Source: Tetradesmus obliquus
Taxonomy: Eukaryota > Chlorophyta > Chlorophyceae > Sphaeropleales > Scenedesmaceae
Length of the DNA stretch: 64,000 nucleotides
Direction: 5' to 3'
Assembly (NCBI GenBank): GCA_030272155.1
Contig: CP126201.1
Coordinates: 2,516,501 to 2,580,500 of the forward strand
The notes under the pieces were generated by a model. It did no database searches and had not been told where the DNA came from. It saw only the letters and a program-made list of their open reading frames with translations. How positions within the stretch are numbered: the stretch's first letter is position 1; each line of letters opens with the position of its first letter. Made by a program: the position numbers and the translations under genes. Shown here piece after piece: positions 1 to 64,000 of this stretch.

Positions 1-325
1 CACATGAAAGAACCCCAAAAGTAAGAACAGGACACAGCAGTTTCCTGACTTTGTTGCCTCAACTGTGTTTACCAGCCGCAGCTTGTCACGGCTATAATTT
101 TCATATGGATTTGAACAAAGCGAGTGACGTCAGTTGCATGTGCTGTGTTGTGTCAGCGCCCCGGCTTGCTTGTGACATGTTCATGTGCTGCTGCTTACCC
201 AAAGCTGCAGTCAGCTGCGTTAGTATGCCTTTCTTGTACCTGAAGCACAAACCATACACCACGGAAGTGGCATACAGTCCCTTGCTACATGATATACTTT
301 ACAACCCCCTCTTGCTCTCCTGCGC
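1..325. other. left-edge sequence, no gene recognised
   Basis: It lies downstream, on the minus strand, of the duplicated exon ends of the TRAPPC6-like gene, so it is probably intron of that gene. I see no conserved protein segment or RNA gene in it. Confidence 0.4.
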
Positions 326-735
326 ACCTCTCAGCCAGCTGCCGCCCCACTCTGACGCGATGTATACACACCAAAGCTGCCATACAACTGTGATAACGCC
401 AGTCCCTTCAAACATGTCATAAACAACATTGCATTCATCCACCCGTGCCCCCCTCTCCGCCAGCTGCCTCCCCACTCTAACCTCGTGTCTAACCACAAAT
501 TGTGCCAGACAAGCAGGGTATCAACAGTCCCTTCAAACATGTCCTCAACAACATTGCCCGGATTCAATCGTGCGCACCTCTCCGCCAGCTGCCTCCCCCC
601 TCTGACGCTGCAGCATGTCTAAACACAAAAGGTGCCATGGATGTTTAGTTCAACATCAGCCCCTCCAAACATGTTTCCGTCGCCTCATTCCACCCCTGCG
701 CACCTCTCGGCCAGCTGCCTCCCCACTCTGACGCC
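326..735 (-). repeat. donor-side exon array, TRAPPC6-like exon 1 (4 copies)
   Basis: The segment encoding VRVGRQLAER plus its donor occurs at about 698-735 (real exon), 572-609, 446-483 and 326-359, a period of 122-127 nt. The units include intron sequence: a block like CAGTCCCTTCAAACATGT recurs near 400, 520 and 655. The 446 copy has lost its GT donor; the 572 and 326 copies keep it. Confidence 0.85.
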
Positions 736-981
736 CACTGCCTGCAGCGCTGCCCCAGCAGCAGGGCCGTAGTGCTGCTCAGAGAAGAACTGCACCGCCT
801 CAGTAAACAGCAGGTCCATGCAGACCTCTGCACACTTGCGCGGCCTTGCAGGATTGCTGCTGCTGCTGCTGCCGGGCGGGCCTTGCAAGAGCTGCTGCTG
901 CTGCTGCTGCTGTGGTTGCTGTTGCTGGGCTGGCAGCTGTGGGTATGGAGCCTGCAGCTGTAGCCGAGGGCTTGCGGCCAT
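326..981 (-). CDS. TRAPPC6: TRAPP complex subunit 6-like (Bet3 family), first exon, partial gene
   Basis: The ATG is at 981 and the exon runs to 704 (278 nt), ending GAG-AG before the donor GTGCGC. After a Q/S-rich leader comes a helical segment and the motif GVRVGRQLAER, which resembles the Bet3-family G-F-R-V-G-x-x-L-x-E-R segment of TRAPPC6. That family is a core subunit of the TRAPP tethering complex acting in ER-Golgi and Golgi traffic. The rest of the gene lies beyond the left edge. The 3' end of this exon is repeated three more times downstream (to 326). The leader is longer than in animal TRAPPC6. Only about 50 residues are diagnostic, so another Bet3-family paralogue is possible. Confidence 0.55.
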
Positions 982-1884
982 TGCTGCTTGCAGGAAAGAT
1001 ACCTTACACGCTGTGATGTGATGCCTTGTGCTTTGTCTGGTTGCTGAGCGTTGGTTAGCGCTGCTCACGGTTTAGGAGCAGCGCCTGAGATGTTGCTCCT
1101 GGCACTGCTTTTGTTCTGGATTGATGCAGCTGCTGATGAGCACTAAGCTGCCTGGCTAGGCTGTCATACTCTTGCGTGTCAGATCATAATCATACGAGGT
1201 TGCCTTGTCAGGTGCAGCAGTGTATGCGCAGAGCACAGTTAGTCTGTCGTCTGCTTGTCACAGAGGCAGCAGTGTTGCTGCTGTGCTGGTCAGTTGAGAT
1301 TGCAGCAGGTGGGTAGATATGCTTACAGACGTGCTGTACTGCAAATAACAACATTTTCTGCTAAATCAAGAGATGGTGGGGCAGCATCAGCCGTGGAACC
1401 CTTGAGCAGAACAGCGAGGTCTTTGCTGCTGTGTCATTGCCGTACTGCCTATGGCCGATTGGCCCTCGTTTCGACCAGAACACTGCTGATCATTTTTACG
1501 GTGATAGTGACGCGCTTGTTGTCTTTTGATCAGCTCAGACCTGCACGTGTTGATGCTCGTTCTCTCACATCCTGCCAAAGTTTCAATTCCTCGACATTAT
1601 GAAACCCAAATAGCGTCAAGCAAATTTATTAAACCGCTTGGTTTTATTTGTAAAGCTCCTACCACTGGTGCGTCTCCACTTCATACTGGCTCGGACTTGC
1701 CGGGAGTCTGTCGCTGCAATCCTTCCTTCGTCTCTAAGCCACCTCCAATGCAACCGCTGCAGGATTGAAGCTAAAACGCTCTGGAATTGCAGCAGCTGGT
1801 CAAAGGATAGCTGCTGCAACATCAACTTCAGTAGAACAGCAGAAGCAGCAGCAGCCTCTGCCACATCAGCATTGCCAGGTCAGC
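982..1884. promoter_or_regulatory. divergent intergenic region, TRAPPC6-like (-) / raffinose synthase (+)
   Basis: About 900 nt separate two divergent start codons (981 minus, 1885 plus), so this should hold both promoters and 5' UTRs. Open frames here show no family resemblance. I see no convincing TATA box or other named element. Confidence 0.5.
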
Positions 1885-2029
1885 ATGGCAAGAAACAGCA
1901 GCGCTCCTGTCAGCTTTCCGGGCCTCATCCAGCTGCATTTGAAACATAACAGCATCTGCAGCAGCAATGGCACCACAGTCATCAAGCACCTGGGCCAAGG
2001 GGTGGCCCTGTCTGCGCATCTCCACCTAC

Positions 2030-2064
<35 letters not shown>

Positions 2065-3950
2065 CTGCATTCACCACCCGCAGCAGCACCAGGGCTGCTG
2101 CTTGACCTCAGCAGCAGCATCCCTGCAGCTGCAGAGGCATCGGTGCTTCTGGGCGAGGTCTGCGGCAGTGCTTTCCTGGCCTGTGCCCGCATCAAGCTGT
2201 GTTGGATGAGTCCCTACCATTCAAGCAGCATTGCAGGGCTGCCAGGTCACATCCAGTTCATGCTGGTGCAGCTGGACGGCACTGCTGCTGCTGCTGCTGC
2301 TGGTGGTGGTGGTGGTGGTGGTGTCAGTGCTGAGGGCAGCAGCAGGCAGCAGAGAATGCAGCCGCTGTATGCAACAATCCTGCCGCTGCTGCCGGATGGC
2401 TGCAAGGCTACACTGCAGCCCGCCAAGTGAGCAGCAGGGACGCGCAGTTATATACGCCTGATGCACTGCTGTAATACACGCATTGGCACACGCATTGCTA
2501 CACGCATTGGTACACGCATTGGTACACGCATTGGTACACGCATTGGTACACGCATTGATGCAAGCAAGTGCAGCATTGGCCCTGCCGCTGCTGCCGGATG
2601 GCTGCAAGGCAACGCTGCAACCCGCCAAGTGAGCAGCAGCAATGATGCGCATTGATAGTATAACAATGCATTTCACTAAACCGCAGCTGACACTGCTGCA
2701 TGTACTCCAATGCTGGTGTCAAAAAGAAGTCGCCTGTGCATTCCTGCTAGCACAAGCCACAAACAAGCAGTGCACTGGCAGCATAAGAGCAAGCAGCTTT
2801 TCCTTGTTGCATCTGCAATGCGGGCTGTCTGCTGCAATAGGTTGCAGATCTGCCTAGATCGTTGCCTTGTGTTTTGTCTTGAACATCTGTGTCTGTCTCC
2901 TGCTCCTTGTCTGCCCATGCTGCAGGCAGCAGCCACCCTCAAAGAACGCCCTCGCGCTGCATTTGGACAGCGGCAACCCGGACCTGCGCCTGACGCTTGT
3001 GCCTGCTGCTGCTGCTGCTGCGTGCCTGTCCATCTGCTCCCTGCAGGCAGCAGCCGGCCTCAGACAATGCCCTCGCACTTCATTTCGACAGCGGCAACCC
3101 CGACCTGCGCCGCAGCAGCTGGCCTTGTCACTGCATGCTGCTGCCGTCTTTTGCATTTGCGCACCTGCCCTGCAGGCAGCAGCCAGGCTCAGGGGCAACG
3201 CCCTCGCAATGCACTTCGACAGGGGCAACCCTGACTTGCTCCTGCTGTCTGCCCATGCTACTGCTGCTCTGCTGCTGCTGCGTGTCTCACCACCTGCTCT
3301 CTGCAGGCAGCAGCCGGCCTCGGGCAATGCCCTCGCACTTCATTTCGACAGCGGCAACCCAGACTTACGCCGCAACAGCTGGCAGCAGGCTGTATATATT
3401 GCAGCAGGCAGCGACCCTTTTGCACTTGTGGACGCATCTGTAGCAGCAGCAGCGGCAATTGCAGGTGAGCGCTGGGCGGCAGCAGCTGGCAGCGTGCCGT
3501 GTACGTTGCGTCAGGCAGTGACCCCTTTGCACTCGTGGATGCCACAGTGGCAGCAGCAGCGGCAATCGCAGGTAAGCGCTGGGCGGCAGCAGCTGGCACC
3601 ATGCTGTGTTTATTGCAGCAGGCAGCGACCCTTTTGCACTGGTGGACGCCTCAGTGGCAGCAGCAGCGGCAATCGCAGGTGAGCCATTGCAGGTGAGCGC
3701 TGCATCCCAGCGCTGACCATTCAGTCTTGTTGGGTAGTAGCTATGCCACCAAGAATGGGGTGTCTCTGTGTTTTGCTGTGGTGGATGCGTCAGTGGCAGC
3801 AGCAGCGGCGATACCAGGTGAGAGCTGGGGCCCAGAACTCAAAATTCACAGTTTCCAGAGGCGTTGTGACATGTGGTGCCGCTTTGCACTACACGTGGCT
3901 GCCGGGGTGCAGTTGCATGCCTCAAGATAAAGCTGCTGCTGCTGCTGATG

Positions 3951-4021
<71 letters not shown>

Positions 4022-5397
4022 GCAGGTGGTGCACGACCATGCTGGGAGAAGCAAGTGCCGGGTATCTGCAGCACCCTGGTGCGCAGCCATGCATTGCTGT
4101 GTGGCACAGCAGTCAGCACTGATAAAAGCAGTGAAGCGCTGCACAGTCAGCTGGCAGTCCCGGCTGCACTAAAGCTCATATTTATCAGATTAGTCAATGC
4201 ACTTGTTGCCTCGTCTTCAGCAGTTGTCTGCAGGTGCCTTTTGCAGCGAACACATGTACACAAGGCCCGCGGCAGGCAAGACATTATTGTTCCTTCTGTG
4301 TTCTTAGTGCAGGGCTGGTGCACCTGGGATGCTTTGTTCCACGATGTGTCAGGCGTAAACCTTCAGCAGGGCCTGGAGGGGTTCACACAAAAGTTGCTGT
4401 GCAAAACCACTAAATTGATCTCAGTTATCGTTTGCTGCAGGGCTGGTGCACATGGGATGCCTTCTACCACGATGTGTCAGGGCTAGGGCTGCAGCAGGGC
4501 CTGGAGGGCTGATATAGAGGCAACATGAATCTGATTCTGCCAATCTGCATTGCAAAACCTCTTTTGTGTGGCAGGGCTGGTGCACTCGGGATGCATTCTA
4601 CCACGATGTGTCAGGCTTGAACCTGCAGCAGGGCTTAGAGGGGTTCATGTGACATGTGCTGTGCAAAACCACTAAATGCATTTCGTTTACGGTTTGCTGC
4701 AGGGCTGGTGCACCTGGGACGCTTTCTACCACGATGTGTCAGGCTTGAACCTGCAGCAGGGCCTGGAGGGGTTCATGTGGAATGTGCTCTGTGCAGAACC
4801 ACTAAATCAATCTCATTTGTTTATGGTTTGCTGCAGGGCTGGTGCACCTGGGACGCTTTCTACCACGATGTGTCAGGGCTGGGCCTGCAGCAGGGCCTGG
4901 ATGGGTTCAGGGCGGCAGACCCTGCCCGGGTGCCCCGCTGGCTCATCATAGACGACGGCTGGCAGGTGAGGCACATGTAACATGTTATTAACATTTTGGT
5001 TTTGTAAACAGCGCATGGTAGCAGGTGTGTGTTACAGCTGCGATGGCTGATCATAGATGACAGCTGGCAGGGGAGGCGCATCACAGTGTGATGTGTTGTT
5101 GGTATGTTGTTATTATGTGCTATGTAGGTCCCTTGTGTGTTACATGGCAGCAAGTATGTTACAAAGCTGCTGTGGCTCGTGATGCCAGAGCCAGAGCCAC
5201 CTTACTAGGCTGCATGCCACATGACATGCGTGAAAAGCTTGTGGCTTTCCCCCCGGTCAAGTTCGTTGTGAGCCTTATGCTGCTGCCACCTGTGTTGCTT
5301 TTATGCATCCTGTGATGCAGCGCACTGGACTGGACAATGCAGCGCGGCAACAGCAGCAGCAGCAGCAGGTGCTGCACAGCAAGCCGCCGCCACCACA

Positions 5398-5428
<31 letters not shown>

Positions 5429-6009
5429 AAAGCCGGCAGTGGCCCGCACAGCCACCCCCTGCCAGACTCCTCACTTACCGGCAAGGACAGCAGCAGTAGC
5501 AGTAGCAGCAGCAGCAGCAGCAGCAGCAGCTACCGCAGCAGTGCATGGCTGTTGAGGAGTGTGCGGAAGCTGCTGCAGGGCTGCCAGCGGTTGGTGCTGA
5601 GTGGGGTGGGGGCTGTGGCTGAGCGGCTCAATTGGTGGTGAGTCCTGTTTGTTTGGCTGCTGCTGCTGCCGCTGTTGCTGTTGTTGGTCAAACACAGTTG
5701 TTGGAGGGTGTGCTTGGGCTGTGGGTGAGCGGCTGAACTACTTGGTGAGTTAGCATTGGTATTATCTGCGGTTGGTATTATCTGCGGCTGCGGGGATGGG
5801 TGGTCAGTGCCTGATACAATCAAAAAGCTGCATGCAAGACTCTTATGTCATGTGCACTGTGGAGTCTAGGCGTGGGGTTTATTGTAACGGGAACCCATAA
5901 AAGGTGTTGCACCTTTGGTAGGATTTTGCCCACATAAGTCACGAGGTACAACCATCCCGTCACATCTAGGTCTTACTACAGATGAACGAAATGCTCCTGC
6001 TGCTGACCC

Positions 6010-6065
<56 letters not shown>

Positions 6066-9000
6066 AGGCCGCTGCTGCTGTCGGGGCTGCGCAGGCCGCT
6101 GCTGTGCGGTGTGCTGGCCCGCTGCCTGAAGGCCTTCAACCTTGCCACCAGCGAGCACTCCAAGCGGCTGCTGTCGCCAGAGTTCAATGCAAAGTTCAGG
6201 TGCAAACTTCACACTCTTACATGATAACTGCAGCATGGCACGGCATGGACAAAGCTCCCGCACCGCAAATATGCCATGCATCCATTGCATGTCTGGGATT
6301 TTCACCTTCAAGTATGCTCATTTTCTGAAATCATGTATGCATAACTTACCCTGTGCGCTGCACCTCCTCCTGCTGCAGCAACTTAACTGCTGGGCCAACA
6401 GCAGACACAAGCAGCACTGCTAGCGCAGCAGATGTGGCAGGCGTGATAGCAGCAGTTAAGCAGCGCTACAACCTGAAGCACGTGTATGCATGGCATGCAA
6501 TCCTGGGCTACTGGTCTGGAGTCAGTCCACTAGCTACACCAGCAGCAGCAGCTGCTGCCAGTGCAGCAATAAGTGCTGCAGCTGCAGCAGGTGCTGCTGC
6601 TGAAAGCAGTGCCGAGGCAGATGCTGAGGCTGCTGCGAAAGAGCTGGCAGCGGCAGCAGCAGGTATAGCCGCAGGTGACAAAGCTGCTGCTAGCAGTAAC
6701 AGCGGCAGCAGCAGCGGCATGGCCAGCAGCATTGTGCTGCCTCGTGTCAGTGACGCAATGACAGATCTGGAGCCGCCCTGCAACTGGAGCCAGCTGGTGA
6801 GTGGGAAAGACGGTCGAGTTGCTTCCATAACATGTAGATATCCTCTCTTATGTAACAGGTTATGCTTTGTCAGTGACGGAATGACAGATCCGGAGCTGTC
6901 CTGCAACTGGAGCCAGCTGGTGAGCGTGAAAGCTGTCGAGTTGCTTTCATACATGTAGGTATCCTCTCGCTTGTAACAGGTTTTGCTTTGTCAGTGACGC
7001 CATGACAGATCTGGAGCCACCTTGCAACTGGAGCCAACTGGTGAGCATGATAATTTAATGAGTTGCTTTGATAACATGCAAGTATCATCTTTCTTGTAAC
7101 ATGTTATGCTTTGTCAGCGATGCAATGACAGTTCTCCTTGCAACTGGAGCCAGCTGGTGAGCTTGAAAGGTTACTAGGAAGGGCAGCACAGTGAAGCTTG
7201 ACACATTATTTGCAGCCCTAGTAGCACACACTGCAAGAGTTGTAGCCTGCTGCTGCTGGTGGTGCTGGTGCTGCTGCTGCTGCTGCTGCTGCTGCCCCTG
7301 CTGCTAACTCCACTGCTGCCAACACCATTGCCGCCTGCATTGCCGCATTGCAGGTCCTTGCAGGCGTTGGCCTGCCTGCTGACCCTGCCGCGTTCTACCA
7401 GCAGCTGCACAGCTACCTTGCCTCACTCGGCATTGATGGCGTGAAGGTGGACGTGCAGGTGTGCAACAGCTTGTGTAAAAGACCTACTTGTAATGTACTA
7501 TGCTATACAACATAACGTACAGCATCTTTGATTGGTTGCTTGTGACCTGTGGCATGGTTTCTTGCATCGCTATACATGTGCTTGACCTGGTAGCCAGGCA
7601 GGGTTCTGTTGTGAGACTTGAGATTGTAATGCACTGCTCCACTGCTGTGCGGCTCTGCTGCTGCGCTGCAGGACCAGTTGGAGCTTGTCTGCTCAGCAGC
7701 AGGCCAGCCCGGGGCCCAAGCCCTGGCAGCTGCCTAGCACTGGAGGCCTCCGGCTGCACTGCGGCATTGCTGCCCTCAGTCATTGACTGTGCTGCCGCAC
7801 GACTGCTCTGCTGCGCTTGCTCACAGGCAGTGCTGCTGCAGCCCTGCCTTGCTGCTCTCGTTCACAGACTAGCTGTACTGCTGCTCTGGTGTGCTGCAGA
7901 ACCAGTTGGAGCTTGTCGGCTCAGCAGCAGGCCAGCCCGGGGGCCAAGCCCTGGCAGCCCCCTGGCACGCCATGCTTGGTTTGTTGACCTGGCAATGCAT
8001 GCACATGATGGATACGTTTCTGTGCTACTGCATTGCTGTGTTACTCTGCTGCAGAACCAGCTGGAGCTGGTTGGTTCGGCAGCAGGCCAGCCTGGCGGCC
8101 AAGCCTTGGCAGCTGCCTGGCACGCAGCTCTGGAGGCGTCTGCTGGCAGGCACTTCCCAGGCAACCAGCTCATCAACTGCATGTGCCACAACACCAACGT
8201 GAGTGATGGGCGGTTTTGCAGCTTGCTGTAACAGAACATATACCACACGGCTGCACCAGAACCTGTACCTGTGCTGCATGCACGCCATCAACCTTGCGTG
8301 CGTGACTGAGCACATCTGGTGCTTCTGCTGACACGAAGCTTCTTGCTTTCCTTGCTACCGCACTATCTCCAACATACAGAACCTGTACCGCATGGCCGCC
8401 ACCAATCTGGCGCGCGTCTCAGACGACTTCTACCCGCGCCTGCCAGCCAGCCACGCGCCGCATGTGGCCGTGTGTGCCTTCAACAGCCTGTTCATGGGCG
8501 TGATCGTCACACCAGATTGGGACATGTTCCACTCACGCCACCCGCGGTGAGATGTTCGTAGTGCTTGATGTTGTGTAGAAGAGGTGTTGAGTTGTGTGTG
8601 CCTTCAACAGCCTGTTCATGGGCGTGGTTGTAACCCCGGATTGGGACATGTTCCACTCACGCCACCCAAGGTGAGAGGCTGCACTGCGGTGTGTTTTGTT
8701 TGTCGGGTGGCGACGCCTGTGTGCGCCCTCAACAGCCTGTTCATGGGCGTGGTTGTCACACCAGACTAAGACATGTTCCACTCGCAACATCCGCGGTGCA
8801 GCATGTACGTAGCAAACAGCCTGCTTTCAAAATGCTGGGTGTATTGCACGCCATAACATCAGTTCTGCGCAACATGCACCAATGCATGAAGGACTTGATT
8901 GGCGTACAGCCCTTCAGCTGGCCAAGCTGGCTGTTTTTCATTGCTGGCGGCTATCCTCTCGCACATTGTCTGGCTGCACCATCTGTCCTGCAGGGCGCTG

Positions 9001-9851
9001 CTGCACGCCACCGCGCGCATGATCAGCGGGGGTCCTGTATATGTCAGTGACAAGCCAGAGGCGCATGACCCTGTGCTGCTGGCCCGGCTGGCGCTGCCTG
9101 GCGGGCGGCTGCTGCACAACAAAAACCATCATCCACAACCCATGCCATGCCTTCAACGAAGGCGGACTCATTGGTGTACCGGCCTGCTAACCTTGCTGCT
9201 ACTGGCTGCTGCACGCTATGTAAACCACACGTGTGCCTTTTTGTGCAGGGCGCTGCTGCACGCCACGGCGCGCATGATCAGCGGAGGGCCCGTGTATGTC
9301 AGTGACAAGCCAGGGGCACATGACTCAGCACTGCTGGCGCGGCTGGCGCTGCCCGGCGGAGTGCTGCTGCAGCCGCTGCTGCCTGGGCGGCCCACACGGG
9401 GCTGCCTCTTCATCGACCCCTGCAGGTGCGGCACAATTCTAATCATAAGGTTTATTGCATCGTGTTTTACATTATCGTTGAGTGGTGAGCCTGGTATAGT
9501 CTTGTGTGCGGCAGGGCGCAGCTCGCATGTCTCCTATCACAGCATGTTGTGAACAGCGTTTGTAATGCATGCTGTGCTGCTGGCGCGGCTGGCGCTGCCT
9601 GGCGGGCTGCTGCTGCAGCCGCTGCTGCCTGGGCGGCCCACACGCGACTGCCTCTTTGTGGACCCTTGCAGGTGCGGTGTCCTTTTCACTGAATACCTTT
9701 GAAACCCTCTTCTTACAGTTGGCAATGCATAGCAGGCGTCTTCTGATTGCTTTACTTTTCCGTTGAGAAGGATTGCCAGGCTGTAATCGACTGCATGGCG
9801 ATGTTGAACGCCTCCCTTTGCTGAGGTGGGCATGCATCTCACCTCTGCTTT

Positions 9852-9882
<31 letters not shown>

Positions 9883-11256
9883 TGCAGGGACGGCGTGAGT
9901 GTGCTCAAGGTGTGGAGCAGGAACTGCTGCAATGGAGTGGTGGCAGCCTTCAACCTGCAGGTTGGCTGGCGTGGGCCATGGTTGGATTGCTTTTTGGTGA
10001 TATAGTTGTCTTGTACAGGTCTCTCTGGTGTTTTGAAATGGCAGCCTGTAGTGATCATGTTACGTAAGCTGCTGCCAGCAGCAGCATCCATCCCAGGGCT
10101 CCTGCTGATCCCCTGCTGTTCTCTTCATGTCACGCATATGATCGACACTGTTGTGATGCTGCTCTTGCTGTTTTTTCTCCCACCGCCAGGGCTCCTGCTG
10201 GTCCCACTCCAAGCTCATGTTTGTTATCCATAACAACTTCCATGTTTGTCATGATCCTGGCCCTGTTGCATGACATCTAGTGCCATTTGCTGCAATCACT
10301 ACTGTTCTTGCCTCCAGGGCTCCTGCTGGTCCCGCTCCAAGCTCAAGTTCGTCACGCACAACAGCTCACCAGCAGCGCTCAGCACGCGCATTGCACCAGC
10401 TGATGTGGAGGGCCTGCTGCACTGCCTGCCTGACAACTGCCGCAGCAGCAGCAGCAGCAGCAGCAGCGCGATTAGTAAACACAGCAGTGATCCAGCAGGA
10501 CAGCCAGCAGAACCCACAGCAGCAGCAGCAGCAGCAGCAGCAGGATGCGTCTTGCATCATTCTGGGGAGTTTGTGCTGTATCTGGACAGCAGCAAAGCAC
10601 TGACAGTGATTGAGGATGACAGCTTAGCACTGGGCAGGCAGGGTCAGGGTGAGGTTGCAGAGGGGCTGTCTGTGCAGCTTGCTGCTGCTGGCAGTGATGT
10701 AGTGACTGTAGCTCCACTTCTGGAGCTAAAGGGCAGCAGCAGCAGCAGCAGCAGCAGCGGCAGCAGCGGTGTTTTGAAGTTTGCAGTGGTAGGGCTATCA
10801 AACATGCTGAACCCTGGCGGTGCAGTGAAGAGTGTTTCAGTTGACAGCAGCAGCAGCAGCAGCAGTAGGGAGGCAGGCAGTGACGGCGGCAGCAGCCAGC
10901 ACAGCAGTGGCAGCTGGGTGGTGGCAGATGCAACAGCAGATAACACAGCAGCAGCGGCTGGCGGCGGCAATGGAAGCAATGGGGCCGCTGCTGCTGGCGC
11001 GGCGGCAGCAGCAGCAGCAGGATGCAGGGCAGCAGTGCTTGTATCTTTTGTGGGGTGTGGTCAGCTGCTGCTGTATGCATCCTGCAAACCATCTACTGTG
11101 CTGCTGGATGGTCAACCTGCACAGTTTGAATATAACAGCAGCAGCAGCAGCAGCAGCCTGATTGTTGAGGTGCCTGAGCCAGGTACCTCTGGCAGCTCTG
11201 CACAGCAAGATCAGGCAGCTGGGATGCAGCACGAGTTGACCATCAGGTTTGGGTGA
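1885..11256 (+). CDS. raffinose synthase-like galactosyltransferase (GH36, Sip1 family)
   Basis: Exons: 1885-2426, 3307-3464, 4026-4078, 4837-4965, 5321-5637, 6068-6199, 6379-6796, 7354-7458, 8055-8198, 8380-8546, 9249-9425, 9888-9960, 10318-11256; 1117 aa with all phases agreeing. Plant raffinose/stachyose synthase motifs appear in order: [46 protein letters not shown] (residue 252 on), [37 protein letters not shown] with the expected nucleophile Asp616, RVSDDF with the expected acid/base Asp682, [18 protein letters not shown] and [12 protein letters not shown]. The family moves galactose from galactinol to sucrose in the cytosol; some relatives are alkaline alpha-galactosidases, so substrate is inferred. 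It is longer than plant enzymes because of polyQ/polyS/polyA inserts in exons 1, 5, 7 and 13. Most exons have decayed tandem partial copies in the adjoining introns. TGTAA motifs at 11465 and 11524 may mark the 3' end. Confidence 0.9.
2377..2640 (+). repeat. donor-side duplication, raffinose synthase exon 1
   Basis: The exon 1 end ([15 protein letters not shown] plus donor GTGAGCAGCAG) at 2377-2438 recurs at about 2577-2640, a period of 202 nt. Both copies keep the donor. A 12-bp minisatellite lies between them. Confidence 0.85.
2475..2558 (+). repeat. 12-bp minisatellite, 7 units
   Basis: The unit TACACGCATTGG is repeated seven times head to tail with small changes in units 2 and 7. It lies in intron 1 between the two copies of the exon 1 end. 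Confidence 0.95.
2926..3380 (+). repeat. acceptor-side exon array, raffinose synthase exon 2 (4 copies)
   Basis: Each copy starts after an acceptor CTGCAG at 2926, 3047, 3176 and 3307 (periods 121, 129, 131) and reads [14 protein letters not shown] with small changes. Only the 3307 copy continues into the complete exon. Confidence 0.93.
3380..3817 (+). repeat. donor-side exon array, raffinose synthase exon 2 (4 copies)
   Basis: The exon end [20 protein letters not shown] with its donor ends at 3464 (real), 3571, 3678 and 3817; the first two periods are 107 nt. A 107-nt unit carries only about 15 nt of intron after the donor before the next copy. The fourth copy is diverged. Exon 2 is therefore duplicated at both ends. 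Confidence 0.92.
3952..4020 (+). repeat. (GCT)23 microsatellite abutting an acceptor
   Basis: A perfect GCT run ends a few nucleotides before the acceptor of exon 3 (exon begins 4026), so it occupies the polypyrimidine-tract position. Confidence 0.97.
4313..4965 (+). repeat. acceptor-side exon array, raffinose synthase exon 4 (5 copies)
   Basis: The [14 protein letters not shown] segment begins after AG at 4313, 4441, 4575, 4703 and 4837 (periods 128, 134, 128, 134). Upstream copies stay open for about 75 nt with changes such as W to R in the 4575 copy. Only 4837-4965 is complete. The alternating period suggests an original two-unit block was itself duplicated. Confidence 0.95.
5036..5071 (+). 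repeat. decayed donor-side copy of raffinose synthase exon 4
   Basis: It reads [11 protein letters not shown], matching the exon end [10 protein letters not shown] at 4936-4965, but the donor is now GGGAGG. Confidence 0.8.
5350..5535 (+). repeat. coding CAG/AGC tracts in raffinose synthase exon 5
   Basis: Two polyglutamine runs (about 5350-5368 and 5396-5428) and a polyserine run (about 5489-5530) are inserted in the reading frame between the DDGWQ motif and the next conserved helix, where plant enzymes have a variable loop. Confidence 0.85.
6021..6064 (+). repeat. GCT microsatellite abutting an acceptor
   Basis: About 15 GCT units run directly into the acceptor of exon 6 (exon begins 6068). 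Confidence 0.9.
6745..7156 (+). repeat. donor-side exon array, raffinose synthase exon 7 (4 copies)
   Basis: The exon end [16 protein letters not shown] plus GTGAG ends at 6796 (real), 6919, 7040 and 7156 (periods 123, 121, 116). The last copy has an internal deletion. The copied intron block contains GTAACAGGTTATGCTTTGTC before each unit. Confidence 0.93.
7672..8198 (+). repeat. acceptor-side exon array, raffinose synthase exon 9 (3 copies)
   Basis: Copies of the [19 protein letters not shown] segment begin after CTGCAG at 7672, 7900 and 8055 (periods 228, 155). The first has a stop after about 23 codons. Only 8055-8198 reaches the complete exon. Confidence 0.9.
8262..8290 (+). repeat. short decayed acceptor-side copy of raffinose synthase exon 10
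   Basis: CACCAG followed by AACCTGTACC repeats the start of exon 10 (8380), about 118 nt upstream. The match is short. Confidence 0.5.
8465..8795 (+). repeat. donor-side exon array, raffinose synthase exon 10 (3 copies)
   Basis: The segment [20 protein letters not shown] with its donor ends at 8546 (real), 8670 and 8795 (periods 124, 125). The third copy carries TAA in place of the Trp codon and donor GTGCAG. Confidence 0.95.
8994..9671 (+). repeat. two-sided array, raffinose synthase exon 11 (3 copies)
   Basis: The first copy (8994 to about 9115) holds [20 protein letters not shown] and then diverges. The complete copy is 9249-9425. The third (about 9567-9671) repeats only the end ([10 protein letters not shown] to the donor). 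The third copy reads RPTRDCLF, closer to plant enzymes than RPTRGCLF in the complete exon. Confidence 0.9.
9857..9882 (+). repeat. CTG microsatellite near an acceptor
   Basis: A short CTG run ends just before the acceptor GGCTGCAG of exon 12 (9888). Confidence 0.85.
10097..10350 (+). repeat. acceptor-side exon array, raffinose synthase exon 13 (3 copies)
   Basis: The block CAG|GGCTCCTGCTGGTCCC begins at 10097, 10190 and 10318 (periods 93, 128), encoding GSCWS and, in the last two, SKLMF/SKLKF. Only 10318 continues to the stop codon. Confidence 0.85.
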
Positions 11257-12215
11257 TGCACTGCCACAGGTGCAACCCGCTGCATAGGTGTGTTATGCAG
11301 CCTGGTTGCAGCCAGGTTGTAGCGGGGTGATAGCCGAACCGAGTTCAGATTGCAGCCGGGTTGCAGCCGGGTTGCGGCCAAGTTGATGCAGCTGTCAGGG
11401 TGAACTGCAACTGGCTACAACGGCTGGAAGGGTTGGCGCCAGGCGGTGCCTGGCACTGTTGAGTTGTAACAGTTGGCATGGTATGGCAGCCCAGAAGCTG
11501 GTTTCCAGCTGCTCTTTCCTGCCTGTAACAGTTGAGTTGTCCTCTGAGGAACTCAACGAGCACATGCTCAGTGAGGATGCAGGCTCTTCGTTCCACAGCA
11601 CATCACAACTTGGCATGAACCGAAGCAGAAAAGTGCCGTTAAAAGTTGCAAAATAAAATCTTCGCTTAACTAAGTTCAAGAAGTCTGCGATTTGGCGTTC
11701 AACGCGCAACGCCCGTTTGATGTGCTAGGGTTCTCGCACTTGAACTTCACGGTGTGGGTTGTGAGATGCTGTCTGAACTCGACGCCGCTGCATGAATCAC
11801 ACTATTAGCCGGGTAAAATGACCGATCGGGCGCGCATGAGGCTACTGGTAGCTGCCGTGTCGATCGGTGAGCATCAGCAGCAGTAGCAGTAGAAGTGCAG
11901 AGGAAAAGTGAAAGGAGGCCACCCCAAGAACATGAGCACCATCCGTCAATGATTTGAAGCATTGTGTATGCTGCTAGCTGCGCCGCAAGCATTTACTGCA
12001 TCTCCTGATACGCCTGAAGAACATGTGCCTCAGAGGCGCTGCTGTGACACACTGCTGTACACACGCTGCAGGCAACTGTCTCCTCACAGCCACTGGCGTG
12101 CATCTTCACACTCAGGCCCTCTTACTGCTGCGACGCAGGGCTGCTGCAACTGCTGCTGGTGTTTCTACTGTCATGCCTGAGCCTTGCACAAGGCAGGCTG
12201 AGCTGTGCAGAGGCT
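11257..12215. other. intergenic: raffinose synthase 3' end and esterase upstream region
   Basis: TGTAA motifs at 11465 and 11524 are candidate polyadenylation signals of the upstream gene. Short imperfect repeats of GCAGCCGGGTTGCAG occur around 11345-11385. An open frame without ATG leads into the esterase start at 12216. No other gene is recognised. Confidence 0.5.
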
Positions 12216-12452
12216 ATGGTGCCCCTGAGCACACTGCTGCTGCTTGAACTGAGCGCAGCAGCAGCGCTGGCAGCAGCGGCCGCAGCGACCTGGGTAATAC
12301 ACCACGTGTATTGCAGCTGGACCAGCAGCAGCAGCAGCAGCAACAAGGGCAGCGGGTGTGCGTGCCCTCTGGCAGCAACACTAACAGATGTGGCAGCAAA
12401 AGCAGGTTGCAGCATCTGCCTGCAAGCAGTTACTTGTTGCTCTGAGCACACT

Positions 12453-12488
<36 letters not shown>

Positions 12489-13080
12489 CATAGATCCTCC
12501 ACATTTCATGCCCATCACCTGCAGCAGCTGCAACGTCCACAGCACAGCCTGCACCAACACCGTGATGACTCACCATCACCAGCAGCAGGAGCAGCAGCAG
12601 CAGCAGCAGCAGATGCATATGCAGCCGCAGCAGGCCCGTCATCTGCTCCGCTGGTTGATGTGTGGATCCTGGCTGGTCAAAGTAACATGGTGGGCTGGAA
12701 CAAGGCTGACGGCCAGCCAATGCCGCAGCTGTGCGCACCATGGCCCGGAGAGATCCTTGCCTTCAACAGCACAGGTGCAACTGGATGTGGATGTAGATAA
12801 GATATTTGTAAGCAAAGGTGCACGGGCGTTGTGATAGGGGAGAAGGAGGAGCTGGCTAGCAGCAACGAGTCGAGCGTTGGAGCATTGATGTGCATGTACC
12901 AGACAGTGTGATGGTACCAAAGCGCAATGGTAACTGGTTTGGCACCTTGTCAATGTCGTACACTACAGCGAGGGTGGAGTGCTGATGTGTCAGGTGAACA
13001 GCAGCTGCTGTCACGTGAGCAGTTGGTGGCACCCTCTGTGATGCGAAGCAGCTTGATGCCCTGTGAATGCTGACTGCAGA

Positions 13081-13115
<35 letters not shown>

Positions 13116-14981
13116 AATGTGACATGGCCAGGTGAGTGGGTGGACGCTGTGCCCAATGTGCACACCGGCATCTACGACTACCCAGACCAAGACAGCTGCG
13201 GGCCTGACATGGCTTTTGCGCGCACTCTTATTCAAATGGGAGCTGCAAGGAAGGTGGGCAGGAGTGACATATGTGCTAAATAGCTGATGAGCTATATAGC
13301 TGATGATGCAATGTAATGTAATGTATGTATGCAACATTCACATCAGTTTTAAACTTTGTTTAGATGTTGGTGGACAACGGTGGCCAGGTGCCAACAGCTG
13401 TGCACGGCACCAACCTGGCGCAGCATTCACACCACACATGTAGCAGCTGCCGGAAGCACTCACATAACACTTCAGCCCACTGCGTACATGTTGTAAACTG
13501 CAAACTCTCTTTTTGTAACAATCAGACTTCATGTGATCTGCGAATTGGCATACAGGTTGGCCTGGTGCCGACTGCCATGGGTGGTACCAACCTTTTCCAG
13601 CACTGGGCGCCAGGGGGGCAGCTGTGGAGTAACATGGTGGGCCGTACACAAGCAGGCATGCACCAGCTGGCGGGACGAGGGCGGCTGCGCGGCATGCTGT
13701 GGATACAGGTGCGGCACACGTGTGTTGATTTTCATATTATGTTGTTATGTTGGTGTGTTTTGCTGCACCGCGCGCGCGGTGCCAGCAGCTGCAGCGCTCC
13801 TACCAGCGCCATGGCATGCTGTGGATCCAGGGGCGGCGCACAGTGTTATGCTTGTCATGTTGTTGCGCTCATATGTTATGCTGTGTCGCCAGAATGCCTG
13901 ACTCAACAGGGATCCCACTTCCTGTGCACCTAACGGTGCGCTGCGGCAGCGCAAGCAACGGTGTTCGCACATATGGATACCTGTAATCACTTGAGCAACA
14001 ACTTTGGTCAACGCTGCACGGCATTGCTGCCTGCTGCAGGGAGAGGCTGATGGGGCTGGCAGCATGCAGCAGGCGTTTAACTACGGGTCAAACTTCACTG
14101 CCTGGCTGGCTGCAACCAGGTGGGCCCTTGATATTTGCCCTTGCCGACGCTTGCGAAATCGCTGCACTGTTGTCGTCAGTTGCGTCTCTCCTGCAGATTT
14201 AGTATCCTTTTGTCACCTCCGCAGACTACCGTGGACACTGGCTGCATGCAGCAGCGTGTGTGGATGCCAGTCAACTTGACTGAGGCCTGACGCCTTATTG
14301 GGATGGAAGCTCAGCAGTTGGCTTATGAGGGCTTTATACTGTGTGGTGCAGCTGCTGGCAGACTCCATGCTGTGCGCGCCTGCTTTGCTCAGTAGGGTAC
14401 AACACTGCTGTGCACACCCTGCTCTTGTTCCTTTCCCCTGCCATGCTCAACCAGGTCTGCTCTGTCAGCGCTGCACCCACAGCTGCCAGGGCTGATGGTA
14501 GTCATGACCACACGCCAGCGCAGCATCGCCTGCCCGCAGCTGCTGCATGCCGCTAAAAAGGCAGTGCAGCTGCTGATGCCCTGCATCCTGTTGACGCCGT
14601 GCTTTTGCTCTGTAACCTAACATGGCTGCCGCATAACCTGCCTGTGTTACTGTTGTTTGTCACTTTCCCCTGCCATGCTCAACCAGGTCTGCTCTGTCAG
14701 CGCTGCACCCGCAGCTGCCAGTGCTGATGGTCATCATGGCCACACGCCAGCGCAGCATTGCTTTTCCACACATTGACATCGTGGCAGCACAGCAGAGGGC
14801 GCTGCAGCTGCCCGGCCTGTTCAAACTGGAAATGACAGGGTTTGAATTCTACCCCATGGATGTTGGCGTGGCTGGGGGAGAGGCAGAGCTGGTGCATTTG
14901 ACCAAGGCAGGATGTGCAGCACTTGGCGTGGCGATGGGATACCTGGTGGCCAGCAAGTATGGGCTGCAGTGCAGCAGCTGA
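12216..14981 (+). CDS. SASA-domain carbohydrate esterase (SGNH hydrolase superfamily)
   Basis: Exons 12216-12774, 13132-13253, 13556-13708, 14040-14119, 14687-14981; 402 aa, frame kept throughout. The first ATG is followed by a hydrophobic Leu/Ala stretch, so the protein is probably secreted or membrane-anchored, then an Ala/Gln-rich linker. The catalytic domain starts at DVWILAGQSNMVGW with the expected nucleophile Ser156, then GLVPTAMGGTN, MLWIQGEAD (residues 274-282) and LVHLTKAG with the expected His375. This order matches plant sialate O-acetylesterase-like carbohydrate esterases of the At4g34215 type, which deacetylate polysaccharides. The usual Asp three residues before the His is not evident here (ELVH), so activity is uncertain. 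Exons 3 and 5 have partial duplicates. Confidence 0.82.
13083..13116 (+). repeat. CTG microsatellite upstream of an acceptor
   Basis: About 11 CTG units lie 15-20 nt before the acceptor of esterase exon 2 (13132). Confidence 0.9.
13384..13831 (+). repeat. decayed partial copies flanking esterase exon 3
   Basis: Upstream, 13384-13435 reads GGQVPTAVHGTNLAQHS, a diverged copy of GLVPTAMGGTNLFQHW in exon 3 (13556-13708). Downstream, 13801-13831 repeats QRHGMLWIQ, but its donor is GGGCGG. Confidence 0.75.
14455..14770 (+). repeat. acceptor-side duplication, esterase exon 5
   Basis: The start of exon 5 (14687) is repeated 232 nt upstream at 14455, including the preceding TTTCCCCTGCCATGCTCAA and the acceptor. 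The copy reads SALSALHPQLPGLMVVMTTRQ before diverging. Confidence 0.92.
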
Positions 14982-15458
14982 CAGTGTGTATGTAACTGCA
15001 GCAATTGTCTGTTGGCGAGGTGATTTTTGTAGCATTTTGTCGTGCTTTACAAGACAAGTGCTTCCAGACAATGCTGGTCAACTGGCAGCCTGGCCCTGCC
15101 TGTCAATGATTTATGGCCAGTGGGCTGACACACTTTTTTTGAAAGTGCAGCTGTGATACTGCCTTAAATGGAGAAAAATATGGAAGCATTTTGACATCGC
15201 ACGTGCTGACATGCCAAAGCTGTCAAAGTTGGGTTGGCCTGAAACCTGAAGGCTTGGAGTGAATTGGCACATTAGGGTTCTTGCAGACGACGGAGGAGGG
15301 TTGCCAGAGCACTGCACAACCGCATAGAGTGGTGCGGGGGTAGTCTGTTTGCTGGTTGTCTCATCAAGCACAGCTGCCGTTTAACAGGGGAACACAAGGA
15401 TCCTGCACACGGGCATTCAGACCAGCAGCAGCAGAAGCAGCAGCAACGGCATCCCGAC
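14982..15458. other. intergenic: esterase 3' end / SET gene upstream region
   Basis: A TGTAA at 14991 lies close to the esterase stop. The rest should carry the SET gene promoter. I see no gene or clear element. Confidence 0.45.
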
Positions 15459-18400
15459 ATGCGGAGCTTGCTGCGTGCAAGGCGTATACTATGTAGCTCG
15501 GTACAGGCTCGTACAATACACACGGAGAATGAGATATACAAGCCAGCGAAGGGCGGCACCATCCCGACGATGGTTGGCGACTTGATCTGCGCCATGATGG
15601 AAGGCAAGCTGCAGCTGCACATGAAGTGCCTGGCTCTTCCAGCGTGCAAGTTAACCATGTGCCACGTTGATGCTGGCGTTCGGCCTGCCTACCTGCAAAA
15701 AGTACTGCGACTTCTAGTGCTACTCCTGCTACTGTTCTTCAGCTGCTGGCTGACCTCAGAGTGCTGGACCGCAAGAGCAACAATGTACATCAACAGGGGT
15801 AGCTAATGCTGGTACTACTTGGTTTCAACATATTTCTGCTTCTCCTTTTTCACTTGCAGGAAAGGGCAGGGGCATCATAGCCAGGCATTCCATTGCAGCA
15901 AGCGACCTGCTGCTATGCGCAAGGCCTGCAGTTGTGCTAGAAGGGCCCCCTGACCCAGAAGGGGCCCCAGATGCTGCACGGCTAGTGCCAGCACTAGTGC
16001 AGGCGGCAAACGCGCAGGATGTGCCACAAATACGCGCAGCGCTGCAGTACCTGTACGATGGATCAGGTGTGTGGCTGCGCTCTCACTGAGGGCGCTGAAC
16101 AACATGTTCTGCCAGGAGTGGGAAGCCAGAGGCAGTAGATGTTTGCCTGCAGTGCGCAACGACTCAGGTGAATTGGCAGCACATATTTACTTCTGTCACA
16201 GAGCCCAGTTTCTTTCAGTGTTCGCATTACATTCAGCACACGGATGCCTGCACGCTTCCAATGGACGTGACATGTACATGTGCTGCAACCTGCCTTCCCG
16301 CTATGCACATCTCGCCTGCTGCTGCTGCATGGCCAAGATGCCTCCAGGCTGCAACTGCCAGACATACGCAACATGATGAACCTGGCCAAGCACAGCAACA
16401 CAAGCAGCAGCAGCAGCAGCAGCTTGCAGGAAGGCTTGCAGGATAGCTGCTGTGACCATGATCACAGCTCAGGTCATCACCATCACCACCATGATAGCCA
16501 CTCCCACAGTGCAGCAGCACCAGCAGCAGCAGACGCGGACAAGTTGACCGAGCAGCAGGCGGAGCTGCTGGTCAAATATAACGCCTTCGCGGACGACTAT
16601 GAAGACCTGGCAGCAGCTGCTGTGCGGGGAGCAGCGATGCCGCACAGTCATGTGGGGCTGTGGCCGCAGTTTGCGCTGTTCAATCACTCCTGCCTGCCTA
16701 ACAGTGTGCACTACTTGGTGGGGCATGCTATGGTGGTGCGCGCTGTGGAGGATGTAGCCGCAGGTGAGTCTGCATCTGTATAACATTGTTTTTCTTTCCA
16801 CTCCTGTCATCATTCGTTATGTTCAAGTACGCCTGCCTAACAGCGTGCACTACCTGGTGGGGCATGCCATGGTGGTGCGCGCTGTGGAGGACGTGGCTGC
16901 AGGGTAGTCTGAATTTGTTATCTTTGATAATCAAGGATAGACTACTAGTAACGTTAGATTATGAGTATTGATGGGCTTGATTGATGGCTGCTGTTGATGT
17001 GTGCTGCCAATGTTGCTGCTAATGTTGCTTTGCTGATGTTGGCGCCCGCCGTCCGTCAGCGGCGGCACACACATGCATGGCTGACAGCACACCAGCTGCA
17101 GCTCAATGGCAGCCAGCTAGCAGCAATCTCTTGCTGCCGCATCTTGAACAGCATGCTGCTGGCTGTGTTCTTGTGGCACAGGCGAGGAGCTGACAGTCAG
17201 CTACTTAGGGCGCGAGGAGTTTGCACCTGCGGGGCCACGCCAGGCAGTTTTTTTCTGCCTTGCCTCAACCCCCATGCTGCTGGCTGCGCTGCTGATTTGC
17301 TGCAGGCGAGGAGCTGACAGTCAGCTACCTAGGGCGCGAGGAGTTTGCGCCTGCAGGGGCGCGCCAGGCAGTGCTGCAGGAGCGCTACGGCTTCGCCTGC
17401 AGCTGCATGACAGCACAACAGAGCGCACTTGGTGTTACACCTGTCTGTCTTACGTCACACCCTCTGCTGCTGGCTTTCTTGCTGCGCTGCAGGCAAGGGT
17501 TCACTGTTAGCTACCTAGGGCGAGATATGCTGTTTCAACGCCTGTTCTCCTTGCTGTGCTGTGCTGCAGGCGAGGAGCTGACAGTCAGCTACCTAGGGCG
17601 CGAGGAGTTTGCGCCTGCAGGGGCACGCCAGACGGTGCTGCAGGAGCGCTACTGCATCGCCTGTGCCTGCATCACATTGGCGGCCCACACGTGCTGCCAC
17701 CATCTGTCTGTCTTACGTCACACCCTCTGTCGCGGCCTTTCTTGCTGCGCTGCAGGCAAAGAAGCTCAGCATCAGCTACCTAGCACGCAAGGAGTTCCAA
17801 GTATCAAAAGCCTGCGCTGCTTATGTGTTGTGCTGCAGGCGAGGAGCTGACAGTCAGCTACCTAGGGCGCGAGGAGTTTGCGCCTGCAGGGGCCCGCCAG
17901 GCAGTGCTGCAGGAGCGCTACGGCTTCGCCTGCGGCTGTGCACTCTGCCAGCTGGAAAGCCAGGCGCCTCGGCAGCTGCAGCAGCAACTGCTGGACACCT
18001 ACAGGCAGGTCATGCAGGTGCGCGGCTGCTGCAAAGGGAAAGTTTTCATGTTACAACATGTAAGCAGGGCTGGGTTAGCTGCTGTGTCGTGTGAATGGGT
18101 GTGGTGGTTGACACGAGGGTGAGGCGTGCCGCAATCATGCTGGTGTTGCTGCGCCTGTCAGCAGGACAAATTGGCTGCTGCAAATGTGGTTCCGCAGAAA
18201 CAGGGGCCAATCAGCCAGTTCATTGCTGCCAGCTGGAAAGCCAGGCGCCGCGGCAGCTGCAGCAGCAGCTGCTGGACACTTATTGGCAGGTCATGCAGGT
18301 GCGCGGCGTTGCTGCTGTGTGGTGTGAATGGATGCGGCAGTGGCCAAGGGTGAGGCGTGCAGCAACTGTGCTGGTGTTGGTGTTTGTTTGCACGTGCCAG

Positions 18401-20135
18401 CAGCTGGAGAATTCATCAAGCTGGCCATGGCCTGTGTCATTGCGCCATGCCACCTACCATTGCGCAACCTTGCACTGCTGTGCCGCTGTCTGATACCGCA
18501 ACAATCATGTGTATATTTCCCCTTGCAGGACCTTAAGCCGCGCTTCTTAGAAGCAGTGGAGCACCAAGACCAGTCAAACCTCGCAGCAGTACAGGGGCAG
18601 CTACACACCCTGCAGCACTTCCTGCAACCACCACAGGGCGCAAATTGCTGTACTACTGCGCTGAAACTGTTCTGCTACCTGACACTGCAGCAAACATGTC
18701 TGCATCCTCCCTCTCTTGCAGGACCTGAAGCCGCGCTTCTTGGAAGCAGTGGAGCACCAAGACCAGTCAAACCTCGCAGCAGTGCAGGCGCAGCTCCAAA
18801 CACTGGAGCACTCCCTCAGCGCAGCACTACAGCAGCACCGCGCAGTACTCAGCGACAGTGCAGTACTCGTCCTGCAAGCAGCCGTGTACGATTTGTATGA
18901 GCTGCTGCTGTTCTGCGAGCAGCTGCTACCTCAGGGGAATGAGGCCGAGTCAAAGCATGCTGCGCTGGCGTGCATCGGGCGCTGCCTCGTGATTTTAAAT
19001 TGCGTCAGCAAGGGAGCAGAGCTGCATGTGTTCCTCGCGTCGAGGCTGCTGCAGCATGCGGTTGACCTGCGGGGCCCGGACTCCGCACAGGCTGAGGCAG
19101 CAGCGCAGCTCTTCCTGGAGGCGCACAGGTGAGCAGGAACAAAGCTGCTGTCATGTTGTGGATGTTGAGAACAGTGCACTGTTTGGCTATTTTCTTTGCT
19201 GAGGCAGCGGCACAGCTGTTCCTTGAGGCGCACAGGTGAGCAGGAAGCGTCTGTTATGTTGTGGATGATGAGAACATTGCAGTGTTTGGCTTTTTTCTTT
19301 GCTGAGGCCGCAGCGCAGCTGTTCCTGGAGGTGCACAGGTGCGCATAAAGTTTCTGTTATGTTATGGATGATGAGAACATTGCAGTGTTTGGCTTTTTTC
19401 TTTGCTGAGGCAGCAGCGCAGCTGTTCCTGGAGGTGCACAGGTGCGCATAAAGTTTCTGTTATGTTATGGATGATGAGGACTTTGCACTGTTTGGCTTTT
19501 TCCTTTGCTGAGGCAGCGGCACAGCTCTTCCTGGAGGCGCACAGGTGAGCCTCACCCCCAAGCGCTAATGTGGTGACGACACTGCCGCATTGTGGACTTT
19601 GTCGGCTGTGGTAGAGAACAGTGGTGTTCTAATAACATTAGTACTAATGATAGTCTTCTTGTAAGCCATACCTTGTCATCGGCATCGGCAACTGCGCCCC
19701 GTGACGGAGCGGAAACTACGACTATTATTGCCTCTCTATTGGTGAGCGGGAGACCACCCAGGCCCCCTCACCGCCTTCGCAAGGCAGCAGGTGGGGATCA
19801 CCCATACGGTTGGCTGCGTGCCTGGCAGTGGTGTTCTGATCTTGCAGTGTGTTGTCTGGCTTGCGTTGCTGTGCTACTTACAGTGACGCAGGCTGAGGCA
19901 GCGGCACAGCTCTTCCTGGAGACGCACAGCTGAGAAGGAACAAGCTTTTCCACAGGGTTGGCGAGGCTAGTGCCCTGTGACACCTAATCTTTGTGACCTC
20001 CTGTAGGTCTGGTGGATAGCAGAACGGCAAGGATATGCTGCAGTGTGACGTGTCTGGTGTTCTTTTGCTTGACACACCGCCGCTCCTGCGCTCACTTAGT
20101 GTTTCTCAGGCTTGTTGCTCCGTGTTCTTCTCACT

Positions 20136-20177
<42 letters not shown>

Positions 20178-20267
20178 AGGATGCGCTACGGCTCACAGCT
20201 GGAGCAGCAGGTGCAGCTGGAGCTCATGGAGGCCAACAAGCAGGCGGCAGAGGAGTTCCTTATGTGA
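15459..20267 (+). CDS. SMYD-like SET-domain protein (putative lysine methyltransferase)
   Basis: Exons 15459-15798, 15860-16066, 16338-16763, 17839-18017, 18722-19128, 20180-20267; with the terminal exon this gives 548 aa with all phases agreeing. The SET N-terminal motif NRGKGRGIIARHS is at about residues 112-124. A Ser/His-rich insert follows, then LFNHSCLPNSVHY (NHSC from 298), GEELTVSYLGREEF and a post-SET Cys cluster FACGCALCQLE, the order seen in SMYD-type proteins. No MYND zinc finger is evident. The C-terminal part is helical (KPRFLEAVEH onward). The family methylates histone or other protein lysines; the substrate is unknown here. The first exon is the least certain, since only its phase supports it. 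Exons 3, 4 and 5 carry many partial tandem copies. Confidence 0.8.
16688..16902 (+). repeat. donor-side duplication, SET exon 3
   Basis: The segment LPNSVHYLVGHAMVVRAVED to the donor (real end 16763) recurs at 16832-16902, a period of 139 nt. The copied donor reads GGTAGT after an inserted G. Confidence 0.92.
17182..17880 (+). repeat. acceptor-side exon array, SET exon 4 (6 copies)
   Basis: The EELTVSYLGREEFAPAGARQ segment begins after AG at 17182, 17306, 17493, 17570, 17756 and 17839. The 17493 and 17756 copies are diverged. The 17306, 17570 and 17839 copies are nearly identical for 80-100 nt. Only the last runs to a donor (18017). Confidence 0.93.
17946..18298 (+). repeat. donor-side duplication, SET exon 4
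   Basis: The end of exon 4 (CQLESQAPRQLQQQLLDTY to the donor, real end 18017) recurs at about 18229-18298, period 281 nt, with the donor intact. Confidence 0.92.
18529..18810 (+). repeat. acceptor-side duplication, SET exon 5
   Basis: The exon start DLKPRFLEAVEHQDQSNLAA at 18722 is repeated 193 nt upstream at 18529, including the CTTGCAG acceptor. Identity is high for about 75 nt. Confidence 0.94.
19089..19930 (+). repeat. donor-side exon array, SET exon 5 (6 copies)
   Basis: The exon end AEAAAQLFLEAHR with its donor ends at 19128 (real), 19235, 19338, 19441, 19544 and 19929. Periods are 107, 103, 103 and 103 nt; the last copy is displaced by 385 nt. The central 103-nt units are almost identical, intron included, so they are recent. 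The last copy lost its donor (GCTGAG). Confidence 0.95.
20139..20177 (+). repeat. CTG microsatellite abutting an acceptor
   Basis: About 12 CTG units run into the acceptor CTGCAG of the last SET exon (20180). Confidence 0.92.
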
Positions 20268-20890
20268 ACTCACATAGCTGTTTGCACACAAGAATTGAAG
20301 CTGTTAAGTTCAAGCATGAGGCCAACAAGCCGGCGGCAGACTCTGAGAGGAGTTCCTCTAGTGACGCGCATCAATGTTGTCAGTGTAGTGATATACTGCA
20401 GGCAGTCAGGTGCGCTCAATTGCTGTGTATGGCTAGCCACTGGCAGTTGGCATTCCCTCGCCCTGGTAAAAGCGATCATTCAGGTCATATTTCTCCTCAT
20501 TCAGGGTGTTTGGTTGACATGTTGTCGCCATTGAGGCTGATGTCGTGGCGGTCCGGGATATTTGCAGTATCAGAACACCAGAGGCAGCATCGCTGTCACT
20601 GCTAGCGGTTAGCGGCGCTTTGTGGCGTGCGGCGGCCGCCGAACATCGCTGCCAATGCAGTGTCATTGAACATGTGGTTCGCTAGGTTACACCCTCCCAC
20701 ACCACAGACTGGAGCTTCTGCAGTTCACAGCCACACGTCAGTTGATTTCATCATCATGCTTATCCACAGTCACTGTCACGGTGTTGAACGGTTGCCGTCG
20801 CCAACTGCCCTGCAGCACACGTTACTGCTTTGCACCACACACGCAACGTGCAATCTCGTTTTAACCAGTAAACAGCCACAGCATCGTCAA
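20268..20890. other. convergent intergenic region, SET (+) / SGNH esterase (-)
   Basis: It should hold both 3' UTRs. At 20312-20361 there is a decayed copy of the end of the last SET coding exon (EANKPAA, then a variant of GAGGAGTTCCT), lying after the stop codon. On the minus strand TGTAA at 20691-20687 is a candidate polyadenylation signal for the esterase gene. Confidence 0.6.
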
Positions 20891-25078
<4,188 letters not shown>

Positions 25079-26919
25079 CGCTTTTGGCGCGGTACCCCGC
25101 AACGCACAGCACAGGTGTCTACAGTGCCATCTTGTTCAACATCGAATGTTCTTCTGCTAAAACTATCACTTTTATGCCTGTATCATGCTGAGAGGCAGCA
25201 AAGGGTGCAACGAGCGATGCTCTTCTGCTTGCCCGTGAAGTTTTCGTCCAAAACGTCGGCTACGCAGTCTGCTCTCCGCATTGGGTATTGTGTCGGTTGT
25301 TAGGAATCTCATGCTTTCATTTGCTCCTCTAAATACCTGTCAGGGAGTGAGTCACTGACTGTGTCACATTTGGGTGTGGTTGGGTGTGCTGCTGTTCAGC
25401 TGACTTTCAGTCAAGCTGCAGCTGCGCTGCTCTCAGAGGAGCACTGTCGAATTTTCTAAACAACCTTCTATGCAAAGGGGTGCCTGCGCTGACCTGATTG
25501 CAGTGAGCCTGTTATGGCCGCAGCTTGAAATGTAATGTTGTCAAGCAGCATAAACCACCAGAACCTGCACCGCAACACTGAATCTGCTGCAAATTATCAA
25601 CTATGCTGGTTGAACACCAGTTCACAAGCAAACCTAGGGCATTCTCTGGCAGCAGGGCTGTACATATTACCTTGATCAACTGTAACCTGCAGATTACATG
25701 CCACTTCATGTCCAGCTGCAAATACAGTACATAACATTACATTACATAAATACCTGATCAGGTCACGTGTACTAGCCTGGCGATGATGAAACAGCACATT
25801 CTTGATCCGTGGAAGCAATCTGGAAAACATACATCAGGACGCATGAGAACGTCAAACATGTGGGCTGTATATGAATTGCCCTGACACCAAGCAACAGCCG
25901 CACACACACCAACACAAACCTGCCCGAACACCTATTTCAATTGCAAATAGATAAGCTAATATTGTCAACCCACCCACCTAGTCTAATCCTATTCTAAGTC
26001 ACCAGCACAGAGCTGTTCTGTACTCAAGCGCCATCACTGAGGGCACTGCAGTCTTGAAGAACGCAACATATGTTGAGACCAGATCATAGGCTGCCCCTTA
26101 CACCAGCCCTGCCAGCAACACAACATGTGCTGCTGTACAGCAGCTGAAGCTGTCTCAGCATTGGCTATGTTGTGTAGAGACGCTGTTTGCAGACATCTGC
26201 AATGATGCTACATGTATGTGTGACATCATTGAAATAATATGACGGAGACACACATGGCACCATAGTTTGCACTGCTGTGGCTGGCACAAAATACATGTAC
26301 TTTGCAGGCGCAGCTGCACAGCTGTCCACATCAGTAGCACCGGCAACAAATGGCACTGTGCATATGAATTGCAATATAACAAACTTATTCAGCATATATG
26401 CAGTTATCATTATGTGCAAAGAATGATGTCAGTTTGACACATCCCCTGCTGGGAGGCCTACTGCATCTGGGTAAGGACACAACACTGTATGGAGTGCTGC
26501 CACAACAGATGGTTGTGGTGAAACTCTCCCACGGTACAGACGTACGTGCAACTTGTGCAGTAGTACTGCACATGCACTACTCTGTACACAAACATATCAA
26601 ACCACACCAAGCGGTTCACCAATAACCGCATGCCAGGGCTGGTCAAGCAATACACATTTCTTGGCACCAAAAGTTCAGTGCGTGAATGTTAGCAGCACCT
26701 GCACCCAACCCCCACAGCATCACTATGCCTTGATGGGTCAGAGCAGGGCAAGTGTGATTCGTTGTGCCGCACCAGCTTGATATAGCCAGGGCGCACCAGC
26801 TGCTGATGATCTACAACATATGTCAAGGAAAAGTGCAAGCTGCCACAGGCTGCGCCAGAAGCAAACTGCCTTCAATACTTGCAGCCTGACGTGGCATGAC
26901 TGTGCCGTCAGGCGCACCT
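25079..26919. other. long intergenic region without recognised genes
   Basis: It lies upstream of the minus-strand esterase and downstream of the minus-strand Cys-rich gene. It is visibly poorer in CTG/CAG than its surroundings and has no exon arrays. Minus-strand TGTAA motifs occur near 25694 and 25735-25745 but are far from the upstream stop. No conserved protein segment was seen. Confidence 0.5.
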
Positions 26920-28247
26920 TTACACCACAGGCACAATAGGCTGACCCATGTTCATACTCTGGATTCCATCCGGCATTGCTGGAGCCACGTCCACAATCAC
27001 ACGCAGCTTCTTCAGTGACACAAACGCAGCACGACAGGTGGCGATCGTCGTGCAGCCACTGCCTGTGCTGTTGCTGCTGAGCAGTGGCAGCCTGGGCATG
27101 GGCGGCAACGCAGCTGCAGGCAGGGGTGTTGGCAGCCGCCCAGAAGCTGTAGGCATGGGGATCGTGGGCATTGTGCGCGGTAGTGCCAGGCTTGCCAAGG
27201 TGCTGAACAGAGGCGGCAGGTTGCTGGTCCAAGGCGCCTTGATCGGCAAGGGCGCTGGCGCGGATTCCCCCACAACCTTCTTGCGCGATGCAGCTGCCAG
27301 AGGAGCTGTGACCTTGTTGGAAGTCATACTCTCGGCAGCCAGGCCACCTTCCGTTTGGCCATCACCCTTTAGAGCCGCGCTGTTCTGAGTAGGTTTGCTG
27401 CTGCTGTTTGTGGCTGCTGCTGCAGTGTTTGTGCCTGCGCCGCCGTGCCCTGCAGCATTGCCGAGGTGCAGGAGTGCTGAGGGTTCCATCTGCGCCCAGG
27501 ACACCACAAAAGTGTTTGACTCAGCACCAGCTGCTGAATCAGGCTTGGGCACTGCCGCTGCATCGCCTGTTGCCGGCTTTGAGGGAGTTTCGGATGCCTT
27601 GTACAGCATGGAATCCTTCAGTGCGCTGCTGCTGATGTTGGCTTTGCGCTCAGTGCAGTTGGCCTGGGTGGTTGCCATGACGCACTTTTTCTGTGTGCCA
27701 AAGACGGCGGCTGAGAAGTTGCTATTGACTTGCAGGAACACGCTCTCAATGGGGAATCGGGTGGTTGACAGTAGGCAGGGCTTGGTGAAGTTGAGCGGGT
27801 TGTTGGCCACCTACAGCAGGCACGAGGTGCACCCAGCATTGCTGAAGCTTGCTGTACTTGTCCAATAGAGAGTAATCTTGCTGACTCATGCATGCCATGA
27901 CATGCGCTTCTGCTTCATCTGAGACAGGATGTCATGCAATGAACGAGGCAATGCTGTGCTTACCTCGATATCATACTCGTTGATGTAGTGGCAGTTGCGG
28001 TCCAGCTTGCATGCCTCAGGTCCATGGTTGCAAATGCTGCTGTAGCTGCGGTACAGCTCAGTGCCAGCACAGCTGCCCCAAACAGCCGGATCAGCAGTGT
28101 GTACCTGCTCAAGCAACAAAGTACAGGAAATCACTTTTGGTTCATGGTCATTTGATGGCACGGCACTTTGTGCCAATGCAGCTGGCTTAACATATGTTGT
28201 TATCAAAGCACTCGTTGCCAGCAGTTCATGGAGCAGCGGCAGCCCTG

Positions 28248-28281
<34 letters not shown>

Positions 28282-30099
28282 GCCTACAACAATTGCGATA
28301 TGCACAAGGTAGCCGCCAATCACCTGTCGCTTGAAGGCGGCCAATGTCTTAGGCTTGCTGATGATTGGTGCATAGAACTTTGGGTAGCAAGTGCCTTCAG
28401 ACCAGGTGCATCCCTCCAAGCCTGCACATTCCTCAGCTGAGGAGCCATAGCTGCAGGCAACAATGGCTGCCACCTTGGATCCTGCAGGAAAAGAGCACAA
28501 ATCATGCTCAAAGTCCTGCTGTAGCAGCAACCGTTACTGCTGTGCAGCATGCAGGAGGCTCGCAAAATGCCAGCTGTATTCGTACCATTGAAAAGGGCAT
28601 GATGCACGCAGTTGATACTGCAGCTACGCTACACAGCGGCAATTGTTGCACTGTACAGTCCGTACCACAGATGTACGATCTGTTCACTGTTGTCACACCG
28701 TATGTGGCACGCACTGTGCAACTCTACATTGCTTCAGCAGTTGTGTGCCAGTCACAGGCTGCTACCACGGCTATGCCGCTGTGATGCTCAGCAGCCATCT
28801 GCAGTGCAAGTGGCATGTAAGACTGCTGTACTTGCAGGAACTGCTCCGGCAGATCTGTCTGTAATGCTATGCAAAAGGTGAGGCTGGCTGTGGGTGTTTG
28901 GGGGCGAAAATTGTCTTGCTGCCACTGCGTGGGGCCAGATTGCTCACCGTTGCATGCCACCTTTGTGCCAGACCACAGCATCAAGTGCACGAAGTCTGCA
29001 TCATCGTAGTACATGCCGCAGCGGCGCGCCTCTTCATGCCATGTACACCAGTTGGACTGGTCGGCGGCGCAGGTGGCGAAGGTTGTGTAGTTGACGCACC
29101 CGTAGCGCATGGCAGTGATCTCCAGCAACAGCCTGCAGGAAAGCATTGTGCCAAGTTGCAGCATGGGCATGATGCAGGCAGTGTCAGGACCAAAGATGGG
29201 CTGCTGCTGCCTGTTGTAGTTTTAGGTAGAACAGCTTTCTCCACTATCAACAGGTAGCCATACACAGTCTGTGTGTGCTTGCTCTGTGTACAGCTGTGTT
29301 TAAGCATACTGCTAGCTGGCTTTGACTGCACAGGAGTGACTGTTGCGCCAGCACTGCCAGCGCATGTACTTCTGCCAACTCACCTTTCGCTGTCCAGGTT
29401 GGGCGGTGGTAGGCTGAAGAGGTATGAAGGGTTCAACGAGCATGCCACCTTGGATACAACTGTTTTGTTGCCGCTTGCGGATGCATTCGTGTCTGCTACT
29501 GCTGTTGCCTTTGATGCTGAGACGATTGCATCCTCAGTGTAGTCTGCAACGTCAGGTGCACTCTCAATTGTGGCTGATGCTGAGGCGAATGCTGAGGCAG
29601 ATGCTGATGCTGTAGCAGTGGCGCTGGCCAAAGCACTTGCTGATGCTGATGCTGATGCAGTTGCGGCGGCGTTGGCAGAAGCACTTGCTGTTGCTGATGC
29701 AGCAGCGGTGGCGTTGGCAGAAGCACTTGCTGACGCTGCTGCAGTACTGATGGTGTTTGCTGCAGCACTTGTTGATGCTGCAGCAGTACTGGTGGTGTTT
29801 GCTGTAGCACTTGTTGATGCTGCAGCAGTAGCAGTGGTGTTGGTGGAATCTGATGCTGAAGCAGAGGGTGTAGCTGTGGAAGTTGCTGCATCTGCTGGCC
29901 CTGGTGTAGCTACTGAGCGGTTCCAACTTGTCCAAAGGCATTCATGCGCCACCCAGCTGCTGTCTCCGGGTTCCAAGGCATTGACCTCGCCCGACTGCTG
30001 CAAGGACCGCGAAAGCGGAACATGCCGCGCTTGACCTGGCACGGCAAGCACAAGGAAGCCAAACCACAGCACACTCAGCAGCATTTGCAGCCTCAACAT
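26920..30099 (-). CDS. secreted Cys-rich repeat protein, function unknown
   Basis: Minus-strand exons 30099-29384, 29132-28948, 28481-28324, 28104-27964, 27810-26920; 696 aa with matching phases. A signal peptide (MLRLQMLLSVLWFGFLVLAV) is followed by a long Ser/Ala/Thr low-complexity region built partly from 42-nt repeats. Exons 2, 3 and 4 each encode a similar Cys module: C-x8-C-x7-C-x8-C, then C-x8-C-x5-C-x6-C ending CYPKF, then a shorter one with CNHGPEAC and CHYI. Exon 5 adds four Cys-containing segments and a Pro-rich tail. I do not recognise the family; the modules loosely recall PSI-like extracellular domains. A cell-wall or extracellular-matrix role is an inference from the signal peptide and composition. 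It is the only gene here with no exon-edge arrays. Confidence 0.7.
29570..29870 (-). repeat. coding minisatellite (42-nt units and shorter) in Cys-rich gene exon 1
   Basis: A 14-codon unit encoding approximately STSAAANTISTAAA is repeated about three times (roughly 29733-29858), grading into shorter Ser-Ala/Thr-Ala repeats toward 29570. The array keeps the reading frame. Confidence 0.8.
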
Positions 30100-31260
30100 T
30101 ACTGAGCTGCGTCTGGCGCTGCTCTGCTCGGTGGCGGGATGCTGCCAGGCAGCGATGAGAGGCGTTCCCGACGCGTATAATAAGAGCTCAAGTAGGCATA
30201 ACGACCAATATCTGAATCTATGCAGATTTTTAGGCCGAACAGCGGCATACCGTCCAGGTCCTTAGGATTTCGAATTGTAACATGTGTTTAGGGTTTGACC
30301 GATCTGACCACTGTGACGCTCATGGGGGCGCCTCAAGGCAGCCCGTTGATGTCCCGCGTAATGGCCACCTTCAAGCACATGTTTAGGCCATGAAGGTACA
30401 TTCAACCAGCTAGCCAGCACTTCCAACACAAGTACCCAACTTGTATGCTGAGCACGAACGCCTGCAAGCAGTTGCAGGTGCGCAGCACTTGTTATGATCA
30501 AGTAAGCCAAGCAGTACCAGTCAGCCGCCCGGCTCAGCAGGCCCAAAGCCTCAATGCCGCAAGGTCAAGATGTTGCTAGGCTGAGGTCATGCTTGCATGC
30601 ACACCACAGCGATGACTCATCCGAAAGGTCTTAGCAGTTGTTGCGAACACCACTGAAGGCAACACCGACAGCTGCCAACTCGTACACGTTTGCAAAGCAT
30701 TCAGCTATCGTGCAGTAAAGAACAATGAACATAGTATATGCTGAACACATACAACGTTGTTAACAACAGGAGCAGGCATACAGCCATCTTGCTACAGCTT
30801 GTAGCGTGCTGCAAGGACACAACGTTGTGTCCTTTTGTTAGCAACAGCTAGCCTGTTATACACCTGTCAACCTAGACGACCTCATCTGTCCTTGTTGCTA
30901 CCCCAGACTACTAGTAGGCGCTACTAGCAGCCAACAATCAACAGCGACTCAGCACCTGCGCTGTTCAGTGCCGGCCTAGCACTGCGCATGCCGCCTGCCA
31001 AGTGCTTCCAAAGCAACACAGCATCAACACAGCCACCACCTAAGGGGTAGCACAGCTGCCTTCAAGCAGCCAAATGAGCTATGTGCACAGCTGCATCCAT
31101 GCCACCCACGAGTCGTACCATATCTTCCATGCCTCACCGGTACATACCACATCAAAAGGACACCAAGCAAGCGTCAGCCTAACACGCAGCATGCGCGAAA
31201 CAGCAGCTGCAAGCTTGCTGCCTGCTGACGCTGCAGCATGTACAGCTGCAGAAAAAACAC
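30100..31260. other. intergenic: Cys-rich gene promoter side / haemoglobin 3' side
   Basis: About 1.16 kb between two minus-strand genes. An imperfect direct repeat of AAGGACACAACGTTGTGTCC type, internally palindromic, occurs near 30814-30834. No conserved open frame or RNA gene is recognised. Confidence 0.45.
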
Positions 31261-32062
31261 CTACGACAGCATGTTCAGCTGCCGCTTTTGCAGCTCCTCG
31301 TTCTCTTCAGCTGCTTCTGTGCCAGCAAAGGGGCACTTTGCCTCCTCACCCTCCTCCGGCACAGGCATGGCTGCAATGTTGGTGTGCGTGTACTCATTCT
31401 CCTCCCCAATCGGCACAAAGTAGTGCTTCGTGGCATGCACCGAGCGCTTGGCAGTCTGCAGGCATCACAGCAGCAGCAGCAGCAGCAGCAGCAGCGGCAG
31501 CCAAGGGTGGGCTTCTGAGCCATGATTGGCTTGCTTGGTCAAGCGCAACAACCAAGGTTGTTCCCACATGCCTCAAGATATGCATAGGCAGTACGCAGGG
31601 TGTGTGGCTAATGCTCAGCTAGGTGCAGGAAGCGCACGCCTCAGCAGCAGCGGGGGCAGCAGCAACATACCTCCCGTGTTTCCAGTGGTATTTCCTTCTC
31701 CAGCTGCTCCAGCGTCTCATCAAACAGGCCCACAAACACCTCCCAGTGCTCCTGCAGCGCAGTAATGGTGGCAGCAGCAGCATTGGCGGCAGCATTGGCA
31801 GCAGCGAAGCAGTTCAGTAAGACAAGACACACGTACTGCCTCTAGATGCGATGGCACAGGCAGTGGAAGCCATACCAATGCATACAAAGTGAATGCAGCT
31901 GCTGCGGGCCTTGCAGGACTCACCCCTGGCACGCATCTGGCACTGACCCATTGTCTCTAGTAGCCAGCTCATAGCATTGGCGTTGCTGGCTCCTGCTGCT
32001 GCTGCTGCACCGCTTGCTTCGCAACCTTGCTGCTAGCATCGCATGCCATGTCACACTCCTTG

Positions 32063-32102
<40 letters not shown>

Positions 32103-34207
32103 AGGCTTTATGCCCTCAACACGCACCAGGCTGAGCCCCTTGTCGCGTATGAGGTGGTAGTGGATGCGCCGCAGGTTGAGGTTGGGGTCCTCCTCGTTGA
32201 CCAGCTCCTTGCCGCCAAACGCCAGCCCCATGAAGCGCAGCTGTTGTATTAAGGATCAAACAGCAGCAAAAGTGAGGCACAGCAGCACACATACAGCGTC
32301 AATTGACAGCAGATGCTATAGTGCGCCTTGCCGCCAAACGCCAGCCCCATGAAGCGCAGCTGTTCATGCCACAATGTAGCAGCACAATGAAGGAAGACAC
32401 AGCAGCACACATGCAGCTTCAGTAGACAGCAGATGCTATCGCACTGCTGGCAACAAGCGTCATATCTGTGAAGCGCAGCTGTGGCACGCCAGTCATGCAA
32501 CAGCAGCAGCAGCAGCTGTGCTCAAGATCCTTGCACCACAATTACATGCGCCCAAATGCAGAGCCACCAGGTTGAAGCCGCTGCCACATCGTAAGAACAG
32601 CACATACACAGACAGACATACAAGTGACACGCACCTGGTGCCGCTTGAGCTTCATCATGTCGATGCCGTTGAAGTAGTGCCCGATCTGCTCGTGCGCCAC
32701 CACCTTGTCATAAAAGATGTCCAGGATCTTCTTCAGGCTGATGCTGTTGGCGCCAGAGTAGGACTTGTGGCCCTCTAATCCCGGGGAGACGCGTGTGCAG
32801 TTGGTTGATGACGGGATCGGCAGCAGCAGCAGCAGAAGCAGTATGTGGTTCAGCCTCAGCAGAGGGAAGTGCAGCCGGAGACGGGACAGCACACACATTG
32901 CAGCCGCAGGTGCTGGCACGTTGCAGCCGCTGGTGCGCATGTGTTTCCGTCAAACTTTGGACTCACAACAGTGCAACGTGCACGACGGCGTTGGTCGGCG
33001 GATCCTGCTGCTGCTACATGCTCATGACACAAGCAGGCCAACGTGTGCTGCTGGTCGCCACCTGTCCATCTCAAATGCATCTCGCCTGGCTGCGCCCTGC
33101 TGCTGGCTGCGCCCTGCTGCAAAGCCAGCACAAGCTCCCCAGCATTCTGCACATTGTGTGCATCTCACTTAACTCTGGCGCATCTACATTCGCTGAGAAG
33201 CGCGCATGCAGCCTTCAGTGCTACGATGTATGGCCTGGCTGCACACTGCAGCCAGCACAAGCTCCCCAACATTCTGTACAATCTGTACATCCTGTACATT
33301 CTGTACAATCTGTGCATCCTCACCTGATCTGGCGCATCTGCGATCACTGAAAAGCCCACATGCAGCCTTCATCGCTACGATGTATGGCCTAGCTGCAGAA
33401 TGCTGCAAAGCCAGCACAAGCTGTCAACCGCTCTCACCTGACTCTGGTGCATCTACGTTCACTGAGAAGCCCACATTCGACATGCCACTGGAGCTGCGTC
33501 TGCTGTACTCCGACCTGCAGCAGCAGACATACACCGCAGCAGCGGGCACAATGCCTGAGCGCTCGCCGGTCAAGACAGACAGCAGCACGTAGCAAAATAC
33601 ATCATCAAGGCGCATGGACTGTGGAAGGTTGCTACTACTGCGAGCCAGCAGCAGCAAACTTCCAGGGCCACAGCTAATATGTTCCATCTTGTTTGTTTGG
33701 TCAAGTAACAAAGTGATGCGATAGATGCAAGGCAGGCAGAAAGTGCCCACAGCAGATCCGACGCACTTGTTGGTGTCTGACGTGCGCATGGCGCTCCTAA
33801 ACGGCTTCTCAGCTGAATTGTAAGTGTGCGCCTGCAGCAACACAGCATCAGCACCAGTGAGCATGAGCAACAGCAGTAGCAGCTACACTTGAGCTGGACA
33901 GCAGATTGCAGCGCACATCACTTACTGGTGTCTCTACATCAGCGTCAGCACCGCCAGCTGCTGGCTGGGGGTTCGCAGGCTCAGCAGAGGCGGCATCCCC
34001 TGCTGCAACTTCCGGATCTGCTGTAACCTCAGGATCTGCAGCCTTGACAATGCTGGATGGCTCGTCCACTGCTGCTGCAGGGGTGCCAGCTGCTGCTACT
34101 ACTGTTTCATTCAAACTAGCTTGCTTCTGCTCTGCTTGCTGTTGCTGCTGAGCTTGATCGCTGCTTAAAGGCTCAGGTTTCTTGTTTTTGCTGTTGCACA
34201 CGCCCAT
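31261..34207 (-). CDS. truncated (2/2) haemoglobin with N- and C-terminal extensions
   Basis: Minus-strand exons 34207-33926, 33831-33767, 33514-33438, 32774-32635, 32240-32127, 31751-31671, 31455-31261; 317 aa, phases consistent. The globin core is at about residues 143-253: ILDIFYDKVV with the expected B10 Tyr163, HYFNGIDMMKLKRHQ (E region), RFMGLAFGGKE, RRIHYHLIRDKGL with the expected proximal His215, and HWEVFVGLFDETLEQLE. The core matches algal/bacterial truncated haemoglobins, which bind O2, NO and related ligands. The N-terminus MGVCNSK is a good N-myristoylation plus palmitoylation signal, followed by about 120 acidic, Ala-rich residues. The C-terminus is a 64-residue polar tail. Exons 2 and 3 rest on splice phase only. 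Exons 3 and 5 have decayed tandem copies. Confidence 0.82.
31464..31497 (-). repeat. CTG microsatellite upstream of an acceptor (sense strand)
   Basis: About 10 CAG units on the plus strand, CTG in the sense of the haemoglobin gene, end close to the acceptor of exon 7 (31455). Confidence 0.9.
32065..32102. repeat. CTG/CAG microsatellite in haemoglobin intron 5
   Basis: About 12 CTG units on the plus strand (CAG in the gene's sense) lie just inside the donor of exon 5 (32127). Orientation is opposite to acceptor-linked runs. If not spliced out, the frame would read through as polyalanine. Confidence 0.9.
32205..32482 (-). repeat. acceptor-side exon array, haemoglobin exon 5 (3 copies)
   Basis: The exon start LRFMGLAFGGK (exon begins 32240) is repeated identically for about 36 nt beginning at 32360, and weakly at about 32481. 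Each follows an AG. Period about 120 nt. Confidence 0.9.
33165..33500 (-). repeat. donor-side exon array, haemoglobin exon 3 (3 copies)
   Basis: The exon end VGFSVNVDAPES with donor (real end 33438) recurs ending at 33324 (VGFSVIADAPDQ) and near 33171. The copied introns share AAAGCCAGCACAAGCTCCC and carry a small TGTACAATC/TGTACATCC repeat near 33276-33310. Confidence 0.82.
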
Positions 34208-36007
34208 TCTGCTCTGCCTGCAATACACGACAGTGCAACACCTCAGGGACAGCAGTAGCTCGATCGCGAGTTTCGAGCAGCCTCCATGCCATACCAACAT
34301 GGAGCAGTACACTGCTGTTGCAGGAGCAGGTGCACGCGGGCCAGTCCTTCTTCCCAAATGCTCGACACAACCAGCATTGCCACCAACACGCCCGTGCGTG
34401 AACTGCTGAAGCGCCTGTGCACGAATCTTAAATGCGACATTTGATGCACAAATAGACGATGCTCGTGCTGCGCTCCACCGGCCAGTGAGCTCCCTCACCT
34501 GAAAGAGCCCCGTCTTCAGCGTAAGAGCAGGGCCGTCCTCAGCCGTGCTTAATCATAAACAAGATGATGTTTATCGGCTAAAAAATGCGCTTTGAGACCA
34601 CCACAACGTCCAGGCTTGAGCAAGTGGCAGAAGGCAGAAAGCGAACAGTACCCCTTGGTCCCGGGAGATGTCAGCCCACAGAGGTGAGCAACACAGGCAT
34701 GCAACATGTACATTGGTGTCTGCACTCGCTGGGAGCTTTCAAAACGGCCATGAGCTTTGGTGTCACCCTGCTGGTGCTGCCTGTCATAACAGCTGGCTGG
34801 ACGATGGGACATCAGTGCTGGTTGATGGAAACTGTCATTGTTCACACCCAAGCAGCCAGAGACACTCTAAGTTGAACAGAAAAATACCTGAGAACAACCC
34901 GCCTTCCAGACGTTACACAGTTCATGCCAATGCAATGTTAAGCTGCTGTTCCTGATAAAACACACTTTGAGGCCGTGCCAGTCACCTGCGTGCTGCCCAC
35001 GTGTTGGTCACGTGTGAAGCTGGGGTCATTTTTTGGCACCTGGGCCACCACCACGGGGCGATTGAGGGCAGCTACTCCCCAGCGTGCACACCAAAAGTTT
35101 CAGTGCACACACCGGCCCTTGTGCTGCCGCTGAGCTGCTGCAGGAGCCAACAAATACGGCTCGACCACAGAAGCAGCTCAGAACATTATCGTTATGCAAG
35201 TCCAAAGCGTCCCTATGAAAGAAGTCAAGCACCACTTGCATGCTGCCCATAATCCTTGACTGCCACTCTGATGCGCAGCAAGCTGTGCAAGCAGCTGTGT
35301 ACCCTCACACAGCTGGCCCAGCACCTCAACACCTGCTGTGTGATGCGAGTTGCACAACCCAGCAGCAGCTCCAAGAACGACAAAACGTAGCAGCAGCAAA
35401 ACACCAAGTTCTTGCATGCAAACAGTCAATCAAAACAATAACCGTGCCGTGTAATGTTCAGTCACTAGCTGCACGACAGCCTGCGGGTCCCAGCTGCAGC
35501 GTCATCCCTTGCTGATGTGAAGTTGCGCATCTGCACAGCATGCCAGCAACACAGCATGGCCAGCATGAGTGGATGGCAAAATACTACTAGGCAACCTGCA
35601 CGCACTAGCAAAGTGTGATGATGTGCATCAAAGCAAACCTTCATGTCAGCTGAACATGCACTGTGCAGGCAGCGCCAATGTCTGCCCGTAAGAGTATGTG
35701 CCTACCCAAACGTGCCAGCTGACAGACTGCAAGCTGCATCCTCCGAACCCATGCGAACCAGATAAGCTTTGAGAAGTGACACAGTACAAGACAACTGCCG
35801 TTTGAGCATAGATGCCTGTAATGTAAGCGCTGCGTCACCAGACGCAGGAGTCATCAACGAAAAGCCGGGTTGCTTGATCCCGCAAGTAGCGACATGCCGC
35901 TGTCAGCATCCTGCAAACCCCAATCCATTTGCAGCCCCACTATCACCACATCTGCGATTCCCCACCCTCACACACTCTTCGCCTCGTTCCGACCCCTTGA
36001 ACAGCCT
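34208..36007. other. intergenic: haemoglobin promoter side / P4-ATPase 3' side
   Basis: About 1.8 kb between two minus-strand genes, presumably the haemoglobin promoter and 5' UTR plus the long P4-ATPase 3' UTR. A minus-strand TGTAA lies near 34914-34918. Open frames here have no recognisable family features. Confidence 0.45.
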
Positions 36008-39000
36008 CTAGGTTGCTACCGCCGGCAAACCGCCAGCGTCCTGATGCTGTGAAGGCCGCTGACGCGCTTCTTCCCGCTCTGCCAGCCATGATGAGACGCT
36101 CACGCGGCCTCCACCCTGACCGCCAGCGCCGCCATCACTCCCCACACCCCCGCCGCTGCTGCTCACACGACTGCTGCCCGCACCTGCTGTCATCGCCAGC
36201 GCACCCATCTCCAGGCTAGGCACAGCCCCGCCTGCAGACCCAGCACCAGCGGCGGCTGGAGCTGCTGCTCCACGCCCCGCGCCCCTGCTGCTCCTTGCTA
36301 GCTGCGCTGCAGGCGAGTCGTCATTCGCGCTGTCGCTGCCGCGCCGCTGCTGGTGCATGGCTTCCAGGTTGTTGACGTTGAGGAAGCCGCCTGCGCCGTG
36401 CGTCTGCCGCCGGTGTGTCGCCAGGTCAGCGACTGCCTCCAGCACCTCAGCTTCCTGCAAGCAGGCCAGCAGAAAACAGGGCATGCAGGTCATGCACGTG
36501 TCTTGCCGTGCAAAGCAAATGGATCATACCATGCGTAGGATACACGCATTGCATAGATGCCGGGAACTGCCTCCTGCGCAATTTGTACCATGATGGTGGT
36601 GGGCTGTACATGCTGCAGCTAGCTTCGCATTGCTTGCAGCTGCTACCAAGCTTGCAGCCAGATCAAGTACCCACCTGTAGCAACGTGACGAGGTCTGGCC
36701 GCAGGTAGCGCCTGAACAGCATGACAGCGATGTCTGGCAGCAGCGCGATGGCTGGCGCGCCCACCAGCGTCGTCAGCCAGAACACAGGACTGCGGCAGGC
36801 AGAGGCAGCAGGCACATAACATGGCATCTGAGCTGTACTTTTGTCTGTCAGGCAGGCGTCACTCGATTGAGTTCATCCTCCTGCAAGAAGTTGGGTGCCT
36901 GCAAACTGCGAAACAGCTGCCGCACTGCCGCAGCCACCTGGACAAAGACTTGCAACAGCTTCTTGCCTGATCAGGCAGAGAGGTGTCACAAGCCATGATG
37001 CAGATGGCTGCAGCTGTGCGGCAGCTGCTCAGCAGTCTGATGGTTCCCGCCTTTGCGCAGAAGCAGGTGCTGGCGCAGCTGGGTGACGTCATGACTGCGG
37101 CATGGCTGAGTAACAGAGGTGCGTTTTTGCTGCCAACCCGACAACAAGAGCGCCCGGGACCAGATTACGCAGGGACATTTGCATAGCAGCTGCCAGGGCC
37201 AGCAGCCTCCCTGCGCATCCCTGGCATGCTCACTTTGTGAAAAGCCATGCGCCAGTGCCTGCCATGTCTGCCACACCACTGATGGAAGTACTTGGCCACA
37301 GGATGCTGACAACGTACACGAAGGGGAACAGCAGCGCCAGCGACAGCCAGTACACCAGGTGCGTGATCCAGTTCCAGCTGTGTGTGCGCAGGCACAGCTT
37401 GAAGGCCACAGCGAACGTCAGCGCGATGAACACAGCAGTGCCGACTCCTGACAGGTCTTGCGCAAGGCCGTTGCGGTCGGGGGTGGTCAGCGTGTACCAT
37501 GGCAGGAAGTAGACCGGCAGGGAGTGCCACGTGCCCGCCACGATCCACAGAAAGAAAAGCCTGGACAGGTAGCAGGCAGAAGACGATTGCAGCACAGGCA
37601 AAGCAGCACTAATGAGAAGCGAAGGCTGCCAGGACACACAGAGATATTGCAAAGGTAACAGAGCATACACTTGGCCTGTGCTCTCCTCGAACACCTGGTA
37701 ATCACACCTGGAACTCTTTGCTGGGGACCTTGCTTCCCGCCCACTCACCAGAAGAAGCCGCCACGTGTTGCTGTACGCGTCACTGCATACGAAGCAGGGT
37801 TGGCCAGCACGGTCTTCACATGCATGTCCTGCTCCAGGACCGCGTATGCCACAATTGGGCAGGCTGTGAAAATCATGTTGAAGCTGCTGATCATCAGCGT
37901 GGTGAAGATGGGCACAGCAGAGAAGCCTGCAGGGGGCAGCCACGTCAAGCATGTTGCGTCAGCAGAAGCACAGTGACCCGACACTAGGTGCCAGCCTCAT
38001 TGCACATCTCGTTTGTTGCGGAAGCAGCCTCGCGGCTGTTGGGGGCTAATCGAAAAGCCTTTGATTGGTGCACAGCATGCCCAGCTACTGCAGGTGCACC
38101 GACGCTCTGAATCAGATGCGGAAAGGCCTTACCTGCCACAAACTGCAGGTAGACGTAGACCATGACGTAGGCCCAGTTCTTGTAGAAGCTGTACAGCACC
38201 ACCTCACGGTTGCGCAGGAAGCTCCAGCGCCCGTGCAGCAGCAGCAGCCGCGACAGGTACCTGCAGCCACATAGAAGTCGTGTGTTGCTGGTTGCCTGCC
38301 GAGTATGAAGTTTATATTTGTCACAGTACGTGACACGCTTATGAGTGCAGTCATAGCTGCACATCTAACGCCCTCAGCCTCTAGCCACACTGACCTGAAC
38401 TGCGCAAACGAGAAGTCGGATGCCAGCACAGCCGCGCGGCCCTCGCGCCCGCTGATGCCAACACCGATGTGCGCTGAGCGGATCATGCCCACGTCATTGG
38501 CACCGTCCCCAATGCCCAGCGTGATAGCCTGGGCCTTCTGCTTCACCATGCCGGTGACCTGGCAGCAGCAGCACAAACACACACCGCAGCACGTCAGACA
38601 AGGCAGGATGGGAGTGAGGCTGGTGGGCTAGGCAGCTGCAGGCCAGCACCCAGCGAGCTGATGAGAGCCAGCTGGTAAGGACGGTGCATGCTTGCTGACC
38701 ATACACTAGTGCTGGTTTCAACCTGTTAGTCAAAAATGCCTCATCGATAAACAACGCTTACCTCTGCCTTCTGCTTTGGCGTCACTCTGCAGCACACCAC
38801 AGCCCTGCACTCCTTGCACAGGTCCATCAGGGCATCCTGGCAGGCCTTGTGCAGCGCATAGTGCAGCGCACCACCCTCAATGACAATGCCGCAGTTGGTG
38901 TGGCCCTCCACTACCTGCATCAGCTTGTTCTGCTGCCTGACCTCTGCCAGCTTCTTTGCGAGCACCTGCAGCAGCAAGCAGCGCAACAAGCAGGCAAGAT

Positions 39001-42000
39001 ATCAGGGAACTCAAGATACAGCCAGCAGATAGGTCAGGAAAGCACCACAACTGTGTTTTAAATGTTCGAACTTTGAACAGTACATGCGTGCAGCACACGA
39101 AAAGCATGCAGGCGTGGTTAAAAAGCCACCTTACATACTGCAGGAGAGGCTCCAGCAAACGCAATTAAGCAGAGACTGGTACAGCAGCGCACCTGCTGGA
39201 TCACGCCCACGTTGGGGTGCTGATCATCCTCCCCCACAGCACCAGCCAACTCCGCCTCCCTGAACTCCACCAGGCCCATGTCCTCTGTGAACAGCCTGCA
39301 GCTGTAGGCAATGCTGATGGCAGTCTCCACCTTGTCGCCAGTGAGCACCCAGACCTTGATGCCTGCTGCGGCCAGCGCCTGCAGGCACTCCGGTACGCCG
39401 TCCTGCGACAGCAAACCAGCAGAAGCAACGGCAGCAGGTTGACATGCAAGCCTCGAACCTGAAATCTGCAAGCACAGGGGCGCGTCATGGCTAGCCTACC
39501 CACACAAAAGGGCACCAAACGCATGGCAGAAAATGTGTTCAACGGCCTAAACAGCATGCTAGCTGTGAGCCTACCTGCAGCTTGTCTTCCACTGCAGTAG
39601 CTCCCGCTAGGTGCAGGCCCCGCTCAATGCGCTCCTGCTCTGCTGCCATGCGGCCTTCCCTGTCTACCATGGACACCTGAGCAGCAGCAGCAGCAGCAAA
39701 ACCAGCAACAGTCAAAAGAACCTCATCTCAGGCTGTACCCGGACGCAGCAGCTCCACATATAGTTGCGCTGTCAGCTTGTTCAGACACATCGCACTACTG
39801 CTGTGAAGAGCAGAGGTTACGGGCAAGCGGTGGCGCAGGGCTCACTATCCATCATGCAGTGTTTCTGCCGCCATGCAGCGTTTCTGTGGCCACGCCTGCC
39901 CACCTGTGCAGCAGAGTAATCAGCCTCCCACTGCTCATATTCCTCCCTGCTCAGCTCGCGCTGGGCCACCAGCAGCGTGCGGTAGCCAGCATGCGCCATC
40001 TCGTCCTGCAGCAGCAGCGGCGGCACCAGCAGCAGCACTTAGCGGACATGGCGGTACAAGATTTCTGTGCTAGTGGCTGTTGTATCGCCACTTATGAAAG
40101 GCATGCGCCTGCTCCATGTTTGTGTGCTGCTACCTGCCCAAGAGAAACCGATCGAACACTGTACGAACTGTGAACAACACCAACTTACCAGGTGCTGCTT
40201 GACTGTCTCCACGCCCGGCTCTCCAGCTGCCAGCCGCGACAGGATGATGCTGTCCGCGCCCTTGCAGAACAGCATCAGCCTGTCCTGCGGCGTGCGCACA
40301 ATGATGCTCATGCGCTTGCGGTCGCTGTTGAACTCCAGTGTGGCCAGGATGTCGTAGGTGTGCAGCGCGCCGCGGATGTCTACCTTGACCTGTTCGGTGG
40401 TGCGGCTCACCAGGCGGTGGCCCAGGTAGGCTGCGCCCTGCACCAGCGCCTCCTCATCTGGAGATGAGGCCTGCAGAGTTAAGTGGGCAGGCAGCACGTG
40501 TGTACAGTTTTAATGTGCAGTTACAAAATCAGGCGGTGGCCCAGGTAGGCTGCGCCCTGCACCAGCGCCTCCTCGTCTGGCGATGAAGCCTGCAGCATTG
40601 AGTAAGCGTGGTGGAAGCGGTGACATGTGAACAGATCAGATACGCAAATAACAAAATGAGGCGGCGCCCAGGTAAGCAGCGTCCTGCACCAGCGCCTCCT
40701 CATCTGGAGATGAGACCTGCAGCATTGAGTGAGCATGGGTGGAAGTGGTGACAGGTGAACAGGTCCAATACGCAAATGACGAAATGAGGCGACAGCTCAG
40801 GTAAGCAGCGCCCTGCCCCAGCACCTCCTCGTCTGAAGTTGAGACCTGCAAAAAGAGGGCAGCATACGGCTGTGACTGCTCAACTAGGAATACAAACAAT
40901 ATCCACACTAGAACTAGCGCGGTCAAGCGCAAGGACTAGAGCATACATGAAGGCAGCCCATTGCAGCCTTGCAAAACTGTGATCTGCTGAACACAAAGAC
41001 CACTCCATCAGCAACACACGGTATGCAACAGGCGTGGATTTGCGGTACGTCAGATCTTGACGCACCTGGTACAACAGAGAGCCATCAGGGTTGACCGAAG
41101 GCACCACTGTGTTGCACACTGCCAGGTTTGTGAGGAAGTCCAGCAGCGCTGGCTGTGGCTGCCGGTTCTTGTCCGACTTGTCCTGCCTGAAGCACAGAGC
41201 CTTCTGCACGCCGTCATCCAATGCTATCGAGTGTGGCGTGTTGGCTGGCATGCCCGCTAGGCGCTTGTCTTCGCTGGCGTGCTGCCCGTACAGCACACCA
41301 CCCACACTGGCCCATACAAAGCCCATCACGTTCTGCGTGAGGGTGCCTGTCTTATCACTGAGCACGTACTGCACCTGCAGGGGGGACAGACGGCAGCACA
41401 TCCCAGCTCAAGTTCAAGAGAGCATTGCGTGACCAACGCTCAGCTATGCTATGCATACCGTGTGAAGCCGGTTACGCTGTCCCACACTACATGCGCTCTG
41501 CATCATGTAGCTGCACATACATACATATAATTAGCCGCAAAGCCCAGTCCACAGCGGGCCAGCACGCACCTGGCCAAGCTCCTCATTGAGCGTGGTGGTG
41601 CGGCACACAAAGGGTGTGTCAGTGTCCCTGTGGTACATCTGCCTGTCGCTGTTCAGCAGCAGCGTGCACTGGAACACCTTGACCACCTCCAGCGACACAT
41701 ACAAGCTGATGGGGATCATGTTGCTCAGCAGGATCAGGAAGCGCAGGAACTGCAGCGCAGGACAGGCGCAGGCAGCAAGCAGCACACAGAAGGGAGCGTC
41801 AGGCGCACGGTGCTTTGTTGGCTGCAGCAGCTGAACTCAGGCACACCTAAAATCGCATGCCAGCAGCTGCCTGTGGCGTGCATTGCCACTTGCATAGATA
41901 GATATGCTCCGTACTCACCGAGATAAAGAAGGCAGCGACGCCTGGCGGCAGCTCTGGGTACACGTTCTGGCTCTGCAGGTACCACCATGATGGCGCGCTG

Positions 42001-44192
42001 TGCCGCGCAGCCCACCACTGGTCCAGGCCTGCCAGCACTGCGCAGAACACTACTAGTGCTGTGAACTGCACAAACACCAGCACGTTCATGTTGCGCTCTA
42101 GCTGCGTCACCTGCAACAGGCACAGCAGTGCGGCGCACAGGCGCATGTCAGGCGGCATTTCCCAGAACAGTGCCGACACCCACCAAGAAAGCAGATGAAC
42201 ATATTGCTCACACGGCCAATGCTGGCTGTGACGCAGAAACATGGCAAGCACTTGTGTTCAATCAACATCCCAGGCGAAGCACGCAATGCACCAGTGCTGC
42301 CGTGGACGTACCTTGCGTGGTGCCTTAGTCATGTTCCTGACAATTTTGCTGTCCTTGCCCACATTGAGAGCTACGCCAATCACCCACTCCGTCTTGCGCA
42401 GCACGCTGCCACGCAGCAGCAGGTTGTTGATGTCCAGCGGCTGCTTGCCAACCTTTGCGCTCTCAGCATAGCCATCAAAGACGTACAACCTGACAGGCGA
42501 AGGAAGCAGCAGCAGAGCAGCTTGCCACAATCAGCATAAGACCCACCGGGGCCCTTCTTGCAGATAAGCTGATGGACCTGCTGTAGCTGCTTGATCTGAC
42601 TTGAGCAGAAAGCCACGGCAATAAATACGGTGCAGCGGGCATACAATGATGCACCAGCCATGCTGATGGAGTGCTGCTGCCTGAAAAGCACCCCCATCCT
42701 CTGCGCACTTTTCGTTTGGCGCCTCGTAGCCGATCGTCCAGTCCTGTGCAAGGTCCTGGAAGTGCTGCGCCTCGCGCCCAGCAGTAAACATGCTCCAGCA
42801 GTACTTGATCTTGAGGTTTGTTTCGCCATCCAGGTTGGCTGTCTCAACATAGCAGAGGTTGTCGGGGTCTGGTGATGACAGCAGCAGCAGGTCTGCTGGG
42901 ACCTCCTCATCAGCCCTCACCTGCGAATGTGTGAAGCAGCAGTTGCAGTAATCAACCCACATGAGCTGCTGCCAGTGGCAACGCAAGGGACGGGTGGCTG
43001 CCGCAGCTGTTGTGGCATGACATGCTTCTACATGCAAGCTCCAGCGGTGGAAAGCAGCTGATTGCCCCTATGTGCTGATTCCTGCCAGCCAAGTGCTGTC
43101 CTGCAAGTATGACCAGGGCTGCTGCAGTTGCTACCGATCCAAACGCCTGGTATCCTGCAAGCCCTGCCCTTGCTGGCAGTCCAGCATGACCCAGGGCTGT
43201 CACAGCAAATACTGCTCGTGAACCCGGGCCCCAAGTGGCTGCAATTATACACTGCCACAGAGCATTGCACTGTGCTGCGCTGTGCCAAAGAGCTTGACAG
43301 TCACCTTGAGGAGGTCGCCAGCGACCACGTCTTTCCAGGTCACCTCCTGCTGCTGATTAACATCACCCTGCTGGCTCAGCAGGATGACCTTGCGGTTGTT
43401 GACCTGGTTGTCGTTCCTGCAAGCAGAAGGGTGCACAAGCAGGTGAAGCAGGTACATCTCCCAACGAGTACTGCTGCGCGTGATGCATACAGCAGATGGT
43501 GGTTGATGCTACGTGGTGCAGGAAAGCATGCGACTGCAGTCCTGGCTGCATATATATAAGGACAAGCGTAGCATGCTGGTCGCTGCTGTGCCATCAGCTG
43601 CCACCATCCGCTGCCAACTAAGCGTTGCTGTTCAAACACACCTGTGGCGATGCACATCGTCATAGCCCTCCTTGATGGCATTCACTGCCAGCACAAACAC
43701 AAGCGGCGCCACTGTTGTGAACCATGATGTCGGCGACAGACCAGGAATCAGCTGCAGGATGGCCATGAGCAGGAAGTACAGGTTTGCCACTCGCAGGAAC
43801 TGCTCAAAGAGGTTGACTGGCACAAAGGTGAGCACCGTATACTTGGCGGTGGAAACCTCGTTAGTCACTACATCACCCTGCAGCTGCACGCCAAAGCCTT
43901 TGGCAAGGTGATGCAGCAGGCTGCGGGACACAGCTGGCCTGCTGAGGTGTGCCTTGATGTGGCGCGCTGCTGCTGCTTCTTTCCGTGATGGTGACAGCTG
44001 CTCCTGCTGCACTGGCACATGCGTGCCCTTGCCATCAGCTCCTGGCACTTCCACAGCGGCAGGAAAGGTGCCTGTTCCATTTGCTGCTGATGGCTGCCTG
44101 ATGTATGCTGGCGCTGCCACCAGCCCGTCCTGCTGTTGCTGCTGCAGCTGACGCATGGGCACTGAGCGCGGCTGGCTCAGCGAGGCGTCCAT
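36008..44192 (-). CDS. P4-type ATPase (phospholipid flippase, ALA/Drs2 family)
   Basis: Eighteen minus-strand exons: 44192-43642, 43416-43305, 42920-42709, 42489-42312, 42110-41919, 41749-41570, 41374-41066, 40470-40189, 40005-39904, 39676-39575, 39402-39193, 38965-38762, 38558-38395, 38260-38133, 37926-37749, 37560-37234, 36789-36675, 36454-36008; 1330 aa, every phase consistent. Features: [18 protein letters not shown] at the first membrane helix, DGET (252-255) of the actuator domain, the P4-specific PISLYVSLE in TM4, the phosphorylation site DKTGTLTQN (Asp482), SSPDEEALV and CKGAD in the nucleotide domain, [14 protein letters not shown] (895 on), then six C-terminal membrane helices. The family flips aminophospholipids to the cytosolic leaflet, usually with a CDC50 partner. 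A Gly/Ala/Ser-rich tail ends the protein. Exon 8 heads a four-copy array. Confidence 0.95.
36860..37123 (+). other. exon-like open frame antisense in P4-ATPase intron 16
   Basis: On the plus strand, 36983-37120 encodes an amphipathic segment beginning [18 protein letters not shown] and ending before a good donor (GTGCGT at about 37121). An AG precedes it near 36978. It lies inside the intron between P4-ATPase exons 16 and 17. I cannot assign a family. It could be chance coding potential, a displaced gene fragment or an antisense transcript. Confidence 0.25.
40400..40845 (-). repeat. acceptor-side exon array, P4-ATPase exon 8 (4 copies)
   Basis: The [19 protein letters not shown] segment begins at 40470 (complete exon), 40589, 40716 and 40845, periods 119, 127 and 129. 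Divergence rises with distance: the furthest copy reads [15 protein letters not shown]. Each keeps a CTGCAG or TTGCAG acceptor. Confidence 0.95.
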
Positions 44193-45723
44193 GCTTCACT
44201 GCCTGCCAGCTGCACACCTGCACACGACAACATGCAGGACGAGGTTGCAGCAAACTGATTGTGGGGATCAAGGGGATACACATGACCCCCCGTTCAGCTA
44301 TTGATATACAGTTGTTCTGAACAAACAGCCTGTTGCAGTGGGCCGGGCTCACACTTCCATAAAGTAGGGCTATGAACTGTTTCAGCAACACTTCAACACC
44401 GCGCTGCTGCTGTCCTGCAAGGCTGGCAATGTTGAGATTACTGCTCAAAGCGGCGATATCCTTGACCAACTGCATGAACAAGCATGACACACATGTTGCA
44501 TGCGCAACAGCTGCTGCTGCTTCGCAAGGTATCTGCTAATCTGGGTCAACTACTGCTCACCCGCACCTACTCGTCAGAGGCGTACAGACTACCTTGAATA
44601 TAATAAATTGTGGGTACTCTTCATTTTTTCTTGAACGTATGCAGGCGCGAGCAACAAAGAAGCAACAAGCAGGACGGCAGTGCAAAGTAGCAGGCAGCTC
44701 TACCAGATCAGCTACGAGCTCGCCAACACTCTGCAATAATGAGCAGCAGAACGACTGCAGCAGCAGCATCGCTCTGCCAGGGGTGTCACCACATGTCAGA
44801 GGCCAAGTGGATGGTCACTTAGAAGGCCATGCGCAGGTTCATCGCCCACTACCAGCACGTTCGCAAACGATAAAGGAACATGCCAACGAGTGCTGCGTTT
44901 CAATGTAATGCTGCATGATTTTGCAGCGTCACGGCACCACGACATAAGCCTGGTCCAAGGAATGGGTGCTGGTCTGCACCCCATTGCTGTGCACCCGTTT
45001 CACTGCAGTGTATGAACAGTTGCAGTGTCACCCCTGCTGGTGTGATATTTAAAATACAAACATGCAGTTTGCAATAGTACATTACATCACATTGGCAGCT
45101 TGCCGGCACAGCCCAAGCACAGCAGAACATCACAAGGTGCTGCAGTTGTACACAGACAGAGATATGCCTGCCCTTTCACAAGCTTTTTTGCTGTCATCAA
45201 CACCGCCCTGCAACCTGCAGGACCCCCGCCCCCTTCCCCGCCAAGGACCCTGCTGCGCCCACCCCTTACTCCCCGCCAACCCACCCAAGTCTGATGTACC
45301 AAATTCACATATCCTACACATAACATGCGCATCTGCGTCTTCAGCAACTCTGGCCAATGTGCTACTTGGTGCACTGCCGCACAGCAGCAACCCCAGACGC
45401 TTGTTGAGCACCTGCTGCCCCATAGCTCCGCTCTACAGCTGCAGTTGCTGGCCAGGGGCTGACGTTGATAGATGCACAGCAACAAAGCAACACCAGGAGG
45501 GTCATTGCCTCGAACCGCAACACATCTCGAAGCTAGCTCCAGCAACAGCAGCACATCTGCTGCCGACGCCAGAGCCCCTGCACCCCAACGCTGGGAGTTG
45601 CAGCCAGCCGCGCCGCACTACCGCCATGCACTTGCTGCTTACGCCGCAATCGCTGTGCCGCTCCCAGGCCAGTTGCTGCACGGCTTGCAATACTGCCATT
45701 TACCCGCAGATCTTCTGTGCTGT
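44193..45723. other. intergenic: P4-ATPase promoter side / eIF3f 3' side
   Basis: About 1.5 kb between minus-strand genes. A minus-strand TGTAA at 45086-45082 could be an eIF3f polyadenylation signal with a long 3' UTR. No gene is recognised. Confidence 0.45.
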
Positions 45724-47036
45724 TTAGATCAGCGGCAGCGCTGCCGTGCCCAGGCGCTCCGCCAGCGAGACTTGGCTGCGCACCAGGTGTGCAAAGTAGC
45801 TGAGCAGCAGGTCGTCCTGCACGCCCTCGTTGAACATGCGCTCAAAGGCAGCAGGCTCCAGGTGCGGCACCACCGCCAGCGTGTCTGCCAGATAGCGCCC
45901 AACAGATGCGTCGCCCTCGCGGCGGCCAGCCTACGTATGCAAAAGAGTATACTTCAGTTGATGAGGAGTTCCATGTTAACAGTGTGTAATTGTGTCAGGA
46001 AGGTGAGTGTGAACTGTGATTGTGTTTAAACAAGCCAGTCGAGCAGTGCAATTGAAATGGCTGTTTCAAGGACAAGCAGCAGCGTGCGTGTGAAGGAGTG
46101 AACCCAGGACCATCCATCCGCGCTTGCAGCCCCCAGGATCTGCCTGCAAGCAACGCACTGCATTCACACAGATTCAACCTACACATCTGTGCCAGCACTG
46201 CCAGCGACTCGCTGCTTGTGACATCAGTGCAGTCCACATGCAGCCGCAAGGACACAAAGCTAGCACACAACGCTCACCACCACGTCCTCCACGTAGGCCT
46301 GCGCCTTGCCCAGCAGCGCGGTGAGCCGCGTGGTGCTGGTGGCACACAAGCAGTCACAACGCATGCAACACCTATGTGCACATGGAACCACACAGTGCAG
46401 CAACCAGCACACCGACCACCACGACCTCTGCGCAGCCTTGACTGTTGTCCAGCAGCACACAACGCACACGGATGCAGCACCGACACTAAAGTGAGCCACA
46501 CAAGCCAACTACAGATGTGGTAAAAGATTGTAACTCACCACCACGTCCTCCACGTAAGCCTGTGCTTTGCCCAGCAGCGCGGTGAGCCGCATGATGCTGG
46601 TGGCCAGCGTCTCCTGCTCGGCAGTGGGCTTGCCCTTCTCGGGATCGCCAGACACCAGCAGGCTCACTGCGGCAGAAGCAGCAGCAGGACAGTTCGGCAC
46701 AGCATATGCAAACAGCGGCAGGCACATACTGCTAGGTGGCTGGCTCCCAGCACGCCACGCTCGACAGCCGCACTGCACAATGTTGCGACGCTGCCTCTGC
46801 TATCCACGAGCTGACTGGACTTGCCGATAGAAGATGGGCGTGTTGCAACTGCTGTTTGCTCTCAGCTCACCTCCCACGCGCTCCACATCGCCGTATGCCA
46901 CGTCACATGGCACCTCCACAAACTCCATGCCCAGCGGCTTGTCGCCCAGCGCCAGCCCGCGGCTCACAAACGTGCTGCAGGGCAGCTTGTCCTGCTGCAG
47001 GCTGGTGTCCAGGCGCAGGTGCACCTGCAGCAGCAG

Positions 47037-47073
<37 letters not shown>

Positions 47074-48464
47074 GTGCGGTTAGGGGATGCGGTGAAATGT
47101 CGGCTGTGTGGTGCTCCGTTGACCACGCCTGCTGCCTGCGGCGTTCACACTATGTACTTTGAAGACGCTGCTACTGTGGTAGTAGAGCCATGCGGTTTTT
47201 CATAAGAGCTTTGTCGAGCTGGCTGTTGCAGAGCCGGGCGGCACACCACCAGCCAGCTGTGTGCGCATGTTGCCATGCAGGCCGACTCATTCCGAGACAC
47301 AGAATGCAATGCCCGGTGCTAGAACGGTGATGCCAGCTGGCATCTAGCAGGGCTGCTGTTGCTGCAACATCCCGCGGCTGTGTTGCCGCCACAGTCACAG
47401 CTGCAGCAGCTGCTACACCGTTCTCTCCAACTTCCAAACATGCTACTCACTGGCCCATATGATGCTGTGACCTCCTTGGAGTAGTGCTCCTGTATGAGGG
47501 CATCACTGCTGTTGAGGCCGCCGCCTGTTGTTGAGAACCTGCAGCAAGCAGTGCAGGACACAGCAGTGTACAACAGTCGCATGGTAAACCTGCAAGTAAG
47601 TAGCTGCGTCTGTGTCGTGCATCCCTTGGCCGAGTTGCTGCTGCACTTGCAGATGATTGCGAGCTGCTGTGGTGGTGTGAATGGCTGGCAGCGGCCCAAG
47701 TCAGGGGCCAACTGCATGTTCCCTCAACGTGTAACTGCAGGAATGCTGCTGCGTGTTCCACACTAGCGCGCGCTGGCTGGACGTATGTACTGCTACCATG
47801 TCAACACATCAGGGCAGAGACAGCATGAGACTGATGCATAATCCCGCTGGCCTGCACAGCACTGCCGCCACCACCCACATGCAGCATGGGAGCGTTGAAG
47901 CGAGACAATGTTACCCGGTGCACGCTGCTGCTGATCATTGCTTGCTGCTGCCAGCTGCTGCTGCTAGCTGCACTCGTAACTGCTGTACTGCCTGGACTGC
48001 CCATGCACAGGTCATCCAGTACTCACCAGCCCACAATGATTTGTGATGGTGCTACCCGCTGGTGCAGCTCGTGCATAGTCTTGTGGTGTACTATGTCCAC
48101 AGCTACCTGCGGTTACAACACACAGCAGAGGCCCACAGAATGCTGGATGTGTCAGCCCGCCGTCTGCCGCCGCATGCTGTTCAAACGCTGCTGACTGGCT
48201 GGTGCGCTGCTGCATGCAGCAGAGCCTGCCCTGGCTGCTGATGGCATAGCTGCTGACCTGATCTGCGCTCTCAGTGTGTGGCACCACGTAGCAGCGACTG
48301 ACAGTCACGACGCCCTCTGTTGCTGTGCCCAGCAGGGTGCCAATGACACGGTCCTGCTTGTCGTTGCGCCTGATGTATGCATCACAAATCTGAAGAAGCA
48401 CTACTGGGTGAACTTTGACTGTGATGTTGGCCCCAGTCAGGGGCAGCAGCAACGAGGCAACCAT
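45724..48464 (-). CDS. EIF3F: translation initiation factor eIF3 subunit F
   Basis: Minus-strand exons 48464-48258, 48106-48027, 47538-47451, 47024-46871, 46666-46539, 45930-45724; 287 aa, the usual length. The MPN domain begins VKVHPVVLLQICDAYIRR and continues VIGTLLGTATEGVVTVSRCY, TMHELHQRVAP, IIVGWFSTTGGG and ALIQEHYSKEV, all typical of eIF3f. The C-terminal helix contains RLTALLGKAQAYVEDVV and ends DDLLLSYFAHLVRSQ. The protein is a core eIF3 subunit that helps recruit the 40S ribosome and mRNA; its MPN domain lacks the catalytic JAMM metal site, as is normal. It is head-to-head with the Brr2 gene, 409 nt between start codons. Exon 5 has a donor-side copy. Confidence 0.95.
46278..46605 (-). 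repeat. donor-side duplication, eIF3f exon 5
   Basis: The exon end RLTALLGKAQAYVEDVV with donor (real end 46539) recurs ending at 46278, a period of 261 nt, almost identical over about 60 nt. Donors read GTGAGT and GTGAGC. Confidence 0.93.
47025..47072 (-). repeat. CTG microsatellite abutting an acceptor (sense strand)
   Basis: CAG units on the plus strand (CTG in the gene's sense), interrupted once, run directly into the acceptor of eIF3f exon 4 (47024). Confidence 0.93.
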
Positions 48465-48873
48465 CTGATGGCGAACGCAGGTCTCTGTGCTGGTGCAAGC
48501 AACAACTGGCTTCAGCAGCAGACAGCAAACTGCAATTAATAATCGTGATGTTGCTTTAGCTGCTCGAAGGATCGCAGCAAGCCGCCTAGATACAATGCAC
48601 TTGAGCACTGAGCCCTTTACAACCCTGACAGGTCGGTGTCAGCTAGAACTGTTTATCCACCTGGACGCTTTTGATAGTTTGTTTGTTTTGTAAGCCTGCC
48701 AGGGGCGCGTATACTTGAAACTCTGGCAAAGGCCGAGAGTGACTGTGACCGATCCTCACCAGACTCGGCTTATATACGCTTGATCTTTTGCTATCACAGC
48801 CATCTTGATAGGTCACCCTCATTGAAGGCCGCGTTGCGGCACACCTGCCCTTGAGGCAGTAGAGTGTGGCAGC
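48465..48873. promoter_or_regulatory. bidirectional promoter region, eIF3f (-) / Brr2 (+)
   Basis: 409 nt between two divergent start codons. A TATATA at 48771-48776 lies about 100 nt before the Brr2 ATG and could serve as its TATA box. No element is clear for the eIF3f side. Both genes are housekeeping, so shared regulation is plausible but not shown. Confidence 0.55.
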
Positions 48874-51800
48874 ATGGCTGAGAAGTATGGAGGAGGAGCG
48901 GAGTCATACGCCCGCTTCAAGCAGTATGATTACCGAGCTGTGAGTTTCGTGCATGGGCAGTGTGTGGAGCAGCCCGTGCTTCAGCATGCTAAGAGAAGCC
49001 TAGTGCCGCTGCTGCTGCTGCAGTCTCATGTACTGTACAGCATGCAGAGCAGCTAGCTCCTTGCAAGCCATCTCAAACAGCAATGCACAGCCATCGGTAG
49101 CATATGGCAGCAGGCTGTGTCAATCAGCAGCAGCTGCACGCAGTGCCGGATGATCACACATCCTGCAGTCTCAGCCCCAGCTACAAATACATTATGCATA
49201 TAGTGGCAGCGACATCAGCTTCAGTTGGTGCATGGAGCTGCAAAGGCATCCGTGAAGCAGCTATGGCGCAGTGCTATGGCAGCATATGCACTGATACAGG
49301 GCTGGCAACAAGAGCGCCGCGTGCGCTTGCAGCGTGCACAAGCTCAGTCAGCCTTTACCCCTGCTGAGCAGCCTAGCAGCAGCCTATGCTCAGCGGAGAG
49401 CAGTCGCACCAGCAGTAGCAGCAGCAGCAGCAGAAGCAGCTGCACACTGCCATGCCGCACACTCCCCTGCCGCCCCTGCTTTGCAAAACCCTTGTATGGT
49501 GCTGCCCTCCTGAAACGCGCACACTCACGCATGCGCTGGCCCCCTTGCGCTGTGCCTTACTCTTGCTGCCGCACACTGCCGTGATTGTTCTGTGTTTTGC
49601 AGAATTTTGAACCTTGTGGTCACCTCAGAGAACCGCACACTCACTCACGTGATGCCCCTCTTGTGTTTCCCACTCGGTGCCGCCGCTCTGCCTCTGCTCT
49701 GCCCCTTCTGCTGTGCAGAACTCGAACCTTGTGGTCACCTCGGAGAACCGCACACGCGATGCTCACGAGCCAACTGGCGAGCCTGAGACGCTTGCAGGAC
49801 GCAAGATCGCCAAGATGGGCGACCGCGCGCAGCAGCAGCGGCCCGAGGGGCTGAGTGACAAAAGCAAGGCCAAGGGCAAGTGAGTGGGCAGTTGAGCAAC
49901 AGCAGTGCTTGGACTACAACAATGACAACTGGCACCGCTACAGCCGCAGACCGCCTGCGGCTGTTATAGCACAGGCAGCATTCACAGCTGTCAGCAGTGG
50001 TACGGTCTCGGTACTGTGTTACTCCCGTACAACAGTGGTGCGCGCATGCAACTTGACCCACTGGTTTCGTGCCACCCCTGCTGCCTGCTGCCTGGTGTGC
50101 ATCACTGTTTGCTTGCAGGAAGCGCGAGGCTGGCAAGTCAGGCATGGACTTTGCCATGCCAGCAAAGCGCCGCACAGGAGGAGCGGGTGAGCAGCAGCAG
50201 CAGCGGCGGCAGCGGCAGCAGCGGCAGCGGCAGCAGTGCAGCTGTAAGGATGCAGCAGCCATGGCGGCCGCCGCTGTTTCCGCAGCAGTGGTTTAGTTGC
50301 TATGACGCACCTGACGTGGCAGCAGCAGTGGCAGCTGTGACGAGGCGAAGCACAGGACAGTGCATGGCAGCAGCAGAAGCAGCAGCAGTGGATCGGCAGC
50401 TGCAGCGCTGTGCTGAGCTTTGCAGCACAAACTGGCTAGCTGCATCGTTGTGTTGAGCTCTGCAGCGTTGGATCTTCAGCCGGAACGGGATTTTGTGCCC
50501 TGTTTGGAACGGTTCATGCTCAGGTCAACAGTTGGGTTTCAATGCTGTACATGATTGTGATTTGCATTTGCTTGCAGGCCCCAGCGTGCTAGACATGGAC
50601 ACAGCAGGCCTGTACCGGCCCCGCACCAAGGAGACACGTGCTGCCTATGAGGCGCTGCTCAACACCATCCACGCCACCTTTGGGGACCAGCCTGCAGACG
50701 TGCTGCGCGGCGCAGCAGATGAGGTGCTGGCGGTGCTCAAGAACCAGCACATGACAGGTGGGAAAGCATGCAGGCGCGCTCTGCGCCGCATGCCTTGAGC
50801 GCAGCTTGGGCAATGAGCGCAAGATGTGACGCATGCTGCGCTACTTCTGCTCACACCTGATGTTTAGTGTCCAGGCTCCATGCTCCGAAGACCCTGAGAG
50901 CCGGTGCGAGTGCGAATAAATCGCTGGGCAGCTTCAGCAACGAGCGCTTTGCCAAGCTGGCGGCCAAACTGTGTTTGCCATTGCTGACTATACCTTGCCG
51001 CTGCTGCTGCCGCAGACCCTGAGCGCCAGCGGGAGTGCGAGTCGCTACTGGGCAGCTTCAGCAACGAGCGCTTCGCCGAGCTGGTGGCTATCGGCAAGCT
51101 CATTAGCGACTTTGTGGGCGAAGGAGAAGCAGTGCCTGGTGGCGATGGCGAGGGCCTTGATGAGGACATCGGCGTGGCAGTGGAGGTGAGGAGGGGAGTG
51201 GAGTGGAGTGCTGCTTAGGGCAGGGTCATGGGCGCGGCGCAGCGCCAGCGTTGCGCAGTCACATGTTTGCTGAGATGTATAGATGAGGCACATAGGTAAT
51301 GATGTGTTGCGACAGCGTGGTGTGTGTGGTGCAATGCTGGTGGGCTTTGGCAAGCTCATCAGCGACTTTGTGGGCGAAGGGGAGGCGGTGCCTGGTGGAG
51401 ATGGCGAGGGCCTTGATGAGGACATCGGCGTGGCTTTGGAGGTGAGGAGTGGAATGCTGGTTGATCATGATCATGAGCATGATAATTTCAAGTCTTGGCG
51501 GCTGGTGTCACTTCATGAATGTGGCTGGTGAAGTTGAAGAGCAGACGCTGCTGCTGCCGTCTGCCGCACTTGCCCCACCGCTGGAGAAGGGGTTCACTGC
51601 TGCTCCGTGTTGCCGCTGACCTGCTGCCGCACAGTATAAGGACGAGGAGGGAAAGGAGGAGGACGACAAAGTTGCTGAGGTTGAAAGTGATGAGGACGAG
51701 GAGGCGTCTGACTTTCGTCATTGCTGCTGCTCCTGCTGCTGCTGCTGCTGCTGTGGCGAACACACCAAACAGTTTGAGGACGAGGAGGAAGAGGAGGACG

Positions 51801-54800
51801 ATGAGGTGGCTGAGATCGCTGAGAGCGATGAGGACGAGGAGGAGTCTGATGAAGAAGCAGCAGCGAAGGAGCGCGGCCTGCAGGGCAACGCAGACATGGA
51901 CGTGGATGCCGAGGCTGCAGGTGCGTGCTTCCCTGTTACGTGACAAAGTGACAGGTGTTGTGACACATCTTGGTTTTTACGCGTGCAGTCATGGCTGTGT
52001 AAGTACTAGACACATTGCGTCAGGCAGGTTGCAGGGCACTGCAGACATATACGAGGACGCCATCCAATGTTTGGCCTGCAAGGGCAGTATCGCTCTCATT
52101 GGATTACAATTGGCTTTGTTTGCAGCAGCACAACCGCAGCGAGGCAGGCGAGGATGGCAGGCTCAGGGTGCAGGAGATTGATGCGTACTGCCTGCAACGC
52201 ATTGCTTTGCGCACTTCGGATCGGATGCGCTTTCATGCTGCTGTGTGCTGCTGCAGGCGAGGATGGCGGGCTCAAGGTATCGGAGATCAATGCTGGCTGC
52301 AGCGCATTGCTTTGACGGAAATCTGATGCACTTTTGTGCTGCTGTGTGCTGCTGCAGGCGATGATGACCGGCTCAAGGTGCAGGAGATTCATGTGTACTG
52401 GCTGCAGTCTCATTGCTGTCTTCTTCGCGCGCTTTAGATCTGGTGCACTTTCATGCTGCTGTGTGCTGCTGCAGGCGATGATGGGGGCCTCAAGGTGCAG
52501 GAAATTGACGCGTACTGGCTGCAGCGCCGCATCAGCACCAGCCTGGGCGGCATGGAGGCGGCAGCAGCGCAGCGCCTGGCGCAGGAGGTGTTCGAGGCCC
52601 TGCAGGTGAGATGATTAAAGTATCAAGGGAAGGCAGGCTGATGAACACATGTTTTGCTTATCAAATGCGTGTTGGGCGCGCTGCTGGTGTAGTGTTCTGC
52701 CTTTTGCAGCAGCTGATGTGATGGGCACAAGCGCTGTAGCTTGGCGGGTGTGTTGGCGACGTTGCTGTGGTGTGGATTACTGGCTGGCTTTCTTTGCGCG
52801 GCGCGCAAATTCGTCTGCCAGAAGCGCGTGGTGCTTGTTGTGCCACTGACGTTGTCGACTGCCTCCATCCTTCACGCAGGGCGAGGACGCGTCTGCTGTT
52901 GAGACGCGCGTGGTGCAGCTGCTGGGCCTGGACCATTTCCTTCGGCCAAGGAGCTATTGCACCCACCCACCTTGCAAAATATTGCTGTGACATCGTGCAC
53001 CATTCTTTACTGCTGCCCTCTGCGCAGGGCGAGGGTGTGGGTGCTGCTGACATGCGCGCGGCGCCTGTCGTACCGCCCCCATCACTGGCGGCCTCACTTC
53101 TGTGTTATGTGATCTGTCTGCAGGGCGAGGACGCGTCTGCTGTTGAGACGCGCGTGGTGCAGCTGCTGGGCCTGGACCACTTCGACCTGGCCAAGGAGCT
53201 GCTGCGCAACAGGCTGAAAATCGTGTGGGTGTCCAAGCTGCGGCAGGCGCAGGACGAGGCAGAGGTAAGAGGGGCAGATGCCTGCATGGCATGTGTGGCA
53301 ACAGTCGTGTTGTGGTTGCTCAGCAGTTGCTGCGAAAACTGGCACAGAGCTGCGCTTGGTCCAGCAGCGTGCCTTTGTGGTACCTTGTGCTGCAGGCAGC
53401 AGCAGCAGCAGCAGCAACAGGCGCCAGTGCTGCGCTGTGCTGTGCTGTGTGTTCCTGTGCTGTTGATGAGCGCCCACTGCTGCTGTTGTTCAATACCGCT
53501 GCTTTGCTGCTGTGCTGCTGCTATGTTCTGCTGCTGCTGCTGCTGCTGCCCACCAGACTGCTGCCGTTGAGGATCAGATGCGCCAGGACCCAGCAGCAGC
53601 TGCCATCCTGGCTGAGCTGCACGCCACACGCACCAGCGCCCGCGACAGGTGCGCTGGCATGCCTGCTTTGCTTTCATAGCGTTGTGCGTCTGTTTGACTT
53701 ATTTGTTGGAGCAAAACAGATGTTGAGTGCAGTGCAGGGACCAGTGCCATGCTTATTTGGCATGCAAGTCTCACACCATGCACTGCATGTATTGCGCCGT
53801 CAGGAACGTTGTCCTTCTATCTTCAACCTTCAGCCTGCTATACTGCATAACCCACCCTGCAGGCAAACAGCCATGGAGCGCAGCATTCGTGAAGAGGCGC
53901 GCCGCCTGCGCCAGGGTGATGGAGCAGCAGCAGCAGGCGATGAAGCAGGTGCAGCAGCTGGAGATGAGGGCAGGGCGCGGGGCAGTGCTGCAGCAGCTGC
54001 TGCGGGCGCTGCTGCCGGGCGCTCTGTGATTGACTTGGATGGGCTGGTGTTTGGCCAGGGTGGGCACTTCATGAGCAACAAGGGCTGCACACTGCCCCCA
54101 GGCTCCTACAGGTGAGGCAGAGCTTGTTGTGCTGTTCTTTTTGTTGCAATACAACTCAAAGTGCATGTCTTCACCTTATATGTGTGTGTTTACATCTTAT
54201 TCATGGGTGTGCCACTGACTTCAATACCTGTTAGATGTTTAGTATTGTTGGGCCAGCATGGGTGCGCTTGTCACAGGCAGCTGTCGACACACCATTTGAA
54301 TAGTGTTACATGACTGTTAGTATGGTATCATCGTCCTTTTGCGTGCAGGACCACCAAGAAGGGCTACGAGGAGGTGCACGTGCCCGCGCTCAAGCCCAAG
54401 CCGTATGCAGACGGAGAGAAGCTGGTGGCCATTGGGGAGCTGCCGGAGTGGGCGCAGCCGGCCTTTGGAGGCATGCAGAGCCTCAACAGGGTGCAGAGCC
54501 GCGTGTGCGACACGGCGCTGTACAGCAGCGAGAACATGCTGGTCTGCGCGCCCACAGGTGCGCCGGTGGTGGCAGTTTGAAGGGTGTTTGCAGAGTTTAA
54601 GGTTGTTTTATCTGTCGCAATAGTGCAGAGCCGCGTGTGCGACGCGGCGCTGTGCAGCAGCGATGATATGCTGGTCTGTGCGCCCACAGGTGCGCCGGCG
54701 GCGGCAGTTTCAAGGGGTATTTGCAGAGTTCAAGGTTGTTTTTATCTGTCGCAATAGTGCGAAGCCGCGTGTGCGACACCGCGCTGTACAGCAGCCAGAA

Positions 54801-57800
54801 CATGCTTGCGCCAACAGGTGCGGCTTACTCAGGGTTCCAGCACGTTGGTTCCAGGGACACGTTTTACAGCCGGTGTGGTTCTTGTGCTTATGACGCTGCA
54901 GTGGTGCTGCACTGTATTCATTTTTCACATGATGTAGGTGCCTTGTGTTCAGGTGCCGGCAACACCAACGTGGCCATGTTGTGCATCCTGCAAATGCAGT
55001 TCAGGCATCCGGTATTTTAATTAGCATCGACGTCTTCTTGCTTATCTGCCGTTGTATCATACGCTCAATCTATACAGGTGCTGGCAAGTTCAACGTGGCC
55101 ATGCTGTGCATCCTGCATGAGCTGGGGGGCTGCACAGACACCTGGCCTGTAGCAACAGCGCTTTTTGAAACTATTGCTTCACTTCTGCTGCAATCACCCA
55201 CACGCAGGCGCCGGCAAGACCAACGTGGCCATGCTGTGCATCCTGCATGAGCTGGGGCTGGAGAGGCACCTGGCTTGTAGCAACTCTATCAAAACAATAC
55301 TGTTGTGCTGCTGTTGCACTGATCCCTTTTGTTGCAGGTGCGGGCAAGACCAACGTGGCTATGCTGTGCATCCTGCACGAACTGGGGCTGCACCGCCGTG
55401 CTGACGGCACCTTTGACATGAGCGCCTTCAAGGTGGTGTATGTGGCGCCGATGAAGGCGCTGGTGGCTGAGATGGTGGGCAACTTCACGAAGCGCCTGGG
55501 CGAGGCGTACGGCCTGCAAGTGCGCGAGCTGACGGGTGAGGGCAGCAGCTTGTGGGATTCTGCTGTGCTGTGTTGTCTCCTTGCAATGTGTGAATGCGCA
55601 GCCTGCAAATCTATTTGGCTTGGACAATGGGCTGGTGCATATTTGGTTCTGTTAGGCGCGTTTGGTGGTGTATGTGGCGCCAATGAAGGCGCTGGTGGCT
55701 GAGATGGTCGGCCACTTCACAAACAGATTAGGGGAGGCTTATCGGCTGCAAGTGCTCGAGCTGACGGGTGAGCGCAGCAGCTTGTTTGTGGCTTTGTGTT
55801 TGTCTGTGTTGTTTGCTACATTGTGTGAATGCGCAGCCGGCAAATTTGTTTGCCTGGTGCATATTTGGTTTTGTCAGGGGCTGTTGGCTGTGTATGAGGC
55901 GCCGATGAAGGCGCTGGTGGCTGAGGTGGTTGGCAACTACACGAAGAGATTAGGGGAGGCTTATGGGCTGCAAGTGCGCGAGCTGACGGGTGGGTGGAAA
56001 GGCCTGCGACTGCTTGTTTTGCTGCAATTGTGTGCTGTGTTACAGTGTGACGTATTGCATCTGCTGATACAATTTCGCATGCTGCATCGCACTAAATGGC
56101 TTCTTTCACCTACCTGCCTGCAGGTGACGTGAACCTGACCAAGCAGGAGATTGAGGAGACGCAGATCATCGTGACCACGCCCGAGAAGTGGGACATCATC
56201 ACGCGCAAGAGCGACGACCGCACCTACACGCAGCTGGTGCGTGGCGGCATGCAGCGTTGGTATCAGCTTGTGATGATGTGCCGCCTGCATGCTGTTGCGA
56301 CCGCACCCTCACGCAGCTGGTGCGGCGGCTGCATGCAAGGTACACATCCTGCTGTTGCTCGCCTGCATGATCTCAGAGCATGATGTGGCAAGCATGGCTG
56401 ACATGCATTCGCTCACACAACCGCTACTGCTGCTGCAGGTGCGGCTGATGATCATTGATGAGATCCACCTGCTGCACGACAGCCGCGGGCCAGTGCTGGA
56501 GAGCATCGTGGCGCGCACCATACGGTGAGAGCCGGGGGTGCTGCTGTTTTACAGTTTTCAGTTTTGTCTCGTGTTGTTGTGCTGGCAGCAGACAACTGCG
56601 GATGTAGCTGGGCAGCATTGTGGCGTGCACCACAAGCACTTAGCTCATGCAGGATGTGGCCACTCAGCTCGGCTGCGCGCTGCTGCTTCTTCCTTTTGTT
56701 GCTGCTGTTTGACGTTGCAGGCAGATCGAGTCAACGCAGGAGATGACGCGCATCGTGGGGCTGTCCGCCACGCTGCCCAACTACGATGACGTGGGCACCT
56801 TCCTGCGAGTGAAGCCTGACAAGGGACTGTTCTACTTCGACAACAGCTACAGGTGCATTATATGGGTTTAGGGCCTGGGGTTTGATAGAATGGCATGCTG
56901 TTTGATTTGTTGTTGTCTGCAGCGTGTCGCTTCCATGGTCACTGTGTGCTGCAACTGTTGCCGTGAGACCTGTGACTCCATCATCTCTTGCAGGTTGTGC
57001 CCTACAGCGCAGCAGTTCGTTGTTACCATTCCTCACCTTCCTCACCCGTTGCTGCACCTGTTGCTTTCCTTCTCCGCAGGCCGTGCCCGCTGGCGCAGCA
57101 GTACATCGGCATCACCATCAAGAAGCCGCTGCAGCGCTTCCAGCTCATGAACGAGATCTGCTACAACAAGGTGCTGGACTGCGCCGGCAAGCACCAGGTG
57201 AGCTGAATCAGCCGTTTCCATCAGTTTACGGAGTTCTCTAGTTCTATCTACTTGCTGATGAACGAGATCTGCCACGACAAGGTGCTGGACTGCGCAGGCA
57301 AGCACCAGGTGAGGTGGCAGCAGGTAGCTGGTTATATCTGGTCCTGTCCACAACTTCCAACCATGACAACAGCCTTGGCTGTGGTTGTATTTGACTAATG
57401 TGCTGGATTTGGCTCTGCACTCATGCGCATTTGCTCAATAATCTTACTGCAACTTAAAACATACCATTGGTGTGGCCGCGTGTTCTTTGCTGCTAACCAG
57501 GTGCTCATCTTTGTGCACAGCCGCAAGGAGACTGCCAAGACGGCGCTGTTCCTGAAGCAGACAGCGCTGGACAACGACCACCTGGCCAAGTTCATGCGCG
57601 ACGACAGCGCGAGCCGAGAGATTCTGCAGGTGATTATGTTACATCTGTTATCTGTTTGATGACTGATCAGGCGCTGGCAGTGTTACTTGGCACCGTCATG
57701 GTATGGAGCATCACTTGCCTGATAATGCAGGGCGACCGCCAGCAGGGAGGTCCTACAGGTGCACGTTTACATATGCTATGCAGATGTGTGTCAGCAGCTG

Positions 57801-60800
57801 TCAAGGCATCACCAGACATGCCGCGCATGCACAGCAGCTGTGACGGTGGTGCTGACCCTACCTCTGACGACGAGTGATGCTGAGAGACAGCTGGCATGTG
57901 TATGTTATGCCATATCGACTGTTGCTGGTTGTCTGCTTGTCAATCTGCAGACTGAGGCTGAGGCTGCCAAGACAAGCGAGCTGCGCGACCTGCTGCCGTG
58001 TATACCGTCATGTATGTATGCTAAATGTATGCGAACTGCGTTTGGCTGCATGCTGCGCTGTTGCAGACTGAGGCTGAGGCCGCCAAGACACGAGCTGAGC
58101 GGCCATGCTGTTTATCTTGCACAGTCATATGACTGAAACCTTGATGCCGCATTGCTGCTTTGTCTGCAGACTAAGGCTGAAGCCGCCAAGACGAGCGAGC
58201 TGCGCGACCTGCTGCCGTGTATGCTATCATGTATGTATGCGAAGTGTATGCTTACTGCGTTTGGCTGCATGCCGCGCTGTTGCAGACTGAGGCTGAGGCT
58301 GCCAAGACGAGCGAGCTGCACGACCTGCTGCCCTCCTGCTTATGTGAATGTTGTTGTGACAAGAGTCGGTTTTTTCCTGCCTTCCCCTGCGCAGACTGAG
58401 GCCGAGGCTGCCAAGACCAGCGAGCTGCGCGACCTGCTGCCGTTTGGCTTTGCCATCCATCATGCTGGCATGAGCCGCGTGGACAGGACGCTGGTGGAGG
58501 ACCTGTTTGCTGACGGCCACATCCAGGTGGGTTCTGGATGCGTTGATGTGTGAAAGAATTATGTTATGTAACAAGTATGATTGTCATAGGAGCTGCCTTT
58601 CAGTGTTCTCAGTGTGAGTGCATGCTGGTGGACCTGTTGTGCGGTCAGCCACATACACGGGGTGGCTTGCACTGCTCGTTGTCTTGCTGCCGGCACTGCC
58701 CGCTCCTTCGCCTGCAAGCTCGTCGGTTTACTGTGACTGCGTCACCAGCATACAGCGCAGCTGCTACTCATGCTGGTTTGGACTGACGTTTAGTGTGAAC
58801 TTGAAGCTGACACTAAACTTCTGTTGTGTTATGCAGGTGTTGGTGTCCACTGCCACGCTGGCGTGGGGCGTCAACCTGCCCGCGCACACGGTCATCATCA
58901 AGGGCACACAGGTGTACAGCCCGGTCAAGGGCGCCTGGGACGAGCTCAGCCCGCAGGACATGATGCAGATGATGGGCCGCGCAGGTGAGGGGCATGGGCT
59001 AGGAGTTTGCATAAGTTTGCATGTGTTTTCTGTTTGAGTCTTGATCTCTCATGGTCGTGACATCACGCAAATGGTTGCTTTTGCCAGTGAGAGCAGTAAC
59101 CTGCTGTGCTGAAAGCTATGTTGTGTGCTGCACGTGGCATGTTAGTCTTGCTGTGGTGAGCCAGCACGCCTGACAAGCACAGGGCAATTACCATCCAATG
59201 CCTGCATGCGCACACTGATCTCCGCGCAAAAGGCGTTGCCCTGTGTGCAGCAGTCGTCATCTGCAGCACGTGTCTCTCCTGCTGATGCTGCGGCTGCAGG
59301 CCAGCCCCAGTTTGACACTGTCGGCGAGGGCATCATCATCACCCTGTGACCGCCAACTGCCGATACACAACACATATCTCACTGTTGCTGCCACTACTGC
59401 CGCAGGTCGCCCACAGTTCGACACTTTCGGAGAGGGCATCATCATCACTGGGCACACGGAGCTGCAGTTCTACCTGTCGCTGTTCAACGTGCAGCTGCCC
59501 ATTGAGAGCCAGTACATCGGCACCATCCCCGACAACCTCAACGCAGAGATCGTGCTCGGCACAGTGCAGGTGGGGGAGGGGACTGCGGCAGCTGCCGCAA
59601 TCAAAATCTGTGTTCTCCTCTTGCAAGTGCAGTGCCTTGCATGTGCATCATGCGCTTGGAGTCACTTGATGTGAGTAGAGGAAATGAATTGGTTGTCAAC
59701 AAATGCATGCTGTCTGTAAGCATCTGGCTTTGCTCAGTACCCTTCTTCTGCAAGTACGTGCCGCTGCTAACACTTCCTCTTTGCCGTTCTTGGCCGTCTT
59801 CTTTCTACAACAGATCCTCAAGGACGCAGCCACCTGGCTGGGCTACCCCTACCTGTACGTGCTCAGCACTCTCCTCTTGGTTTGCTGGCCTCTGATTTCG
59901 CTTTCTTTCCACTCCTCTGCTTTCTGAACCCCAACAGAACCTCAAGGACGCGGCCACCTGGCTGGGCTCCCCCTACCTGTACGTGCTCAGCACTCTCTTC
60001 TCACTATGCCGTGCCTCCGATTTTGTCTGCCTTATCGCTTTGTCAACCCCAACAGAACCTCAAGGACGCAGCCACCTGGCTGGGCTACTCCTACCTGTAC
60101 GTGCTCAGCACTCTCTTCTTACTATGCTGTGGCCTCCGTATCTGTCTGCTTTATCGCTTCGTCAACCCCAACAGAACCTCAAGGATGCGGCCACCTGGCT
60201 GGGATACTCTTACCTGTACGTGCGCATGCTGCGCTCCCCTGCGCTGTACGGCGTGCCGCTGGGGGCCCTGGAGGACGACCCGCTGCTGCTGCAGCACCGG
60301 CTGGACCTGGCGCACAGCGCTGCGCTGCTGCTGGACAAGAACAACCTCATCCGGTGCGCTTGGCTGGTGTTACTTAGTTGATATCATGCACGGACTGATG
60401 TTTGAATACTCATGATGTCTGTGGTTGCACATGCACCCTGCTGCACTGTACTGTGGAGACGGTTGTGTGTGATGCACCCACATGCAGGCTGCGCTGTATT
60501 TGAATCCAACTCCTGACTGCGACGCATGTCATGTATGCTGCTGTTTCACAGGTACGACCGGCGCACGGGCGGCTTCCAGGTGACAGATCTGGGCCGCATT
60601 GCCAGCCACTACTACATCACCTACAGATTCATATGCATACCATTTCTGAAACTTGTTGTTTATGATGTCATTGTAACAGGTACGACCGGCGCACGGGCGG
60701 CTTCCAGGTTACGGACCTGGGCCGCATTGCCAGCCACTACTACATCACCTACACCACGCTGGCGGCCTTCAACAGCCACCTGAAGCCCACCATGGGAGAC

Positions 60801-63800
60801 ATCGAGCTGCTGCGCCTGTTCAGCCTGGCTGACGAGTTCAAGTGTGTTTTTGTGTGGTCTCAAGTGAATCTTTGCAGCAGCGTGTGTCCTGTGCAGAAGA
60901 AAGGTATCTGAGATGTGTTTCGTAGTAATTGTTGAGTGAAGTAGCACAGGGGTGTGTGTGTTCAGTGCTTGCGCGTGCATCTGCATGTGGCTGGCGGCCT
61001 TCAACAGCCACCTGAAGCCCACCATGGGCGACATCGGGCTGCTGCGCCTGTTCAGCCTGGCTGACGAGTTCAAGTGAGTGGGGGTGGTGTTAATTCCTGC
61101 AGGAGGAAATCTGGTAGGCAGCAGGAGGAAATGCTGGAGCTGGCCAAGCCCATTCAGCGCGCGCATTGTCATTTTGTCTCGTCATATGGTGCGTTACATG
61201 TCACATCTCGTATCGCCGCAGGTTCATGATTGTGCGCAAAGAGGAGAAGCTGGAGCTGGCCAAGCTCATCTACAGCTGTCATGTTGTCATCGTACCAATT
61301 TTTTATGCTGAAAACCAAACAAACCAAATAATCTGTCACATCTGCCGCAGGTTCATGATTGTGCGTGAGGAGGAGAAGCTGGAGCTGGCCAAGCTTATCG
61401 ACAGGGTGCCTGTGCCTGTCAAGGAGAGTCTGGATGAGCCCAGCGCCAAGATCAACGTGCTCATGCAGGTGCGGTGCAGCAAAGATAGCATGTGCGGCTT
61501 TCGGTGTTTAAAAGTATCTTTAAAGAATTTTGCAGGCCTGCCAGCTCATGTTGGTGTCTGGCTTGCAGGCGCGCTGCGTGTCAAGCTGATGCGCCAGGGC
61601 ATGTAAGAAGCTTCACACTGTGCGTTGCAGCGGCTGCCGCTGCCTCCACCCCTGCTACGGCAAACCTTGCCCATGCCTTATTGTGCGTTGGCGTGCTACG
61701 GTGTGACTGGTTTTTTTCAGGCGTATATCAGCATGAATCTGGAGGGGCTGGCGCTGAGCAGCGACACGGTATACTTGACCACAGAATCAGAATACTGTTG
61801 GAGCTCTCGGTCAACTCACCGTACACATTCATGCGCTCTGGCTTGTTCTTATGCAGGCGTACATCAGCAACCTGAAGCTGGAGGGCTTGGCATTGAGCAG
61901 CGACTTGTGACTGCGCTGTTGCTCACCACACCCGCGTTCATGTGCTGTTTGTTTGAACATCAATTCGCAGGCATACATCAGCAACCTGAAGCTGGAACTC
62001 CTGGCGTTGAGCAGCGACACGGTGTACTTTGTCAGTGATAAAACCCTCACGTTACTAATGTACACACGTTTGCGCGCTGTCTTGTTCTGTGTGCAGGCGT
62101 ACATCAGCAACCTCAAGCTGGAGGGGCTGGCGCTGAGCAGCGACATGGTGTACGTCACGCAGAGCGCAGGGCGGCTCATGCGCTGCCTGTTTGAGATCTG
62201 CCTCAAGCGTGGCTGGGCGGGGCTCACTGACAAGGCGCTCAACCTGTGCAAGGAGGTGGGCACACTAGCTGTATGACATGTTATATAACATGTGCCAGGT
62301 GTCGTTTGTTTTGAAGTAGCATGTCAGTTTGTATATGCGATGCTGCGCGGGGCTCATGGACAGGCGCTCAACCTGTGCAAGGAGGTGTGCGGCGGCTGTG
62401 TGATGTGTTACATAACATATGTTGACTCCGATTGCAGGTTGTGCAGTGGTGCATGTGGTGGGGTACAGCTGCCCTTGTGCACTGCATGGGCCGGAGCCAG
62501 GTCAACATGCTTCCGTTGTTCTCATCATGACTGTGCTTGCTTGCGCAACCGCAAACCCTGCAGGTGAACCACCGTATGTGGTCCAGCCAGGACCCTCTGC
62601 GCCAGTTCAAGGGCAGGCCGGGGGAGCTGCTGAGCCACCTGTCCTTGTTATTTCTAAAATGTATAAAACTTTTACCGATGAACATTCATCAACCAAAGAT
62701 CTGAATGTGATTGATGCAGGTGAACCACCGCATGTGGTCCAGCCAGAACCCGCTGCGCCAGTTCAAGGGCCTGCCGGGGGAGCTGCTGAGCCGGCTTGAG
62801 AAGAAGGACCTGCCCTGGGAGCGCTACTACGACCTGAAGCCCAGCGAGCTGGGAGACCTGATCCGCATGCCCAAGTACGGCAAAGCCCTGGTGAGTGGAT
62901 GAAGACTAATCTTTGCTATACTCGTTTCTATACTTTTCCCTTTCCCTTTCTTTTATCTGAATGTCTGCTTGCCTCATCACAGCGCTTGCACTTCTAGGAA
63001 TCCGCACCGTGCTACTGCGCCCATCCACCACAGGCCGCCTGGCTCCTGCTTACCCTTGCGATCCTGCACCTGCTACCCGCCGCCCTGCTGTCCTCACCAT
63101 GCCCGCAGCACAAGTTTGTGCACCAGTTCCCGCGCCTGGAGCTGGCGGCGCATGTGCAGCCGCTCACGCGCAGCCTGCTGCGCATCGACCTCACCCCGTT
63201 CTCTCACCCCTCTCCCCCACTTCACTTCCCTCGCCTACTGACGCCGCTACCCTGCGGCGATATTCCTGTCCCCGCAGCACAAGTTTGTGTACCAGTTCCT
63301 GCGCCTGGAGCTGGCAGCACAGCATATGCGGACCCAAACCCCAATCCTGCTTCTATGTCTCATTGTTCCTCGTGCGTATGCAATTGCTTGTACTGACTCA
63401 CACCATCCTGCTATTTGCCTTCCGCTGCCCTGCCCGCAGCACAAGTTTGTGCACCAGTTCCCCCGCCTGGAGCTGGCGGCGCATGTGCAGCCGCTCACGC
63501 GCAGCCTGCTGCGCATCGACCTCACCATCGCGCCCGACTTTGCATGGGAGGACAAGGTGCACGGCGCGGTGGAGCCTTTCTGGCTGCTGGTTGAGGATGC
63601 AGACGGCGAGGTGGGTGGCAGCTGAATGTGTTACATCCGTTTTTTTGCTGAGTCTGCCTTCCTTTGTGTTTGCTGGCTGTGTTTTCGGTGTAAAAATGGA
63701 ATGTTCTGGGTAAGTTTTGCTCCTGAACAAGCAGTCCCGGACTTTGCGTGGGCTGACAAGGTGGTGTACGCGGCTGTGGAGCCCTTCTGGCTGCTGGTTG

Positions 63801-64000
63801 AGGATGCAGACGGCGAGGTGGGTGGTCCCTCTCTTTATTGTTTTCGTTTTTGCTGAGTATGTGCTTCTTTGTGTTTGTCGGCTGTGTTTCTTGTGAAGTT
63901 TTGGGTTTGTTTTGTAAGGTTTATGGTCTGAAGCAGTACCGGACTTTGCGTGGGACGACAAGGTGCACGGGGCCGTGGAGCCTTTCTGGCTGCTGGTCGA
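48874..64000 (+). CDS. BRR2: pre-mRNA splicing helicase Brr2 (U5 snRNP 200 kDa), partial
   Basis: Exons 48874-48939, 49719-49879, 50119-50186, 50578-50757, 51016-51185, 51773-51920, 52475-52605, 53124-53264, 53557-53648, 53863-54111, 54349-54557, 55338-55535, 56124-56236, 56439-56524, 56721-56852, 57080-57197, 57501-57629, 58395-58526, 58837-58984, 59406-59569, 60175-60353, 60680-60841, 61351-61468, 62097-62255, 62720-62890, 63440-63610; 1265 codons, all phases consistent. It is colinear with Brr2: the N-terminal [12 protein letters not shown] region, acidic linker, [14 protein letters not shown], Walker A APTGAGKTN (near 540), DEIH box (649-652), [39 protein letters not shown], then the winged-helix and first Sec63 region to [11 protein letters not shown]. 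The second helicase cassette lies beyond the right edge. Brr2 unwinds U4/U6 during spliceosome activation. It is the richest gene here in tandem exon-edge copies. Confidence 0.97.
49603..49770 (+). repeat. acceptor-side duplication, Brr2 exon 2
   Basis: The start of exon 2 ([12 protein letters not shown], 49719) is repeated 116 nt upstream at 49603, the first codons changed (NFEPCGH frame) but the nucleotide match continuing to about 49648. Confidence 0.88.
50891..51441 (+). repeat. two-sided array, Brr2 exon 5 (3 copies)
   Basis: The upstream copy (50891 to about 50968) holds DPESRCECE, then a stop. The complete exon is 51016-51185. The downstream copy (about 51343-51441) repeats [20 protein letters not shown] to the donor nearly perfectly, period 256 nt. 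Confidence 0.92.
51635..51850 (+). repeat. acceptor-side duplication, Brr2 acidic exon 6
   Basis: An acidic segment after AG at 51635 ([20 protein letters not shown]) parallels the complete exon at 51773 ([20 protein letters not shown]), period 138 nt. A CTG run (51731-51753) lies between them. Both are open, so the choice of 51773 rests on phase. Confidence 0.8.
52148..52545 (+). repeat. acceptor-side exon array, Brr2 exon 7 (4 copies)
   Basis: The [17 protein letters not shown] segment begins after CAG at 52148, 52257, 52358 and 52475 (periods 109, 101, 117). Only the last runs to a donor (52605). Confidence 0.94.
52880..53195 (+). repeat. acceptor-side exon array, Brr2 exon 8 (3 copies)
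   Basis: The [20 protein letters not shown] segment begins at 52880, 53028 (strongly diverged) and 53124 (complete). The 52880 copy matches for about 65 nt, then breaks in the DHF codons. The older copy thus sits between two that are nearly the same. Confidence 0.92.
53528..53549 (+). repeat. CTG microsatellite near an acceptor
   Basis: About seven CTG units precede the acceptor CCACCAG of Brr2 exon 9 (53557). Confidence 0.85.
54489..54817 (+). repeat. donor-side exon array, Brr2 exon 11 (3 copies)
   Basis: The segment [20 protein letters not shown] to the donor ends at 54557 (real), 54689 and 54817 (periods 132, 128). The third copy has lost six nucleotides (MLAPTG). The repeated exon end includes the APTG half of Walker A. 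Confidence 0.94.
54953..55395 (+). repeat. acceptor-side exon array, Brr2 exon 12 (4 copies of the Walker A half)
   Basis: The [16 protein letters not shown] segment begins at 54953 (AGNTN), 55078 (AGKFN), 55208 (AGKTN) and 55338 (AGKTN, complete), periods 125, 130 and 130. The two distant copies have lost an essential Lys or Thr. Confidence 0.96.
55430..55989 (+). repeat. donor-side exon array, Brr2 exon 12 (3 copies)
   Basis: The segment [20 protein letters not shown] to the donor ends at 55535 (real), 55767 and 55989 (periods 232, 222). Copies keep an open frame over about 105 nt with a few substitutions. Confidence 0.95.
56210..56319 (+). repeat. short donor-side copy, Brr2 exon 13
   Basis: CGACCGCACC..ACGCAGCTG before GTGCG (real end 56236) recurs at 56297-56319, period 83 nt. 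Confidence 0.75.
56505..56634 (+). repeat. decayed donor-side copy, Brr2 exon 14
   Basis: AGCATCGTGGCGCGCACCATACG at the exon end (56524) has a diverged repeat at about 56611-56634 (AGCATTGTGGCGTGCACCAC), without a proper donor. Confidence 0.6.
56994..57308 (+). repeat. two-sided copies, Brr2 exon 16
   Basis: Upstream, 56994-57022 (RLCPTAQQF) is a decayed copy of the exon start RPCPLAQQY at 57080. Downstream, 57256-57308 ([18 protein letters not shown] plus GTGAGG) copies the exon end at 57197, period 111 nt. Confidence 0.88.
57951..58455 (+). repeat. acceptor-side exon array, Brr2 exon 18 (5 copies)
   Basis: [16 protein letters not shown] begins after CTGCAG/TTGCAG at 57951, 58067, 58170, 58286 and 58395 (periods 116, 103, 116, 109). 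The 58067 copy has a deletion. Only the last continues into FGFAIHHAG. Confidence 0.96.
58485..58657 (+). repeat. decayed donor-side copy, Brr2 exon 18
   Basis: About 58620-58657 resembles the exon end at 58490-58526 (GCTGGTGGA..GACCTGTT.. GGCCACAT), about 127 nt downstream, without a recognisable donor. Confidence 0.6.
59300..59455 (+). repeat. acceptor-side duplication, Brr2 exon 20
   Basis: [14 protein letters not shown] at 59300 repeats the exon start [14 protein letters not shown] at 59406, period 106 nt. The copy ends in a stop shortly after the match. Confidence 0.94.
59814..60225 (+). repeat. acceptor-side exon array, Brr2 exon 21 (4 copies)
   Basis: [15 protein letters not shown] begins at 59814, 59938, 60056 and 60175 (periods 124, 118, 119), each followed in the copies by GCTCAGCACTCTC where the real exon has CGCATGCTGCGC. 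The copies therefore share a common derived junction. Confidence 0.96.
60552..60755 (+). repeat. acceptor-side duplication, Brr2 exon 22
   Basis: [20 protein letters not shown] at 60552 repeats the exon start at 60680, period 128 nt, nearly identical over about 75 nt. Confidence 0.95.
60757..61073 (+). repeat. donor-side duplication, Brr2 exon 22
   Basis: [22 protein letters not shown] plus donor (real end 60841) recurs at 60990-61073, period 232 nt. The real donor is GTGTGT and the copy has the stronger GTGAGT. Confidence 0.95.
61119..61400 (+). repeat. acceptor-side exon array, Brr2 exon 23 (3 copies)
   Basis: [16 protein letters not shown] begins at 61222 and, complete, at 61351 (period 129). 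A weaker partial match ([10 protein letters not shown]) lies at about 61119-61162. Confidence 0.9.
61721..62150 (+). repeat. acceptor-side exon array, Brr2 exon 24 (4 copies)
   Basis: [19 protein letters not shown] begins after CAG at 61721, 61857, 61971 and 62097 (periods 136, 114, 126). The second ends in TGA after SSDL. Only the last is complete. Confidence 0.96.
62215..62384 (+). repeat. donor-side duplication, Brr2 exon 24
   Basis: GGGCTCA..GCGCTCAACCTGTGCAAGGAG plus GT (real end 62255) recurs at about 62346-62384, period 129 nt. Confidence 0.88.
62564..62810 (+). repeat. acceptor-side duplication, Brr2 exon 25
   Basis: [17 protein letters not shown] at 62564 repeats the exon start at 62720 (SSQNPLRQ), period 156 nt, similar for about 85 nt. 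Confidence 0.95.
63109..63530 (+). repeat. acceptor-side exon array, Brr2 exon 26 (3 copies)
   Basis: [20 protein letters not shown] begins at 63109, 63278 and 63440 (periods 169, 162). The 63109 and 63440 copies differ at about one position over 85 nt, while the middle copy is diverged after RLELAA. Confidence 0.95.
63531..64000 (+). repeat. donor-side exon array, Brr2 exon 26 (3 copies, cut by window edge)
   Basis: [20 protein letters not shown] to the donor ends at 63610 (real) and 63817 (period 207). A third copy starts near 63939 and is cut at 64000. The downstream copies follow an AG (AAGCAG), so their status as decoys is less certain than elsewhere. Confidence 0.88.

Follow-up and report, generated by a model that had tools for sequence, protein, structure and literature searches.

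Exon-edge arrays in the window and across the genome

Short-range arrays of repeated exon edges are confirmed as a real and genome-wide phenomenon in Tetradesmus obliquus, in which between one sixth and one third of the sampled introns carry extra copies of an exon edge. The window, the whole stretch of 64,000 nt that was analysed (contig C11, CP126201.1, assembly GCA_030272155.1, positions 2,516,501-2,580,500 of the forward strand), gave 108 forward matches in a self-BLAST with CAG runs masked (E<=1e-3), 48 of them at 50-200 bp, 53 at 200-500 bp and seven at 500-1000 bp; no match beyond the last class and no inverted match was detected in this comparison. Dinucleotide shuffling, done once for each of six 10-kb pieces of the window, left 0 near matches compared with 98 in the real sequence.

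Merging of these matches resulted in 49 arrays (Table 1), close to the roughly 45, with 2-6 copies, of the original prediction, and 46 of them contact an exon edge predicted by self-trained gene models, which fuse neighbouring genes and give approximate gene boundaries. The remaining three were called exon-only; the array at 2920-3383 is counted as a decoy array as well, since that edge is present a single time in the protein annotated for another T. obliquus strain, 29602-29862 is a coding repeat and 51631-51849 is unsure. Array periods are 77-281 bp, with 29 of the 49 at 105-139 bp, inside the predicted spacing of 95-170 nt, but the full range exceeds that spacing and eight arrays have periods of 232-261 bp. 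Ten gene regions were counted, and the Cys-rich gene (about 26.9-31.4 kb) is the only one without an exon-edge array, in agreement with the predicted nine of ten.

Table 1. Short-range arrays in the 64,000-nt window (positions counted from its first nucleotide).
Position	Strand	Feature	Remarks
318-734	-	array	period 125; donor side of exon 704-981 by gene model; intron leaves window start
2379-2639	+	GH36 donor-side pair	d=202
2920-3383	+	GH36 acceptor-side array	~4 copies; last fits other strain's protein
3369-3829	+	GH36 whole-small-exon array	period 107; once in other strain's protein
4308-4909	+	GH36 acceptor-side array	5 copies of 14-residue edge; last (4837-4965) runs into exon
4936-5081	+	GH36 donor-side pair	d=105
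6745-7169	+	GH36 donor-side array	period 123; ~4 copies
7644-8125	+	GH36 acceptor-side array	3 copies
8470-8812	+	GH36 donor-side array	period 124; 3 copies
8989-9677	+	GH36 mixed array	downstream copy 9572-9677 fits other strain's protein better than copy taken as real
10183-10366	+	acceptor-side pair	d=128
13691-13861	+	SASA-esterase gene donor-side pair	
14425-14761	+	SASA-esterase gene acceptor-side pair	d=232; flank homologous
16692-16918	+	SET-domain gene donor-side pair	d=139
17152-17938	+	SET-domain gene compound array	
17945-18315	+	SET-domain gene exon-edge pair	d=281
18078-18382	+	SET-domain gene pair	d=233
18478-18816	+	SET-domain gene exon-edge pair	d ~190
19088-19943	+	SET-domain gene donor-side array	period 103-107; 4-5 copies and one distant
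21379-21595	-	SGNH/GDSL-like gene donor-side pair	
21611-21774	-	SGNH/GDSL-like gene acceptor-side pair	
23380-23767	-	acceptor-side array	period 170
29602-29862		coding repeat	
32204-32482	-	globin-like gene acceptor-side array	period 119
33103-33476	-	globin-like gene donor-side array	
40411-40862	-	P4-ATPase gene array	period 119-129; SSPDEEAL once in annotated T. obliquus protein
46273-46604	-	MitMem_reg-domain gene exon-edge pair	d=261
49598-49755	+	Brr2 acceptor-side pair	
50881-51088	+	Brr2 acceptor-side pair	
51080-51456	+	Brr2 exon-edge pair	d=256
51631-51849	+	Brr2 N-terminal part repeat	exonic per gene finder; status unsure
52144-52527	+	Brr2 acceptor-side array	period 109; 4 copies
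52876-53200	+	Brr2 exon-edge pair	d=244; 94%
54491-54822	+	Brr2 donor-side array	period 132; 3 copies, first real
54941-55393	+	Brr2 acceptor-side array	4 copies, last real
55432-55992	+	Brr2 donor-side array	period 232; 3 copies
56215-56337	+	Brr2 donor-side pair	d=83
57143-57316	+	Brr2 donor-side pair	d=111; aligned homology stops 8 nt beyond junction
57944-58443	+	Brr2 acceptor-side array	5 copies, last real
59280-59448	+	Brr2 acceptor-side pair	d=106
59808-60226	+	Brr2 acceptor-side array	4 copies
60548-60753	+	Brr2 acceptor-side pair	T 96% identical over 74 nt; alignment includes 4 nt of intron
60758-61079	+	Brr2 donor-side pair	T 98% identical over 84 nt; alignment includes 6 nt of intron; d=232
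61199-61404	+	Brr2 acceptor-side pair	
61704-62153	+	Brr2 acceptor-side array	4 copies
62212-62421	+	Brr2 donor-side pair	flank homologous
62559-62792	+	Brr2 acceptor-side pair	spacer 62637-62719 unique in genome search
63097-63526	+	Brr2 acceptor-side array	outer T 99% identical over 86 nt; alignment includes 13 nt of intron; ambiguous in flank test
63533-64000	+	Brr2 array	period 204; reaches window end

Outside the window, 20 fixed 10-kb loci on many contigs were sampled (264 kb together with the window), of which L018, containing a kilobase-scale repeat, was left out of the edge-array, placement and intron counts, leaving 19 loci. Near repeats are present in 16 of the 20 loci (166 near matches versus 20 far and nine inverted) and edge arrays in 14 of the 19, which bears out the prediction of a property of the genome that affects unrelated genes on both strands. 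Donor- or acceptor-side copies were detected in 37 of 213 introns outside the window (63 when looser matches are counted) and in 36 of 108 inside it, and arrays take up 17,110 of 100,983 bp of intron sequence in the loci (17%) and 11,649 of 40,158 bp in the window (29%), which is richer in arrays than the other sampled loci.

Regarding placement, 107 of the 130 arrays in window and loci lie at an exon edge (74.3 expected at random), while 10 are intron-only (29.5), one is intergenic (8.4) and 12 are exon-only (17.7); the corresponding figures for the 81 arrays of the loci alone are 61 (41.3), 10 (18.2), one (7.2) and nine (14.3). When 60-nt probes were compared with their own intron, a score of at least 40 was reached by 60 of 374 exon-edge and two of 150 mid-exon probes. 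This score was also reached by 31 of 129 mid-intron probes, which is tentatively attributed to arrays extending there. The predicted tie to splice sites is thus upheld by the excess at edges and the deficit of intron-only, intergenic and mid-exon copies.

Architecture of the arrays

The arrays are more sharply structured than previously described, with units in the order T-F-T(-F-T), in which T is an exon edge of about 50 bp that ends at the splice junction, its inner end lying some 30-95 nt inside the exon, and F is a spacer with its own splice signal. The junction is reached by 118 of 129 exon copies (12.8 expected), and homology ends within 13 nt beyond it in 45 of 67 outermost copies. The repeated piece had been described as an intron end plus an exon start, but most outermost copies consist of the exon edge and little beyond the splice consensus. 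Acceptor and donor do not occur together in each copy, as they would in repeated complete exons, since T stops inside the exon; an exception is the whole small exon at 3369-3829. At the inner breakpoint of T, no motif, microhomology or CAG was detected above background.

The outermost flank was compared with F for 78 edges, five of 83 having been dropped as they lack 50-nt flanks, and was unrelated in 50, homologous in 18 and ambiguous in 10, the 4-fold divergence of T being 0.194 in the unrelated-flank class and 0.176 in the homologous-flank class. Among the eight outermost copies with at least 97% identity in T, five have an unrelated flank (one of them, L010 1052, with P=0.029 in a second flank test), two a homologous and one an ambiguous flank. 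In L020, which is outside this list, T and F are 100% identical, the outer flank is unrelated and homology starts 5 nt before the junction. Decay as the sole cause of unrelated outer flanks was rejected on the basis of the similar T divergence in both classes and the identity in L020. Inner spacers of multi-copy arrays are alike (16.3% diverged where aligned), and the core intron between the outermost copies is ordinary, with a median of 234 bp for a full intron of 439 bp (73 introns).

Three spacers and two outer flanks were each found solely at their own place or array in a search of the 104.7-Mb genome that skipped common words and scored the best candidates only, and comparison of 82 spacers with the 264-kb sample gave 29 other matches, all short except that of the L007 spacer (272 nt) with a dispersed repeat. 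An introner or mobile intron element was rejected on these grounds, as the three genome-searched spacers were detected in that search in their own array alone and, of the 82 compared with the sample, a single one includes a dispersed repeat. The longest string shared by F with local templates on the same strand averages 9.18 versus 7.46 (P=0.00026; at least 12 nt in nine of 76), an excess that probably stems from the homologous-flank class; it is modest and weaker on the other strand, and F as a patchwork of local templates was likewise rejected. No relatives were found among viral contigs.

Splice signals of the decoys were scored after dropping 13 copies without a mapped junction. Among acceptor decoys, 31 of 33 outer and 27 of 28 inner ones retain the AG, the acceptor score of outer flanks is 1.64 versus -2.53 at random AG, and the pyrimidine tract of acceptor decoys is 0.642 versus 0.533 in random intron, while GT was lost in 16 of 39 outer donor decoys.

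Putative decoy copies and their divergence

When Brr2 is assembled from single copies of its edges, the protein can be aligned along human Brr2 (1342.5 bits, query residues 154-1129; alignment inspected up to about residue 951). In two annotated T. obliquus proteins, GH36 of another strain and P4-ATPase, each edge that was checked is present a single time; both proteins are database annotations and not transcript reads. The GH36 protein of the other strain is noticeably different. The extra copies look like intronic decoys and, being absent from the compared proteins, like an unusual route to longer introns. Where real and decoy copies of Brr2 differ in an amino acid, the derived residue is almost always that of the decoy, which indicates that decoys decay: the relative P0004, which for part of Brr2 aligns to the second helicase cassette, sides with the real copy in 28 cases, with the decoy in one and with neither in 16, and the relative P0001 in 32, none and six cases, respectively. 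Of 37 indels in the exon parts of copies, 33 are not multiples of 3.

Differences between real copy and nearest decoy comprise 203 synonymous, 111 nonsynonymous and two stop changes, against about 43% synonymous expected by a hand derivation from the substitution spectrum. This bias persists in decoys with indels (ratio 2.76, versus 2.99 without) and is 3.07 for decoys with an intact splice site (97 decoys) and 2.19 for those with a broken one (19). Third-codon-position divergence is 18.9% and homogeneous (P=0.22, 80 edges), whereas divergence at codon positions 1+2 (P=5e-5) and in aligned intron (P=3e-18) is heterogeneous. The original prediction had taken a range of identities, from nearly perfect to barely visible, as a sign of a continuing process. 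The homogeneous third positions leave that process unestablished, although the nearly identical arrays L020 and L016 do show recent activity at a few arrays, and the copies described as barely visible are, taken together, hardly above chance, given the small excess of weak matches (score at least 28) at edges without a strong match, 15 versus 7.0 expected for donors and eight versus 5.0 for acceptors.

Origin of the arrays

From these patterns we infer how the duplications arose, which copies are chosen by splicing in vivo and why homology breaks off so sharply at the junction. The best reading, which we give about an even chance, is that of tandem duplications spanning a junction and concealed by splicing. 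An array would start with a short tandem duplication of about 120 bp across one splice junction, with a unit made up of T, roughly 50 bp from the exon edge, and F, roughly 70 bp from the intron; the copy attached to the exon body would be spliced and the other would end up in the intron as a decoy, leaving the duplication nearly invisible to the mRNA. Since duplications of such a length within exons would alter the protein while junction-spanning ones would be tolerated, copies would accumulate at junctions and introns would lengthen. Our best guess for the junction-sharp end of homology is ongoing recombination of the T copies with the exon under selection, by gene conversion or unequal exchange and perhaps with a diverged homologous chromosome, which would hold T alike while the outer intron flank drifts. 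Tandem duplication is consistent with the enrichment at edges and the scarcity of intron-only, intergenic and mid-exon copies, with the clear homology to F that its plain version predicts and that 18 of 78 outermost flanks show, and with single-copy edges in proteins, decoy decay, an ordinary core intron and alike inner spacers. The mean intron length of 462 bp in T. obliquus, compared with 230, 302 and 284 bp in three other Sphaeropleales, as given in the available part of the source (PMC5966456), also agrees with it. However, 50 of the 78 flanks are unrelated to F despite similar T divergence, simple duplication and decay cannot yield such flanks where T is at least 97% identical (five of eight) or in L020, and synonymous changes make up a larger share of the differences between real and decoy copies than free decay would leave, a bias that gene conversion alone does not account for.

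It is possible, though unlikely, that T alone, up to the junction, was pasted into the intron beside a pre-existing splice-like site 50-85 bp away, perhaps via RNA or a splicing intermediate, F being the original intron end. The 118 of 129 copies that reach the junction (12.8 expected), the outer flanks that are mostly unrelated to F yet resemble true splice sites, the spacers and flanks found only at their own place in 104.7 Mb, the complete identity of L020 with homology from 5 nt before the junction and the inner end without motif or microhomology all argue for such copying, whereas the 18 homologous flanks and the repetition of inner spacers along with T argue against it, and we know of no machinery that copies exon edges with junction precision. 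A mutational process in Tetradesmus that inserts such copies at about 120 bp spacing beside splice-like sites has a low probability in our judgement; if true, it would mean that genomic DNA is duplicated by a machinery coupled to splicing or RNA. Quite unlikely is recombination between homologs, in which a break in an intron would be repaired from a homolog with too divergent an intron, with synthesis from the shared exon edge, so that a second edge and the homolog's intron become inserted. Two coding lineages of the same age would suit the synonymous bias and homogeneous third positions (P=0.22), both junctions look functional, the core introns look complete and the protein of the other strain is noticeably different; the text available of PMC7955037 reports probable diploidy and separate haplotypes for a related Scenedesmus strain. 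Against this stand the heterogeneous divergence of codon positions 1+2 and introns, the expectation that, with third positions about 19% diverged, most introns should still be alignable like the inner spacers, the derived state of the Brr2 decoys and the need for such events at one sixth to one third of introns. Distinctly improbable, too, is that decoys are putative alternative splice sites retained to regulate expression: intact AG (31 of 33 outer, 27 of 28 inner), a kept pyrimidine tract and a synonymous bias that is stronger with an intact splice site (3.07 versus 2.19) would fit, but GT was lost in 16 of 39 outer donors, most indels are frame-shifting, amino acids of Brr2 decoys are derived and the bias is similar with and without indels. 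An assembly artefact is very improbable, as most copies differ by many substitutions and indels and near repeats occur in 16 of 20 loci on many contigs. Hardly credible is intron gain by the classical AGGT tandem-duplication model, which the presence of tandem duplications near introns might suggest; it is contradicted here by a repeat offset equal to intron length (within 6 nt) in one of 53 exon-to-exon matches and by in-register AG|GT in 12 of 83 T pairs, compared with AGGT in 12 of 64 control segments.

Significance and comparison with known systems

Intron growth is an open question, and boundary-crossing duplication was found in print as a single case, while in T. obliquus the above 17% (loci) and 29% (window) of intron sequence lie in short-range arrays within conserved genes. 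Because conserved proteins distinguish real from decoy copies, rate, size scale, splice-site competition and mechanism can be tested by comparison of strains. Gene predictors will call decoys as exons in T. obliquus, as the self-trained finder did here.

No repeated exon edges in Tetradesmus or Scenedesmus were described among the matches listed from open-licence literature (titles and beginnings of abstracts), and a word search of the available portions of genome papers on strains of these genera found no passage on them. The stwintrons of the Hypoxylaceae are, to our knowledge, without exon-edge copies. They resemble the arrays in that a complex intron contains multiple sets of splice elements, as far as the accessible part of the paper describes them (PMC8469720). 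Tandem exon duplication and mutually exclusive exons, in the sections available of PMC9013439, share adjacent repeats of exon sequence with splice sites but involve whole exons, whereas the T. obliquus copies are mostly one edge, cut 30-95 nt inside the exon. The Rogers model of intron gain by AGGT tandem duplication (PMC3443670, available in part) likewise has short genic tandem duplications concealed by splicing, but requires AG|GT together with an offset that matches the intron in length, and the T. obliquus arrays have neither. The boundary-crossing tandem duplication in the potato RdRp gene has, in the excerpt available (PMC4974935), a unit of intron end plus exon start, and the splicing signals of the copy derive from the parental intron; it concerns one gene, whose mRNA retains the duplicated exon part and which gains a new intron. 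As regards such a unit, the outer flank in T. obliquus gives a mixed picture, being homologous in 18, unrelated in 50 and ambiguous in 10 of 78 cases. In contrast to potato, the checked edges of Brr2, GH36 and P4-ATPase appear single in the proteins, with no extra piece flanked by introns, and the copies, present in one sixth to one third of the sampled introns, are apparently intronic decoys.

Placement of Exon-Edge Arrays

Self-comparison of the window revealed 108 forward repeats, every one no more than 1 kb apart, and no inverted repeats; a control with one shuffle for each of six window pieces gave no repeats. The window (C11:2516501-2580500, from an assembly of 104.7 Mb in 17 contigs) was compared with twenty 10-kb loci at fixed coordinates elsewhere in the genome, making 264 kb in all, with exact CAG/CTG runs of at least four units masked in the repeat searches. 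In the loci, near repeats (166, at least one in 16 of 20 loci) were found alongside 20 far and 9 inverted repeats. The 132 arrays of the sample comprise 108 at exon edges, 12 exon-only, 11 intron-only and one intergenic.

Permutation tests, from which locus L018 was dropped owing to its kilobase-scale repeats, showed that among 130 arrays exon-edge arrays are commoner than under random placement (107 vs 74.3 expected), and intron-only (10 vs 29.5) and intergenic arrays (1 vs 8.4) are rarer; for the 81 arrays of the loci alone the corresponding values are 61 vs 41.3, 10 vs 18.2 and 1 vs 7.2. Probes from exon edges matched their own intron in 60 of 374 cases, mid-exon probes in 2 of 150. Regarding the 338 introns of at least 60 nt, 45 have donor-side and 38 acceptor-side copies, and 117 have any copy when matches between two predicted exons are counted. 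Window introns are denser in donor- or acceptor-side copies (36/108 vs 37/213 in loci without L018), also with exon-to-exon matches counted (47/108 vs 63/213).

Gene models came from a small, purpose-written, self-trained HMM gene finder which merges adjacent genes and at times takes decoys (extra edge copies inside introns) for exons, and key genes were for this reason tied to proteins. Since decoys called as exons inflate the edge class and these models leave few intergenic stretches, the protein-anchored genes weigh more. The window P4-ATPase has 97% identity to a T. obliquus protein, and each checked edge is single in the annotated T. obliquus P4-ATPase (P0121) and in the GH36 protein of another strain (P0241); one 14-residue GH36 edge has five matching places in the window DNA. 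With each edge taken once, Brr2 aligns to human Brr2 along query residues 154-1129 (printed alignment up to about residue 951), and a transcript-derived partial Brr2 of a relative (P0004; 95% identity over 71% of the query) has single edges in the overlap. Raffinose synthase, SASA esterase, SET, MitMem_reg and BRR2 plug matches in window gene pieces passed the curated Pfam cut-off, globin and GDSL matches fell under it, and two of nine pieces had no Pfam match.

Locations of individual arrays and other repeats
Sequence	Position	Observation
Window	2475-2557	Seven tandem copies of a 12-bp unit (TACACGCATTGG); the same GH36 intron also carries an exon-edge pair
Window	3932-4020, 23019-23142, 23999-24059, others	Long CAG/CTG runs, plentiful in the window
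Window	8989-9677	GH36 array; downstream copy closer to the other strain's protein than the copy picked as real
Window	29602-29862	Ser/Ala/Thr-rich 42-bp coding repeat in the Cys-rich gene; no relation to exon edges
Locus L007	near 9033-9712	272-nt spacer holding a dispersed repeat (150 nt at 85% with locus L016, 82 nt at 90% with locus L021)
Locus L016	5798-6157	79-bp array, GTGAGT donor inside nearly identical copies
Locus L018	1-6039	Kilobase-scale tandem repeats of another kind, periods about 274-351 bp, many nearly identical
Locus L020	2000-3700	Youngest array, in a gene presumably resembling the splicing GTPase Snu114/EFTUD2

Array Architecture

The arrays have the layout (T F)n T, in which T, the exon edge ending at the splice junction, stands at both ends and F is a spacer with its own splice signal; in multi-copy arrays the aligned spacers resemble one another. 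Periods have a main peak at 105-139 bp and a second bump at about 220-265, with none of 132 under 77. Median offset, exon part and spacer are 124, 56 and 70 for acceptor-side edges and 130, 48 and 79 for donor-side edges. The junction is reached to within 4 nt by 118 of 129 donor or acceptor matches (12.8 expected). On the exon side, acceptor homology weakens over 45-75 nt and has vanished by 105, and donor homology extends to about 120 nt. Intron-side coverage at donors falls from 0.115 to 0.074 over the first 8 nt and is 0.056 at 20 nt; at acceptors it starts at 0.101, is down to 0.083 by 8 nt and reaches 0.054 by 30 nt, both curves being flat beyond.

Of 78 flanks lying beyond the outermost T, 50 bear no relation to F, 18 are homologous to it and 10 are ambiguous. 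Where the homology of an outermost copy ends no more than 13 nt from the junction (45 copies), F and flank are about as alike as randomly paired sequences (KS P=0.44; 7/45 below 0.05). Despite mostly lacking homology to F, outer flanks make good splice sites: those at acceptors score 1.64 (real acceptors 3.50, random AG -2.53), keep AG in 31 of 33 and have a pyrimidine share of 0.642 vs 0.533 in random intron, and outer donor decoys keep GT in 23 of 39. Measured between the outermost copies, the core intron has an ordinary length (median 234 bp vs 439 bp for the full intron; 73 introns, eight with values below zero because arrays overlap). Thus, the outermost copies seem to mark old junctions, with inner units added on the exon side.

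Divergence and Decay of Decoys

Between real copies (edges joined to the exon body) and decoys, divergence at the first, second and third codon positions is 7.2, 5.8 and 19.0%, and that of aligned intron 16.9%. Single changes in the nearest decoys are synonymous in 203 cases, nonsynonymous in 111 and stops in 2; if a copy decayed freely next to an exon under constraint, the change spectrum would predict about 43% synonymous. This bias is alike whether decoys carry indels (2.76) or not (2.99) and weaker in decoys with broken splice sites (2.19 vs 3.07), and 33 of 37 indels in exon parts shift the frame. Polarised by P0004, the Brr2 residue that has changed is in the decoy at 28 sites and in the real copy at one, with neither matching at 16; polarised by P0001, the counts are 32, 0 and 6. 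The frame shifts, the indifference of the bias to indels and the derived Brr2 residues argue for decoys that probably lack a present function. In GH36, the other strain sides with the decoy at 4 of 24 differences, three of them in the array at 8989-9677, where the wrong copy may have been taken as real or the copy in use may differ between strains.

Third-position divergence is homogeneous across edges (P=0.22) and does not differ between nearest and outermost copies (0.195 vs 0.186), a pattern that by itself would suit a single age, continuous homogenisation or a pair of coding lineages. Positions 1 and 2 (P=5e-5) and aligned intron (P=3e-18) are not homogeneous and speak against a single age.

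Origin of the Arrays

Tandem duplication across the splice junction, concealed by splicing, would account for array position, the intact protein, core-intron length and the homologous-flank class. Plain tandem duplication leaves unexplained those recent arrays whose outer flanks are unrelated: where outermost copies have T of at least 97% identity (n=8), five have unrelated, two homologous and one ambiguous flanks. It likewise leaves unexplained the L020 array, T-F-T-F-T at 100% identity, where homology begins 5 nt ahead of the junction. For three spacers and two outer flanks the search found no place but their own, so within its reach these five were not copied from elsewhere in the assembly. 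Tentatively, recombination keeping T alike is ranked above pasting of T alone, and joining with a diverged homolog is placed last.

Comparison With Known Systems

The AGGT model of intron gain by tandem duplication was rejected, as both of its defining features, as given in a review (PMC3443670), fail to hold for the T. obliquus arrays. The mean intron length of 462 bp in T. obliquus vs 230, 302 and 284 bp in three other Sphaeropleales, as stated in the Raphidocelis genome paper (PMC5966456), agrees with intron lengthening and is no proof of it. The nearest published case found is the potato RdRp gene, with a duplication across an intron-exon boundary (PMC4974935).
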